Both the position numbers and the translations under genes were made by a program. From Diplocarpon mali (Eukaryota > Ascomycota > Leotiomycetes > Helotiales > Drepanopezizaceae): 64,000 bases of DNA. The notes under the pieces are model-generated. The model was not told the DNA's origin and made no database searches. It worked only from the letters and a program-made list of their open reading frames with translations. The stretch's first letter is position 1. Every line of letters begins with the position of its first letter. Below, one piece after another: positions 1 through 64,000 of this stretch. The DNA lies in assembly GCA_024741835.1 (NCBI GenBank), contig JAENRP010000065.1:1-64000 (forward strand). The letters run 5' to 3'.

Positions 1-1991
1 CCTAGGTGGCCAGCGCGAAGGTGCCAAGTGTACGCGTCGTCATCCCGCACCCTAGTAGGTGCATAGCTAGACTGGAACCTATTATGGAGCGTCGTCTCAG
101 CTATGGGGAACGCTATTAAGGCAGAGAAGTCACGTTGAAGCATATTTGGGAGATCCAAATAGTTGACAGGCTTGTATTCAAAGAAAACGAGATTGTGGCG
201 ACGCTCCAACTGAGCTCGCTTTACAGAATCTCTAATGCTCCTAGAGCGCAAAGTGAGGTCTACCCCAGAGTACTAAAAACCCTTGTCCGCGAGGAGCCTC
301 TCCGAGATAATATTAGTAGTAAACTCCTCTATAACAGCAACGTTGCGCAGCGTCATCCCCATAGGAGAGCCGTTACGCTGTAGAAGAGAGTCCGCCATAT
401 ATCTGTCACCTCTCCTAATGATTGGGAGTCTCGAGGTACCTGCTTTAACACATTGCTGCGAGTCGCCAGAAGGCTTGAAGGTGCCTGCGACGAGTAAATC
501 CTTTGAATTAACGATATGAGTGGCCGCGCAATTGTCAAGGAGCGTACTTAAGGAGAGCGGGTGGCGTTCCAGCTTAGAGAGGTGGTAGACGTTAAACGAT
601 TCTTCAAAAGCGTCGAAGGCAGAGGGATCCATTATTGTGAAGACTGGTGAGTTCTCCCTTTTGTTGCTTGAACCGTCCTCCCCAGAGGCTGAAGCCTTTC
701 CCTTGAATTTGTCAATCGCTATTACCGCAATGTCATTCTCCTTGAGCCATGCTCGGAGACCCTTGAACTGGTCTCCCGCGTTTAACGCCTTTCGTATTCG
801 TAGGACCTCCTCTCGCGAGGGGAGAGCCTTCATGTTTTCCTTGCGCCCGTCCATAGCATACAACAGTTTCCGATAGTCCTGGGGCTTCTAATAGTGATTT
901 TTAGAGCCTCCACAAGGGCACTTGGGCCTGATCTCCCTCCTGGAGCTTGTGGAGCGATTTCGGGAGCTGCTCGCTGGAGCCTGCGAAGGGGTTTCGGCAT
1001 CTAGGAGAGACTCTCGAGTAGCAAAAACTGCTAGCCCTTTATTATCGATCGCTCTATTGGATTCAATGCCCGCTAGGGCGCGGCTTAGCTGCATTAGGTC
1101 GTGCTTGCACGGGGTTCCCATCTGCTCGTCAGTGATGATTTCCTCCTTCAGGCGAGTCGCCCAACTCGGATTGATCTTCACTACGACTGAGTCCAAAAAG
1201 TCAGTAACTCCCAGTCTCCCTTTGATCTTAGGAAGACTGTGTTGCTCTGCTAGGCGGTACGCCTCCTGCCACTCCCGGATCTACTGCTGAGTATTGGTTC
1301 TCCCAGTTTTGCCTCGGCGTAATACATCGCGGTATTAAAGCCTCGTCTGAGACTGAATAGCCTCGTCGGAAGGCGCAATATCACGCTTTAAGATAGATAC
1401 TAGGCCTTGGAGTGAGAGTTGCTGGTTGACCAAATTGGCATGCGGGTTGTCAGCAGTGGTTCCACTTATGGGAGTGTCTCCATTAGGTATCAAGGAGGAG
1501 AGCTTTTTAGCTTGGATTTGTGCTTGAGCCATCGCGGAAGCTAGGAGCGTTCCGTCGACGGTCTTAGAGACCCATTCTAGGAGTAGCTCGTAGTGTTTGC
1601 GTTGGGTCTTCTAAGTTTCCTTGCGCAGGTGGTGCTCCTTTATTAGGATTTCATATTCATCCTTAATGTCCTTGTAAGAAGCCTATGGAGGAGGAGCCTT
1701 TGACGGATCTCCTAGGGGAAAGCGGGCGTAAATCTGTTCGGATGGAGTCGCCGCATACTCTTCACACGACCTCGCGTGTGCTATGCGGAGGTTAGCCGTT
1801 TCCAGTTCCTTAAGCTCCTATATAGAGGGAGCTTGAGGCTCGGTCTCTATGATTGACTTGAATAGGAGTCTTGGATCGGCAAAAATAGTGATATTGTAGA
1901 GCTTGGCGAAGAATATGTATTTACTAAACCACTTCACCTAAGAGGCAGAGGTGTTGAGGCGAGGCTCGGAGATGCTCAAAGAGTCAGACAT
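1..1991 (-). pseudogene. Copia A4 gag-protease-preintegrase polyprotein (partial)
   Basis: Gag-Pol of a Copia element, which packages RNA and supplies protease and integrase. The start ATG is at 1991-1989 (M-S-D-S-L-S). Gag runs to about position 1000 and ends in a zinc-knuckle-like C-x-C-x6-H near 905-925. Protease follows with D-N-C-A-A-T-H at 516-536, the family's D-[ST]-G-A-[ST]-x-H site with Ser/Gly altered. Near the left edge is W-H-L-R-A-G-H-L-G, the gag-pre-integrase HxxxH motif. Stops are few and mostly TAG/TAA at Trp or Gln positions, for example after T-S-A-S near 1936, near 1350, near 885 and near 270. Integrase and RT lie outside the window. Not functional as it stands. Confidence 0.85.
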
Positions 1992-2185
1992 TTTGAATGG
2001 AGTCTGGTGAAAAAGGTTGGGTATGTAAATGAGGTTTGCAAATGAGGTTCGATCGGAAAATGGAGATTTGTTGATTGAAAATGAAGGTCCTTCGAGTCGT
2101 CATAAGTACTCGAAAAGTCGGTCAGGAGCTCGAAGGGCCCTCCAGCCGGTTGCATGCGAAGAGAAAGCATATTAAAGTGCTCACG

Positions 2186-2196
2186 GGGCTTATAAC
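2186..2196 (-). promoter_or_regulatory. primer binding site of Copia A4 (half-tRNA-iMet type)
   Basis: Directly inside the LTR the minus strand reads GTTATAAGCCC. This is complementary, allowing one RIP-type G-to-A, to the anticodon stem-loop GGGCUCAUAAC of initiator tRNA-Met, the priming mode known for Drosophila copia. Plus-strand GGGCTTATAAC has a TA where the tRNA has CA. Confidence 0.7.
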
Positions 2197-2394
2197 TGTG
2201 GTGCGGTCGGCTGGAGGGCCTTCATTGGGTCGCTCAGGAGGCTCGCTGATATGGATGAAGATGATTGATTGTATTGTTCTCTAGTGTATGTCTGGTAAGG
2301 AGACTTCGGAAAGAAAAGGGAGAGTCTATGACTCAGCAGGAGTCACGTGGAGGGTCTCCAGAATAAGTGGAGACTCCGCCCATTCTGCACGACA
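2197..2394 (-). repeat. 5' LTR of Copia A4 (198 bp)
   Basis: Ends are TG...CA on both strands (TGTGGTGCGG on +, TGTCGTGCAG on -). It matches the solo LTR at 22642-22839 with only about two base differences by eye. Other copies at 13656-13852, 33880-34076 and 38965-39161 are the same sequence with many transitions. Confidence 0.93.
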
Positions 2395-3730
2395 CTCTAC
2401 TTAGACGACGAAAAACTAAGGGCTAAAGCTATCTAAGATATTTATAAGGAAACTGGCTACTAAGGAGCTAAGTCCACTTACCACCAACTCTTAAGGAAAT
2501 TCTTTTAAAAGGGTTCTTTTAAGGACTGCAAAGCCTTTATGAAAAGTTGCATCTCCTATTAGAAACGAAAACTTAGTTGTAAAGAGAATCCCCTATTCCT
2601 AACCTAGCTATTAGGCCTTTTCTATAAAGTCAATCTCGATATTATACAAATACTAATAATCGAAAATAGGATTATATATTTTATTCTAGCAAAGGAAGAC
2701 CTATTAGGATAGCTTAAAGGACGACCTTTAAGATCTACTAACTCTAAATCTATTGCGAAGTTCCTTTAAGAAGACGTAGTCTATTACTATAGACTTTTTG
2801 GCAAACTAACTATTAATAAAGGCCTTAAAAATAAAAGAGTAATTAAAGCTTTTTCGCGAAAATATAGCATTAAATAGGTTCAAATCTTAGCATATAACTC
2901 GAAAGCTAATAGAGTAGTAAAGCGAGGATATTGCGACATTTTTAATAGGCTATCTAAAGTTACCTATAGAGGATTTAAGAATTAGATAAAACACTTTTAT
3001 AGAATACTCTTTACTTATCGAATAATAATTTATAAACTAATTGAAGTTATACTATTTTTCCTTATCTATAGTAGAGAGGCATAGCTCCCTTTTAAATCCT
3101 AATAGCCTATTTAAAGATTATTCGACTATAGTCAAATTTAGAACCATTTTAATTTACTTATAATAAGATGCCGATAACTTAAGCTCTAAGATATAGATAT
3201 AGAGGAAATCATTCTATAAAAGAAATGATATTAGGAAAAAGCTAAGGAAGCATAGGCTACTTCTAAAGTACTTAAAACGCACCCTATTTAAAAAGATGAT
3301 CTTATCCTAATTTACAATATTGCAAGAAGTATTAATATATTAGCAAATACTAAACTTAATTATCGATAGCTTAGCCTATTTAAGGTTAAATCTAAGTAGA
3401 AAGAAAAAGGATACTATTCTCTTTAAGAACTTAATAGAATCGATATTAAAGGAACCTTTACAGCTAACTAACTAAAGCGCTTTTATCAATGCGATTAGAC
3501 CTTATTCCCTTTAGAAGACGAATTAGAAATTAATATAACCTTTAAATCCTTTGCAAAAACTGATAGCAATATAAGTAATTTTAAACCCTTAGATAAAGAC
3601 CAAGATTTTTCTAACTTAACTTATAACCCAGTCTTATAAGTAAAGAATATTAAAATACCTAACTAATTGCAACCTTAAGTTATTATTCCTAAAATATCCA
3701 AAGAACGCAGATAGGAATACTAAACGATTT
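2395..3730 (+). pseudogene. GB copy 1 integrase (Ty3/gypsy type), partial
   Basis: Integrase of a gypsy-like element. The N-terminal zinc module appears as ..KETGY.G.KSTYH..LLRKFF..GSFKDC..F.KSC.., with the first His and the last Cys changed to Tyr. The catalytic core follows. The third acidic residue in the N-S-K-A-N-R-V-V-[E] motif near 2910-2930 is AAG (Lys) here but still GAG (Glu) in copy 2 near 21660. Many TAA/TAG stand for Gln. The C-terminal part runs to about 3730. 5'-truncated by Copia A4. Confidence 0.8.
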
Positions 3731-4034
3731 CCTAGCCTATTAATTATCCTACCTTCCTTTAATCCTTATTTTACATTTTTAGCAAGGTTGCCTCCTTTAT
3801 TATTTAAGATATAGATCTTTTAAGATCACTTTAAATTCTTGCCTACTTTGACTTATTTTATATTTTTAATATTAGCCTTTAATTATAGCATTCCTATTAC
3901 TTTCCTTAAATAATAAATAAAAAGTCCAATTTCCTTAATATATATATAGTAAACCTATTATAGCTTATATACCCTTTTAATTCTTATACCCTATTGAACT
4001 CTCTTATTTATACTCCCTATCTTTTATAAGCAAT
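3731..4034 (+). promoter_or_regulatory. spacer before orfB1, promoter-like
   Basis: About 300 bp with no coding signal. It carries TATATATATAG-type TATA stretches near 3940-3950 and CT-rich runs up to the ATG at 4035, the look of a filamentous-fungal core promoter. The sequence around 3887-3896 is the empty target site for the solo LTR that interrupts copy 2. Function is inferred only from composition. Confidence 0.4.
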
Positions 4035-4880
4035 ATGCCTTTAAAGAACTTATAAATGGTTTTATCTACTGCGATAAGGGATAAATAAGCACTAATTACA
4101 AACTTCTCTTAGGATAGCAGAACTATTGCATTATTAGAGAGCTTTAAATCGACCTACGCAGCCTTAGGAGATATAGAGTAATAAAAACTCCTTTCAGCTT
4201 ATGCAAATGCCATTAATAACCTTTTAACTTAAATGGCCCTTAGAATTCTCCAATTTAACGACTTCTTAATTAAAGAATTAAGATTAAAAGGAATCTTTAA
4301 AAAGGAATTCTTAGCTAACGCAGATTAATATATAACTTTAGCTAATACTTTTAAAATAGACTGAGATAAAAGGGAAGAATCTATTCGACGACTGGATAAT
4401 TTAGCCACTAATAAAAGAGGACTCCTATTTCGTTTGCGCTTCCTGATAAATATTAATTCTAATAATAGAAGGCGAGTATTATTAAAAATTCTTAAGGAAA
4501 ATACTCTTATAGCTAAAGCTATTCAGATTCTTAATTTCTTTATTATTTAAAAAGGAGTAGCAAAATTCTAAGGCAATCGAATTCGCAATCGCAGATTTAT
4601 AGGCTTATCTAATATAATACTTATAGTAGCTAATAGGGCTATAAAAAGATCAAATTAGGCTATAGATATTACCTTACCTAATAGTACTATTATTAATATG
4701 CTAAGGCTTTGCGCTTCTACTTATAGTTTGCTTATTTTAAAAGAGAACTGGACTCCTATACTAGGATTTGGACAAGATTTCTTTAATAATAAAGAAGGGA
4801 ATTAGTTATTTATAATTAAGCCTACTTTAAAATTCGCTTCTTAATCTAAAGATATAATAAGTGCTAAATCATATAATTTA

Positions 4881-4904
4881 ACTTATAGTCCTAGATTAGA
4901 AGTT
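4881..4904 (+). repeat. GC palindrome, orfB1 copy 1, site 1
   Basis: Reads T-Y-S-P-R-L-E-V in the orfB1 frame. The equivalent in copy 2 is lost with the 0.7-kb deletion. Confidence 0.7.
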
Positions 4905-6266
4905 AGAAACGAGAATTTTAAAACTAGACCTAACCTACCTCTTATTGAAATAATTCTAGAAACTGCTATTAAATAAACTGCTTAAACGCTTAGCGCAGCC
5001 TCTTTAGAATTTTCAAAATCTTTAAAGGACTCTCCTCTAGTTAAACGACCTATTTTAGCTCAACCTTTAAAAAGGATAGATCGTTTAATAACTACCTTAG
5101 CTAATTTACAATTTAAAACTAAAGAATTGCGCGCTCGCTTAGACTCCTTCCTTAACAACTTAAAGGAGCTAGTTCTTAACTTCTTTATATCTATATATAA
5201 CCGTTTTAGAAATAATAATATAAGGGAAGACCTTATTCCTATTACTTTAAAAATAATTAAAAGAGCTATTAGATAGATTTAATAGCTTATCTTAAATAAG
5301 TTTGCCCTTATAGATATTATTCAATTCTTTAATAATTATAAAAGTTAAGAACCTAGTCTCTTAGATGCTAAGCAAGACTATTTTATCTTATAAGAAAGAG
5401 AATGCAAAGAGGAATCTATTAATTAGGACATTTATAATTATAGTAATATGCCTCAATCGGTTATTCTTAACCTTAAGCTTAAAGAATAATATAATATTCA
5501 AGTGTCCTTTATAATAAAGACTCGCTTTCGATAGTATCTTCCTAGTATAAGAATCGAAGGGAGAAGACTTTGCGACCTTTATATTTACTCTCTTTCGGTT
5601 TACTATAGTCTTAATTATAAAGGATTTAATATTAACGAAACTATTAAATACCTTAAACTTTTCTATATAGTAGAAGATATCGATCTTTTTCTAATTTACC
5701 TTAATAATTAGTTCTTTATCTCTTTAAGGATACGCAAATCCAACCTATTGATAATAGAAGTATCTTTAGGTACTGCAAAATTCAAGGCTAATCCTAAAGC
5801 CTTAAAGGCGTTAGAGCCGATTAAATAGAACAATTCTTTCTTTTTAATATTATTAAGTAATAAATAGCAAAAGGAAATAGAGGAAGAAGGGTCAAGTGTA
5901 ATGCCTGAACCCTTTGGATACCGCTTCCTAACCGACAATTTTACTACTAATAATAGTGCTTTTATAAGTATATTCCTTTCTATTATAAGATAAGAAGTAA
6001 AGATATACCTTTATTACTTCCGCCTTATGGATAACGCGACCTTTATACCTTCTTATTTTCTTTATAATATAATATTCAGTCTTACTTAACAAATCCTTTG
6101 GATGCATTATAGACTCTACCTCTTAGCTATAATAGTAAAAAGTAAAGGAGCCTATTAGCTTATGGCCTACTCCGAACCTCCCTAATTAATTGGCCTTAGT
6201 CTTTATAATCAAGTCATTTCAATAAAAAGAGATATAAGTACTACTAATAAAGAAATTCCGATTTTC

Positions 6267-6290
6267 ATTTGCAATTCTGGCCTACGAGTC
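6267..6290 (+). repeat. GC palindrome, orfB1 copy 1, site 2
   Basis: Reads I-C-N-S-G-L-R-V, in phase. Its partner in copy 2 (24521) is T-R-S-P-G-P-R-V; all differences are C-to-T or G-to-A, so copy 2 shows the older, more palindromic state. Confidence 0.8.
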
Positions 6291-7151
6291 AATTTTATTA
6301 AAAAGCAAGTCTTAGATTATCAGATCCTATTAATTAGATAAAGGCCAGCTTTTAAAAGCCTTAATAGATAGGTCGGCTTTTAATCGAATATGAAACTTAT
6401 TCTATTTGGGAAGAAGATAAGTCGATAGACTTCTTAAGCACTTAGTTCAAAATCTCAATTAGCTTAAATGACTGCGAAATTGAAGCGAAAGGAGATCTTG
6501 CGACCTATTATTAATAATAGCAATCCAATTATAGTAATAATAAAATAGGAATACCTTTTTAAAATGCTTTCGGATAATTCTTATAGGACTAATGGTTTTA
6601 TAGCCTTTTGCAATAACTATATAGCTATTTGCAATAAGAATACTTTGAAAAATGAGACTCGAATTTCCGATTTTATCTTTTTAATCTCTACTTTAAAGCA
6701 ACCTCTAGTACCTTGATAAATTAATGCAAATAAAACCACTGCACCTTTTAAGGTAGCTTTTCATCTTGAGAACTATAGTAGCCTTTCTAAAGCTATTATT
6801 AGTTAATGCTCTTAAATAGATCTATCGGTTATAATCGAAGTATAGGAATTATTTCTTCTTAATAAAGACGAATTGAAAATCCACTTTGCAGAATATAATT
6901 AAAAGCTCTTTAATGCCTTTATTAAAGCTTAAACGAACGTTACAAATACTAAGTCGCTTCTTTATAAACTCAAGTCTTAAGGATAGCGCGATAAAGTAAA
7001 TGCTATCTAAAAGCCTAATATACTAATTGATAAAAGCATTATTATAAGAAAATTCGGAAAAGAGATAAACCGAGACGCTAGTATAATATTAGACCCTAAT
7101 TTGGGAACCAATCCCCTGTTTTTACCCTTAAGCTTAGAAACGCTAAGACTG

Positions 7152-7175
7152 ACTCGCGAGCCCGGCCTATGAGTA
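7152..7175 (+). repeat. GC palindrome, orfB1 copy 1, site 3
   Basis: Reads T-R-E-P-G-L-stop-V in phase; the TGA is a RIP-type change of CGA (Arg), intact in copy 2 at 25406. Confidence 0.85.
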
Positions 7176-7394
7176 AGGTTGGACTTAGCTGGCTTAAGCC
7201 TATAAGATAGTTTAGATAAACCTTAGTCACTAAATCTAAGGGTACTAATAGAAGATCCTTTAAAAGAGGTCCCTAAAGCTAAGAAATCGCCGAGAAATAA
7301 GAACTAATATAAGAGAAGAAGACTCTAAAGTGACGATAGAACTAACAATTAAGTCGACTTAAGCCTAGAGAATCAAGTCTATCCCCCCTTTTGA

Positions 7395-7934
7395 AAACCA
7401 TTTAAAGAGATTGCAAATTAAAAGTTGAATTTTTTTAAGATTATCTACTTTCTATATACTAGCACCTCTTTATTCTCTATTCATTATTCTATTCTATATA
7501 TATTCTTTACTTTACTTCGTTCTTTATATAATCCATCCCTTGATTATTTCCTTTATATACAACTTTCTAACGCTTACCTTTAAAATATTATCCTTACCTT
7601 TGACAATTATCATTTACCAATTATAGGTCCTTGTATGCGTTATACCCTACTTTTGTTCCCACTTCCAGCCTCTTTATACCCACTTTTCCTTTATGCACTA
7701 GTGCGATTCCAAACTCTATAAATAAGCCTCTCCTCGCACTACGATTTTACTTTTTTTTACTTTTTCTACAACCCTATAATACCAATACCACTACTACTGT
7801 CTTCTATTATCAATTCTTTCCTAGTACAAGCTTACTATCTTATTAATCTTTCCTAAATAAGCCTCTATATATTCTATTATCCTATCCCTGTCAAATACTT
7901 TACTATAGCACTACTAAACTCAAGCAAGAGAACC
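7395..7934 (+). promoter_or_regulatory. orfB1-orfB2 spacer with TATA box
   Basis: About 540 bp, strongly pyrimidine-rich and without a long frame. A TATA-like CTATAAATAAGCC at 7716-7728 is conserved at 25969-25981 in copy 2 despite heavy mutation around it, and is followed by CT-rich sequence up to the orfB2 start. This is the arrangement expected of a promoter for orfB2. A short open stretch at 7631-7846 is low-complexity and not counted as a gene. Confidence 0.45.
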
Positions 7935-8792
7935 ATACCTAAGAAGAATATGTCAGTTGTTGCCTTAAGCAGCAAGTTAATAAACACCTCTAGCAATAAG
8001 CTAATATTAAAGGGTGGCTTTTCATAAGAAGGCAAGTTACTAAGATCATTAGAAGATATAATAAGCACTTATAGAACGTTAGGTAAGATAAAACAATAGG
8101 TATTCCTAAACTCATCTATTGAAGTATTAAACTATAGAATCTCTACGGTTAAAGAAGGATTTTTAGACTTTAATGATTTTCTTAAGAATAAGCTTAAGAT
8201 AAAGGGAATTGATTATAAAAAATTTCTATAAGAATATCAAAGGTATGCTAATTCAATCGATCTATTTTAAAAGAATCGAAATAAGAAAAATGAGTGTATA
8301 AAAAGATTATTGCAGTTTATAAGTAGTACCTATAGTACACTTTTTCAGATATACTTTATAACTAATATTACTACTAATAATGCCCTATAAGGGCTTGGCA
8401 AAATTTTTAAGATATACTAACTAGTAGCAAAGGCCATATAGGTATTGAATTATTTCACTATCTAAAAGGGTATAAAAAAGCTATAGGAAAACAGTACGCA
8501 AGGCAGAAAATTTATAGGTTTCTCAAGTACTATTATACACTTGGCCATTCAGACAATGAAAGACACTCTATTATAGCATAACAATTTAACCCTCCTAGAT
8601 CAAACTATTCTAAATACCCTCGGCCTATAACAGTCTTAATATAGTTTACTTATTATAAAAGATAAGATAATATATCTAGCTAAGTATACTATAAACTACT
8701 TTAATAATAAAACAAAGAGATAGGAATTTGTTATACCAGCTATCTTAAAGTTACTACTAATAGTAGTAGAATCGATAAGTAAGCCTGAATTG

Positions 8793-8816
8793 ACCCGTGG
8801 GCCCGGCCCATAGGTA
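8793..8816 (+). repeat. GC palindrome, orfB2 copy 1, site 1
   Basis: Reads T-R-G-P-G-P-stop-V; the TAG is a RIP change of CAG. One of the least decayed copies. Confidence 0.85.
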
Positions 8817-8978
8817 GAAGTACTATATAAGGAGGATATCCCTAAGCCAGAGGTGCCTGTAATACCTAGAACTCAAATAGCTAACTATTGCGATCACTAA
8901 TTATCAGACTTAGACAAGTTTGATTCACTGTTTCTAGAGATGCCCTAAACACTTAGAATACTAGTAGTAAAGAAGTTG

Positions 8979-9002
8979 ACTTATAAGCCTAGCCTATAGG
9001 TC
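8979..9002 (+). repeat. GC palindrome, orfB2 copy 1, site 2
   Basis: Reads T-Y-K-P-S-L-stop-V in phase; partner at 27240 reads T-R-G-P-G-L-stop-V. Confidence 0.8.
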
Positions 9003-10208
9003 ATCTCATATAATAATATAGACTTTAAAGATAATCTGATAAATGAAAAGAATAACCCTATTACTAATGTGATAGAAATTTTTAATAATACTAAGAAGGA
9101 CACATCTGATATTATATAGACCTTTTCTAAAGACTTGTAAAAATTTGTTTTGAAATTCTATAAGTTAATAATAAAGCGTTTGAAAAAGGAAGGTCAGGGA
9201 GAAGTTTTACTAGCATAGGAAGTAATAGTAAGAGCTATTAAATAAATCATAAAGCTATAATAAGACGAATTTTCTATAGACAATATTATGCATTTCTTTA
9301 TTAAGTATAAGAAATCGAAGGGCGCCTACTATATCCTTAAAGAAAAGCCAGAAAATAGTATGACAATTATCTTTATAAAGTGCTATAAAGTTTCCTTTAA
9401 TATTAAGATAATACTTTAATATAGTAATAGATTTAAGATTGTAGTAATACTAAAAATAAAGATATAATTAAGCAAATTTGTAATAGGGATATTCGAAGAC
9501 TTCAGTTTCGAAAAATTTTATGCTCTATATAAATGATAATATATATAATATTATAGGCTAATAATAGTATCTCTAACTAATAAGTAAGTTTCCTTTAATA
9601 TATATAAATTTTATACTACACCCGACCTAATTCTATTCTTATTATACTTTGGAAACTATGCAATTATAGCCATTAGCAATAGAAGGGCCAACCAAATTAA
9701 AAAAGATATATCGTTAGGTTTCTCTAAGTTTAGAGTAGCACCTAAGGCCCTTAAATTATTCTATAATATCGCTTGGACCCCCGCCTGGTATAAGACTATA
9801 CTAACTAAGGACACCCTAATATTACTCTATACCAAAGGTTTTTTAAAGATGCCTAAGTTATTAAGTTATGCCTTCTTAAGCACTATGCGTACGTATGGTA
9901 CTAATAACCGTAGAAGGAATTCCTTTTTAATATTAGTATAAGAAGAGCTATAAATGTACTGATATCATTTCCGGACTTCTAATAAAAGGCCTTTCCCTCC
10001 TTTTACCTTTCTTTATAATATGACTTACAGCTTGATATAGCAGACCTTAAGGATGTACTATAGTCTATATCTTAGTGCTCTATTGACTTATTATAATTCT
10101 TTATATAAGCTGATAGTATATCCTAAGCCTGTATAGTTTATAGGTATTAACTACTATTTGCGAATTATTTCTATTAAGATTAATACTAACTTAAGATTCG
10201 TAAGGTTG

Positions 10209-10232
10209 ACTCCTAAGCCTAGCTCGCAGGTT
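10209..10232 (+). repeat. GC palindrome, orfB2 copy 1, site 3
   Basis: Reads T-P-K-P-S-S-Q-V in phase. It lies just after the ISIK block, about where site 2 lies in orfB1. Confidence 0.8.
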
Positions 10233-11030
10233 AATTCTCCTAATAGCAGAACTATTAACTATTATATAATTCCTACTATTAAACAATCGATTAAGGAATT
10301 TGCTATATAGGAAAAGTCTTATAAGTCATCTATACTTATATCCTATTGTCTTAAGAACTCTTAGTAGATCTTGCTAAATTTAGTATAAAGCGCAGCTTAA
10401 TAGAAAGAATTGAATACTAAGGATAGAATAATTATAAAGGAGTACATTTCTAATAAGACTACTCTATTCTTAGTATTTATAAGATAAGGCACCTTCATTG
10501 ACCTAGACTCTAATAGAGAACTTAGAAAGGGTGGTTTTCTTACCATTAGTAACAACTATACAAAAGTTATTAGCAATAAATCACTTAAGAATAGCACTGA
10601 CTTAAAAGAATTCATTATCGATTCCATCTATATAAAGAAACTAAGTATAGTAAGATAGAGTATTATTAAAGAATCCTTAGCCAAGTTTTATATAACACTT
10701 AGTATGATAAAAGGTAGTCTACTATCAGACGCTCTTATAGGAAGACAATTATAAAATAATCCATTAGTAGTAATAACTATAAAGGATTTATTCGCAAAAG
10801 ATATATCTTAGCTAATAGCATATCTAAAGAAGTATAAATAAGAACTTTTTAAAGATTTTGCCAATATTTAAAAGCTAGTTTAATAACTGGAGCTATAATT
10901 ATATAGTAATAAGTCTTAGACAAAGACCAAAGATATAGATAATAATATTAAAGCTAATAACCTAATTAATAAGACGATACTTCTTAAGAAGTATAGTATT
11001 AAAAAGCCTTATGCAAAAACCCCTAATACA

Positions 11031-11054
11031 ACTCCTAGGCCCGGCCCGCAACTT
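11031..11054 (+). repeat. GC palindrome, orfB2 copy 1, site 4
   Basis: Reads T-P-R-P-G-P-Q-L in phase; left half is ACTCCTAGGCC. Confidence 0.8.
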
Positions 11055-11141
11055 AATCTAACAAAGGGCAAGGCCAAGGAAGTAGTATCCGTAGAATCTC
11101 CCGCCTCCTCCTCCTCTATCACCGACAATTCCCCTAAGGAT

Positions 11142-11165
11142 AATAATAATAATAATAATAATAAT
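11142..11165 (+). repeat. AAT microsatellite in orfB2
   Basis: Uninterrupted AAT triplets coding for Asn. Copy 2 near 29400-29440 has a shorter, interrupted version. The length change stays in frame. Confidence 0.9.
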
Positions 11166-11381
11166 GCTACTATATAAGTCTCTCTCCCTATTAGTAGAAG
11201 CCGCCAAAGTATAGTAGCATCTGCTTAAACTACCGAAGCTCCTGCTATACTAAGACCTATCTCATCGGATACTAATAGCAATGCTATAAAAAGAAGTAGT
11301 CATTTAGCAAAAAGAGTATTATTTAATAATAGTTCTTCCTATCCTCTAAAGAGAACTAAGGAAAACTAATACCTAAGTTAA

Positions 11382-11731
11382 TTCTATTTTAATTGTTTTT
11401 ACGATTCTATAGCTTAGTTATTTGTTTTACTAGTTTCGTTTTCTAACTCCTAGGCCTANNNNNNNNNNNNNNNNNNNNNNNNNNNNNNNNNNNNNNNNNN
11501 NNNNNNNNNNNNNNNNNNNNNNNNNNNNNNNNNNNNNNNNNNNNAAAAAAACTCTTCTTTTTTTTTCTTTTACCTTTAATAATAATATAGCCCTAGTTTA
11601 GGCCTTTTAATATATTAGTTTTCTCGCACTTAGGATTTGCTAATAATTGATATACTATTGCCTTAACCTATATTATTTTGTATTCTTTGCTAATAGTAGT
11701 AGGGGCTACTACTTTTATTATTTAAGATATA
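11382..11731 (+). other. GB copy 1 3' UTR with assembly gap
   Basis: Non-coding tail between orfB2 and the 3' LTR. It begins a GC palindrome at 11446 (ACTCCTAGGCC) that is cut off by a run of N (11459-11544). The collinear stretch in copy 2 (29730-29751) is only about 20-25 bp, so the 86 Ns probably overstate the missing sequence. Nothing else of note. Confidence 0.8.
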
Positions 11732-11979
11732 TATAGAGACTTAAGAAGGATAGGTCTTGTAATATATATTATATAATTAGCGTAGGATAGTAGGAGGATA
11801 AAAGGGCCATCTTCTATATATAGAGATAGCGCGCATTACTATAAGTACTAAATATACCCTATACTTAGGACTTATTCCTAATATCTTATTTAAGAGAGCC
11901 CGCTTGTAGTACTTCCTCCTCTTGTTTTTAGGTCTTCCCTTAGGCCTATTCTTATGTTGTCTCCCCTCCCTCTTTTATA
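11732..11979 (+). repeat. 3' LTR of GB copy 1
   Basis: 248 bp, starting TATAGAGAC and ending TTTTATA (TG...CA before RIP). Matches 14956-15201 and 29937-30183. The right flank CTAATAGACG is RNase H of Copia A1. Confidence 0.88.
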
Positions 11980-12193
11980 CTAATAGACGATTCGGCTAAT
12001 TATTATAAAGAATAAAAAGATTAAGATAAGCCTTTGATATATCGAAATTAGTAATATATAGATCTACTAGGAGTACTAGAAAGGAAGCTTTTAGATAATC
12101 TACCTCCTTATTAAAGAGATATATATAGATAGGCTTATTAAGAACCTGGACTATTAGAAGTTTAAAAGCTTTATTTATTTATTAAACCTCTAG
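11980..12193 (+). pseudogene. Copia A1 RNase H, C-terminal end
   Basis: Last part of the Copia RNase H/Pol protein. With stops read as Gln/Trp it follows the family pattern ..T-[IR]..A-[FL]-D-I-S-K-[SL]-V-I.. then L-[LP]..K..I..L..T-[WL], ending with L-L-N-L and a TAG at 12191-12193. The same stretch continues uninterrupted from RNase H in A2 (32196-32414). The N-terminal remainder lies beyond the inserted GB copy, outside the window. Non-functional. Confidence 0.7.
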
Positions 12194-13655
12194 AGCTTTT
12201 AAACAATTGTTTAATAACTTGCACTTACTAGCAAGTAGTTACTTATTACTAAGAGACTTATACTTATAAGCTTTTACTCTCTTATAGTTATATTTATTTG
12301 TTTTCTCTTATAAAGCGTATTATAGAAGCTTTTCCTTTTTTAAAAATATAGGATAGGTAACGTTCTTAAGCTGCTATTATAGGGCGCGACCCTCTCTTAG
12401 ATTCTCTTAGCTAAGGCTAAGAGCCGCAAAGCCATAGCTATAAGCTTTGTATAGATCTCCTCTTAAGAGAGGCCTAGAGGCACTCCCTTAGCTAAAGGCC
12501 TGCTGGCAAATATACTAGCGATAGTAGGGGCGAAGGCAAGGGGTGCGGCGAGGGCGGCGGGAGCAAGGATAGGCGCGGTAATAGCAAGGGCTAGAAAGAT
12601 AAATAGAAATATAAAAGGGTTGGCGGCGGCGGCGGCGGCAAGGATAGGAGCGGCGGCGGCGAGCGAGGGGAATAGGGCGGCAAAGGATAGGCTAGCGGCA
12701 AACGCGAATAGTATGCTAAAAGTAGGAGAGGCAGTAGCACTACTACTCGCAGGAGTAGCAGGCCCTCTTAGCACTAGGATCCGATCGCTCTTATCTTTTA
12801 AAATCAGCCTAAAACTTAATAAGACTTAATAAAATGTACTATAGAAGCTTTAAAGCGCACCCTTTACTATATTAAGCAGTAGCGCCACCTCCTCCTTAAA
12901 GGCACTGCAGGTATAGGCTGATACAATAGCCTCTTAGGAGGCGAGGAGAAGTCCGCTAGCCTGCTAGCAGCTATTACTTAATACTATATAATAAACGCAA
13001 TGTATACTAAAGGTACTATTAAAGCACTAATAATTAAGATTGCTAATGCTCTTGCGTATAATGCAATATATATATGCGTTATCGCGCTTTATTATAGGCT
13101 TAGGCATATAGTACGCAGCAAGGGCAGGGCTCTTAGGCGGCAGCGGCGGTAGTAGCAGTAGTAGCAGAGGCGGCGGGGATAGCAGCGGCGGCTTATTGCC
13201 TAGTAGGCGCTAAGAGGACTGCGCTAAGATTATAGCTCCTATAGGAGCGCTAGCGACCTAGCGCAAAGTTAGTATAATATAGGGTATAGGGACTCTAAGG
13301 GTCTTACTTTATAAGGGCGGCCGGGGCTATAATAAGCAGGAGTTCCTTTTATATTTAAAAATTATTAGTATAAAGACGATATTTTGAATGATAAAGGAGG
13401 GTTGTTTTTAAAAGAAGGGAAGGAGAACCTCTGCGATGGAAATACTTTATAAAAAGCCTAATAGAGCATTAGCGTAGAATCGCGAAGATTCCTAAGAACG
13501 CTTATTGCCTATAGCGACCCTTCTTATTCTAGAAGGAACGACCTTTAGAAGGGCGATATATAAGATAGAGCCTCTTTTCTTTACAACTACTATTCTTTCC
13601 TTTATTTTATCTATATAGCTAAGCGATTCTAAGAGCATTGCCTAATTAAGGGGTA
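12194..13655 (+). other. 3' UTR of Copia A1 with GC-rich tracts
   Basis: About 1.46 kb without a credible gene. GC-rich simple-sequence islands at 12480-12760 and 13110-13200 (GGC/GCG/AGC triplets) stand out from the AT-rich surroundings; open frames there (12463-12774 minus, 12620-12829 plus) are low-complexity Ala runs. A polypurine tract AATTAAGGGG lies at 13644-13653, just before the LTR. Confidence 0.7.
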
Positions 13656-13852
13656 TATTATATAAAATAGGCAGAGTCTCCACTTATTCTAAAGACCCTT
13701 TATATGACTCTGCTAAGTCATAGACTCTCCCTTTTCTTTCCGAAGTCTCTTTACTATATATATATTAGATAATAATATAATTAATCATCTTCTCCTACTT
13801 CTATAAGCCTCCTGAGCGACCTAATAAAGGCCCTCCAGCCGACCGCACCACA
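13656..13852 (+). repeat. 3' LTR of Copia A1
   Basis: 197 bp, plus orientation; TATTATATAAAATAGG corresponds to TGTCGTGCAGAATGGG of the solo LTR after RIP. Ends CACCACA. The next bases AATAG are integrase of Copia A2, so A1 lies inside A2. Confidence 0.9.
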
Positions 13853-14955
13853 AATAGCTACTTATAGGTTCTTTTAATTAAGGATAAGTATAGCAGTATA
13901 CTCTAGACGTTCCTATTAAGATCGAAGGGCAAAGACGTAGTTATAAAGGTCCTTTAAGCCTTTAAAGCATAAGTGAAACGCTAATATAGGCTATCTATTT
14001 ATAAGATTAGGCAAAATAATAACACTTTAATAATCTCCTTAAGGGAAGACTCTTTTATAAAGTACTAAAGATAGGTAAAAGAGGAGGGAATCGATTTAGA
14101 GCTTACTCCTACCTATATATACTAACTAAATAGAGGCGCAGAGCAAGTAGGAAGGGAGTTGATTGAATGTTCTATTAAAATAAGGATCTACGCCAGGCTT
14201 TTAGTAAGCCTTTGGCCAAAGGTTATAAAGGCTGCTATATACCTTTATAATATTTCCCTACTTACTAAGAAGAAGATGATCTTATTAAGCAAGGCTCTCT
14301 ATAATTAGTTCAAGCAGTATTTTCGATTCTATAAGCCGCTGCTTATTAAGTAGATGATAGTAAGCTTAAAGCCTAACTAGAGTCGCATTTATATATATAG
14401 TACTTACGTATACCTTTTAATTAAAGAGAAGGAGGCGGAAAGGGATCGCCGAACCTTTAATATTGAATTATAAAGGCACTTAAGTTACTTAATTGGATAT
14501 ATTACCTTTAATATTTATAGAATCTAGGTTCCTATACTTTAGTAAGTAATAATAACTTATAATATCGAATTTGATAAGTCTCTCTTTTATAGTCCAGAAG
14601 CTAAGCACGTAAACCCTATATCGCGCTAGGAACTTAAGACGACCCTCTAATTAATTAAAGAGGGAGAGGGAGCTTAAGACGCTAAGTTCAAAGGCATTTT
14701 CGAAGAATTAAAGCTTATTATAAGGCTGAACGCAATCACTATAGAAGAAGCTACTATATAAGAAGAGCCTATATTATAGACTAATACTACTTTATAGCCT
14801 TTAACTAATAATATAAAAGGCCTTAACTTAAATCTAAATTCTTTAAAAGACCTACTTAAAAACTCAAGGGTAGAAGCAAGCGAATTGAAAGCCACTTTGC
14901 TAATCTTTAAAAAGGCAAATGGCGACTAAAGCTTAGGGGTAATAACTCCCTATAG
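13853..14955 (+). pseudogene. Copia A2 integrase fragment
   Basis: Integrase core and C-terminal region of a Copia Pol. The catalytic Glu motif L-N-R-G-A-E-Q-V-G-R-E-L-I (near 14120-14160) is intact. It is followed by the usual L-W-P-K-V-I-K-A-A-[IY] and Y-N-I-S-L-L-T-K segments and an F-D-K-S-L-F-Y-S-P block. Stops are TAA/TAG only. 5' cut by Copia A1, 3' interrupted by GB copy 2; Pol resumes at 30184. The antisense copy in A3 (about 35480-36600) confirms continuity across the GB insertion. Confidence 0.82.
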
Positions 14956-15201
14956 TATAGAGACCTGAGATAGATAGGTCTTATGATATATATCACATAA
15001 TCGGCGCAAGACAGTAGGAGGATAAAAGGGCCATCTTCTATATATAGAGACAGCGCGCGTCGCTATAAGTACTGAATATATCCTATACTTAGGACTTGTT
15101 CCTAATATCTTATTTAAGAGAGCCCGCTTATGGTACTTCCTCCTCTTATTTTTAGGTCTTCCCTTAGGCCTATTCTTATATTATCTCCCTTCTGTTTTAT
15201 A
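14956..15201 (+). repeat. 5' LTR of GB copy 2
   Basis: 246 bp, TATAGAGACC...TTTTATA. The following TTAGTGACCTACGC is where a primer site should be; I cannot assign its tRNA. Confidence 0.88.
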
Positions 15202-15958
15202 TTAGTGACCTACGCAGGGACCGATTTCTTAAGATTTCCGTCCTTATATAATCTTATCGATCTCTTAATTCGCAAATAAGAGATTAGCCTTTTGAAAAAT
15301 ACATCTTTAAAACACTTATAGCATTTTAATCAACTTTAAAAACCTTATCCTTAATCGCTTAATTACTTAAAACTATCGATTTTCGTTTAGCAACTATTAA
15401 TAACCTTAGATTTTCCCTTTTTAGCTTTGCTTCGAAAACCCCTATTTTCTTCTTTAACTCTGAGATTTTCAGAATTTTCGGCTTCCTAATATGAAAAGTT
15501 TGGCAAACCTTATAATAGCAATCTTAAATAGCAGTAGTTTCAAGTATTTATGTAATACCAAGCGCAAACTCCAATTGGAAGTGCCTCCTTAGAATCTTTA
15601 AAAATCCGAATCTAATAATTCAGCTGCCTTAGCTTAATAAAACTCTAAAAACTGCCTTAGAATCGTCTTTAAAGACCCTTTTATTTTAAAGACTAATAGG
15701 AATTGGCTTAAAGGCTAAGAAGAACCTTATATATAAACCTTATCTTAGAAATTAGTCTTTAATTAAGTAAACCTTATCTTATTACAATTAGTTGCAACGC
15801 TCCTATTAGCTATTTAATACTTATTTAAAATCTCTTAGCAAACTCGGATTAAACTTTTAATAGAATCCGGAATTCTACTCCTAGGCCTAGCCTATAAGTA
15901 GGAGGATAAAAAGACATCTTTAAACAACTTAAGACTACTACTTACTTTTTTAATATTA
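15202..15958 (+). other. GB leader (5' UTR)
   Basis: About 750 bp between LTR and gag ATG with no sustained frame. Contains one GC palindrome at 15877-15900. Confidence 0.65.
15877..15900 (+). repeat. GC palindrome in GB leader
   Basis: ACTCCTAGGCC arm then TAGCCTATAAGTA; upstream of the gag ATG, so this copy is not coding. Confidence 0.8.
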
Positions 15959-18770
15959 ATGCTAGAAAATATTAAAAATAATAATAATTTTAAACTTTTT
16001 ACTATCCCTTTATTTAAATCTTTTCAAACTTATCCTAATTACTTTAAGATTAACTTAGATTCCGAACGTTCTTTAAGTCCTTTTGAATTTCGAAGTACTC
16101 CTCTTAGCAACTAATTACGCAATATCAAAGCTTCCCCTTTACCCCTTATAGATTCTATTAATCCAAACGGTTAATATAAAACGATAATAGCTGCATTTAA
16201 GGCTATTATTAGCCACTTTCCCTTTCCTAGTTCCCTTAATGCTTCTTACTTCATAGGAGCTAATATTACTAATTTCCTTAAGTAATATAAGGAAACTTAT
16301 TACGATTTTAGTATTTTATAAGCGGATATGATTTCTTAGCTCCCTTATAACTATAATTATATAAGTAAAGATATTATCAAATCCCTCCTTAAATAGAAAA
16401 CGCATAGTTTATAAGAACTCCTTATTAAGGCTCTTAAGTCTGAATTCTAAGAATTTAATAGATAGTAGATTCGCAATACTCTGGCTTTCTTAAAGGAATT
16501 TATTCTAATCACTCAGACTCCTATAGAACTTAAGAACTACTATTAGACTTTTACTTATATATTAAATACCTTAATTAGCTAGAAAATACTTAATAAAGTT
16601 AAAAGAGGCCGCCTTTTCTTACTTAGATTACCTACTGGCCTTTGAAATAAGATCATTAAGCATTTTAAAATTAATAAATAAGACCTTATAACCTTTGCCT
16701 TATTTAAGGAATTCTTAGCCTTTACTTTAAAATCAGATCTTAGTAAGAGAACTATTAATACTATAGAGTAGGAAAAAGCCCCTACTCCCTCTTATACTAA
16801 AGACCTTAAAAGCCTAGTCTAAGAATACTCAAAGGCTTTAAAAGTTATAGAAGAGGTAAAGAAGAACTTAGTAGTTATACCTTTCACTTGCAGGCCTGAC
16901 TTAAGAGTAAGATCCAACCTTAGAATTAAGGAACTTAAGACTTAATTTATAAAACTCTAAATCTAGAGCTTGAAAATTAGGATTAATAATCTCTTATAAG
17001 AAAAATAGCATATTTCCTAATTTAATAATAAGTAAAACTCAACCACTATAAGCCAACCTAGTAGTTCCTATTACTAGACTCCTACTTCTTATCATTTAGA
17101 ATAACTAGCTAATATAAGAACTTAATAGTTAATTAAAAGAGGAGAAGTTGATCTTAACTAACACTCTGCTAATATTAATACTATAAGGTATTAAGGAAAT
17201 AGCAATAGAAGACGACTAACCTACAACTTTTATAATAATAAAGAACTTAATTGCACTTTATATAAATATTATAACAATTACCCTCTTTTCTATCGTTTTA
17301 TTAATACTAGGATTATATATATTAATAAGTATAAGATGCTTTATATTAAAGATCCTAAGCTAGACGCTATCCCTATTAAAAAATACTAGAATCATTTATA
17401 ACTATAGACTATTCGAATAATAATATACGGTATAAAGTAGGATAAAAATTTAGCTAAACGGAAGCGCATTATCGAAATCAATTCTAAGGTCCTAACTTAT
17501 ATATATATAAGTCTAACTAATAATCTACCTAAGGGAGTGCTTATTAATTAAACTTCGAACTAGACTGCTATTAAAGTCAAAGGTATCTCTATTTTAAGGT
17601 AGGTTAATAATAATATATCTGCTAATATTAATACTACTTTTATATCTAGAAACCTTTAGAATACTTAGCGTCCTTCTAGATCTACTACTCTTTTAATACT
17701 AATAAAATCAGCTAAAGTCTAAAAATTAATATATATAACTTAGGAATCTTAATATAGAGTCTAAATACTAAAAGACACTTAATAGTCTAGAACCGCAGTA
17801 GATAAGGATAAAGCCGATATAGCAGACGAATTAATTAAAGATATAATAGATAAAGATAGCTTTAAGCTTAAAGATTAAGAAGTTAAAGTTATTGCATAGA
17901 CCCTTGACTTTAAGCGAAAGAGATAGATGTTAAAATAGGAAAAATTCGTCGATAAATACGCTAGTTTAATCGCAATAGAGAAAGTTATAGAGAATATTAT
18001 AGCCTAGCAAATTAACCTTATATTTAAAGACCTATTTGGTTTAATTAGACGCTTTGATAAAGTACTAGGAAAGTATATCCTAATTGCCTTTAAAGATTTA
18101 AATAATAATAAGGAAATGGAAATTGTAATATAAAAGAACTTTAAGAAGCACTTAGCCTTAATCAAATGTCTTTAGATTATAAAAGACAAAGGAACTTAAA
18201 GGTACTATAATATTATAGCAATAGCTTTAATATCTTAGAATATTAATCGAAATTGTTTAGCAATTATAATAAAAAGCCCTATTATTATTTATTCTATAGA
18301 AGAATCAGTTAAAGCAAAGGCTTTAATCGATTATAGTTCAGAAGTTTATATAATAATTAGAAAAGTAGTAGAAATAGCTTAATTGACAATCGTTAGCAAT
18401 CGACTCCTTATTTATTCGACTATCTCTAGATTAAAATACAATTTTAATAGATAGGTGAAAGATATAAAGGTTAAAGTTAGAGGAATTGTTAATTATATTA
18501 ACTTTCTAATAATAGAGAATTCTTCAAATGACATTCTTTTAAAAATGCCCTTTATTTTAGAATCTTAGCTAATATTTAACTATCTTAGAAATAGTCTTAT
18601 AAAAGCTAATCTTTAGAATACGGATCGATCTTTAAAAAGATAAATAGTTATCGCAAGAGATATAGCCGAATTCTAAAATAAGGTTTTGAGAAACGATTAG
18701 CTAGCATAAGGGCTAGGCTTAATACTAGTAAAAGAAGGCACTTAGCAAAGAATTATAGTAAAAGGAAGGT
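15959..18770 (+). pseudogene. GB gag-protease
   Basis: Gag of a gypsy-like element, opening with ATG 15959 (M-L-E-N-I-K-N, then an Asn run). One frame (frame 2) holds to about 18770, interrupted by Gln-to-stop changes. A Cys-rich zinc-knuckle relic near 17215-17290 has several Cys turned to Tyr. An aspartic protease site survives as A-L-I-D-Y-S-S-E-V near 18310-18345 (family L-I-D-[SC]-G-S-E-V, Gly lost). One GC palindrome at 16886 lies in phase. Pol follows in another frame, so a frameshift or separate start would be needed. Inactive. Confidence 0.75.
16886..16909 (+). repeat. GC palindrome in GB gag
   Basis: Reads T-C-R-P-D-L-R-V in the gag frame. Confidence 0.8.
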
Positions 18771-18801
18771 AAGTTTGCTAATTTTAAATAATAGCAATTT
18801 A

Positions 18802-18825
18802 ACTTATAGTCCTAGACTAGGAGTC
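18802..18825 (+). repeat. GC palindrome in GB pol, site 1
   Basis: Reads T-Y-S-P-R-L-G-V in the pol frame; also present in the third copy at 61516. Confidence 0.8.
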
Positions 18826-18963
18826 AAATCTAGAATTTTAAAGAATAGTACAATCGGCGTTTTATTAGCTTAATAATTAAGAAAAAAGAAAAATAAGGTA
18901 AAGAAGAGAGTTCGTTTTATAAATTTCGATAATTTACTAATTATTTTAAAAAACCTAAAAACC

Positions 18964-18987
18964 ACTTATAAGCTAGACCTATAAGTG
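18964..18987 (+). repeat. GC palindrome in GB pol, site 2
   Basis: Reads T-Y-K-L-D-L-stop-V in the pol frame; also present at 61678. Confidence 0.75.
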
Positions 18988-20930
18988 AAAAATAATAAAA
19001 TTACTAATAATATTTCTATCTACGCACTTTAAATTAATAATTTAGAAAATCTTTTATTTATTTTTAAAAAAGAAAATTCGGATCGTTTTATAAGATTTAA
19101 TAAAAAAGGAAAGAAGTAGAAAAGCATAGTACTAGCTAATATTCGAACTATATATAAAAGTAAGGCAGATAAAGTACAACCGGTAGATTAAGGAATCTCT
19201 AATAGCTTAAAGCCTAAAGGCTTAAATGATTGGTTTAAATAAGATAAGAAGCTTTAACCTTTAAAGCTAGGTAGCAAATTCGATAAGTTTATTATAGGCA
19301 GATTTTCTAATAAACCTATCGGATATTAGCTAATAAAAGAATGTTTCAATATGCTAAAAATTAAAGATGACTTAATAGAGTAAGAATACAAACTACTTTA
19401 TAAAACTTTAATAAATTGAAAGGATGCTTTAGCTTTTAATTAAATAGAACTTAGGCAGATTCAAGAAGAGGTTACGCCTTATATTAAGATTAAGATAATA
19501 CCTTACAAAGCTTGGTAAGAGAAAATATTCAAGGTCCTTAAAGCTCTTTAAGAAAAGGTAATCGAAATATTAAAGGATAAGCTGAAGTAAGGTATTCTTA
19601 AGTTCTATAATAGCCCTTATAAGAATAAATAGTTCTTAGTTGCTAAGAAAGAGAAGGGAACTTATAAATTAATAATAGTAGTAGTAGAGATGAACCGAGT
19701 AATTGTTAAAGACGCTAATATTCCTCCGAATATGGATAAGTTCTTGAATAAATTCATAAGATTAACCTATAGTTCTTTTATTAACTTCTTCTTTAAATAT
19801 AACTAATTTATTCTTAATATTAAATTGAGAGATATAATAGTAATTCAAACCCCTTTTAAGCTACTTTAGATAATAAGATTACCTTAAGGGGCTATAAATT
19901 CGATCGCTCAATTTATTTAAGTAATCTATAAGATACTAGTGAATTATATACTTAATATTACACTCCCTTATATAGACAATATAAGAGTAAAAGGATTAAG
20001 ATCATTTTATAACTATAAAGAAGTTCTCCTTAGTATATAATAATTTATAATAGAATACATTTAAAACCTAGACTAGGTACTTATACAATTCGAAAGGGTA
20101 AGAGCAACGGTTAGTCTAAAGTTATAATACTATCTTCTATCGATGGAAATTATTAGTTTTATTACTAATTCTAATAGCTAAAGTCCTTAGAGGGCTAAAG
20201 TACTTAAAATCGATAAATAGAAGAGGTATAATAATATAGTAGAAGCTCGCGCGTTTATTAGTATTATAGTATACTATCGCATTTGGATTAAGGATTTCGC
20301 TAAAAAGGCAGTACCTATTTACGCCTTATTTTAAAAAGGGGCTGAGTTTCAATAGGAGGAACCTTAAATAGAGGCTATAAAACAACTAAAGCAAGCGTTA
20401 CTTAAAGCGCTATATCTGATTAAAATAAACTATAGAGCTAACGCTAGGCCAATTATACTAATAGTTAACGTAAGCTTAATTAAATAGGGTACTATCCTTT
20501 AATAAGCTGATAGCTAATAGAAAAGACATTTAGCTTACTTTGAAAGTGGTCTTTAGAATCTAGCAGAGATAAAGTATAATATTACTAAATAGAAATGCAA
20601 AGGCGCTTTAAAGGTAATAAAAAAGATGAAAAGCGACCTCTATAGCATATACTTCATCTTTGAAACTAATGCTAAAGTACTAGTAGAATAATTGAATAGA
20701 GCTGTAAGCGATCTCTTAAGGGCTTTATTAATAAAATAGATTACTTAAATAAGACTAATAGACTTTAAAGTCAAATATATTCTAAGAATGAAAAACACTG
20801 CCGCAAATGGCCTTTTAAAAAGAACTTGTCCCTACTCCTTTAATTTAATTGAAAAAGATAAAATAGATATTAATAAGTAGGTAGAAAACGAAGTTAGTCA
20901 TCTATCGATATATTGCCTTAAAGGGACTCG

Positions 20931-20954
20931 ACTTACGGTCCTAGCCTGCGAGTC
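20931..20954 (+). repeat. GC palindrome in GB pol, site 3 (out of phase)
   Basis: Lies between RNase H and integrase. The pol frame crosses it as R-L-T-V-L-A-C-E-S, not T..V: the only intragenic copy in another phase. Confidence 0.75.
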
Positions 20955-22470
20955 AAATAAGAGGATTTTATTACCTAACTACTTAAGTGACTTTAAAGAA
21001 ATCGCGAAATTTTTAATTATATTTAAATGACTAAAGACAGTTGCTCTTAAGGATTTTCAAAAATTCAAAGCTAAAGCTCTAATTTATCTAATATAAGGAA
21101 GACAATTATTTAAAAGGAGTAATAACTTATTCCTTATATAACTCTACTTAAATAATGAAAAATTAAGGGCTAAAGCTATCTAGGATATTTATAAGGAAAC
21201 TAGCTATTAAGGAGTTAAGTCTACCTATTACCGACTCTTAAGGAAATTCTTTTAAAAGGGTTCTTTTAAAGACTATAAAGCTTTTGTAAAAAGTTGCGTC
21301 CCTTATTAGAAACGAAAACCTAGTTATAAAGAGAATCCCTTATTCCTAACCTAGCTATTAGGCCTTTTTTATAAAATCAGTCTTAATATTATATAAGTAT
21401 TAATAACCGAAAATAGGATTATATATTTTATTCTAATAAAGGAAGACCTATTAAGATAGCCTAAAGGACGACCTTTAAGATCTGCTAATTCTAAATCTAT
21501 TGCAAAGTTCCTTTAAGAAGATATAGTCTATCGTTATAGACTTTTTAATAGACTAACTATTAATAGAGGCCTTGAAAATAAAGAAGTAATCAAAGCTTTT
21601 TTGCGAAAATATAGTATTAAATAGGTTTAAATCTTAGTATATAACTTAAAAGCTAATAGAGTAGTAGAGCGAGGATATTGCGACATTCTTAATAGGCTAT
21701 CTAAAGTTACTTATAAAGGATTTAAGAATTAGATAAAACACTTTTATAAAATACTCTTTACTTATCGAACGATAATCTATAAACCGATTGAAGTTATACT
21801 ATTTTTCCTTATTTATAGTAAAGAGGCATAGCTCCCTCTTAAATCCTAATAGCTTATTTAAAGATTGTTTAATTATAATCAAATTCAAAACCGTTCTAAT
21901 TTACTTATAATAAGATATTAATAACTTAAGCTTTAAGATATAGATATAAAGGAAATCATTCTATAAAAGAAATAATATTAAGAAAAAGCTAAGGAAGCAT
22001 AGGCTACTTCTAAAGTACTTAAAACGTACCCTATTTAAAAAGATAATCTTATCTTAGTTTATAATATTATAAAAAGTATTAATATATTAGCAGATACTAA
22101 ACTTAACTATTGATAGCTTAGCTTATTTAAGGTTAAATCTAAGTAGAAAGAAAAGGAATACTATTCTCTTTAGAAACTTAATAAAATCGATATTAAAGGA
22201 ACTTTCGCAGCTAATCGATTAAAGCGCTTTTATTAATATAATTAAACCTTATTCCCTTTAAAAGATAAATCAGAAATTGATATAACCTCCGAATCCTTTA
22301 TAGGAACCGACGGCGATATAAGTAATTTTAAACCCTTAGATAAAGACTAAGATTTTTCTAACTTAACTTATAAGCCGGTCTTATAAGTAAAGAATATTAA
22401 AATACCTAACTAATCGCAACCTTAAGTTATTATTCTTAAAATATCCGAAGAATGCAAATAGGAATATTAA

Positions 22471-22985
22471 ACAATCTCTTAGCCTATCAATTGTCCTACC
22501 TTCTTCTAATCCTTGTTTTTACATTTTTAGCAAGGTTGCCTCCTTTATTATTTAAGATATGGATCTTTTAGGATTATCTTAAATTCTTGCCTACTTTAAC
22601 TTATTTTATATTCTTAATATTAGCCTTTAATTATAGCATTCTGTCGTGCAGAATGGGCGGAGTCTCCACTTATTCTGGAGACCCTCCACGTGACTCCTGC
22701 TGAGTCATAGACTCTCCCTTTTCTTTCCGAAGTCTCCTTACCATACATACACTAGAGAACAATACAATCAATCATCTTCATCCATATCAGCGAGCCTCCT
22801 AAGCGACCCAATGAAGGCCCTCCAGCCGACCGCACCACACATTCCTATTACTTTCTTTAAATAATAAATAAAAAGTCCAATTTCCTTAATATATATATAG
22901 CAAACCTATTGCAGCTTATATGCCCTTTTAATTCTTATATCCTATTGAACTCTCTTATTTATACTCCCTATCTTTCATAAGCAAT
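22471..22985 (+). other. pol-orfB1 spacer with inserted solo LTR
   Basis: Equivalent of 3731-4034 in copy 1, enlarged by a solo LTR. No gene. TATA-rich and CT-rich sequence precedes the orfB1 ATG at 22986. Confidence 0.6.
22642..22839 (+). mobile_element. solo LTR of Copia A with target duplication
   Basis: 198 bp from TGTCGTGCAG to ACCGCACCACA, flanked by CATTC at 22637-22641 and 22840-22844. Copy 1 has the empty site GCATTCCTATTAC near 3890. Nearly free of RIP changes and almost identical to the A4 LTR. Confidence 0.96.
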
Positions 22986-24520
22986 ATGCCTTTAAAGAAC
23001 TCATAAATGGTTTTATCTATTGTAATAGAAGATGAATAAATACTAATTATAAACTTCTCTTAGGACAGCAGAGCCATTGCATCGTTAGAGAGCTTCAAAT
23101 TGACCTATACAGCCTTAGGAGATATAAAGTAATAAAAACTCCTTTTAGCTTATGCGAATGCTATTAATAACCTTTCAACCTAAGTAGCCCTTGGAATTCT
23201 CCAATTTAACAACTTCTTAACTAAAGAATTAAGATTAAAGGGAATCTTTAAAAAGGAATTCTTAGCCGACGCAGATTAATATATAACCTTGGCTAATACT
23301 TTTAAAATAGACTAAGATAAAAGAGAAGAATCTATTTAACGACTGGATAATTTAGTTATTAATAAGAGAGGACTCCTATTTCATTCGCACTTCTTAACAA
23401 ATATTGATTCTAATAATAGAAGACGAGTATTATTAAAAATTCTTAAGGAAAATACTCTTACCGCTAGAGCTATTTAGATTCTCAATTTCTTTATCATTTA
23501 GGAAGGAGTAGTAAAATTCTAAGGCAATCGAATTCGCGGTCGTAGATTTGTAGGCCTATCTAATGCAATATTTATAGTAGCTGATAGGGCTATAAAAAGA
23601 TCAAATTAGGCTGCAGATATTACCCTACCTAATAGTACTATTGTTAATATACTAGGGCTCTGCGCTTCTGCTTATGGTTTGCTTATTTTAAGAGAGAACT
23701 GGACTCCTATGACGGGGTTTGGACGAGATTTCTTTGATGACGATATAACATTCAGGTGTCCTCTGCAATGAAAACTCGCTTTCGATAGTATCTTCCTAGC
23801 GCAAGAATCGAAGGGAGAAGACTTTGCGACCTTCATATTCGCTCTCTTTCGATTTACTATAGCCTTAATTATAAAGGATTTGATATTAATAAGACTATTA
23901 AACACCTCGAACTTCTTTATATAGTAGAAGATATCGATCTTTTTCTAATCCACCTTAATAATCAATTCTTTATCTTTTTAAGGATACGCAAATCCAACTT
24001 ATTAATAATAGAGGCATCTTTAAGAGCTGTAAAATTCAAGGCTAATCCTAAAGCCTTAAAAGCATTAGAGCCGATTGAATAGAACAATTCCATCTTATTA
24101 ATATTATTAAGCAATAAATAGCAAGAGGAAATAAAGGAAGAAGGGTCAATTGTGATGCCTGAACCCTTCGGATGCCGCTTCTTAACTAACAATTTTACTA
24201 CTAATAATAGTACTTTTATAAGTATATTCCTCTTTATTATAAGATAAGAAGTAGAGATATACCTTTATCACTTCTACCCTATAGATAATGCGACCTCTAT
24301 ACCTTCTTATTTTCTTTATAATATAATATTCAATCTTATTTAATAAGTCCTTTAGATATATTATAGACTCTACCTCTTAGCTATAATAGTGAAAAGTAGA
24401 AGAGCCTATTAGCTTATAGCCTACCTTAAACCTTTTTAATTGATTGGTCTTAGTCTTTATAATTAAGTCGTTTTAATAAAGAGAGATATAAGTATTACTA
24501 ATAAAGAAAATCCAATTATT

Positions 24521-24544
24521 ACTCGCAGTCCTGGCCCGCGAGTC
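24521..24544 (+). repeat. GC palindrome, orfB1 copy 2, site 2
   Basis: Reads T-R-S-P-G-P-R-V. Confidence 0.87.
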
Positions 24545-25405
24545 AATTTTATTAAAAAGCAAGTCTTAGATTATCAAATCCTACTAATCGGATAAGGACC
24601 CGCTTTAAGAAGCCTTAATAGGTAGATCGGCTCTTAGTCGAATATAAAACTCACTCTATCTATAAAGAAGATAAGTCGATGGACTTTTTAAGCACTTAGT
24701 TCAAAATCTCAACTAGCTCAAATGATTATAAAATTAAAGTGAAAGGAGATCTTGCGACCTATTACTAATAATAGCAATCTAATTATAGTAATAATAAAAT
24801 AAGGATATCTTCTTAAAATACTTTTAGATAATTCTTATAAAACTGGTAGTTTTATAGCCCTTTATAATAACTATATAGCTATTTGCAATAAAAACACCTT
24901 AGAAAATAAGACTCGAATCTCCGATCTTATCTTTTTAGTCTTTACTTTAAAGTAACCTCTAGTACCTTAATAGATTAACGCAAGTAGAACCGCTGCACCT
25001 TTTAAAGTAGCTTTTTATCTTAAGAACTGCAGCAGCCTCTCTAAAGCTATTATTAGTCGACGCTCTTAAATAGACCCCTTGGTTATAATCAAAGTATAGA
25101 AGTTATTTCTTCTTAATAAAGACGAATTGAAAATCTACTTTATAAAATATAATTAGAAACTCTTTAACGCCCTTATTAATGCTTAGACAAATATTACAAA
25201 TACTAAGTCGCTTCTTTATAGACTTAAGTCTTAAGGATAATACGATAAAATAAATGCTATCTAAGAGCCTAATATACTAATTAATAAAGGCATTATTATA
25301 AGAAAATTCGGAAAAGAGATAAACCGAAACGCTAGTATAGTATTAGACCTTAATTTGGGAATTAATCCCTTGTTTTTACCCTTAAGCTTAAAAATGCTAA
25401 GACTA

Positions 25406-25429
25406 ACTCGCGAGCCCGGCCCGCGAGTA
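25406..25429 (+). repeat. GC palindrome, orfB1 copy 2, site 3
   Basis: Best-preserved copy: arms ACTCGCGAGCC and GGCCCGCGAGT around a central C, one mismatch from a perfect inverted repeat. Reads T-R-E-P-G-P-R-V. Confidence 0.92.
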
Positions 25430-25643
25430 AGGTTGGACTTAGCTAGCTTAAGCCTATAAGATAGTTCAGATAAACCTTAGTTACCAAACCTAAGGGTATA
25501 AATAGAGGTTCCTTTAGTAAAGGTACCTAAATTAGAAAAATCGCTAAAAGGTAAGAACTAATGCAAGAGAAGAAGACTCTAAAGTGATGATAGAACCGAC
25601 AATTGAGTTAAGCAATCTAGAGAATCTAGCCTATCACTCCTAA

Positions 25644-26195
25644 AGAAGACCATTTAAAGGACTTACGAATTTGAGTTAAATCTTTTTTAGGATTATCTAC
25701 TTCTTATATACTAGTACCTCTTTATTTTCTATTTATTATTCTATTCTATATATATTCTTTACTCTACTTCGTTCTTTATATAATCTATCCTTTAATTATT
25801 TCCTTTATATACAACTTTCTAACGCTTACCTTTGAAATATTATCCTTACCTTTAAAGAATTATTATTTACCAATTGTAAGTCCTTATATGCGTTATATCC
25901 CACTTTTATTCCTACTTCCAAGCTTATTATGCCCACTTTTCCTTTGTGCACTAGCGCGATTTCAAACTCTATAAATAAGCCTCTCCCTGCACTACGATTT
26001 TACTTTTTTTACTTTTTCTATAACCCTACTAGACCTATAATACCAGCACTACTACTATTGTCTTTTATTATCAATCTTTTCTAATATAAGCCTCTTATAT
26101 TATTAATCTTTCCTAAATAATCATCTCTTTATTTAGAACTACCCCCTCCTATTAAATAATTTATTATAGCACCACCGAGCTTAAGTAAGAAAGCT
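25644..26195 (+). promoter_or_regulatory. orfB1-orfB2 spacer, copy 2
   Basis: Pyrimidine-rich spacer with the conserved CTATAAATAAGCC at 25969-25981, matching 7716-7728 of copy 1. No gene seen. Confidence 0.45.
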
Positions 26196-27053
26196 ATACC
26201 TAAGAAGAATATATCAGTTGTAGCTTTAAGTAGCAAACCCTTAAATACTGCTAATAATAAACTAATATTAAAGGGTAACTTTTCATAGGATGGAAAAGCT
26301 CTAAGATCATTAGAAGATATAGTAAGCACTTATAGAACGTTAGGTAAAATAGAATAGTAAGTATTCCTAAACTTATTTATAGAAGTATTAAACTATAGAA
26401 TTTCTACTATAGAAGAAGGATTTTTAGGCTTTAATGATTTTCTTAAGAATAAGCTTAAAATAAAAGGGATCGATTATGAAAAATTTCTATAGGAATATTA
26501 AAGGTATGCTAATTTAATGGATTTGTTTTAAAAAAATCGAGATAAGAAGAATAAGTATATAAAAAGATTATTACAATTTATAAATAGCACTTATAGTACA
26601 CTTTTCCAGACCTACTTTATAACTGATATTATTGCTAATAACGCCCTATAGAGGCTTAGTAAAATCTTTAAGATATACCAACCTATAGCAAAGGCTATAT
26701 AGGTATTAAATCATTTTACCATTTAAAAAGGTATAAAAAAGCTATAGGAAAATAGCATTAAAGGCAGAAAATTTATTAGGTTCTTAAGTACTATTATATA
26801 CTCTACTATTTAAACTATAAAAGATAAACCCTTATAGTATGATAATTTTACACTTCCCGACTAAACTATTCTAGATATACTTAGCCTCTAATAGTCGCAA
26901 TATAGTCTACTTATTATAAAAGAAAAGATAACTTATCTTATTAAGTATATTATGAATTACTTTAATAATAAGTTAGAGAGATAGGAGTTTATTATCCCTA
27001 TTACTTTAAAAATACTATTACCCTTAATAGGAATAACTAATAAGGAGAATTTA

Positions 27054-27077
27054 ACTCATAGGCCTGGCCTATAAGTA
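27054..27077 (+). repeat. GC palindrome, orfB2 copy 2, site 1
   Basis: Reads T-H-R-P-G-L-stop-V. Confidence 0.82.
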
Positions 27078-27239
27078 GAATCAGCATATAAGGAGGATAT
27101 TCTTAAGCTAGAGGTGCCTATAATACTAGGAACTTAAGCAGCTGACCTACCCGACTACTAATCCTCTGACTTAGACAAATTTGAGTCACTATCCTTAGAA
27201 ATGCCTTAAATACCTTAAATACTAATAGCAAAGAAAATG

Positions 27240-27263
27240 ACTCGCGGGCCCGGCCTATAGGTT
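27240..27263 (+). repeat. GC palindrome, orfB2 copy 2, site 2
   Basis: Reads T-R-G-P-G-L-stop-V; left arm ACTCGCGGGCC is the inferred consensus arm. Confidence 0.9.
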
Positions 27264-28469
27264 AATATACGTAATATTATAGACTTAGAAGATGATTTAT
27301 CTAATAAAGAAATAGGCACTATTACTAATATGCTAGAAATTTTTAATAATATTAAGAAGGATATTGCTAATATTATACAATCTTTTCCTAATAACCTATA
27401 AAAATTTGTTCTCAAATTCTATAAGTTAATAATAAAGCGTTTAAGAAAAGAAGGTTAAGGAGAAGTCTTATTAGTATAGGAAGGGACAATAAGAGCCGTT
27501 AAGCAGATTATAAAACTACTATAAGACGAATTTTCTATAGATAATATTATACAGTTCTTTATTAAGTATAAGAAATTGAAGGGTGACTTCTATATTCTTA
27601 AGGAGAAATCCGAAGTTAATACAAATATTATCTTTATAGAATATTATTAAGTCCCCTTTAATATAAAGATAATACTATAGTATAGCGATAGTTTTAAGAT
27701 AGTAGTAATATTAGAAATGAAGATAAGACTTGCAAAGTTTATAATAGGAATATTTAAGGACTTCAATTTTGAAAAGTTCTACGCCTTTTATAAACGCTAA
27801 TATATATAGTACTATAGATTGGTAACGATAGGCCTTAATAATAAAGATATATCGTCTAATATCTATAAATTTTGCACTACTCCCGACCTGACCTTATTTT
27901 TATTATATTTAGGAAATTATACAATTATAGCTATTAGCAATAGAATAGCAAACCAAGTTAAGAAGGATATGTTATTAAGCTTCTCTAAGTTTAGAGTAGT
28001 ACCTAAAGCCTTTAAATTATTCTATAATATCGCATAGACCCTTGCCTAATATAACGCTATACTGACTATTAATAACTTTATATTATTCCGTAGCAAAGGC
28101 TTTTTAAATATACCTAAGTTGTTTAACTGCGCCTTTTTAAGTGCTATACGTACATATAGTTATAGTAATTGTAGAAAGAATTCATTTTTAACATTAGTAT
28201 AAGAAGAACTAAAAATATACTAATACCACTTCTAGACCTTAGATAAGAAGCCAAACCTCCCCTTTGCCTACCTCTATAATATGACTTATAGCTTAATATA
28301 ATAGATACTAAGGATGTATTATAGATTATACTTAAGTACTCTACTAACTTAATATAAGTCTTTATATAAACTAGTAATATATCCTAAGCTTATATAGTTT
28401 ATTAGAATTAACTACTACTTAAGAGTTATTACTACTAAGATTGATACTAATATAAGATTTATAAGATTG

Positions 28470-28493
28470 ACTTTTAGGCCTAGCTTACGGGTT
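28470..28493 (+). repeat. GC palindrome, orfB2 copy 2, site 3
   Basis: Reads T-F-R-P-S-L-R-V. Confidence 0.8.
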
Positions 28494-29291
28494 AATCCAC
28501 TTAATAATAGAACTATTAACTACTATATGATTTTAGCAGCTAAACAATCGATTAGAGAATTCGCTATTTAGGAAAAATCCTATAAATTATCAAATCTCAT
28601 ATCCTAATGCCTTAAGAATACTTAATAGATCTTATTAAATCTGGCTTAAAATATAGTATAATAGAAAGAATTGAATACTAAAGAGAAGACACTTCTAAAG
28701 GAGTATATCTCCAATAAGACGACTCTATTCTCTATATTTACTAGATAAGGCACGTTTATTAATATAGAATCTATTAGAGAACTAGGAAAAGGTAGCTTTC
28801 TTACTATTAGTAATAATTATATAGAAGTTGTTAGCAATAACTTATTAAAGAATAATATAGACTTAAAAGATTTTCTTATCAATTCTATTAATATAAAGAG
28901 ACCTAGCACTATAAGATAGAGTATTACTAAAGAATCGTTAGCCAAATTTCGTATAACACTTAATATAATAAAAGGAGGCCTACTATTAAAGGCACTCATA
29001 GGGAAACGGCTATAGAACAATCCATTAGTAGTAATAATAATAAAGGAGTTATTTTCTAAAGATATAGCTCAATTGATAATATATCTAAAGAAGTATAAGC
29101 GGGAACTTTTTAATAATTTTACCTATACTTAGAAGCTAATTCAATAGTTAAAGCTATAACTATATAAGGATAAGTCTTAGACTAAGACAAAAGGCACTAA
29201 TAATAATATTAAGGCTAATAATATAATCAATAAGACGATCCTTCTTAAAAAGTATAGCACTAAGAAACCTTATGCTAAACCCTTTAATATA

Positions 29292-29315
29292 ACTCCTAGG
29301 CCTGGCCCGCAACTT
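29292..29315 (+). repeat. GC palindrome, orfB2 copy 2, site 4
   Basis: Reads T-P-R-P-G-P-Q-L, identical peptide to copy 1. Confidence 0.85.
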
Positions 29316-29639
29316 GTATTAACCAAAGGTAAAGAAAAGGAAGTATTATCTATTGAATTGCCCGCCTTATCTCCCTCTATAGTAGAAGACTCTCTAAAGG
29401 ATAATTATAATAATAAAGAGGATAATAATAATAATGCTATAATATAAGTCTCCCTTCCTATCAGCAGAAGCCGTCAAACTATACTAGTATCTTTACAAAA
29501 TACTAAAGCTCTTGCAATACTAAGACCGGACTCTTCTAATACTAATAGTAAACTATTAAAAAGAAGTAGGCGCTTTATAAAGAGAGTATTATCTAATAAT
29601 AGTTCTTCCTATCCCTTAAAGAGAACTAAGGAAAATTAA

Positions 29640-29936
29640 TATCTAGGTTAATACTATTTTTAATTATTTTTACAACTCTATAGCTTATTTGTTTATTTTA
29701 CTAGTTTCGTTTTCTAACTCCTAGGCCCGGCCTATAGGTAAAAAGCGTATAAAAAAAACTCTTCTTTTTTTTCTTTTACCTTTAATAATAATATAGCCCT
29801 AGTTTAAGCCTTTTAATATATTAGTTTTCTCGCACTTAGGGTTTGCTAATAATTAATATACTATTGCCTTAACCTATATTGTTTTATATTCTTTACTAAT
29901 AGTAGTAGGAGCTACTACTTTTATTATTTAAGATAT
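29640..29936 (+). other. GB copy 2 3' UTR
   Basis: Non-coding tail up to the 3' LTR; holds a GC palindrome at 29717-29740 (ACTCCTAGGCC + CGGCCTATAGGTA), the intact partner of the one lost in the N gap of copy 1. Confidence 0.75.
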
Positions 29937-30183
29937 ATATAAAGACCTAAGATGGATAGGTCTTGTAATATATATCATATAATCGGCGCAGGATAATAAG
30001 AGGATAAAAGGGCCATCTTCTATATATAAAGACAGCGCGCGTCGCTATAAGTACTAAATATACCCTATACTTGGGACTTGTTCCTAACATCTTATCTAAG
30101 AGAGCCCGCTTGTGGTGCTTCCTCCTCTTGTTTTTAGGTCTTCCCTTAGGCCTATTCTTGTATTGTCTCCCCTCTGTTTTATA
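29937..30183 (+). repeat. 3' LTR of GB copy 2
   Basis: 247 bp, ends TTTTATA, followed by ATAG and RT of Copia A2. Confidence 0.9.
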
Positions 30184-32414
30184 ATAGAGGCCTTATTAAA
30201 GAAGGAACTATAGATAACTTTAAAGGAGTCTTTAAAGACGAGTTCTATAAGGCGATCGGCAGATCTTTAGCCGCTATTCTATATAAGAATAGAGATGGCT
30301 TAAAGGCTTTAAGATAAAGTCTTTAATTATAAAGGCAAGCCTTAGTAAACTCTAGTAAAAGGCTAAAGGCACTACTACCAAGATCTAAAAGGAGCTTTAA
30401 TAGTCTTATAAGAAGTGACCTAGTAAAAGGAGTAGGCCTTAATAATATAATACCTTAAGTTATAATACTAGCTTAAAGACTTTAAGCTTAAGAGATAAAG
30501 CTACCTAAACTCTTAAAGGAACCTTTAGCAATAATAAAAATAGAAGAGGAGACCTATAGAGAAAAGCGCAAAGAGGAACTCCTTTTTCTTAAGTAAAAGA
30601 GGATAAGACGCTTAAGCGTTAAGCAATAGGAGACTTTAAAAGTGTATACTACTGCTTTAAAGTATATACTCTTTTAAAGTAATATTAATTTATCCTACTC
30701 TTTATATATATAAGAGTTTATATTAACCTTTTAAGCAAATAAATAAATAAGAGAAGATAAGAAGGACTATTTAATAGTTTATATAATTATTAAAGTTATA
30801 ATTAATAGTTAGGCAAAGGATAGAGCGCAGTCTCTTAACCGCTTATAGTATTAAGACTCTTTGCTAAAGCCTTTAAAAGGATAGCTAGACTTAAAGAAGT
30901 ACCCTTTTAGTAAACGATTTAAAGAAGGAAAGCGCTAGGAGATTAGGAATTTCGAATCTCAAAGTTGCTAGAAAATTATATAAAAGGACTACTCGAAGCC
31001 CTTACTAATACTATTAAAATGGGTTTTTACTTATAAGGTTAATAGCTTTAGCAAGCTTCTAAAGTGCCGATTATAGCTAGTTATACAAAAGGATCTTTAA
31101 GATAAAGCTTTAATTTTCTTAACTTATATAGCTATACTTATAGTAAGGTCTTTTAAAGTACTAATAGCGCTTACTATATACTTTAATATAGAAGTAAAGT
31201 AGTTCGATATTATTAATGCGTTTGTTAATACTCCTAAAGACCTAAGGAGTACTCTAGTCATATGTTTCCTATTAAATGGCTTTAAGTGCCTTAGTATAAT
31301 AATAGAACTAAACCGCGCGCTCTATAAGCTGAAAGACTCTCTAGCGCTATAGTATAAGAACTTCGTAAGAACGCTTAAAGGCCTTTAACTCAAGCCATTA
31401 AGCAAGGAGCCTTATATTTTCATAATAAAGGATCGCATAGTCTTTATAGCATTTTATATTAATAATATTTAGGTATTATATAAGGCCTTTAACCTAGATC
31501 GGGCGACTTATTTAATTAAAGACCTAAAGAGGATATATAAGCTTACTATTATAGGAGATATCTCCTAGTTCCTTAGAGTAAGTATTATTTAGGATAGGAA
31601 GGCAAAGAGGATCTTCTTAATTAATAATACTTATATTAAGAAGATCGCTTAAAAGTTCGGAGCTAATATAAGGAGAGTGCCTAATACTCTACTACTAAAG
31701 AAGGAGTTTATTAAGAACTTAGGGCAAGCTTCTTTAGAAAAGGTAAAGGAGTATTAAGAGAAAATAGGCTCTATTCTTTATATAATAGTTATAATACGCT
31801 TAGATATTGCATTTATAGCCTTTTAATTATCTTTCTTTTTAATTAATCTAAGCTTTAAGTACCTCTTAGCCATAGACTAAACGCTTTAATACCTATATAG
31901 TATACGCTTTTTAGGAATTGCCTATAGCTTTAAATCTAAGGAATACCAATTGGTCGCATCTTTAAATGCTTCTTTTAAAGATAATTAAAAGACCTATAGA
32001 TCCTTTTAAGGATATATCTTCTTCCTATTTAAAGGACCGATTATTTAGAAAGTAAATCGTTAAGCGACTATTACGCTCTCCTTTATTAAAGTAGAACTTT
32101 ATAATATAGTTTCTACTATAAAGGAGATAATAGCTATAAAACGCCTCTTTAAAGAGATTTGCATAAACTCCCTCTTTAAATAGAATATATATTATAATAA
32201 TTAATAGACGATTTAACTAATTATTATAGAAAATGGAAAGATTAAAACAAGCCTTTGATATATCGAAATCAGTAATATATAGATTTACTAAAAGTACTAA
32301 AGAGAAAGCTTTTAAATAATCTACCTTCCTACTAAGGAGATATATATAAATAGGCTTATTAAAAACCTAGACCGCTAGAAGTTTAAAAGCTTTATTCGTT
32401 TATTAAACCTCTAG
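30184..32414 (+). pseudogene. Copia A2 reverse transcriptase and RNase H
   Basis: Continuation of the Copia Pol interrupted by GB copy 2. RT carries its active-site motif as Y-I-N-N at 31455-31466 (Y-x-D-D with both Asp changed to Asn). After it come the S-W-F-L/R-V region and the segment K-E-Y-x-L-V-A-S. RNase H runs to about 32414, ending L-L-N-L then TAG, with K-E-I-I-A-I-K-R-L-F-K-E-I near 32125-32160. The antisense A3 copy ends (34077) inside this same RT, just after the S-W-F region, where A2 inserted. Dead by many stops and lost catalytic residues. Confidence 0.85.
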
Positions 32415-33879
32415 AGCTTTTAAACAATTGTTTAATAACTCGCATTTACTAGCAAGTAGTTACTTATTATTAAAAGACTTATACTTATAAGCTCCTACTC
32501 TCTTATAATTATATTCATTTGTTTTCTCTTATAAAGCGTATTATAAAAGCTTTTCCTTTTTTAAAAATATAAAAAAGGTAACGTTTTTAAGCCGCTATTA
32601 TAAGGCGCGACCCTCTCTTAGATTCTCTTAGCTAAGGCTAGGAGCTAAGATACTATAGCTATAAGCTCTATATAGATCTTCTCTTAAGAGAGGCCCAGAG
32701 GCACTCCCTTAGCCAAAGGCCTGCCGGCAAATATACTAGCGACGGCAAGGGCAAAGGCAGGGGGTGCGGTAAGGGCGATAGGGGCGAGGATAGCAAGGGC
32801 GGCGGCAATAGCAGGAGCGGCGATAGCAGGGGCAGGGGAGACAAAGGGGAAGACTATAGCAGCGGCTGCAATAGCAGAGGCAAATAGGACAAGAGCGGTA
32901 GCAGCAATAGCAAGGGCAAATAGGTCTAAGCTAAAAGGGCTAGGGGCGAACGGGAATAGTATGCTAAAAGCAAAGGAGGTAGTAGTACTACTACTTATAG
33001 AAGTAGTAGGCCCTTTTAATACTAGGGTCTAATCGCTTTTATCTTTTAAAATCAGCCTAAAACTTAATAAAACTTAATAAGATATATTATAAAAGCATTA
33101 AAGCGTACCCTTTACTATATTAAGCAGTAGTACTACCTCCTCCTTAAAGGCGCTATAAGTATAGGCCGATACAATAGCCTCTTAAAAGGCGAGGAGAGGT
33201 CTGCTAGCCTACTAGTAGCTATTACTTAGTATTATATAATAAATGCAACGCGTACTAAAGGTGCTATTAAAGCACTAATAATTAAGATTGCTAGTACTCC
33301 TATATGCAATATAATATATATATGCGTTATTGCGCTCTATTATAGGCTTAGGTATATAGCGCGTAGGGGCAGGGCTCTCAGGTGGCAGCGGCAGCAGGGG
33401 CGATAGCAGCAGCAGCATATTTCCTAATAGGCGCTAAAAGGACTAGGAAGGGATTATAGCTCCTAAGGGAGCGCTAGCAACCTAGCGTAAAGTTAGTGCA
33501 ACGCAGGGTATAGGGACTCTAAGGGTCTTACTTTATAAGGGCGGCCAAGGCTATAATAAGTAAGAGTTCCTTTTATATTTAAAAATTATTAATATAAAGA
33601 CGATATTTTAAATGATAAAGGAGGGTTATTTTTAAAAGAAGGGAAGGAGAACCTCTATAATGGAAATACTCTATAGGAAGCCTAATAGAGCACTAGTATA
33701 GAATCGCGAAGATTCTTAAGAACGCTTATTACCTATAGTAACCCTTCTTATTTTAAAAGGAACGACCTTTAAAGGGGCAGCATATAAGATAGAGCCTCTT
33801 TTCTTTATAACTTCCATTCTTTCTTTTATTTTATCTATATAGCTAAGCGATTCTAAGAGCATCGCTTAACTAAAGGGTA
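32415..33879 (+). other. 3' UTR of Copia A2 with GC-rich tracts
   Basis: Same 1.46-kb non-coding tail as in A1. GC-rich islands at about 32735-32960 and 33365-33415 differ in triplet order from A1 (slippage). Polypurine AACTAAAGGG precedes the LTR. Confidence 0.7.
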
Positions 33880-34076
33880 TATTATATAGAATAGGCGGAG
33901 TCTCTACTTATTTTAAAGACCCTTTATATGATTCTGCTAAGTCATAGACTCTCCCTTTTCTTTCCGAAGTCTCCTTACTATATATATACTAGATAATAAT
34001 ATAATCAATCATCTTCCCCTACTTCTGCAAGCCTCCTAAGCGACCTAATGAAGGCCCTCCAGCCGACCGCACCACA
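33880..34076 (+). repeat. 3' LTR of Copia A2
   Basis: 197 bp, plus orientation, ends CACCACA and is followed at once by AATCC of the antisense RT of A3. Confidence 0.92.
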
Positions 34077-36600
34077 AATCCTTACTCTAAAGAACCAGGA
34101 GATATCTCCCATAATAGTAAGCTCGTACGCCCTCTTTAGGTCTTTAATCAAACGAGTCGCCCGATCTAGGTTAAAGGCCTTATATAATACTTGAATATCG
34201 TTAATATAAAACGCTATAAAGACTATACAATCCTTTATTATGAAAATACAAGGCTCCTCGCCTAGTGGCTCGAGTTAAAGGCCCTTAAGCGTTCCTGCGA
34301 AGTTCCTATACTATAGCGCTAAAGAGTCTTTCAGCCTATAGAGCGCGCGGTCCAGTTCTACTACTATACTAAGGCGCTTAAAGCCATCTAGTAGGAAGCA
34401 TATAACTAGAGTACTCCTTAGGTCTTTAAGAGCGTTAATAAACGCGTTAATAATATCGAACAACTTTACTTCTATATTAAAGTATATAGCAAGCGCTATT
34501 AATACCTTAAAAGACCTTGCTATAAGTATAGCTACGTAAGTTAAGAAAATTAAAGCTTTATTTTAAAGATCCTCTTATATAATTAGCTATAATCGGCACT
34601 TTAAAAGCTTGCTAAAGCTATTGACCTTATAGGTAAAAACCTATTTTAATAGTATTAGCAAGGGCTTTAAATAGTCCTTTTATATAATTCTTTACCAACT
34701 TTGGGATTTTAGATTCCTAATCTCTTAGTGCCTTCCTTCTTTAAATCGTTTGCTAAAAGGGTGCTTCTCTAAGTCTAGCTATCCTTTCGAAGGCTTTAGT
34801 AGAGAGCCTTAGTACTATAGGCAGTTAAGAGATTGCGCTCTATCCTTTGCCTAACTATTAACTATAGCTTTAATAACTATATAAACTATTAAATAGTCCT
34901 TCCTATCTTTCCTTATCTATTCGTTTGCTTAAAAGGTTAATATCAACTCTTATATATATAAAGAGCAAGGTAAATTAATATTACTTTAAAAGAGTATATA
35001 CTTTAAAGTAGTAGTATATACTTTTAAAGTCTCCTATTACTTAATACTTAAGCGTCTTATCCTCTTTTACTTAAAAAGAAGGAGTTCCTCCTTGCGCTTT
35101 TCTCTATAGGTCTCCTCTTTTATTTTTATTATTATTAAAGGTTCCTTTAAAAGTCTAAGTAGCTCTATCTCTTAAGCCTATAGTCTTTAAGCTAGTATTA
35201 CAACTTAAGGTATTATATTATTAAGGCCTATTCCTTTTATTAAGTTGCTTCTTATAAGACTGTTAAAGCTCTTTCCAGATCTTAATAGCAATGCCTCTAG
35301 CCTTTTACCAAAATTTACTAAGGTTTGCCTTTATAATTAAAGACTCTATTTTAAAGCCTTTAAGCTATTTCTATTTCTATATAGAATAGCGGCTAAAGAT
35401 CTGCTAATTGCTTTATAAAACTTATCTTTAAAGACTCTTTTAAAGTCGTCTATAGTTCCTTCTTTAATAGGGCCTCTATAGGGAATTATTACACTTAAGC
35501 TCTAGTCGCCATTTGCCTTTTTAAAGATTAGCAAAATAGCTTTTAATTCGCTTGCTTCTACTCTTAAGTTTCTAAGTAGTTCTCTTAAAGAATTTGGATT
35601 TAAGTTAAGGCCTTTTATATTATTAGTTAAAGGCTATAGAGTAGCATTAATTTATAATATAAGCTCTTTTTATATAGCGGCTTCTTCTATAGCGATTGCA
35701 TTCGGCCTTGCGATAAGCTCCGATTCCTTAAAAATGCCTTTAAACTTAGCGTCCTAAGCTCCCTCTCCCTCTCTAATTAATTAAAGGGTTATCTTAAGTT
35801 CTTAGCGCGATATAGGATTTGCGCGCTTAGCTTTTAGACTATAGAAGAGAGACTTATCGAATTCGATATTATAAGTTATTATTACTTACTAAAGTATAGG
35901 AACCTAGATTCTATAAACATTAAAGGTAATATATCTAATTAAGTAACGTAAGTGCCCTTATAGTTTAATTTTAAAGGTTCGGCAGTCCCTTTCTACCTCC
36001 CTCTCTTTAATTAAAGGATATACGCAAGCACTATATATATAAACGCGACTCTAGTCAGGCTTTAAACTTACTATTATCTACTTAATAAGTAGCAGCTTAT
36101 AAAATCGAACATACTACTTAAACTAACTATAAAGAGCCTTACTTAATAAGATCATCTTTTTCCTAATAAGTAAGGAGATATTATAAAGGTATATAGTAGC
36201 CTTTATAACCTTTAGCCAAAGGCTTGCTAAAAGCTTAGCATAGATCCTCATTTTAATAAAGTATTTAATTAACTCCCTTCCTACTTGCTCTACGCCTTTA
36301 TTAGGTTAATATATATAGGCAGGAGTAAGCTTTAAATCGATTCCCTTTTCTTTTACCTATCTTTAATACTTTATAAAAGAGTCTTCCTTTAAGGAGATTA
36401 CTAAAGTATTATTATCTTACCTAATCTTGCAAATAGAAAGCCTATATTAGCGTTTTACTTATACTTTAAAGGCCTAAAGGACCTCTATAACTATATCTTT
36501 GCCCTTCGATCTTAATAGGAATATCTAAAGTATACTACTATACTTATCCTTAATTAAAAGAACCTATAAGCAACTATTATATAAGTTGTTTAAAAAGTTA
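34077..36600 (-). pseudogene. Copia A3 integrase and RT
   Basis: Antisense pol. RT lies from 34077 to about 35200, with the active site as Y-I-N-D at about 34195-34206 (first Asp lost). Integrase lies at about 35480-36600, antisense to the A2 integrase. Sequence at 35459-35472 (CCTCTATAGGG) shows the intact site into which GB copy 2 inserted in A2. Stops throughout. Together with A2 it allows the whole A pol to be followed. Confidence 0.82.
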
Positions 36601-38760
36601 AAGAGATCTTAAGAGATCTTAAAAAAGGGCCTTAAAGATCAGTTCTTAAAGGTAGCGCAAGAGATAACTTGCCTAGCAGACGCTACTGCGTATATAAGGC
36701 ATTCTAGCCTTTGTATTCCCTTGATTTTTACTCCCTTAATGCACTTGATTAGCACTTAAAGAGCCTTTGCGCCTAGGTAGCTAGCGCGAAGGTACTATAT
36801 ATATATATTATCATCCTATACCTTAGTAGGCGTAAAGCTAGATTAGAACCTATTATAAAGTATTATCTTAACTATAGGAAATGCTATTAAAGTAAAGAAG
36901 TCATATTAAAGTATATTTAAGAGATTCAAATAGTTAATAGGCTTATATTTAAAGAAAACGAGATTATAGCAACGCTTTAACTAAGCTTGCTTTATAGAAT
37001 CTGCAATGCTCTTAAAGCGCAAAGTAAGGTCTACCTTAAAGTACTAAAAACCCTTATCTGCAAGGAGCCTCTTTAAGATAATATTAGTAATAAACTCCTT
37101 TATAATAGCAATATTACGCAGTATTATCCCTATAAGAGAGCTATTACACTATAGAAAAGAGTCTACTATATATCTATTACCTCTTTTAATAATTAAGAGT
37201 CTTAAGGTACCTACTTTAATATATTACTATAAGTCGCTAGAAGGCTTAAAGGTACTTGCGATAAGTAAATCCTTCGAATTAATAATATAAGTAGCCGCGC
37301 AATTATTAAAGAGCATACTTAAAGAGAGCGGGTAGCGTTTTAGCTTAAAAAGGTAGTAAATGTTGAATAATTCTTCAAAAGCGTCAAAGGCAAAGGGATC
37401 TATTATTATAAAGACTAGTAAGTTCTCCCTTTTGCTTAAACCATCCTCTTTAAAGGCTAAAGCCTTTCCCTTAAATTTGTCAATTGCTATTACTATAATG
37501 TTATTCTCCTTAAGCTATACTTAAAGACCCTTGAACTAGTCTCTTGCATTTAACGCCTTTCGTATTTATAAGACCTCCTCTTATAAAGGGAGAGCCTTTA
37601 TATTTTCCTTACGCCTATCTATAGTATATAACAGTTTCCAATAGTCCTAGGGCTTCTAATAGTGATTAGTAAAGCCTTTATAAGGGCACTTAGGCCTGAT
37701 CTCCCTTTTAAAGCTTATAAAGCGATTTCAGAAGCTGCTTGCTAAAGCCTGCGAAAGGGTTTCGGCATTTAAGAGAGACTCTTAAGTAGCAAAAACTGCT
37801 AGCCCTTTATTATTAATCGCTCTATTAGATTTAATATTAGCTAAGGCGCGGCTTAGCTGTATTAGGTTATGCTTATATAAGGTTCCTATCTACTTATTAG
37901 TAATTATTTCCTCCTTTAAGCGGGTTGCCTAATTTAGATTAATTTTTATTACAACTAAGTTTAAAAAGTCAATTACTCTTAGTCTCCCTTTGATCTTAGG
38001 AAGATTGTATTACTCTACTAGGCGGTATGCCTCCTACTACTCCCGGATTTACTACTAAGTGTTAGTTCTCTTAGTCTTGCCTTAGCGTAGTACATTATGG
38101 TACTAGAGCCTTATTTAAGATTAAATAGCCTTATTAAAAGGTGCAATATCATACTTTAAAATAGATACTAGGCCTTAGAGTAAGAGTTGCTAGTTTACTA
38201 AATTAGCATATAGGTTATTAGCAGTAGTTCCACTTATAAGAGTATTTCTATTAGGTATTAAAGAGGAGAGCTTCTTAGCTTGGATTTAAGCTTAAGCTAT
38301 TATAGAAGCTAGAAGCGTTCTATCAATAGTCTTAGAGACCTATTTTAATAGTAGTTTGTAGTATTTGCATTAGGTCTTCTAAGTCTTTTTGCGTATAAGG
38401 TACTCCTTTATTAGGATTTTATATTTATCTTTAATATCTTTATAAGAAGCTTATAAAGGAAGAGCCTTTGATAAATCTCTTAAGGGAAAGTAGGCGTAAA
38501 TCTATTCGGCTAGAGTAGCTGCATACTCTTTATATAACCTTGCGTATATTATGCAAAGGTTGGCTGTTTCCAATTCTATAAGCTCCTATATAAAGGGAGC
38601 TTAAGGCTTAGTCTCTATAATTGACTTAAATAAAAGTCTCGGATCGGCAAAAATGGTAATATTATAAAGCTTAGTAAAAAATATATATTTACTAAACTAC
38701 TTTACTTAAGAGGCAGAGGTATTAAAGTAAGGCTTAAAGATGCTTAAAGCGTTAGATATA
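36601..38760 (-). pseudogene. Copia A3 gag-protease-preintegrase
   Basis: Heavily mutated version of the A4 gag region. The start codon is ATA (38760-38758) instead of ATG. The protease site reads N-N-C-A-A-T-Y near 37290-37312, so the catalytic Asp is Asn and the His is Tyr. The pre-integrase region is around 36600-36860. Comparison with 1-1991 shows nearly all differences are C-to-T or G-to-A. Confidence 0.82.
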
Positions 38761-38964
38761 TTAAATAGAGTCTAGTAAAAAAGGTTAGGTATATAAATGA
38801 AGTTTGCAAATAAGGTTCGATCGGAAAATAGAGATTTATTAATTGAAAATAAAAGTCCTTTAAGTTGTCTTAAATACTCGAAAAGTCAGTTAAGAGCTTA
38901 AAGGGCCCTTTAGCCGGTTGTATGCAAAGAGAAAGCATATTAAAGTGCTTATAGGGCATATAAC

Positions 38965-39161
38965 TATAGTGCAGTCGGCTAGAGGGCCTTTATTAGGTCG
39001 CTTAAGAGGCTTGCAAAAGTAGGGGAAGATGATTGATTATATTATTATCTAGTATATATATGGTAAGGAGACTTCGGAAAGAAAAGAGAGAGTCTATGAC
39101 TTAGCAGAGTCATATAGAGGGTCTTTAGAATAAGTGGAGACTCCGCCCATTCCGCACGACA
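38965..39161 (-). repeat. 5' LTR of Copia A3
   Basis: 197 bp, minus orientation (TATAGTGCAG...GCACGACA on +). Only lightly mutated, unlike the body of A3. Confidence 0.92.
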
Positions 39162-42085
39162 AGTAATATTAGTTACTATTAAAAGGAAAAAGGCGAAAGG
39201 TACGCAAATCTAGCTAGAGTTATTACTTTAAAGGTAGATACTATCTTCTTCTACTTGCGTTCTATTACGCATTATAATTAAGGTAAAACCGGAGTATAAT
39301 TAGTATTTTAACTATAATTAGATAATAGTATAATAATATATAAAATACAATTATATTAAACTTCTTTCAAACCCTATTAGGGCGTAGAGCAATATTTAAA
39401 TAATATTAGGAAATAATTAAAAGAGGACTATTAATACTATAGAATCTAAGGTAACCTTAGATACTAAAGGACTTTAAAAGGGATATAAGACCTTAAGAGG
39501 ATCAACTTAATAAAGAGGCCTTTAAATTAAAAGACCTATATATAAAGAACTTTCGAAAGATACTATAAGATAGTAAGAGGAGAGGGCTATACCTTACCAA
39601 GGACTTTTAAAAGGAGTTCTAAGATTGGATAGTTAGCGATTTTAAATCGCTAGATAAAGACGTCTAACGACGCTTAAAGGATAACCTTTAATACTATAGA
39701 GTATACGTTTAGCGTAAGAAGGGCGTTTCAATCGGCTAAGCACTTTTTAATATAGTATACTAAGAAGGAAATGAATAGTTAAAAGACTAATTAGAATTAT
39801 AGACTTAAGAAGTATTAAACTCAATTATAGTATAATCTCCGAGATATGGAATAAGGTCTATTTTAAAATTTGCTAAATCTATACAAATAAGCGAGATACC
39901 CGCTTAAAGGATTACTATAGCTAAATAGGAGATCCTATACTAAGATTTGCTTTAGTAAGGATACCTTAGATATAATAATAATACTTCGTAAGATAACTTA
40001 TATAAAGTAAATACTTTAAGATAAACTATTAAATAATATAACCTTAAAAGAATACTATATTAACCTTAGTTAGGACGAACTTTAGTTATATAATACTTAA
40101 ATATCCTAAATCTAATATTAATACTACTAATCTAATTAAAAGGTGGATTATTGCTACCCTTTGCTATAAAGAGGGGTTTAAAAGCACTTTTAAACCTAAA
40201 TTAAAGTAATATTCAACTATTTTAGTATATTATAAAACCTTTAACTTTAAATTAGGCTAAAACTCTTATAAATCGAAATAAGATATATATTAAGGAAACT
40301 TAATATTTAAATAGTAAAGATCACTTTAATAAGAAGCTTTATATATTCGCCAATTTATACTAAAGAGCCTTTATAGACTAAAGTATATAATATAAAGTAT
40401 TCCTATCTATACTATAAGATTTAGCCTTAACCTACTATTATTAATACTTATAAAATAAGAACTTTAATTTTGCCAACTTAATAAAGGCTATTCGCACTAA
40501 TCATAAGATTAAAGAAAGAAGTAGTAGATTCTTAAAAAGGTAGTTTTAATTAATATTTAACCTATTTTAATAAGAGAACTATTAAAGGGGGAAACCAATC
40601 CTAACCTAACTTAAGACTTATACTAAAGAGCTATAAAACTTGCAATTAGGCCTATATATTAATATAAGGAACGATCGATCGATTAAAGATAGACTTATAT
40701 AAGGTGTTTTTAAAAACCAACTATTTTAAATAGCACTTTTTAAGCTATTAGTAACATTCCTAGCCCTATTAGATAGTTTATAAGCTTACGCAAGGGTAGT
40801 TGATTAAGATAGACTATTTAAATCCTACTACCTTAATTCAGCTATTAATAGATCTTAATATCATTTAGCTAAAGAGCAAAGGCAATCTACTACGCACTTT
40901 TCAAATAGAAAGATAAAGTTTACTTAAGGTAATAAAAGAGGAATAACCTTTTAATTAAAACTAGGCTATATAAGGTATATTATATATTAGAAAAAGGACT
41001 ACTATAGTAGCAAGTATTTAAAAGAAGAAAGAGCCGCTTAAAAGTCTTATTATATAGCAAGCTAATAAGCTAAAGGGTATAAGCTAATAGATAAAATATA
41101 TAAGGTATACCTTTTATAAAAGGAAAACGGAATATATTTAAAAGGTAATAGGACTAAAAAGGAGGAATAGGAAACGTCTTTAAAAGAGGAGGATTAAGCA
41201 ATTAGCGACCCTAAGGATAGTAATATCAACTTTACTATAATATTCTTAGCTACTAATAAGGAATATGACTTAAGAACTATACTTAACTAGCTTAAAAAGC
41301 AAAAGGCTAAATACCTTTTAATAATAAGGGATAATAAACCCGTATAAACGGACCTTAAGGTATTTACAATTTAATAGACGGATCAGTTCTTTTAAAGATT
41401 TGTAATCGATATAAGCGCTTTAAATAAATATATAAAAGAAATTAACTAATTTAAAGTCTTATAAAATATATAAGATATAATTTTAGCTCTACTTAGCATT
41501 AAAAACATAAAATTACCTTTAAGATAGGTTTGCAAAATGCAATTAATAAGACAACTATTCGAATACCGGTAGGCTTTATTAAGTTCTTAATTATAAAGGC
41601 AGATATACTATTTTTAATCTATTTGCAATAACTTAATAAAATAGGAGCTAAATATAATAATCTGCGCAATTTGCTTATAATCGGTAAAGAGAAATACTTA
41701 ATTATTAGAAAATATAAGTACTTATAACTCCTATTTAATATAATAGAGTAACTTCTAATAACTTTAAAGGGTATAATCAATAAATGCCACTTAATAGAAA
41801 TAGAGATTCGAAGGCTATATAAAAGATTCGAATATCGTTTAGTAAAATACTTTAAATACCTTTTAAACTAGGCCAGTTATAATATAGACTTTAATATTAT
41901 GGTAAAAGTAGAGGAAATATACTAATACTGCTAACTCTACGCTAATGCCCTTTATAGATTCTAATTCAAGCTATAAGATAATATCGACTTCAATTATACT
42001 ATATATATTAATATTGCTTAGTTTAATAGAAGGAATGCCCTTTATATAATTAACGAAGCGACGGGATTTAAAGCCTCAAGGTTCT
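39162..42085 (+). pseudogene. Copia H1, gag to pre-integrase, interrupted
   Basis: Leader, gag, protease and part of the integrase region of Copia family H, homologous to 43785-46700 in H2. The protease site near 41400 reads D-I-S-A (family D-[TS]-G-A). The C-terminal part stops in G-F-K-A-[ST]-R-F-L at 42085, where chromovirus K inserted (flank GTTCT). The left end is cut by Copia A3; its own 5' LTR should lie outside the window. No usable frame remains. Confidence 0.8.
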
Positions 42086-42342
42086 TGTTACGACTTGCTC
42101 TGGAGCGTACAGAGGGGCGATAATCGAGTAACGCGGACTATATTACCTCAAGAGGTACGCTATATAATAGAGAAGAAAAGATAAAGAGGAGAGAGTCTTT
42201 AATAAAGCTCCTCTAGAATAAGTACAAGTACTTTACTAGCGTGCACGTGATCTAGCTACCTTACTACCTTAGCGTGCACCTGACTTCTTATAGCCTTAGC
42301 GACATATGATATAACCGTGTATATAATACAGCTATAATACTA
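42086..42342 (-). repeat. LTR of chromovirus K
   Basis: 257 bp, TGTTACGACTTGC at left; on the minus strand it follows a polypurine tract CAAAGAGAGGGGG (complement of 42343-42355), making it the 3' LTR of K. Markedly less mutated than its surroundings. Contains a short direct repeat AGCGTGCAC at about 42239 and 42281. Confidence 0.8.
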
Positions 42343-43362
42343 CCCCCTCTCTTTGAAAAACTGCGCCTGCGTAGTTGTATCTATATGTTTATTATCCTTA
42401 AGTTCCTTATAATCGTCAACTCTGTTATTATATGACCTAAGCTAGCTTAATAGCGCTTTTAGTAGCCCTTTAGCTTAAGGGTTATTTAAATGGAAAACTC
42501 GAATAGTATATAGCGCTATTATAGCGTTAGAGTATAAGTACTATTTAATGTCTTTGTCAGCTCCCTTCTACTTAATCTAATACTTAAGCTTCTTAGCTTA
42601 AATACAGGATCCGATTACTTCTTCTATCTCCTATTCCTCTTATTCTAATAGTACTTTAATTAAAGTAAGAGGTTCCCGAACTTAGCCTAGTAGGAGGTTG
42701 GGAACGTATTTACGCAATAAGTAGGAGTGAAATATAAGGTAGATCGAATAGAGCGAATTAGGCAATTATAGCTTCCAGCTTTCCCTTAGCTTTTCTAATA
42801 CTTTTACTAAGCCGTACCACTTATTAAAGAGCTTTCTGCTCAGCCGGTCTAGTTTCCAATTTTTAATACTAATTAGCATATTATTTTTAATAGTCCAATC
42901 AACTGACTAGTAGTAGAGGTTTATAAGCCGTTTCATTTTAATCTATTATACTTAAAGAGATAATTAAGCAAATTAGACTACTTTTTAAGCTCTAGTAGCT
43001 ATACAAAGCGCCGTTTTATAATTTAATCGCTTAATTGCTATCCGTAGAGGCTTTAAGTTAATTAAATTCCAAAAGGAGCAAGCTTTATAGCCGTTTAGTA
43101 CTTAGAAAAGGGAAATTTGCCTTAGGGATTCGTAAGGTAAGGTCAATTAGGCAATATCTGTTAAAGGCAAGAGACGACTCTAATTGTTTTAATAGTATAA
43201 GTAGAATAGTCTAAGGCATTATTTTAAGTATTAATTTATAATCTTAATTTAGCCGTCGAAGTTAGGGTTATAGGCTATAATTAGCTTAACTTTTATATTA
43301 AGTATCTAATAAAGCTCTTTTTAAAAGGAAGAGACGAATTAGGCGCCTCTATTTAATAGAAT
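42343..43362 (-). pseudogene. chromovirus K integrase C terminus with chromodomain
   Basis: Minus-strand end of a Ty3/gypsy chromovirus Pol. Around 42720-42880 it reads as the GPY/F-like region (K-L-D-R-L-S-x-K-L then W-Y-G, later F-H-S-x-L-L-R-K-Y). Around 42480-42650 a chromodomain relic appears (E-E-V-I-G-S-C-I, K-L-K-Y-x-I-K-W-K-G, Y-S-N-A). Chromodomains target integration to heterochromatin. The upstream part of integrase continues at 51357 beyond Copia H2. RIP stops abound. Confidence 0.75.
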
Positions 43363-43661
43363 TGTTGGTACGCAGATTCTTATGCAAGAGGCAAGCTGCC
43401 CTTATTCCTAAGGTCATCCTACACAGCTATACCATATGCGATATAAGGGGTTTTATATGTATTTCAGACGGCTATTCAGCTAGAAGACTTTAGAAGGATA
43501 TCTATATACGGTTAGGAGGGACTATAGGAGGGAGGATATATATAAGTATAAAGGTACTATCTCAATTATATAAAGATAGATAGATATTATAATAGATTCT
43601 TCTTAATAATAAGTACTCAACTATATTTATATAAATATTAATTACTAGTATAGAACCTATA
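43363..43661 (+). repeat. 5' LTR of Copia H2
   Basis: TGTTGGTACGCAG...AGAACCTATA; the less mutated of the pair. Confidence 0.92.
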
Positions 43662-46010
43662 CTAATTAATAGTAGCACCTTTACTATAAATAGCAAGGTT
43701 ATTAAACTAAAGAATTCTTTCTTAATTTAAAGAGTACTTGATTGTATTTCTAGCTTACCTTAAATACTAACCTAAATATATAAAGTAATATCAGTTACTA
43801 TTAAAAGGGAAAAGGCGAAAGGTATGCAAATCTAGCTAGAGTTATTACTTTAAAGGTAGATACTATCCTCTTCTACTTGCGTTCTATTACGTATTATAAT
43901 TAGGGCAAAACCGAAGTGCAATCGGTATCCCAACTATAATTAGATAATAGTATAATAATATATAAAATACGATTATATTAGACTTCTTTTGGACCCTATT
44001 AGGGCGTAGAGCAATATCCGGATAATATTAGGAAATGACTAAGGGAGGACTATTAATACTACTTAATCTAAGGCAACCTTAGACACTAAGGGACTTTAAA
44101 AGGGATATAAGGCCTTAAGAGGATCAACTTAGCGAAAAGGCCTTTAGATTAAAAGACTTATATATAAAGAACTTCTAAAAGATACTATAAGATAGTAAAA
44201 GGAGAGGGTTATACCTTGCTAAGGACTTCTAAGAGGAATTTTAAAATTAGATAGTTAGCGATTTTAAATCGCTAGATAAGGACATTCGATAACGCTTAAG
44301 GGACGACCTTTAGTACTATAGAGTATATGTTTAGCATAAGAAGGGCGTTTCAATCGGCTAAGCACTTTTTAATATAGTCTATTAAAAAGGGAACGAGTAG
44401 CTAAAAGACCAGCTAGAATTACAGACTTAAGAAGTACTAAACTCAGTTATAGCATAATCTCTGAGATATAGAATAAGATCTACTTTAGAATTTGCCAAAT
44501 TTATATAAATAAGCGAGCCACTCGCTTAAAGGGTTACTATAGCTGAATAGGAGATACTATGCTAAGACTCGCTTTAGCAAGGATACTTTAAATATAATAA
44601 TAATACTTCGTAAGATAACCTATATAAAGCGGATACTTTAAGATAAACAATCAAATGATATAACCTTAAAAGAATACTATATTAACCTTAGTTAAGACGA
44701 ACCTTAATTATATAATACCTAAAGATCCCGAATCTAATACTAATACCGCCGATTTAATTAAGAGACGGATTATTACTACCCTTTGCTATAAAGAGGGGTT
44801 TAAGAGTGCTTTTAGACCTAAAGTAGAGTAACGCTCAACTATCCTAGTATATTATAGAACCTTTGACTTTAGATTAGGCTAAAACTCTTATAAATCTAAG
44901 TAAGATATATACTAAGGAAACTTAGTACTTAAGCGGTAGAGATCACCTTAATAAAAAGCTTTATATATTCGCCGATTTATACTAAAGAGCTTTTATAAAC
45001 TAGAGTATATAGCATAAAGCGTTTCCTTTTATATTATAAGACTTAGCCTTAACCTACTACTATTAGTACCTATAAAATAAGAACTTTAAGTTTGCTGACT
45101 TAGTAGAGGCCATTCGGGCTAATTATAAGACTGAAGAGAGAAGTAGTAGATTCCTAAGGAAGTGGTTTCGGCTGACATTTGACCTATTCCGATAAGAAGA
45201 CTATTAAAGGAGGAAACCGATCCTAACCTAATTTAAGAACTATGCTAAGGAGCTATAAAACCTACAATTAGGCCTATATACTAGTATAAGGAACGATCGA
45301 TCTATTAGAGATAGACTTATACAAGGTATTTCCGAGAATCGGCTATTCCAAATAGCACTTTTTAAGCTATTAGCAACGTTCCTAGCCCTATTGGATAGCT
45401 TATAAGCTTACGCAAGAGTAGTTGCTTAGGACGGACCATTTAAACCCTAGTACCCTAGTTCAGCTACTAATAGACCCTGATATTATTTGGCTAAGGAGCA
45501 AGGGTAATCTATAGCGCACTTTTCAAATAGAAAGATAAAGTTTGCCTAAAGTAATAAAAGAGGAATAACCTTCTAACTAAAACCAGGCTATATAGGGTGC
45601 ATTATATATTAGAAAAAGGACTGCTATAGTAGCAAGCACTTAAAAGAAGAAAGAGCCGCTTAGAAGTCTTGCTATATAGTAAGCCGATAAGCCGAAGGCT
45701 ATAAGCTAATAGATAAAATATATAAGGTATACTTAGCTTAAAAGGATAATAGAGTATATTTAAAAGGTAATAGGACTAATAAGGATAAATAAGAAACGTC
45801 TTTAAAAGAGGAGGACTAAGCAATTAGCGACCCTCAGGATAGTAATATCAACTTTACTATAGTATTCCTAGCTTTTAATAAGGAATATGACTTAAGAACT
45901 ATGCTTGACTAGCTCGAAAAGCAGAAGGCTAAATACCTCTTAATAATAAGGGTTAATAAACTGATACAAACGGACCTTAAGGTATTTATAATCTAATAGA
46001 CGGATCAATT
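43662..46010 (+). pseudogene. Copia H2 leader and gag
   Basis: Short leader then a gag-like region, aligned along its length with H1 (39162-41390). No intact frame and no clear zinc knuckle, so assignment rests on position before protease and on the second copy. Confidence 0.65.
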
Positions 46011-47460
46011 CTTCTAAGGATTCCTAATCGATATAGGCGCTTTAAATAAAAATATAAGAGGAATTAATTAATTTAAAGCCTTGTAAAATATATAGGACGC
46101 AGTTCTAGCTCTACTTAGCGCTGAAAAGTATAAAATTACCTTTAAGGTAGGTTTGCGAAATGCAATCGGCAAGATAACTATTCGAATACCAATAGGCCTT
46201 ATAGAGTTCTTAATTATAAAGGTAGATATACTGTTTTTAGTCTACTTATAATAACTCGATAAAATAGGAGCTAAATATAATAATCTACGCAATTTGCTTA
46301 TAATCGGTAAGGAGAAATACTTAATTATTAGAAAATATAAGTACCTATAGCTCCTACTTAATATAATAGAGCAACTTCTAATAACTTTAAAGGGTATAAT
46401 CAATATATGCTACTTAATAGAAATAGAGATCCGAAGGCTATATAAAAGATTCGGATATCCTTTAGTAAAGTGCCTTAAATACCTCTTAAACTAGGTTAGT
46501 TATAATATAGACTTTAGTATTATAGTAAGAGTAAGGGAAATATACTAATATTATTAACTCTACGCTAATGCCCTTTATAGATTCCGATTTAAGCTATAAG
46601 ATAATATCGACTTCAATTATACTATATTTATCGATATTGCTTAGTTTAATAGAAGGAACGCCCTTTATATAATTGATAAAGCAATAGGATTTAAAGCTAC
46701 AAGGTTCTTATAAAAGGGAATAAGAGCACATTCGGCCGACGCAGTATTTCGAGCCCTTAAATTAGCTTAGCTAAATACGTATATTAGACCTCCTGATTTT
46801 ATAATATATAACTATAGTACTAACTTCAACTTAGCAAAATTTAAAAGCTTTCTAAGATCTATAGGAATAACCTCTAAACTGGTTCCTATAGAGGCGTACC
46901 ACTTTATTAGCAAGGTCGAATGGTATTATTATCCTTTAAGATAGGCCTTTGAGATAATAACGGCTAAATACCCCCGATTAAGCGATAATAAAAGGCTGCA
47001 AATAGCTATTAAAGCAGTTAACGATATAGTAGGGCCTAATAGGATAATTCCTACCCTGCTTATTTTTAAGGTATATTCGAGGCTAATTAAACTAGATCTA
47101 TTAAATCTATTAATAGAATAAAGGGTAGTAATAATTAAAAAGGCTATAAAGGAAGTTAGGAAGATTTATACTACTTATAAGGTTAATAATGCTTTAGGTA
47201 TAAGGAATAGCCTTAGAACCACTTATATCTACGATTTAAGGCTAAAGGACCTAGTATTAGTATATTAGGAGAAGGAAGGATAGATAGGCCTATTCGAGTT
47301 CCTAGGCTTAGAGAACGAAACTTATATAGTCAATATTAGCGGTAGAATAAGGCACTTTAGATCGATAAGCGTACGTTTATTTAAAATCGATAATAAAGAA
47401 AACTGCTTAAAGGAAACTAAAGGAACTGAACTTAAGGATTAAATGACTATCGAAAGGGAG
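46011..47460 (+). pseudogene. Copia H2 protease and integrase
   Basis: The protease site D-I-G-A at 46030-46041 keeps the catalytic Asp. Pre-integrase follows near 46430 with R-R-L-Y-K-R-F-G-Y-P (family H-x-R-F-G-H, both His now Tyr). Integrase has F-I-D-I-A-Q-F-N near 46625 (first Asp kept) and Y-N-Y-G-T-N-F near 46805 (second Asp changed to Asn). The third acidic residue lies in the ..I-S-K-V-E-W-Y.. block near 46905 (Glu kept). Order protease-integrase-RT is that of Ty1/Copia. Confidence 0.82.
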
Positions 47461-49290
47461 TAGAACGCAACTGACGTCGATAAAGAAGTAGAGCCTTCTT
47501 GCTTAATTAAGCCGTAACTTAATAACTGTAAGCTATTGCCAAGAGTAGAGGTTCCCTTTATTAAGCCTATTTCCGGCCTTCCTACAATTGATAATAACTA
47601 TAATGCTAAGATATAGATATCCTTTAAAGTAGATAATAAGCTATATATGGCCAAATCGGAGGTATTTCTAATAGAAAAGGAGAATAGGGACTAGGAACTA
47701 TCGCAGAAGCTATAGGCAGAAGGCAAGATTACTACTCCTAGGCGCCCTTTTTAGCAATCTCGCCTGAAGGAGTATTAAGGGCTGATAAATAAGGGGGTAT
47801 TTATGCTAATGAATAAAAATGACTTTACTATAAAAGGTAAAAGGATCTTTAAATCGAGAATAGTTAATAAGATAAAAGGGAAGGAAACAGACTACCTATT
47901 TGAAATATCAAGGCTAATTATATAGGCTTAGAATAATACTAATAAAAAGGAGGAAGGTATAATTACCTAATCTCTAACGATCTAATAAGCAAGCTAACGC
48001 CTTTTAGTATCACTTTCGGCATCAATCTGGGAATACTTTAAGGAATAGGACAAGGAGGGCATTCTTAACCTATAGGATATTATATAAGTATATACCTAGG
48101 CAGCTTTAAAGCTATTACGCAATATATTTTTATTTCCTCTATAAGATATTGCTAAGCTATTCCCTATAGGTACGGTCTTTAAAGTGGTGCTACCGCTCTA
48201 TAGCATTCTTAAATTAGGAAATTACTAATTTAGCACCTACTATAAGTACTATTGTAGTAATCTTAATATAGCTAACTCAACTTATGACCCCTATCTATTA
48301 TTAACCTTAAGCACTTCTCCCTTTTTCGGTATAGTAGGAATATAAATAGACGATACTTTAATACTTAAAGAAGTAGACTTCTTAAAAAAGGAGAAGGATA
48401 AGATCAAAAGGGTAGGATTCCTTATAAAGCTAATATAATACCTATCGAGCACCGAATCACTAGCTTTTAATAGGTGTATTATTTCCTAGGAAGGGGATAT
48501 AGTATATATGCGACAAAAGGGCTAAGGCCAAAGGCTGGAATTAGTCAACACTTCTTAAGAGGGCTATAAGCAATAATACCTAAAGTAAAGAGCAAGAGAA
48601 GCTTATTTAGCTATAATCTGCCAGCTAGAAGCTTCCTTTGATTTGTCAGCTATAGCCTAATACTAGGATCCGATAGTTTAAGATATAGAGAATCTGAATA
48701 AGCGACTTAAATGGATCCGAAACAACCTTGAAAGAGGCCTGACCTACTTTACTATTAATTTGCAAAACGCTAAACTATTTGTATTTATTAATAGATCTTT
48801 TGCTAATAATAAGGATTTAAGCTCGCAGATCGGCTATATTATTATACTAGCTACTAAAGAGGAAGGAGAATCGCAGTTTACTCTAAAAGGCAATATTCTA
48901 TACTATAGTTCGACGAAGTATAAGAGAGTGACGAGAGCAGTACTAGCCTCTGAACTATACGCCATAGTAGCAGGTATTGATATGCTGGTTTCTATAGCTA
49001 CGACGATCGATATAGTAATAGCTAAGCTAAGTCTATCCCGCCTTCTTACTATTGTATATATAGATTCCCTTTCCTTATATAAGTGTATTATCAAATTGGG
49101 TATTATAAAGGAGAAGCAATTAATAATCGATATAATAGCTATTTGATAATCGTACGAAAATAGGGAGCTTATAGAGATACGTTGGATCGATAGTACTAGC
49201 AACCCCGCTAATGCTATAATAAAAGCCAATCCAAATTAGGCCCTTTAGCAACTGGTGGATACTAATTCGATAACTGTTAAGAAGGAGGGA
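47461..49290 (+). pseudogene. Copia H2 reverse transcriptase and RNase H
   Basis: RT begins with a G-V-F-M-L-M and F-K-S-R-I-V-N-K-I-K segment near 47790-47880 and keeps an I-D-D-T-L active site at 48346-48354. RNase H is the best-preserved part: an uninterrupted 128-codon stretch at 48760-49146 reads K-L-F-V-F-I-N-R-S-F-A-N-N then Q-I-G-Y and A-S-E-L-Y-A-I; the first catalytic Asp is Asn. Compared with Copia RTs the middle of RT is shorter than usual, so a deletion is possible. Non-functional. Confidence 0.82.
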
Positions 49291-51057
49291 TAGGTATAAA
49301 GGCCTATTAAGGCATAACCAGACCTGAAAAGGTCTTAGATTAATAATATCTGATATTTTTAATTGCGAGCTATTAGCAATTTTTTTTATTTTTTTTATTT
49401 TACTATAAGATATATTCCTATACTTGTTATTACTGCCTTCTTTTATCTTTTTCTTACTTACCTACGAGTACTTGCATTTTTTTTATCACTTGAGTAGTAC
49501 TTAAGAATGAGATTATAGTAAAGCAGCGATTATTATATTGCTAAAAACAACGATTCTACCCTTGATGAGCACTTATCCTAAGCACTAGGATTTCTAAGGC
49601 GCAGTTCCTTAGCCGCCTAAGTCCTAGAGGCCCTACTACCTGAAATAGCAATTAAGTTGGCCTATTCCTCTTAAGCTTATACTTAAGCAAGGGCGGCCGC
49701 GATCTTTATAGGATTAGGTTTATTTAAATCATTAAGATCTAGATCCCTACCCTTTAAGGAGCCCTTAGAAGGCACCTATCTACCCTTGCCTTTTTAGCGG
49801 CAGATATTGTTAAAGGGAGCCTAAGAGTGGCCCTTAGCTGAGTTAGATAGCCTTTCTATATATTAAAAGGAGCTGAGCACCTCGGCGCCTTAAGTCTTAA
49901 AACGCCTGAGGGTAGCATTACCGCTTTAAATAGCGCGCAATAGATCCTGCGAATAGTCAATTATTAATATTAGATAGATTTAAAGGCACTTATAGCTTGC
50001 TAAGTATTCGCAAGGTTAATACTATAGCAAAGGGTATAAGCTTCGTTTAGCTAGGCTAGCTAAAGGGTATCCTAAATCTTTAGGACTATAAAGATTTATA
50101 TCTAAGTCTTTTTAAATAGGATTTAGGCCGCCTCTTAGATTGCATTAATATTGCTACTAACCTAAGTATCTTAAAGGATGATATACTTATCCTAAGCTTA
50201 AATAGGTATTTAAAACGGATATCTATTAAAGGTTATTAAAGTAAGAGGATATTAAAAGGCACTTATTAAGATATACTTTGCCTACTGCGCAATGCAGTAG
50301 TTATAATTCTTAGAAGTAAGAGTATTAAATGCGTATATATAGCTGGTATTATTCTTACTAGCCTCCTTTCTTAATATTACTTGCGTATAATATACGCAAA
50401 GTACCCGAAACGCCTTAGGCAAGTCTTCTGGATTGCATTTAAGTACTATCTAAGTTAGTAATATATATATTAAAGGGGGTCGGCTAATAATCGGAGCACT
50501 TACTAATAATAATGTTATTAATAGGATGGTATAAGATAAGATCTACTATAGGGTTAATCAACTTAGAAGCAAGAGAAGGAATCGACCTACTTATAAGAAG
50601 TGGGAGTTAGAGTTAAGAGATCAAAGGAGGAGGGAAGCTCGATATATATGCCTTCTCAAAGGCCCCTCTTTTCCCTTCTATAGATTATTATAATTTATAG
50701 CTATAGTGGATCACAACTTCGGATGACTCTTTAATAAAGAGTCTCAAACCTACTAGAATGCAATCGAACTATAATCGTACTATTATAAGGCTTAAATAAA
50801 AGACTTTAGATTGCTTCTATCACTTGGATACCTTTCCTTTCCCTCTTTACTATTTGCCTTTATCTTTGCTATTCTACTTCTTATATACTATCCTTATTAC
50901 CTATTATACCTGCCTTTGCTATTAAGCTATTTATCTTTACTATTTTATTCTTTATTACCATTTGATTATTTACTACCGATCTGCCTCCTTTATATACTTA
51001 TTCTGCGTACTTCCTTATGCAAGTTGAAAAGGTCTTTTCAAAAGAGAGTACTGCCAG
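49291..51057 (+). other. long 3' UTR of Copia H2 or an unidentified insert
   Basis: About 1.75 kb between RNase H and the 3' LTR. It holds T-rich runs near 49380-49420, no domain I can recognise, and a hydrophobic open stretch (50811-51260) that runs into the LTR and is probably chance. A purine-rich CAAAAGAGAG near 51040 may be the polypurine tract. Copia A has a comparably long tail. A degraded insertion cannot be excluded. Confidence 0.5.
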
Positions 51058-51356
51058 TATTGGTATATAGATTCCTATACAAGAGGCAAGCTGCCCTTGT
51101 TCCTAGGGTTATCTTATATAGCTATACTATATATGATATAAGGGGTTTTATATATATTTCAAATAGCTGTTTAGCCGGAGGACTTCGGAAGGATATCTAT
51201 ATACAGCTAAGAGGGACTATAGGAGGGAGGATATTTATAGGTATAAAGGTACTATCTTAGTTATATAAAGATAGATAGATATTATAATAGATTCTTTTTA
51301 ATAATAAGTACTTAACTATATTCATATAAATATCGATTACCGGTATAGAACCTATA
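51058..51356 (+). repeat. 3' LTR of Copia H2
   Basis: TATTGGTATATAG...AGAACCTATA; followed by AGAAT and K. Confidence 0.92.
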
Positions 51357-53530
51357 AGAATTGAATTAAGTATGCCGAAATAGCATATTTAATAAATTAA
51401 AAACAACTCTATAAGGTCTTTTGCATCAACTGTCTTATAGTATAGGATTAGTATTAACTTATAAATAGTCTTAGACCAAAGCTAACTACTACTTATATAT
51501 TAAAAAGGTTCTATTATTAAAGGGAGTAATCTTCTTAATTAATTGAATTTTTATCTATTTCGCATTTATATCGACTTCTAAAAGGGCTTAGGTCTTACTT
51601 TATTAAAGGTAGGTAGATTCTTACTTAATAGTCTAATATACGCGCTAAGCTGTCTCTTAGCTTTAATAAGCTAGAGTCTTTAGGCTAAAGATAGCTTAAG
51701 CAATCCTATTAATCTTACTTTATAATTATTAATTAAATTAATCTTAGCGTTATAAGGATTCCTTTAAGCCTAAGACTATTCCTTATAAGACATTTAAGTT
51801 CGAAAAGTCTTAATTATCTTAATTAGCTTAACTATAGCATTATTATCTCTTACCCTTAGTAGTAAAGGAAGGTCTGGCCCTAGGGGCTAAGGTAAGGGTA
51901 CTTCTTATAGAAGCTGCTTCCTTAAACGAACTAAGTATATTCTATATTTGCTAACTTCCAATTAATAGGGAATTCATTTTTCCAATTTGGGTTTTAATAG
52001 TAATTCAATTAAAAAAGGGTTTTATAAAAAAAGGGTTTTAATAGCGTAGTACTCTTCTAACTTTTACCTATAATACTTCTATAAAAGGAGTAGCTAAGAG
52101 AATCCAGCTAATAAAAGCATTCTTCGATTATACTAATTAATAAGCTATACTTAAACTCCTAATTTATTTAAGAGATCTTTAAAATCCTAACTCTATCGAA
52201 GGTCGAAATAACCGCAAATCGATTTTCAAAAGGGGTAGGATATTATTAAAAGCCGTCCTTAGCAAAGAAGAACTTCTTTATTTAATATAATAATATAGAA
52301 CTACTAAAGTGCGAGATTAAGTATAATAGTAAGAAGTAGTATAAAAGGCGTATTCTATAGGTCTAATATAAAAGAAATAAAGAAGTTAGAGAACCCTCCT
52401 TATAAGAGAGCCCTTCTCCCTTATATATATAAGTAGCTTAAGGCTCTTTACCTATTTATATAATATTATATAAGAATATCCTTTTGCATCTTTAGAATCG
52501 ATTCGAAATAACCTTGCATTAAATCGAGGTTGCAAAACCTTAAAACGCTATACTCCTAGGTAATTGCACCAGTTGGGGGTGCAGCCGTTATACCTCTTAT
52601 ATTATGCGTTCGTACCCCTTTATGCTATCCTTCCATTTCTAAATAGGTACTCCTAAGTCCGCCTCCTTATCCTTATAGCAGATTAATTCTAGATCCTTAA
52701 GGCAATTATCTTTTAAGAATATAGTCCTTAATAGGGTATCTATAGCTTTATTGCGCTTTCTTATAATATATTAGATACTAATATTTAAAAGGCGCAATTC
52801 TAATGCCTACCTTGCGTAAATTCCTTTATATTAAGCGCTTAGGTTTAGGAAATAGGTAAGAGGCTTATAGTCGGTATAGACTATTCCTTTTTACGCATAC
52901 TTAAATATATAATAATACTTTTAATAAAACTCTATAATCGTAAGAAGTTCCCTTTTAAAGGTTTTATAATTGCGCTAGGTTTATATAAAGGTAAAGCTAT
53001 TATAAAGAAGAAGAAGCATCTTCTTTTTAATAGGTCTCTACTATAAGATAATATAGCCTTCTACGAAACTTAAGGCGTTTGAATGCATTATTATAGGGAA
53101 CTTTAAGTTATATCTATTCCGTTTGATAATATTTAAGCATAGGTCTTAAAGTAAACCAAATGACAGCTTCTTAAGTTCTTCCTACTTCTATAGTACTTTA
53201 CCTATAAGTCTATTCAAAGGCCGAGAGATCTTTATAAAGTTCTTTACCTAGGACGAGTAATCTGTATTACATTAAGGAAGCCTCTTACCTCTATAGTATT
53301 CCGCGGTATAGGCTAGGCCTTGGTCTTTCTACTCTCTTAAACTTGATTATTGCCTTTCCTCTAGCCTTATACCTTACTTTAAGCACTAGGACCTCTTTTA
53401 TAAAGAGTGCATACTTCTTAAAGGATAGCTTTAATTGCGACTATAGGAGCCTAAGAAGTAGATGATCCCTAAGGAACTCGAAAGCTATTTTAAAATTTGG
53501 AAAGCTATTAAATATATTATCTATATATAT
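51357..53530 (-). pseudogene. chromovirus K integrase, RNase H and RT (continued)
   Basis: Upstream part of K Pol on the minus strand. Integrase remnants lie at about 51360-52560. RNase H is near 52600-53180, with V-Y-T-D-Y-K-P-L-T-Y-F at about 52880. The RT C-terminal half runs to 53530, where it is cut at its Y-I-D-D motif by the LTR of Copia P. RT N-terminus, protease, gag and 5' LTR are not found on the far side of P. Frames are broken by RIP stops. Confidence 0.78.
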
Positions 53531-53722
53531 TAAGCTTAAGTGAGTCGGCGCAATAGGTAACGGAAACTTCTAAAGGTCGATAGTCGATATATTAGTAAGA
53601 GTTAAGGAAGGAAGGTTACCCCTTTCTTTCCTATAGCTATATATATATCAATATCCTATTGATTAAGCAGTAGGGTTATATGATAATATATCGAAGTAAT
53701 AGCTATATCACCTATCTTAATA
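53531..53722 (-). repeat. 3' LTR of Copia P
   Basis: 192 bp, TAAGCTTAAGTGAGTCGG...ATCTTAATA on the plus strand, matching 61232-61423. Confidence 0.9.
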
Positions 53723-54020
53723 CCCTTACTTAGACCTTACTCCGATTGACTTATAGTTAGGAAAATAATAACTATCCTTTTATGCTAATCTAACTCCTAA
53801 GTATCTCTTTAAATTAAAAACAATTAATTAATAATAACCTCTATTAAAATTATTAAACTCTACTTATAAGGTAGGACTAGGAGTCAATTTTCCTAAAAGC
53901 GTTCCTTTATAAGACTATATGACTTAACTTGCGGTCTAGGCCTAAGAGTCGATCTAAAAAACTTTCCTTTATAAGACTATATAACCTAACTCGCAAGGCA
54001 GGCCTAGGAGTCGTCCTTAA
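53723..54020 (-). repeat. Copia P 3' UTR with three spaced palindromes
   Basis: Palindrome copies start at 53862, 53927 and 53989, each preceded by a repeated stretch (CCTTTATAAGACTATA in the last two intervals). Periods are 65 and 62 bp, not multiples of three, so this is probably non-coding. Read on the minus strand they give T-P-R-P-A-L-R-V, T-L-R-P-R-P-Q-V and T-P-S-P-T-L-stop-V in different frames. Confidence 0.75.
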
Positions 54021-55700
54021 GCCTACTAAGCCCTTACTATCTTCTATAACCCTAGTATATCTTTAAATGCTTTAAACTTTACAACTATCTCTAATAGCTT
54101 TGTAAATCCATCTGCTACTATTCGATCGGTTAAGATATAAGTAATTAATAACTTATTTTTTATAATAAGGTCGCAGATAAAGTAGTAAGTAATATTAATA
54201 TATTTCGACCGCTTATATAAGTATAGATTCTTTATAAGTACAATCGCCTTTATATTATCTGCTTAAAGATTAATATAGTTCCTATCTTATCTAATATACT
54301 TAATAAAACTTATATCTTTTAAAACTTAGGCAATTTATAATCCTTGCTTACAATTTAATAATATTAATATATACTTAGCCTTAATGCTTGCAATAGCTAC
54401 TGATTTCTACTTCCTACTTTCCTATAATATAAGTCTACTATATAGCATTGCTACGCTTTTAGATATACTTTTCCAACCTTTTATATTTGCCCAATTGGAA
54501 TCGGTATATACCTTAAGCTTTGCGCTTATATATTTTATTAGTTTATATCTTACCTTTTATATAATTATCGATCGAAGGTACCTTTTAAGTCGCTTAACTG
54601 CGTTCTTATATTAAATCGTCAGATCCTTTAAGTTCTGATTAAGTTGCCTAGTAATAAAGGCGATATCTAGTCTTATATATACTATAGTATATATAATTGC
54701 TCTAATATTCTATTAGTACTTCTTCAAATCTCCTCTCTACTTATTTCTATTAATAGGCTCTAACTTATTATACTTTCCTTTAATTAGAGTACACTTTAGC
54801 TTAAAGTTAAGAGTATAAGTAGAGAGTCCTATTTAATCTAGGATCTTTTTAATATACTATTCTTAATCTAACTAAAGTTCTTAAGTAGAGCGGTTCCTTA
54901 TAATACAAATGCTGAGGATCTTATAAATTCCCCTTAGATCCTTAGTATTAAAATATTTCCAAATAGTTATAAAGAACTAATCTAATTAAGTAGTTGTTTT
55001 CGCAGCTATAGTAATATCGTTAATATATAGTAGCAACTTGATTCTATACTTAATATAGGTAAATAGACAAGGGTTAGCTAGGCTTTAAACAAATCCTATT
55101 TCTATTAAAGCAGAGCTATATAAGAGGTTTTAATTATAAGCTGATTGTTTAAGCCTATAGATACTGCGGAATATATAAAGAGAGTAGCTAGCGTATATAA
55201 GAATACCATTAGGTCAGGAGAGAAAAATCCGTTCTTTTATAATCGCTTTAATAAATGTATTTTTAATATTATACTATTTGCATTTAAGGTCCTTAGCAGC
55301 TACTATTGCTATAAATATACAAAGGGTATTTATACAAACTATTAGTATAAATATATCGAAGTAGTATTCTCTATACTATTAGGAGAAGCCCTTAGCTATA
55401 AGCCTTGCCTTATAACGTTTTAAGGTCCTATCTATATATATCTTAATTATAAAGACCTATTTTATTAATACTAGGTTTACGTCCTTTAGCATTAGTTCCT
55501 TTATCTATATGCCATTTGTAATAAAAGAGCTTATCTCCTTTTAGATTGCCTTATTCTATACTACTCTATTCTCTAAGTTATTAATAGCTTTATTATACAT
55601 CTTTAAAAGAGAGATTTTCATTATCTTCTTAGTAGCTAAGAATGCATTATCTTCGTTAAAGCTCTATTAAAGTTCGAGCTTATAGATCTTATACGCTATT
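54021..55700 (-). pseudogene. Copia P RT and RNase H
   Basis: Minus-strand Pol. RNase H near 54250-54480 shows W-K-S-I-S-K-S-V-A, then the Copia hallmark S-V-A-I-A-S-I-[KE]-A-[KE]-Y near 54380-54410 and C-K-Q-G-L. RT has Y-I-N-D at 55016-55027 (Y-x-D-D with the first Asp lost) preceded by L-L-L. Plus-strand open stretches here (54384-54614, 55145-55345) are shadows. Stops are TAA/TAG at Gln positions. Not functional. Confidence 0.8.
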
Positions 55701-56769
55701 ATAGCCTAGATATGCTTAGACTTGCGTTTATCTAAGGTGTCTTTTAGTTCTAGGTCTTTATTCCTCTTTAAATGCGTAGGTTCGGCTATAGGCTTTATAG
55801 GCTTATTATTTAAGGAACCGTTTTCTAATAGTAAAGGCTTATTATTACTTATACCTATTTTAGGAATATCCTTTACTATAGGTACTTTAACTAAAGGGAT
55901 GATAATATTAAAGTTATTCTATACTTTAGATAGTTCGCAGACGATAGGAATAGTCTATTCGGCCTTTAGGCGACTAGTAGGTTATTGATTAGTAGGTGCG
56001 CTTAATATACTTAAGCTAAGAGAAAGGGGTTATTAGTTCGGCTTAATAGTATTACTATCGATTAATATACCTTGCGAATCTTTAGGTATATAGAACTTTA
56101 AGGATAGCTCTCTCCTATTTCAAGATTTATTAAACTTAACTACTAAGGATATAATTACTTGCCTTAGATCTAGCGCATATACTATCTATTGCTTTATTAT
56201 CTATTTAATATACTTAATAAATATATACTCTCTACCTTAGTCTATTAGCTTCTTACTCTTTATACCCGCGGGCTAGGACTTCGGGCTAATATAGGAGTAG
56301 TAAACACTTCTAAAGATGCGGATATAGTCTAGGCTTAGTTTCTATTTAAAATATGCCTTATATAGTGATATTCAGGTGCTATTGACTATTGGTCTACTAC
56401 CTATTCTATTTCGTAAGTATATATTTGCCTTAACTATAAGGTCTTAGAATTCCAATGGCAAGTCAGCATCTTATAGTAGAGTGCGATAGTCAGTCTCTAC
56501 TTGCTAGATGCTTCGCTTAGCGATGCTATTCTAATAGGAACCTTTGTATATTATAGTTGGTTTATAATAAACTCCTTATTTTACCTATTTATTAAGCTTT
56601 ATCCTAATCTCTAATGCATTATTAGACTTAATAGCTATTAGCTTCAACTGGGTCTAGTATTCCTTTATCACTTTCTAAGTTTCCAGCTTTTTTATAAGCT
56701 TAGATTTGGTTTTAGCGCAAATAGTCCATATTTGCTAAGTGGAGGTATTCACTATTTAAGAAAACCAAT
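55701..56769 (-). pseudogene. Copia P integrase, C-terminal part
   Basis: Linker and integrase C-terminal region between RT and the miniature-LTR chain, read on the minus strand. Identified mainly by position between RT and the pre-integrase domain; individual catalytic residues are not clear. Interrupted at 56769 by the inserted chain. Confidence 0.6.
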
Positions 56770-58172
56770 TATTATGCAGAAAATAGGCTAAATATGCTAG
56801 TACGCGCCTTAAGGTATGGATTCACATTTTGGCCAAGCGGTATTATATATAATAGTTATAAGCCCTATAAGTATAGCGATAAATCTTTTCGTATTCCTCT
56901 TGCGCAAGGTTTAGCCGACGTTTCTTACTTCGAAGTTCTGCTAATAAACCACTTTTTAAAGAATTCGGCAATAATTATACTCGGTTTCAATTGCATTAAT
57001 AGAAGTTTCGATAGATTTAAGTAAAACGACCTCTAATATATAGCTAAAGAAAAATGCATTCCGGCCTTCCGACTACCTATTTTCTACTAGCTTAGCGGTT
57101 TATACGCTATATCTACGCTACTATAGACTAGGCTAGTACTTAAGCTATCGGAAAAACTGTTCTTCTAGCGACCTAAAGGGTATATTATATAGAAAATAGG
57201 CTAAATATGCTAGTATACGCCTTAAGGTATGGATTCACATTTTGGCCGAGCGGTATTATATACTATTGTGCAGAAAATAGGCTAAATATGCTAGTACGCG
57301 CCCTAAGGTGTGGATTCACATTTTGGCCGAGCGGTATTATATATAACAGTTATAAGTCCTATAAGCGTAGCGATAAATCTTTTTATATTCCTCTTACGCA
57401 AGGTTTAGCCGACGTTTCTCGCTTCGAAGTTCTATTAGTAAACCACTTTTTAAAGAATTCGGCAATGATTATACTCGGTTTCAATTGCATTAATAGAAGT
57501 TTTAATAGATTTGAGTAAAACAACCTTTAATATATAGCTAAAGAAAAATGCATTCTGGCCTTCCGACTACTTATTTCTGCTAGCTTAGCAGTCTGTGCGC
57601 TATATCTACGCTACTATAGACTAGGCTAGTACTTAGGCCGCTGGAAAAACTGTTCTTCCGACGACTTAGGAGGTATATTATATAGAAAATAGGCTAAATA
57701 TGCTAGTACGCGCCTTAAGGTATGGATTCACATTTTGGCCGAGCGGTATTATATATAACAGTTATAAGCCCTATAAGTATAGCGATAATTCTTTCGCATT
57801 CCTCTTGCGCAAGGTTTAGCTGATGTTTCTCTTGCTTCAAAGTTCTATTAGTAAACCACTTTTCAAATTCTCGGCAATAATCATACTCGGTTTCGACTGC
57901 ATCGATAGAAGTTTCGATAGATTTAAGTAAAACGACCTCTGATATATAATCGAAGAAAAATGCATTCCGGCCTTTTAACTATCTATTTCTGCTAGCTTAG
58001 CGGTTTATACGCTATATCTACGCTACTATAGATTAGGCTAGTACTTAGGCCGCTGGAAAAACTATTCTTCCGACGACCTAGGGGGTATATTATGCAGAAA
58101 ATAGGCTAAATATGCTAGTATGCGCCCTAAGGTATGGATTCACATTTTGGCCGAGCGGTATTATGCATAATA
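56770..58172 (+). mobile_element. chain of miniature LTR units (TRIM-like), five repeats
   Basis: Five near-identical terminal repeats (cores 56775-56849, 57188-57262, 57269-57343, 57681-57755, 58093-58167, each exactly 75 bp; full LTR about 85 bp) separated by internal segments of 338, 6, 337 and 337 bp: LTR-int-LTR-LTR-int-LTR-int-LTR. Internal segments start with AGTTATAA[GA]-type sequence like the primer site of Copia A and end in AAAGGG/GGAGG/GGGGG before the next LTR, a polypurine tract. No gag or pol: open frames at 56794-57024 and 57207-57518 are chance. A 10-bp ACCAATTATT flanks the chain at 56764-56773 and 58181-58190. Confidence 0.7.
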
Positions 58173-58539
58173 TATACGATACCAATTATTTCCTCTAATT
58201 GAGGTTATAAATAGTCTGATAGTATCGATGGATATTAGCGCTAGTATCGAATCTTTCTATAGACTAAGCTTAATTTGCGTTTGATTTTAAAGTTTTATTA
58301 GCTTGCAAATTCGGCATATTAAATAATCCTTTAGTACTTAGATCTTCTATTTTAAGGTCGAGACCTTATACAGGCCCTTTAATTTCTTTAGCCTTAAATG
58401 CGCGAATCTTTTATATATTAGCTAATACTTTAATAGGCTTTTAGCTTCTAATAGCTTTAGTAGCCTATTATTAGTTAATACTTTATTATTAGCGGCTAAA
58501 AAGGAATAGTAATAGTAGTTTAAGGTTTTGCCATTTTCC
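58173..58539 (-). pseudogene. Copia P gag-pre-integrase domain
   Basis: Minus-strand frame reads Y-K-R-F-A-H-L-R-L-K-K-L at about 58385-58425 (His codon at 58400-58398), then a C-x2-C-like I-C-R-I-C-K near 58300. Together these are the HxxxH..CxxC module of Copia pre-integrase/integrase N-terminus, with the Trp-His start degraded. It lies between the palindrome array and the miniature-LTR chain. Confidence 0.7.
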
Positions 58540-59049
58540 AATTGCAAGCCTAGCTTAGGAGTCGTTTTTAATAAAACCGCAAGATCTACTTACAGTCCTA
58601 GCTTAAGAGTCGATTTCCTGGAAATGGCGAGATCTACTTGCGGTCCTAGCTTAAGAGTCGTTTCTAATAAATTCGCAAAGTTCACTTACAGTCCTAGCTT
58701 AGGAGTTATTTCTGCAAATTTCACTTGCGGTCTTAGCTTAAGAGTTATTTCTGCGAATTTCACTTATAATCCTAGCTTAAGAGTTATTATTAGCAAATCT
58801 GCAGAATCCACTTGCAGTCTTAGCTTAAGAGTTATTTCTACTAAATTCACTTATAATCCTAGCTTAGGAGTCATCTTCGAGAATATATTGTATTCTACCT
58901 ATAGTCCTAGCTTAAGAGTCATTTTTACAAATTTCACTTGCAATCCTAGCTTAAGAGTCTATCTATTCTCCTTATTCTTACTTAATTGTATTAAGGCAAA
59001 GAGTGCACTTTCTTTAAAGGAATCCACTTATAGGTTTGGCCTAAGAGTT
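58540..59049 (-). repeat. in-frame array of 11 palindromes in Copia P
   Basis: Copies of the 25-bp palindrome begin at 58540, 58588, 58636, 58684, 58723, 58762, 58810, 58849, 58897, 58936 and 59026. Steps are 48, 48, 48, 39, 39, 48, 39, 48, 39 and 90 bp, all multiples of three. The array is open on both strands: minus-strand sense reads T-[LP]-K-L-G-L-[QR]-V repeats, plus strand T-C-G-P-S-L-R-V. Spacers of 14 or 23 bp are alike (I-S-A-N-F / I-S-T-K-F). It sits between protease and pre-integrase of P. Confidence 0.85.
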
Positions 59050-59112
59050 AATTTTTATAATATTACCTTTAAGATAATATAAATTCTATCTTTAATTTTA
59101 GCTTTAAAGATC

Positions 59113-59359
59113 TGTAGCAAGGAGGTTCTCTGATAGTGAACTTGATAGTAAACTAGAAGAGGGCACGAAGAAGTATGAGGTGCAAACGACGATGTTGGGT
59201 GTCTTGATTCATGAGAGCTCTCTAACTAGGAGCTATTTAAGGTAAGCGGCCTTCTTAGTGAAGGCGCTAAGTCATGTGGCAAGTCATATGACATATCATG
59301 TGTATGATGTGTCATGTGACAGATCATGTGACAAACATGTGACGGGCATACCTGCAACA
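59113..59359. mobile_element. solo LTR N in Copia P
   Basis: 247 bp, TGTAGCAAGG...CCTGCAACA, with target duplication AGATC at 59108-59112 and 59360-59364. Not RIP-mutated. Contains a cluster of CATGTG/CATATG/CATGTGAC boxes at 59271-59343. Family internal sequence is absent from the window, so orientation is undecided. Confidence 0.95.
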
Positions 59360-59364
59360 AGATC

Positions 59365-60870
59365 ACTTTATAATTATTATTTATAAATTATATAAATTAA
59401 TTATTAAAAACTCTTATATAATTCAACTTTGTATAAATCTTATAGCTAGATAAAAGATTAATACCTAAGTTAAGTATAAAGAGAACATTTTACAAAAGGA
59501 AAGAAATACTAATAATATTTATCTTTACTATACCTATCGAATCTATATATAACCTTCTACTACTAATTTTAATAAAGCGCCTTTTTATTTTCGTAAGCGG
59601 GCTTTTAAATAGGTAGGATTTATTAGTTATATATATTATATAACTAGTATTACTATACCAGTCGAATTCAAAGATCTTATAAAGATCGGCTTTTAAGATA
59701 TAAGCATCTTTATTATAATTATCATTTGAATTATTAAAAGTGGATTTAAGTTTAAATAACCTACTATTATTATTAAAGGTATCTGCTAAAGTTTTAGCTA
59801 AATAGCCTTTTCCTTTGCCTTTCCTTAGTAGTTGCGGCCTTTAGTAGGATAAGGGCAGTTTGCTTCTTAACTTCTGCTTCGATTGCTTTTTAATATTAAA
59901 GCTAGCAATTATATTAATCAATTGCCTTCTAACTTTATAATTAGTAATATTATAAGTACTATTATAAAAGTAGTATCCTTAATAAGCTTAAGGGCTTATC
60001 CTACGCTCCTTCCTCTTCTTAGGCTTATTATTACCTTATAATATAGTATTTGCCGATTTAAAGCATCCTTTAAGGTCTTGCTTAATAGTTCGAAGGAGGT
60101 CGATCTTCTTATAAATCTTAAGGTTAGATTAAATAAGAAGAGATTGTTTTATAATAGCAAACTTAAAAGGGAGACTATTAAGTAAGAAACTAAAAAGCTA
60201 AGTTTCTTTAAAAGTTATAGCTATCTTAGGATCTGCGGCTCTTACTCTCCTCCTTACTTTATATAATATAAATTAGGCAAAGTCTATATTTATATTTATA
60301 TCCTTATTATCTTTATCTTTTCTATATTAAAATAAAGTGATCTATTATAATAGATGCTAAGTATTAAAGGCAGTTGTCTAAGAGTATTTTACCTTTAAAG
60401 TATCCTATCTTATCTTTATATTATTATAAACTCGAATAAAATCTTAGTCTTTATCGCTTAAACCTCTATTAATCTTAAGCTTACATTTAGCTAAGGCTAG
60501 CTTATACTCCTTCTCCTTTTCTATATTTAAAATCTGCCTTTAGGATTCTCAATTATTATTTACTAAAGCTCTTAAGCTAAGCTTATTTAATATATTTAGC
60601 AAATCCTTAGCAATTATATTAGCTATTAAAGTAGAAGTAGATAAATCGATAGAAGGAGTATAAGGGGCTATTCTTATATATTTAATAAGTGTCTTTTAAA
60701 TCGCTATTTCGATGCCTTTGCTCTTAAAGTAAAGCTTTAAATCATTAAATTATTATTGCTAATTCTTTTAAGAGAGTTAGAGGTCTTTAGGTCTAGTGTT
60801 TCGATTAGAGTTAGAAGCTATTGCTATTTCAAATAGAATTGTATTAAAAAATCAAAATAAATTAAATAGT
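59365..60870 (-). pseudogene. Copia P gag and protease
   Basis: Minus-strand gag from about 60870 down, with long Lys/Leu-rich stretches and RIP stops. The protease relic W-Y-S-N-T-S-Y-I-I-Y-I-T-N near 59625-59670 matches the family's D-x-G-[AC]-[ST]-x-H-[IM] pattern with Asp to Asn and His to Tyr. It is followed by N-V-L-F-I-I-N-L-G-I-N-L-L-S-S near 59430, the usual pre-integrase lead-in. The gag start codon is not clear. Confidence 0.75.
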
Positions 60871-61231
60871 TAAGAGCACTCCTCCTATCGAAAAGTTGAA
60901 ATGATTAAATAACAGGTATTATAGAAGTATTAAATAGGGAGGAAGTCCTCTTATCGAAAAGGGTTTTTAGGCTATAACGCAGGGAATCATACCTCCTATA
61001 AAATACAGTAAAGTAAGGAATCATACCTCTTGCAATACCAAAGGGTTATAGAGCAAGGAATCATACCTCTTATAATATAGGTTAGCTAAATAGGGAATCA
61101 TACCTCCTATTCGCCGATTGCTCGCCTCTTACTACAAGTCTTATTCAACTTCCTACTAATAGTTGCAGCGCAAGTGCTTTCCAAGGGAAGTTAATAATCT
61201 ATTATCGGTCTAGCTAGGGCTTATAACCTAT
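60871..61231 (-). promoter_or_regulatory. Copia P leader with four tandem motifs and primer site
   Basis: A GGAATCATACCTC[CT]TAT-type motif recurs at 60983, 61017, 61057 and 61094 (steps 34, 40, 37 bp) in the untranslated leader. The minus-strand primer site GGTTATAAGCCC (complement of 61217-61228) fits the anticodon stem-loop of initiator tRNA-Met after one RIP-type change. The motifs could be packaging or regulatory signals; that is inference. Confidence 0.6.
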
Positions 61232-61423
61232 TAAGCTTAAGTAAGTCGGCGCAGTAGGTAAAGGAGGCTTCTAAAGGTCGATAGTCGATATATTGGTAAG
61301 AGTTAAGGAAGGAAGGTTACCCCTTTCTTCCTTATAGCTATATACGTATCAATATCCTACTGACTAAGCAGTAGGGTCATATGATAATACATTAGAGTGA
61401 TGGCTGTATCACCCATCTCAACA
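61232..61423 (-). repeat. 5' LTR of Copia P
   Basis: 192 bp, less mutated than the 3' LTR; minus strand begins TGTTGAGATGGG. Confidence 0.92.
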
Positions 61424-61515
61424 GGGCTAAGCTTAATACTAATAAAGGAAGGCACTTAGTAAGGAGTTATAATAAAAGGAAGGTAAGTTTGCCGATTTTA
61501 AATAATAGCGATTTG

Positions 61516-61539
61516 ACTTGCAGTTCTAAACTAGGAGTC
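61516..61539 (+). repeat. GC palindrome, GB copy 3 pol, site 1
   Basis: Reads T-C-S-S-K-L-G-V in the pol frame. Confidence 0.75.
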
Positions 61540-61677
61540 AAATCTAGAATTTTGAAAAATAGTATAATTAGCGTTTTATCAGATTAATAATTAAAAAAAA
61601 AGAAAAATAAGGCAAAGAAGAGGGTTTATTTTACAAATTTCAATAATTTACTAATTATTTTAAAAAACCTAAAAACT

Positions 61678-61701
61678 ACTTATAAGCTGGACCCGTAGGT
61701 A
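61678..61701 (+). repeat. GC palindrome, GB copy 3 pol, site 2
   Basis: Reads T-Y-K-L-D-P-stop-V in the pol frame. Confidence 0.75.
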
Positions 61702-62528
61702 AAAAACAATAAAATTACTAATAATATTTCTATTTACGCACTTTAAATTAATAATTTAGAAAATCTTTTATTTATTTTTAAAAAGGAAAATTCAAACCGT
61801 TTTATAGGATTTGATAAAAAAGGAAAGAAGTAGAGAAGTATAGTATTAGCTAATATTCGAACTATATATAAAAGCAAGGCCGATAAAGTATAATTAGTAG
61901 ATTAGGGAATCTTTAATAGCTTAAAGCTTAAAGGATTAGATGATTAGTTTAAATAAGATAAGAAGCTTCGACCTTTAAAGCTAGGTAGTAAATTCGATAA
62001 GTTTATTATAGGCAGATTTTCTAATAAACCTATTAGATATCAGCTAATAAAAGAGCATTTCGATATACTGAAAATTAAAAATAACTTAATAAAGTAAGAA
62101 TGCAAACTACTTTATAAAACCTTAATAAATCAAAAGGACGCCTTAGCTTTTGACTAAATGGAACTTAATCAAATTCGAAAAGAGGTTATGCCTTATATTA
62201 AGATTAAGATAATACCTTATAAAGCCTAGTAAGAGAAAACATTCAAAGTTCCTAAAGCTTTTTAAGAAAAGGTAATCGAAATATTAAAGGATAAGCTAAA
62301 GCAAGGCATTCTCGAATTCTATAATAGCCCTTATAAGAATAAATGGTTCTTAATTGCTAAGAAAGAGAAGGAAACTTATAAACTAATAATAATAGTAGTA
62401 GAGATAAACTGAGTAATTATTAAGGATGCCAATATTCCTCCGAATATAGATAAGTTCTTAAATGAATTCGCAGGATTAACCTATAGCTCTCTTATTAACT
62501 TCTTCTTTAAATACAACTAATTCATTCT

Positions 62529-62768
62529 TGTAGCAAGGAGGTTCTCTGATAGTGAACTTGATAGTAAACTAGAAGAGGGCACGAAGAAGTATGAGGTGCA
62601 AACGACGATGTTGGGTGTCTTGTGTCTTGATTCATGAGAGCTCTCTAACTACGAGCTATTTAACAAGGGCTGCCACTAAGTCATGTGGCAAGTCATATGA
62701 CATATCATGTGTATGATGTGTCATGTGACAGATCATGTGACAAACATGTGACGGGCATACTTGCAACA
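62529..62768. mobile_element. solo LTR N in GB copy 3
   Basis: 240 bp, same family as 59113-59359, with target duplication ATTCT at 62524-62528 and 62769-62773. The uninterrupted site is seen in GB copy 2 near 19809-19816 (TTATTCTTAATATT). Differs from the other N copy by an extra TGTCTTG and by a replaced stretch before GTCATGTGG. Confidence 0.96.
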
Positions 62769-63097
62769 ATTCTTAATATTAAATTAAGAGATATAATAGT
62801 AATTTAAACCCCTCTTAAGCTACTTCAGATAATAAGATTACCTTAAGGAACTATAAATTCAATCGCTCAATTTATTTAAGTAATTTATAAGATACTAGTA
62901 GATTGTATACCTAATATTACGCTCCCTTATATAGATAATATAGGAGTAAAAGGATTAAGATTATTCTATAACTATAAAGAAGTTCTCCTTAGTATATAAC
63001 AATTTATAATAGAACACATTTAGAACCTAAACTAAGTACTTATACAATTCAAAAGGGTAAGAGCAATAGTTAGTCTAAAGTTATAATACTATCTTCT

Positions 63098-64000
63098 TAT
63101 TGTGCTGTATTTAAAGGTGGATTCTCAGTAGTAGCAGAAGCTTATAAAATTCTACTCTAACTGTATACCTGAGCTCCCTTTATAGAAGTGCTCCGTGGCC
63201 ACTTTAGGGGTATATTACATAAGCCAGTCCTTAGAGGCCTTAGCGCTTGAGGCTCCTTATAGCGTAATATACCCCCTAGGTAAGAAGCAGCTCTTAGCTA
63301 GGCTTAGCTATAACTAGTGCTAGATCTAGTATATAAGACTCCTTTATTATACTCCTTAGCTTTTAGAATAATGAAAATTGCTTAATAAAGCTGTAATAAA
63401 TAAAAGAGGAAGCGCGTTCTAAGTGCTTCCTCTATAGAATAGAAGCTAAATTAGGTGATAAAGGAAAGTTAATAAAGGCAGCGCGCCTATAAAAGTACGC
63501 GTTTTTCCCTATAAAGCTTTCCTTCCTTATACTTCTTTAAATAATTACTTTAAAATGGAGAATAGTAATAATAACTCTAAGGAGCGCCCTATTAGGGCTA
63601 CTACTATACGCTTCCTAATTATGCTCCCTTACTCCTGCTAATAGCCTTATAGCAAAGTCGTTATACTTGAATATAGCTTAGAGCTTCTTAATATAGCAGA
63701 TAGTAAGATAATAACGCGCTTAAGATATTCGATATAGTAATACCCTTAAAAGGGAGCGCGCCCCCTCCCCTCCCTGCCACCCCTTAGGCCGTAGTTCCTA
63801 GAACACCGGCAGTTCCTTCTATAGCTCCCTCCTCTTGCTGCAAGCTAGAGTAAGGGCTAATAAGGAATATACTATATAAGGGGTACGTTTAAAGCTTCCT
63901 AGCTGGGAAGTCGACTGGCGTATACTTTAATAGTATAGTAGGAGTACGCTGCTTTTATTATATAAAGGGAGGTTACGCATATTAAGAGCTTCCTATTAGC
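63098..64000. other. unclassified region at right edge
   Basis: Moderately AT-rich, less damaged than most of the window, no domain recognised. A 28-codon open stretch starts at ATG 63555 (M-E-N-S-N-N-N-S-K-E-R) and stops at once; a transposase start is possible but unproven. A perfect 9-bp hairpin AGAGGAAGC / GCTTCCTCT lies at 63405-63433. A GC-rich CCCCCTCCCC run is near 63760. It may be another element that continues to the right. Confidence 0.4.
63207..63276. repeat. 70-bp inverted-repeat unit flanked by TA
   Basis: Left end GGGGTATATTACATAAGCC and right end (reverse complement) GGGGGTATATTACGC... face each other, with TA just outside (63205-63206, 63277-63278). Looks like the fused ends of a TA-targeting DNA transposon or a tiny MITE. 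Confidence 0.45.

What the first reader, a model, noticed from the sequence alone, without database searches (positions are those of the whole stretch)
4881..61702. GC palindrome scattered through two retrotransposon families, almost always in the same reading phase
Seen: 36 copies of a 23-25 bp sequence whose best copies approach arms ACTCGCGGGCC / GGCCCGCGAGT around a central C. They occur in GB gag, pol, orfB1, orfB2, leader and 3' UTR, and in Copia P, two elements of different superfamilies; I found none in Copia A, Copia H or chromovirus K. Of 30 copies inside reading frames, 29 share one phase and encode T-x-x-P-x-x-[RQ]-V. Differences between copies at homologous sites are C-to-T and G-to-A, so the ancestors were more GC-rich and more palindromic. 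Known parallel: Rickettsia palindromic elements insert in frame in bacterial genes. I know of no fungal equivalent. Inference: a short mobile palindrome, or a sequence spread by gene conversion, tolerated because it adds eight in-frame codons.
Basis: partly seen in the sequence, partly recalled or inferred. Interest (0 to 1): 0.87.

Follow-up and report, generated by a model that had tools for sequence, protein, structure and literature searches.

The report
In-frame GC palindrome in fungal retrotransposons
A 23-letter near-palindrome occurs at several hundred places or more in one probably fungal genome, inside genes of unrelated jumping elements and, where the frame could be read, in the same reading phase; it looks like a tiny piece of selfish DNA hiding inside other selfish DNA, but how it moves is not known.

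Summary
The repeat is real. A mutation-tolerant pattern finds 32 copies in the window against 0.23 per shuffle; a weight matrix gives 40 where about 2 are expected. In the window's genome (49.4 Mb) a degenerate 23-mer has 940 forward and 944 reverse exact matches; the reversed pattern has none. Less-mutated copies fix the frame: Ty3 (Gag, PR/RT, RNaseH/IN linkers), Copia (Gag/PR, IN/RT linkers) and the ORFs of 'GB', read as T-x-x-P-x-x-x-V in both orientations (TPGPGPRV, TRGPGPGV). It also sits in a Copia 3' non-coding region and in a non-coding array. Copia relatives elsewhere (two whole linkers, one partial) and two Ty3 families of this genome lack it. So it is a nucleic-acid repeat rather than an ancient protein motif. 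No sampled copy was traced to non-repeated DNA, but the sample is small. No empty site was found within families (three sites, exact flanks); target-site duplications are not established. Best reading: a retroelement-associated, protein-coding palindromic repeat, behaving like Rickettsia palindromic elements, probably spread during reverse transcription and filtered by selection for frame. The mover is undemonstrated.

The parts
3619..3641 (.). palindrome copy behind the Ty3-type integrase of GB copy 1 (homologous to 22366); strongly mutated
4881..4903 (.). palindrome, N-terminal part of GB ORF B1 (less-mutated copy L007:111)
6267..6289 (.). palindrome, middle of GB ORF B1
7152..7174 (.). palindrome, C-terminal part of GB ORF B1
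8793..8815 (.). palindrome, extra N-terminal site of GB ORF B2
8979..9001 (.). palindrome, N-terminal part of GB ORF B2
10209..10231 (.). palindrome, middle of GB ORF B2 (aligns with the middle site of B1)
11031..11053 (.). palindrome, C-terminal part of GB ORF B2
15877..15899 (.). palindrome in another repeat (relatives L009, L051); frame not settled
16886..16908 (.). palindrome; element and frame not settled
18802..18824 (.). palindrome in a repeat shared with 61516
18964..18986 (.). strongly mutated palindrome, shared with 61678
20931..20953 (.). palindrome; possibly non-coding or in another phase (frame +1 open for 49 codons)
22366..22388 (.). palindrome behind the Ty3-type integrase of GB copy 2, in its frame
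24521..24543 (.). palindrome, middle of ORF B1, GB copy 2; no mismatch to the general pattern
27054..27076 (.). palindrome, extra N-terminal site of ORF B2, GB copy 2
27240..27262 (.). palindrome, N-terminal part of ORF B2, GB copy 2
28470..28492 (.). palindrome, middle of ORF B2, GB copy 2
29292..29314 (.). palindrome, C-terminal part of ORF B2, GB copy 2
29717..29739 (.). palindrome behind the ORFs of GB copy 2, short open frames only; probably non-coding
53862..54011 (.). tandem array of three palindromes (53862, 53927, 53989), spacing 65 and 62 nt, all three phases; not coding in one frame
58519..59082 (+). open frame of 187 aa with eleven palindromes in one phase (58540-59026), spaced 39 or 48 nt, the last one 90 nt
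61516..61538 (.). palindrome shared with 18802
61678..61700 (.). strongly mutated palindrome shared with 18964

Best explanation
A short repeat of about 23 bp (near-palindrome ACTC-S-CGG-K-CC-N-GG-M-CCG-S-GAGT, usually inside a looser RAWTYN...NRAWTY context) has been copied between LTR retroelements of at least three families and two superfamilies in one genome. SHOWN: it is a nucleic-acid unit that occurs coding and non-coding and in both orientations; the coding sites that I could frame share one codon phase and sit in inter-domain linkers, in Gag, or in the ends or middle of ORFs of unknown structure; it grows in tandem by whole codons; foreign homologues lack it. INFERRED: new copies arise while retroelement RNA is reverse-transcribed (template switching or priming at the hairpin between co-packaged RNAs). 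This would explain why the copies that I traced lie in repeats, mainly retroelements, why different superfamilies share it and why no empty site turned up. Selection then keeps the copies that leave the polyprotein in frame and working, and retrotransposition of the host element multiplies them. Having no CpA or TpG, the unit should escape RIP-type mutation and stands out as GC islands in the decayed copies.
For: Genome-wide 940 forward and 944 reverse exact matches to a degenerate 23-mer, 0 and 0 for the reversed pattern; 58 intact GC places, control 0. Ty3 'Z': in frame at PR/RT and RNaseH/IN (L040) and in Gag (L067). Copia 'P': in frame at Gag/PR and IN/RT, plus a copy 3' of pol (L065; RVT_2 at C185:1256-1975, E 2.8e-50). 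The same Ty3 Z site holds 1, 1, 2 and 3 units of 45 nt in four loci. Spacing of neighbouring copies is a multiple of 3 in 49 of 56 pairs; all 7 exceptions come from one array. One phase in 11 of 11 framed coding sites. Inverted copies (TRGPGPGV) in Copia Gag/PR. Three foreign Copia relatives keep the upstream flank of the IN/RT linker; none has T..P...V, and two of them cover the whole linker. Ty3 families X (4 loci) and Y (3 loci) lack it at both linkers; 7 of 7 other Copia stretches lack it. Of 30 RT loci 25 lack it; in a 26th (L051) it lies about 1 kb past the end of the homology with the RT family. No CpA or TpG in the consensus; window RIP indices 1.45 and 0.61.
Against: No empty site inside a family: 0 matches for spacers 0-30 at Ty3 RNaseH/IN against 10 occupied by one unit; 8 of 8 matches occupied at Ty3 Gag; 0 at Copia IN/RT (a range too short to see occupied sites, so it has no positive control). 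These patterns need exact flanks and see few copies. No significant target-site duplication in register (best p 0.15, 19 sites); a laxer test gave p 0.03 on 21 flanks, two pairs of which come from the same site. The mover is not identified, and no chimeric RNA or cDNA was seen. Some sites are related by paralogy, so independent events may be few: counted by element (four) the phase agreement has a chance of about 0.04. Coding sites were framed partly by eye. RNA hairpins beat shuffles clearly in 2 of 7 sites only. Confinement to retroelements rests on a sample.
Confidence: 0.55

Rival explanations
1. Protein-level signal: the octapeptide T-x-G-P-G-P-x-V is a polyprotein processing site or favoured linker, spread between elements by recombination and kept by selection on the protein.
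For: In Ty3 Z it lies at PR/RT and RNaseH/IN, in Copia P at Gag/PR and IN/RT, which are polyprotein junctions (borders partly by eye). One codon phase in 11 of 11 framed sites. The combination position 5 C with 19 G, which would remove both arginines, is seen in 1 of 104 copies.
Against: Synonymous positions are nearly fixed (position 3 is T in 98% of pooled half-sites) while non-synonymous positions 5 and 19 vary. A copy 3' of pol and an array in three phases carry the same palindrome. Other families with the same junctions have none. It also occurs in Gag and in GB ORFs.
Confidence: 0.2
2. Functional RNA or DNA signal of the retroelements (dimerisation or packaging hairpin, or a binding site for a host Zn2Cys6 factor, CGG-N7-CCG; the parallels are recalled).
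For: Strong nucleotide conservation, self-complementary core, several copies per element, hairpins more stable than shuffles at two of seven sites (z -2.8 and -3.3).
Against: Position 5/19 is mispaired in most copies (76 of 104 identical; Watson-Crick 16 against 45.0 expected). Copy number varies from 1 to 3 at one site. Other Ty3 and Copia families do without it.
Confidence: 0.1
3. A very short DNA transposon or HUH-type (REP-like) element moved by a transposase elsewhere in the genome, inserting at RAWTY sites with about 7 bp duplicated.
For: Symmetric flank consensus RAWTYN/NRAWTY; in the Ty3 Gag site AGATTCT and GGATTCT border the 23-mer directly in 2 of 8 copies, and the other 6 differ by one or two such letters; an orientation-giving mismatch recalls hairpins of HUH transposases (recalled).
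Against: Duplication not significant over sites. No copy traced to non-repeated DNA, and 9 of contigs C1-C18 have none. At the level of sites I do not regard the mismatch as significant. No transposase was looked for.
Confidence: 0.12
4. Chance or artefact of RIP on repetitive DNA.
For: The motif has no CpA or TpG and would survive RIP as a GC island.
Against: Shuffles give 0.23 copies against 32; 58 intact places against 0; present in little-mutated loci of 45-52% GC.
Confidence: 0.01

Closest known systems
Rickettsia palindromic elements and other protein-coding palindromic repeats (Wolbachia, Methanocaldococcus); seen in passages of PMC2996958, otherwise recalled
   Same: palindromic repeat placed in frame in unrelated ORFs, typically in unstructured parts of proteins
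   Different: those are in genes of bacteria and an archaeon and longer (recalled); here 23 bp, in a eukaryotic genome, and traced so far only to repeats, mainly retroelements; tandem growth by codons
Yeast mitochondrial GC clusters (abstract, introduction and Discussion of PMC4478555 seen)
   Same: short GC-rich palindromes, putative target-site duplications, one in the var (rps3) gene; reverse transcription suspected for spread
   Different: mitochondrial, mostly intergenic, 42 nt for GC42; no link with LTR elements in the parts seen
Ultra-short invasive elements of Podospora mtDNA and palindromic repeats of Volvox organelles (passages of PMC2670323)
   Same: ultra-short repeat; spread in Podospora proposed through an intron-encoded reverse transcriptase
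   Different: organellar; [quoted passage not shown]
PARCEL repeats (abstract and passages of PMC2996958)
   Same: tandem coding repeats with dyad symmetry, in some taxa linked with mobile elements
   Different: 25-residue amphipathic repeat defined by a protein HMM; the palindrome varies between sources
Bacterial REP elements (20-40 bp; abstract in the listing)
   Same: size, palindrome, high copy number
   Different: prokaryotic and extragenic; no transposase was looked for here

Membership tests
Protein-coding palindromic repeat (Rickettsia palindromic element type) | same palindromic DNA in unrelated ORFs | tested here: met
   Ty3 Z, Copia P, GB ORFs
Protein-coding palindromic repeat (Rickettsia palindromic element type) | in-frame insertion that relatives lack | tested here: inconclusive
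   absent from Ty3 X and Y and from the two foreign Copia relatives that cover the whole linker, but linkers align loosely, so exact insertion ends are unresolved
Protein-coding palindromic repeat (Rickettsia palindromic element type) | spread through ordinary host genes | tested here: inconclusive
MITE or DNA transposon | target-site duplication | tested here: inconclusive
   p 0.15 in register, p 0.03 in a laxer test
MITE or DNA transposon | empty sites among relatives | tested here: not met
   none found within families at three sites with exact-flank patterns
Mitochondrial GC cluster | located in mtDNA | tested here: not met
   copies lie on many large contigs, several inside LTR elements
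PARCEL | 25-residue repeat matched by the published HMM (DUF285) | tested here: not met
   two array ORFs gave no Pfam family at E 0.01 (window 58519-59082 and L033 5574-5999); units in the window array are mostly 13 or 16 residues
Bacterial REP element | mobilised by a RAYT/HUH transposase | not tested
   no search for such a protein was made

The most novel reading that the evidence does not exclude
A second-order selfish element: a 23-bp imperfect palindrome that parasitises the reverse transcription of LTR retroelements, jumping between Ty3 and Copia RNAs in mixed particles, and that persists because either orientation reads as a harmless eight-residue linker in the one codon phase selection keeps.
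Probability: 0.3. Interest if true: 0.82.

Novelty: new variant of a known kind. Interest (0 to 1): 0.62.

Why it matters
Coding palindromes have been described in bacteria and an archaeon, and short GC palindromes in organelles. Here one is tied to LTR retroelements of a eukaryotic genome, in high copy number, across two superfamilies and, where readable, in a fixed codon phase. If spread by reverse transcription holds, it gives a traceable marker of recombination between unrelated retroelements and a testable origin for ultra-short repeats, and it shows how inter-domain linkers of polyproteins can grow.

Tried and rejected
Longer palindrome: the outer RAWTYN/NRAWTY arms share a consensus but do not match each other as inverted copies (63 against 73.0 expected), so I treat them as context. 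Compensatory pairing: position 5/19 goes the other way. Empty sites: three pattern searches, none found; the first used a spacer range that could not include occupied sites, repeated with a longer range; one search has the same limit and was not repeated. Copies outside repeats: the most isolated hit looked at, C1:292109, proved to be in a repeat (40 matches including itself, 40 of 245 candidates scored). L001 (GC 0.66) and L075 (a viral contig of 70% GC) look like chance matches. The intact form has 0 exact matches in the prokaryote collection. Pfam: four pieces from the GB range and five GB pieces gave nothing above cut-off (one sub-threshold DUF7353, E 0.22). Papers: nine searches; I saw no nuclear retroelement palindrome of this kind in the rows listed, which for searches are only the first 12-15. 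Of four papers I saw abstracts, passages or one section (PMC2996958; PMC4478555; PMC7218506; PMC2670323). Host species not identified; 'fungus' rests on RIP-like indices and one relative in Podosphaera aphanis.
Full report
WHAT WAS CHECKED. The window belongs to a genome of 49,369,952 bases in 676 contigs (window = C65:1-64000). A scan that tolerates C/T and G/A, with the variable positions allowed, gives 32 copies; 30 second-order shuffles give 0.23 on average, 2 at most. An iterated weight matrix gives 40 hits at a threshold where about 2 are expected by chance.

GENOME-WIDE. The pattern ACTYSYRGKCCNRGMCYRSRAGT has 940 exact matches on one strand and 944 on the other; the same pattern read backwards has none. 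The pattern is nearly its own complement, so the number of places lies between 944 and 1,884. The intact GC form has 58 places, control 0, and 0 in a collection of 257 billion bases of bacterial and archaeal genomes. The listing is complete to contig C18: 9 of these 18 contigs (C2, C3, C5, C9, C11, C13, C14, C17, C18) have no exact match, although reverse-transcriptase matches lie on C5, C9, C13 and C18. Contig lengths that I saw fall with the number, so these should be the largest. In the fetched loci and the window, 118 distinct copies fall into 25 flank clusters, 16 of them with two or more copies. Of the nine singletons, seven lie in arrays or elements already seen, one (C1:292109) lies in a repeat, and one (window 16886) is untraced. 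This is a sample; I did not check the context of every genome match.

WHERE IT SITS. The window's elements are strongly mutated (RIP-type indices 1.45 and 0.61), so I used less-mutated copies elsewhere. Family Z, a Ty3 element (L040 and relatives; RVT_1; Integrase_H2C2), has two tandem copies between protease and reverse transcriptase in L040 and one to three between RNase H and integrase, all in the pol frame, and one in a 174-aa open frame of the Gag region (L067). A Copia element (L065; RVT_2 at E 2.8e-50) has two between the Gag zinc-knuckle region and the protease side and two between integrase and reverse transcriptase, all in frame, and one copy 3' of pol. GB has a Ty3-type integrase (my reading) followed by ORFs A1, B1, A2, B2. 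B1 and B2 are related (26% over 643 columns, E 1e-56); their middle sites align, their N- and C-terminal sites lie just outside the aligned part. The nine GB pieces tested reach no Pfam cut-off. Domain borders in L040 and L065 other than those named rest on my reading of the sequence.

PHASE AND SPACING. I could fix the frame for 11 distinct coding sites: Ty3 Z Gag, PR/RT, RNaseH/IN; Copia Gag/PR and IN/RT; GB integrase tail; GB B N-terminal, middle and C-terminal; the extra B2 site; and the 187-aa array frame at 58519-59082. All 11 read ACT as a codon. If sites were independent the chance of one shared phase is (1/3)^10, about 2e-5; counted by element (four), about 0.04. One site (20931 and relatives) may be in another phase or non-coding. 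Among 56 distinct pairs of neighbouring copies, 49 spacings are multiples of 3; the 7 others all belong to one array (L030, L033, L034, L073, window 53862-53989), which in L034 also has one spacing of 66. All three phases of the intact unit are free of stops (from the sequence), so stops do not explain the shared phase. Selection on the peptide, or copying together with some flank, must.

NUCLEIC ACID OR PROTEIN. In 104 distinct copies the ends ACTC/GAGT are almost fixed, including synonymous positions, while positions 5 and 19 vary between C and G and change the protein. Position 12, the centre, is free. The pair 5/19 is Watson-Crick in 16 copies against 45.0 expected: 46 are C/C, 30 G/G, 14 G/C, 1 C/G. 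The unit therefore has an orientation, and both orientations occur in coding sites: TPGPGPRV in Copia IN/RT and Ty3 sites, TRGPGPGV in Copia Gag/PR. At the level of independent sites (about 12) I do not regard the asymmetry as significant, because copies at one site are related.

PRESENCE AND ABSENCE. Three Copia proteins from other sources (P0002 and P0003 from metagenomes, P0004 from Podosphaera aphanis; 41-54% identity) align with the integrase side of the linker; P0002 and P0003 also align beyond it. None contains T..P...V; P0004 is short and diverges in the linker. A Ty3 relative (P0001) starts behind the linker and says nothing. Ty3 families X (4 loci) and Y (3 loci) of the same genome lack it in both linkers. 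Of 30 RT loci, 5 hold a copy: four of family Z and L051, whose copy lies about 1 kb past the end of its homology with family X. Seven stretches upstream of RVT_2 from other Copia copies have none; I fetched 7 of 150 listed, and some of the seven are of one family. The linkers are too variable to mark exact insertion ends. Within families I found no empty site: 0 with spacers 0-30 against 10 occupied at RNaseH/IN, 8 of 8 occupied at Gag, 0 empty at Copia IN/RT (which cannot see occupied sites).

FLANKS. Pooled half-sites show a context RAWTYN before and NRAWTY after the 23-mer. Direct repeats around the unit are suggestive in places (AGATTCT and GGATTCT in 2 of 8 copies of the Ty3 Gag site) but not significant over 19 sites (p 0.15); a laxer test on 21 flanks gave p 0.03. 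The inverted comparison is below expectation, so the flanks are not simply further arms.

MECHANISM. I commit, with moderate confidence, to a retroelement-associated coding palindrome that is copied during reverse transcription, for four reasons: the copies that I traced lie in repeats, mainly retroelements; two superfamilies share the same nucleotides; no empty site turned up within families; and a copy lies in a 3' region. The steps shown are: nucleic-acid unit, both orientations, in-frame coding sites, tandem growth, absence in relatives. The steps inferred are: RT-borne copying, selection for phase, and neutrality of the linker. A precedent for RT-driven ultra-short repeats has been proposed for Podospora mtDNA (cited in PMC2670323, passages) and is suspected for GC42 in yeast mtDNA (PMC4478555, Discussion). 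The chief rival is a protein signal at polyprotein junctions.

KNOWN OR NEW. It works like Rickettsia palindromic elements, but it is not filed as one: the host is eukaryotic, the unit shorter (recalled), and spread through ordinary genes was not seen in the sample. Nine searches of the paper library showed me no such repeat in nuclear retroelements among the rows listed. The library lacks most subscription papers, so this is weak evidence of novelty.

CHANGES AFTER CHECKING. An added call (83) tested the B1/B2 relation and the place of the L051 copy.

Noticed in passing
window 2394-11982 and 21141-30190: GB carries, behind a Ty3-type integrase, two related pairs of ORFs (A1 B1 A2 B2); B1 and B2 align over 643 columns; the pieces tested reach no Pfam cut-off and the function of such accessory ORFs is unknown.
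   Followed up: partly
   Followed up: no
window 13853-14955 with 35476-36578, and 30184-31586 with 34077-35479: Long inverted repeats (1.1 and 1.4 kb, 89% complementary), probably nested or inverted element copies.
   Followed up: no
window 1-2394 and 36772-39161: The first 2 kb have 50% GC and a 204-aa open frame; the 80% identical copy at 36772 has about 32% GC: apparently one repeat before and after C-to-T decay.
   Followed up: no
L082 (C358:41800-43200): Another Copia copy has a different repeat, E-D-N-Q/stop, in its integrase/RT linker, so this linker may be a hot spot for tandem growth.
   Followed up: no
L065:396 and L065:2355 (also L006, L069): The copy 3' of pol and the IN/RT copy of this Copia family share an upstream stretch like TTAAGGGGTGATTT, which resembles a polypurine tract; one may have seeded the other.
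   Followed up: partly
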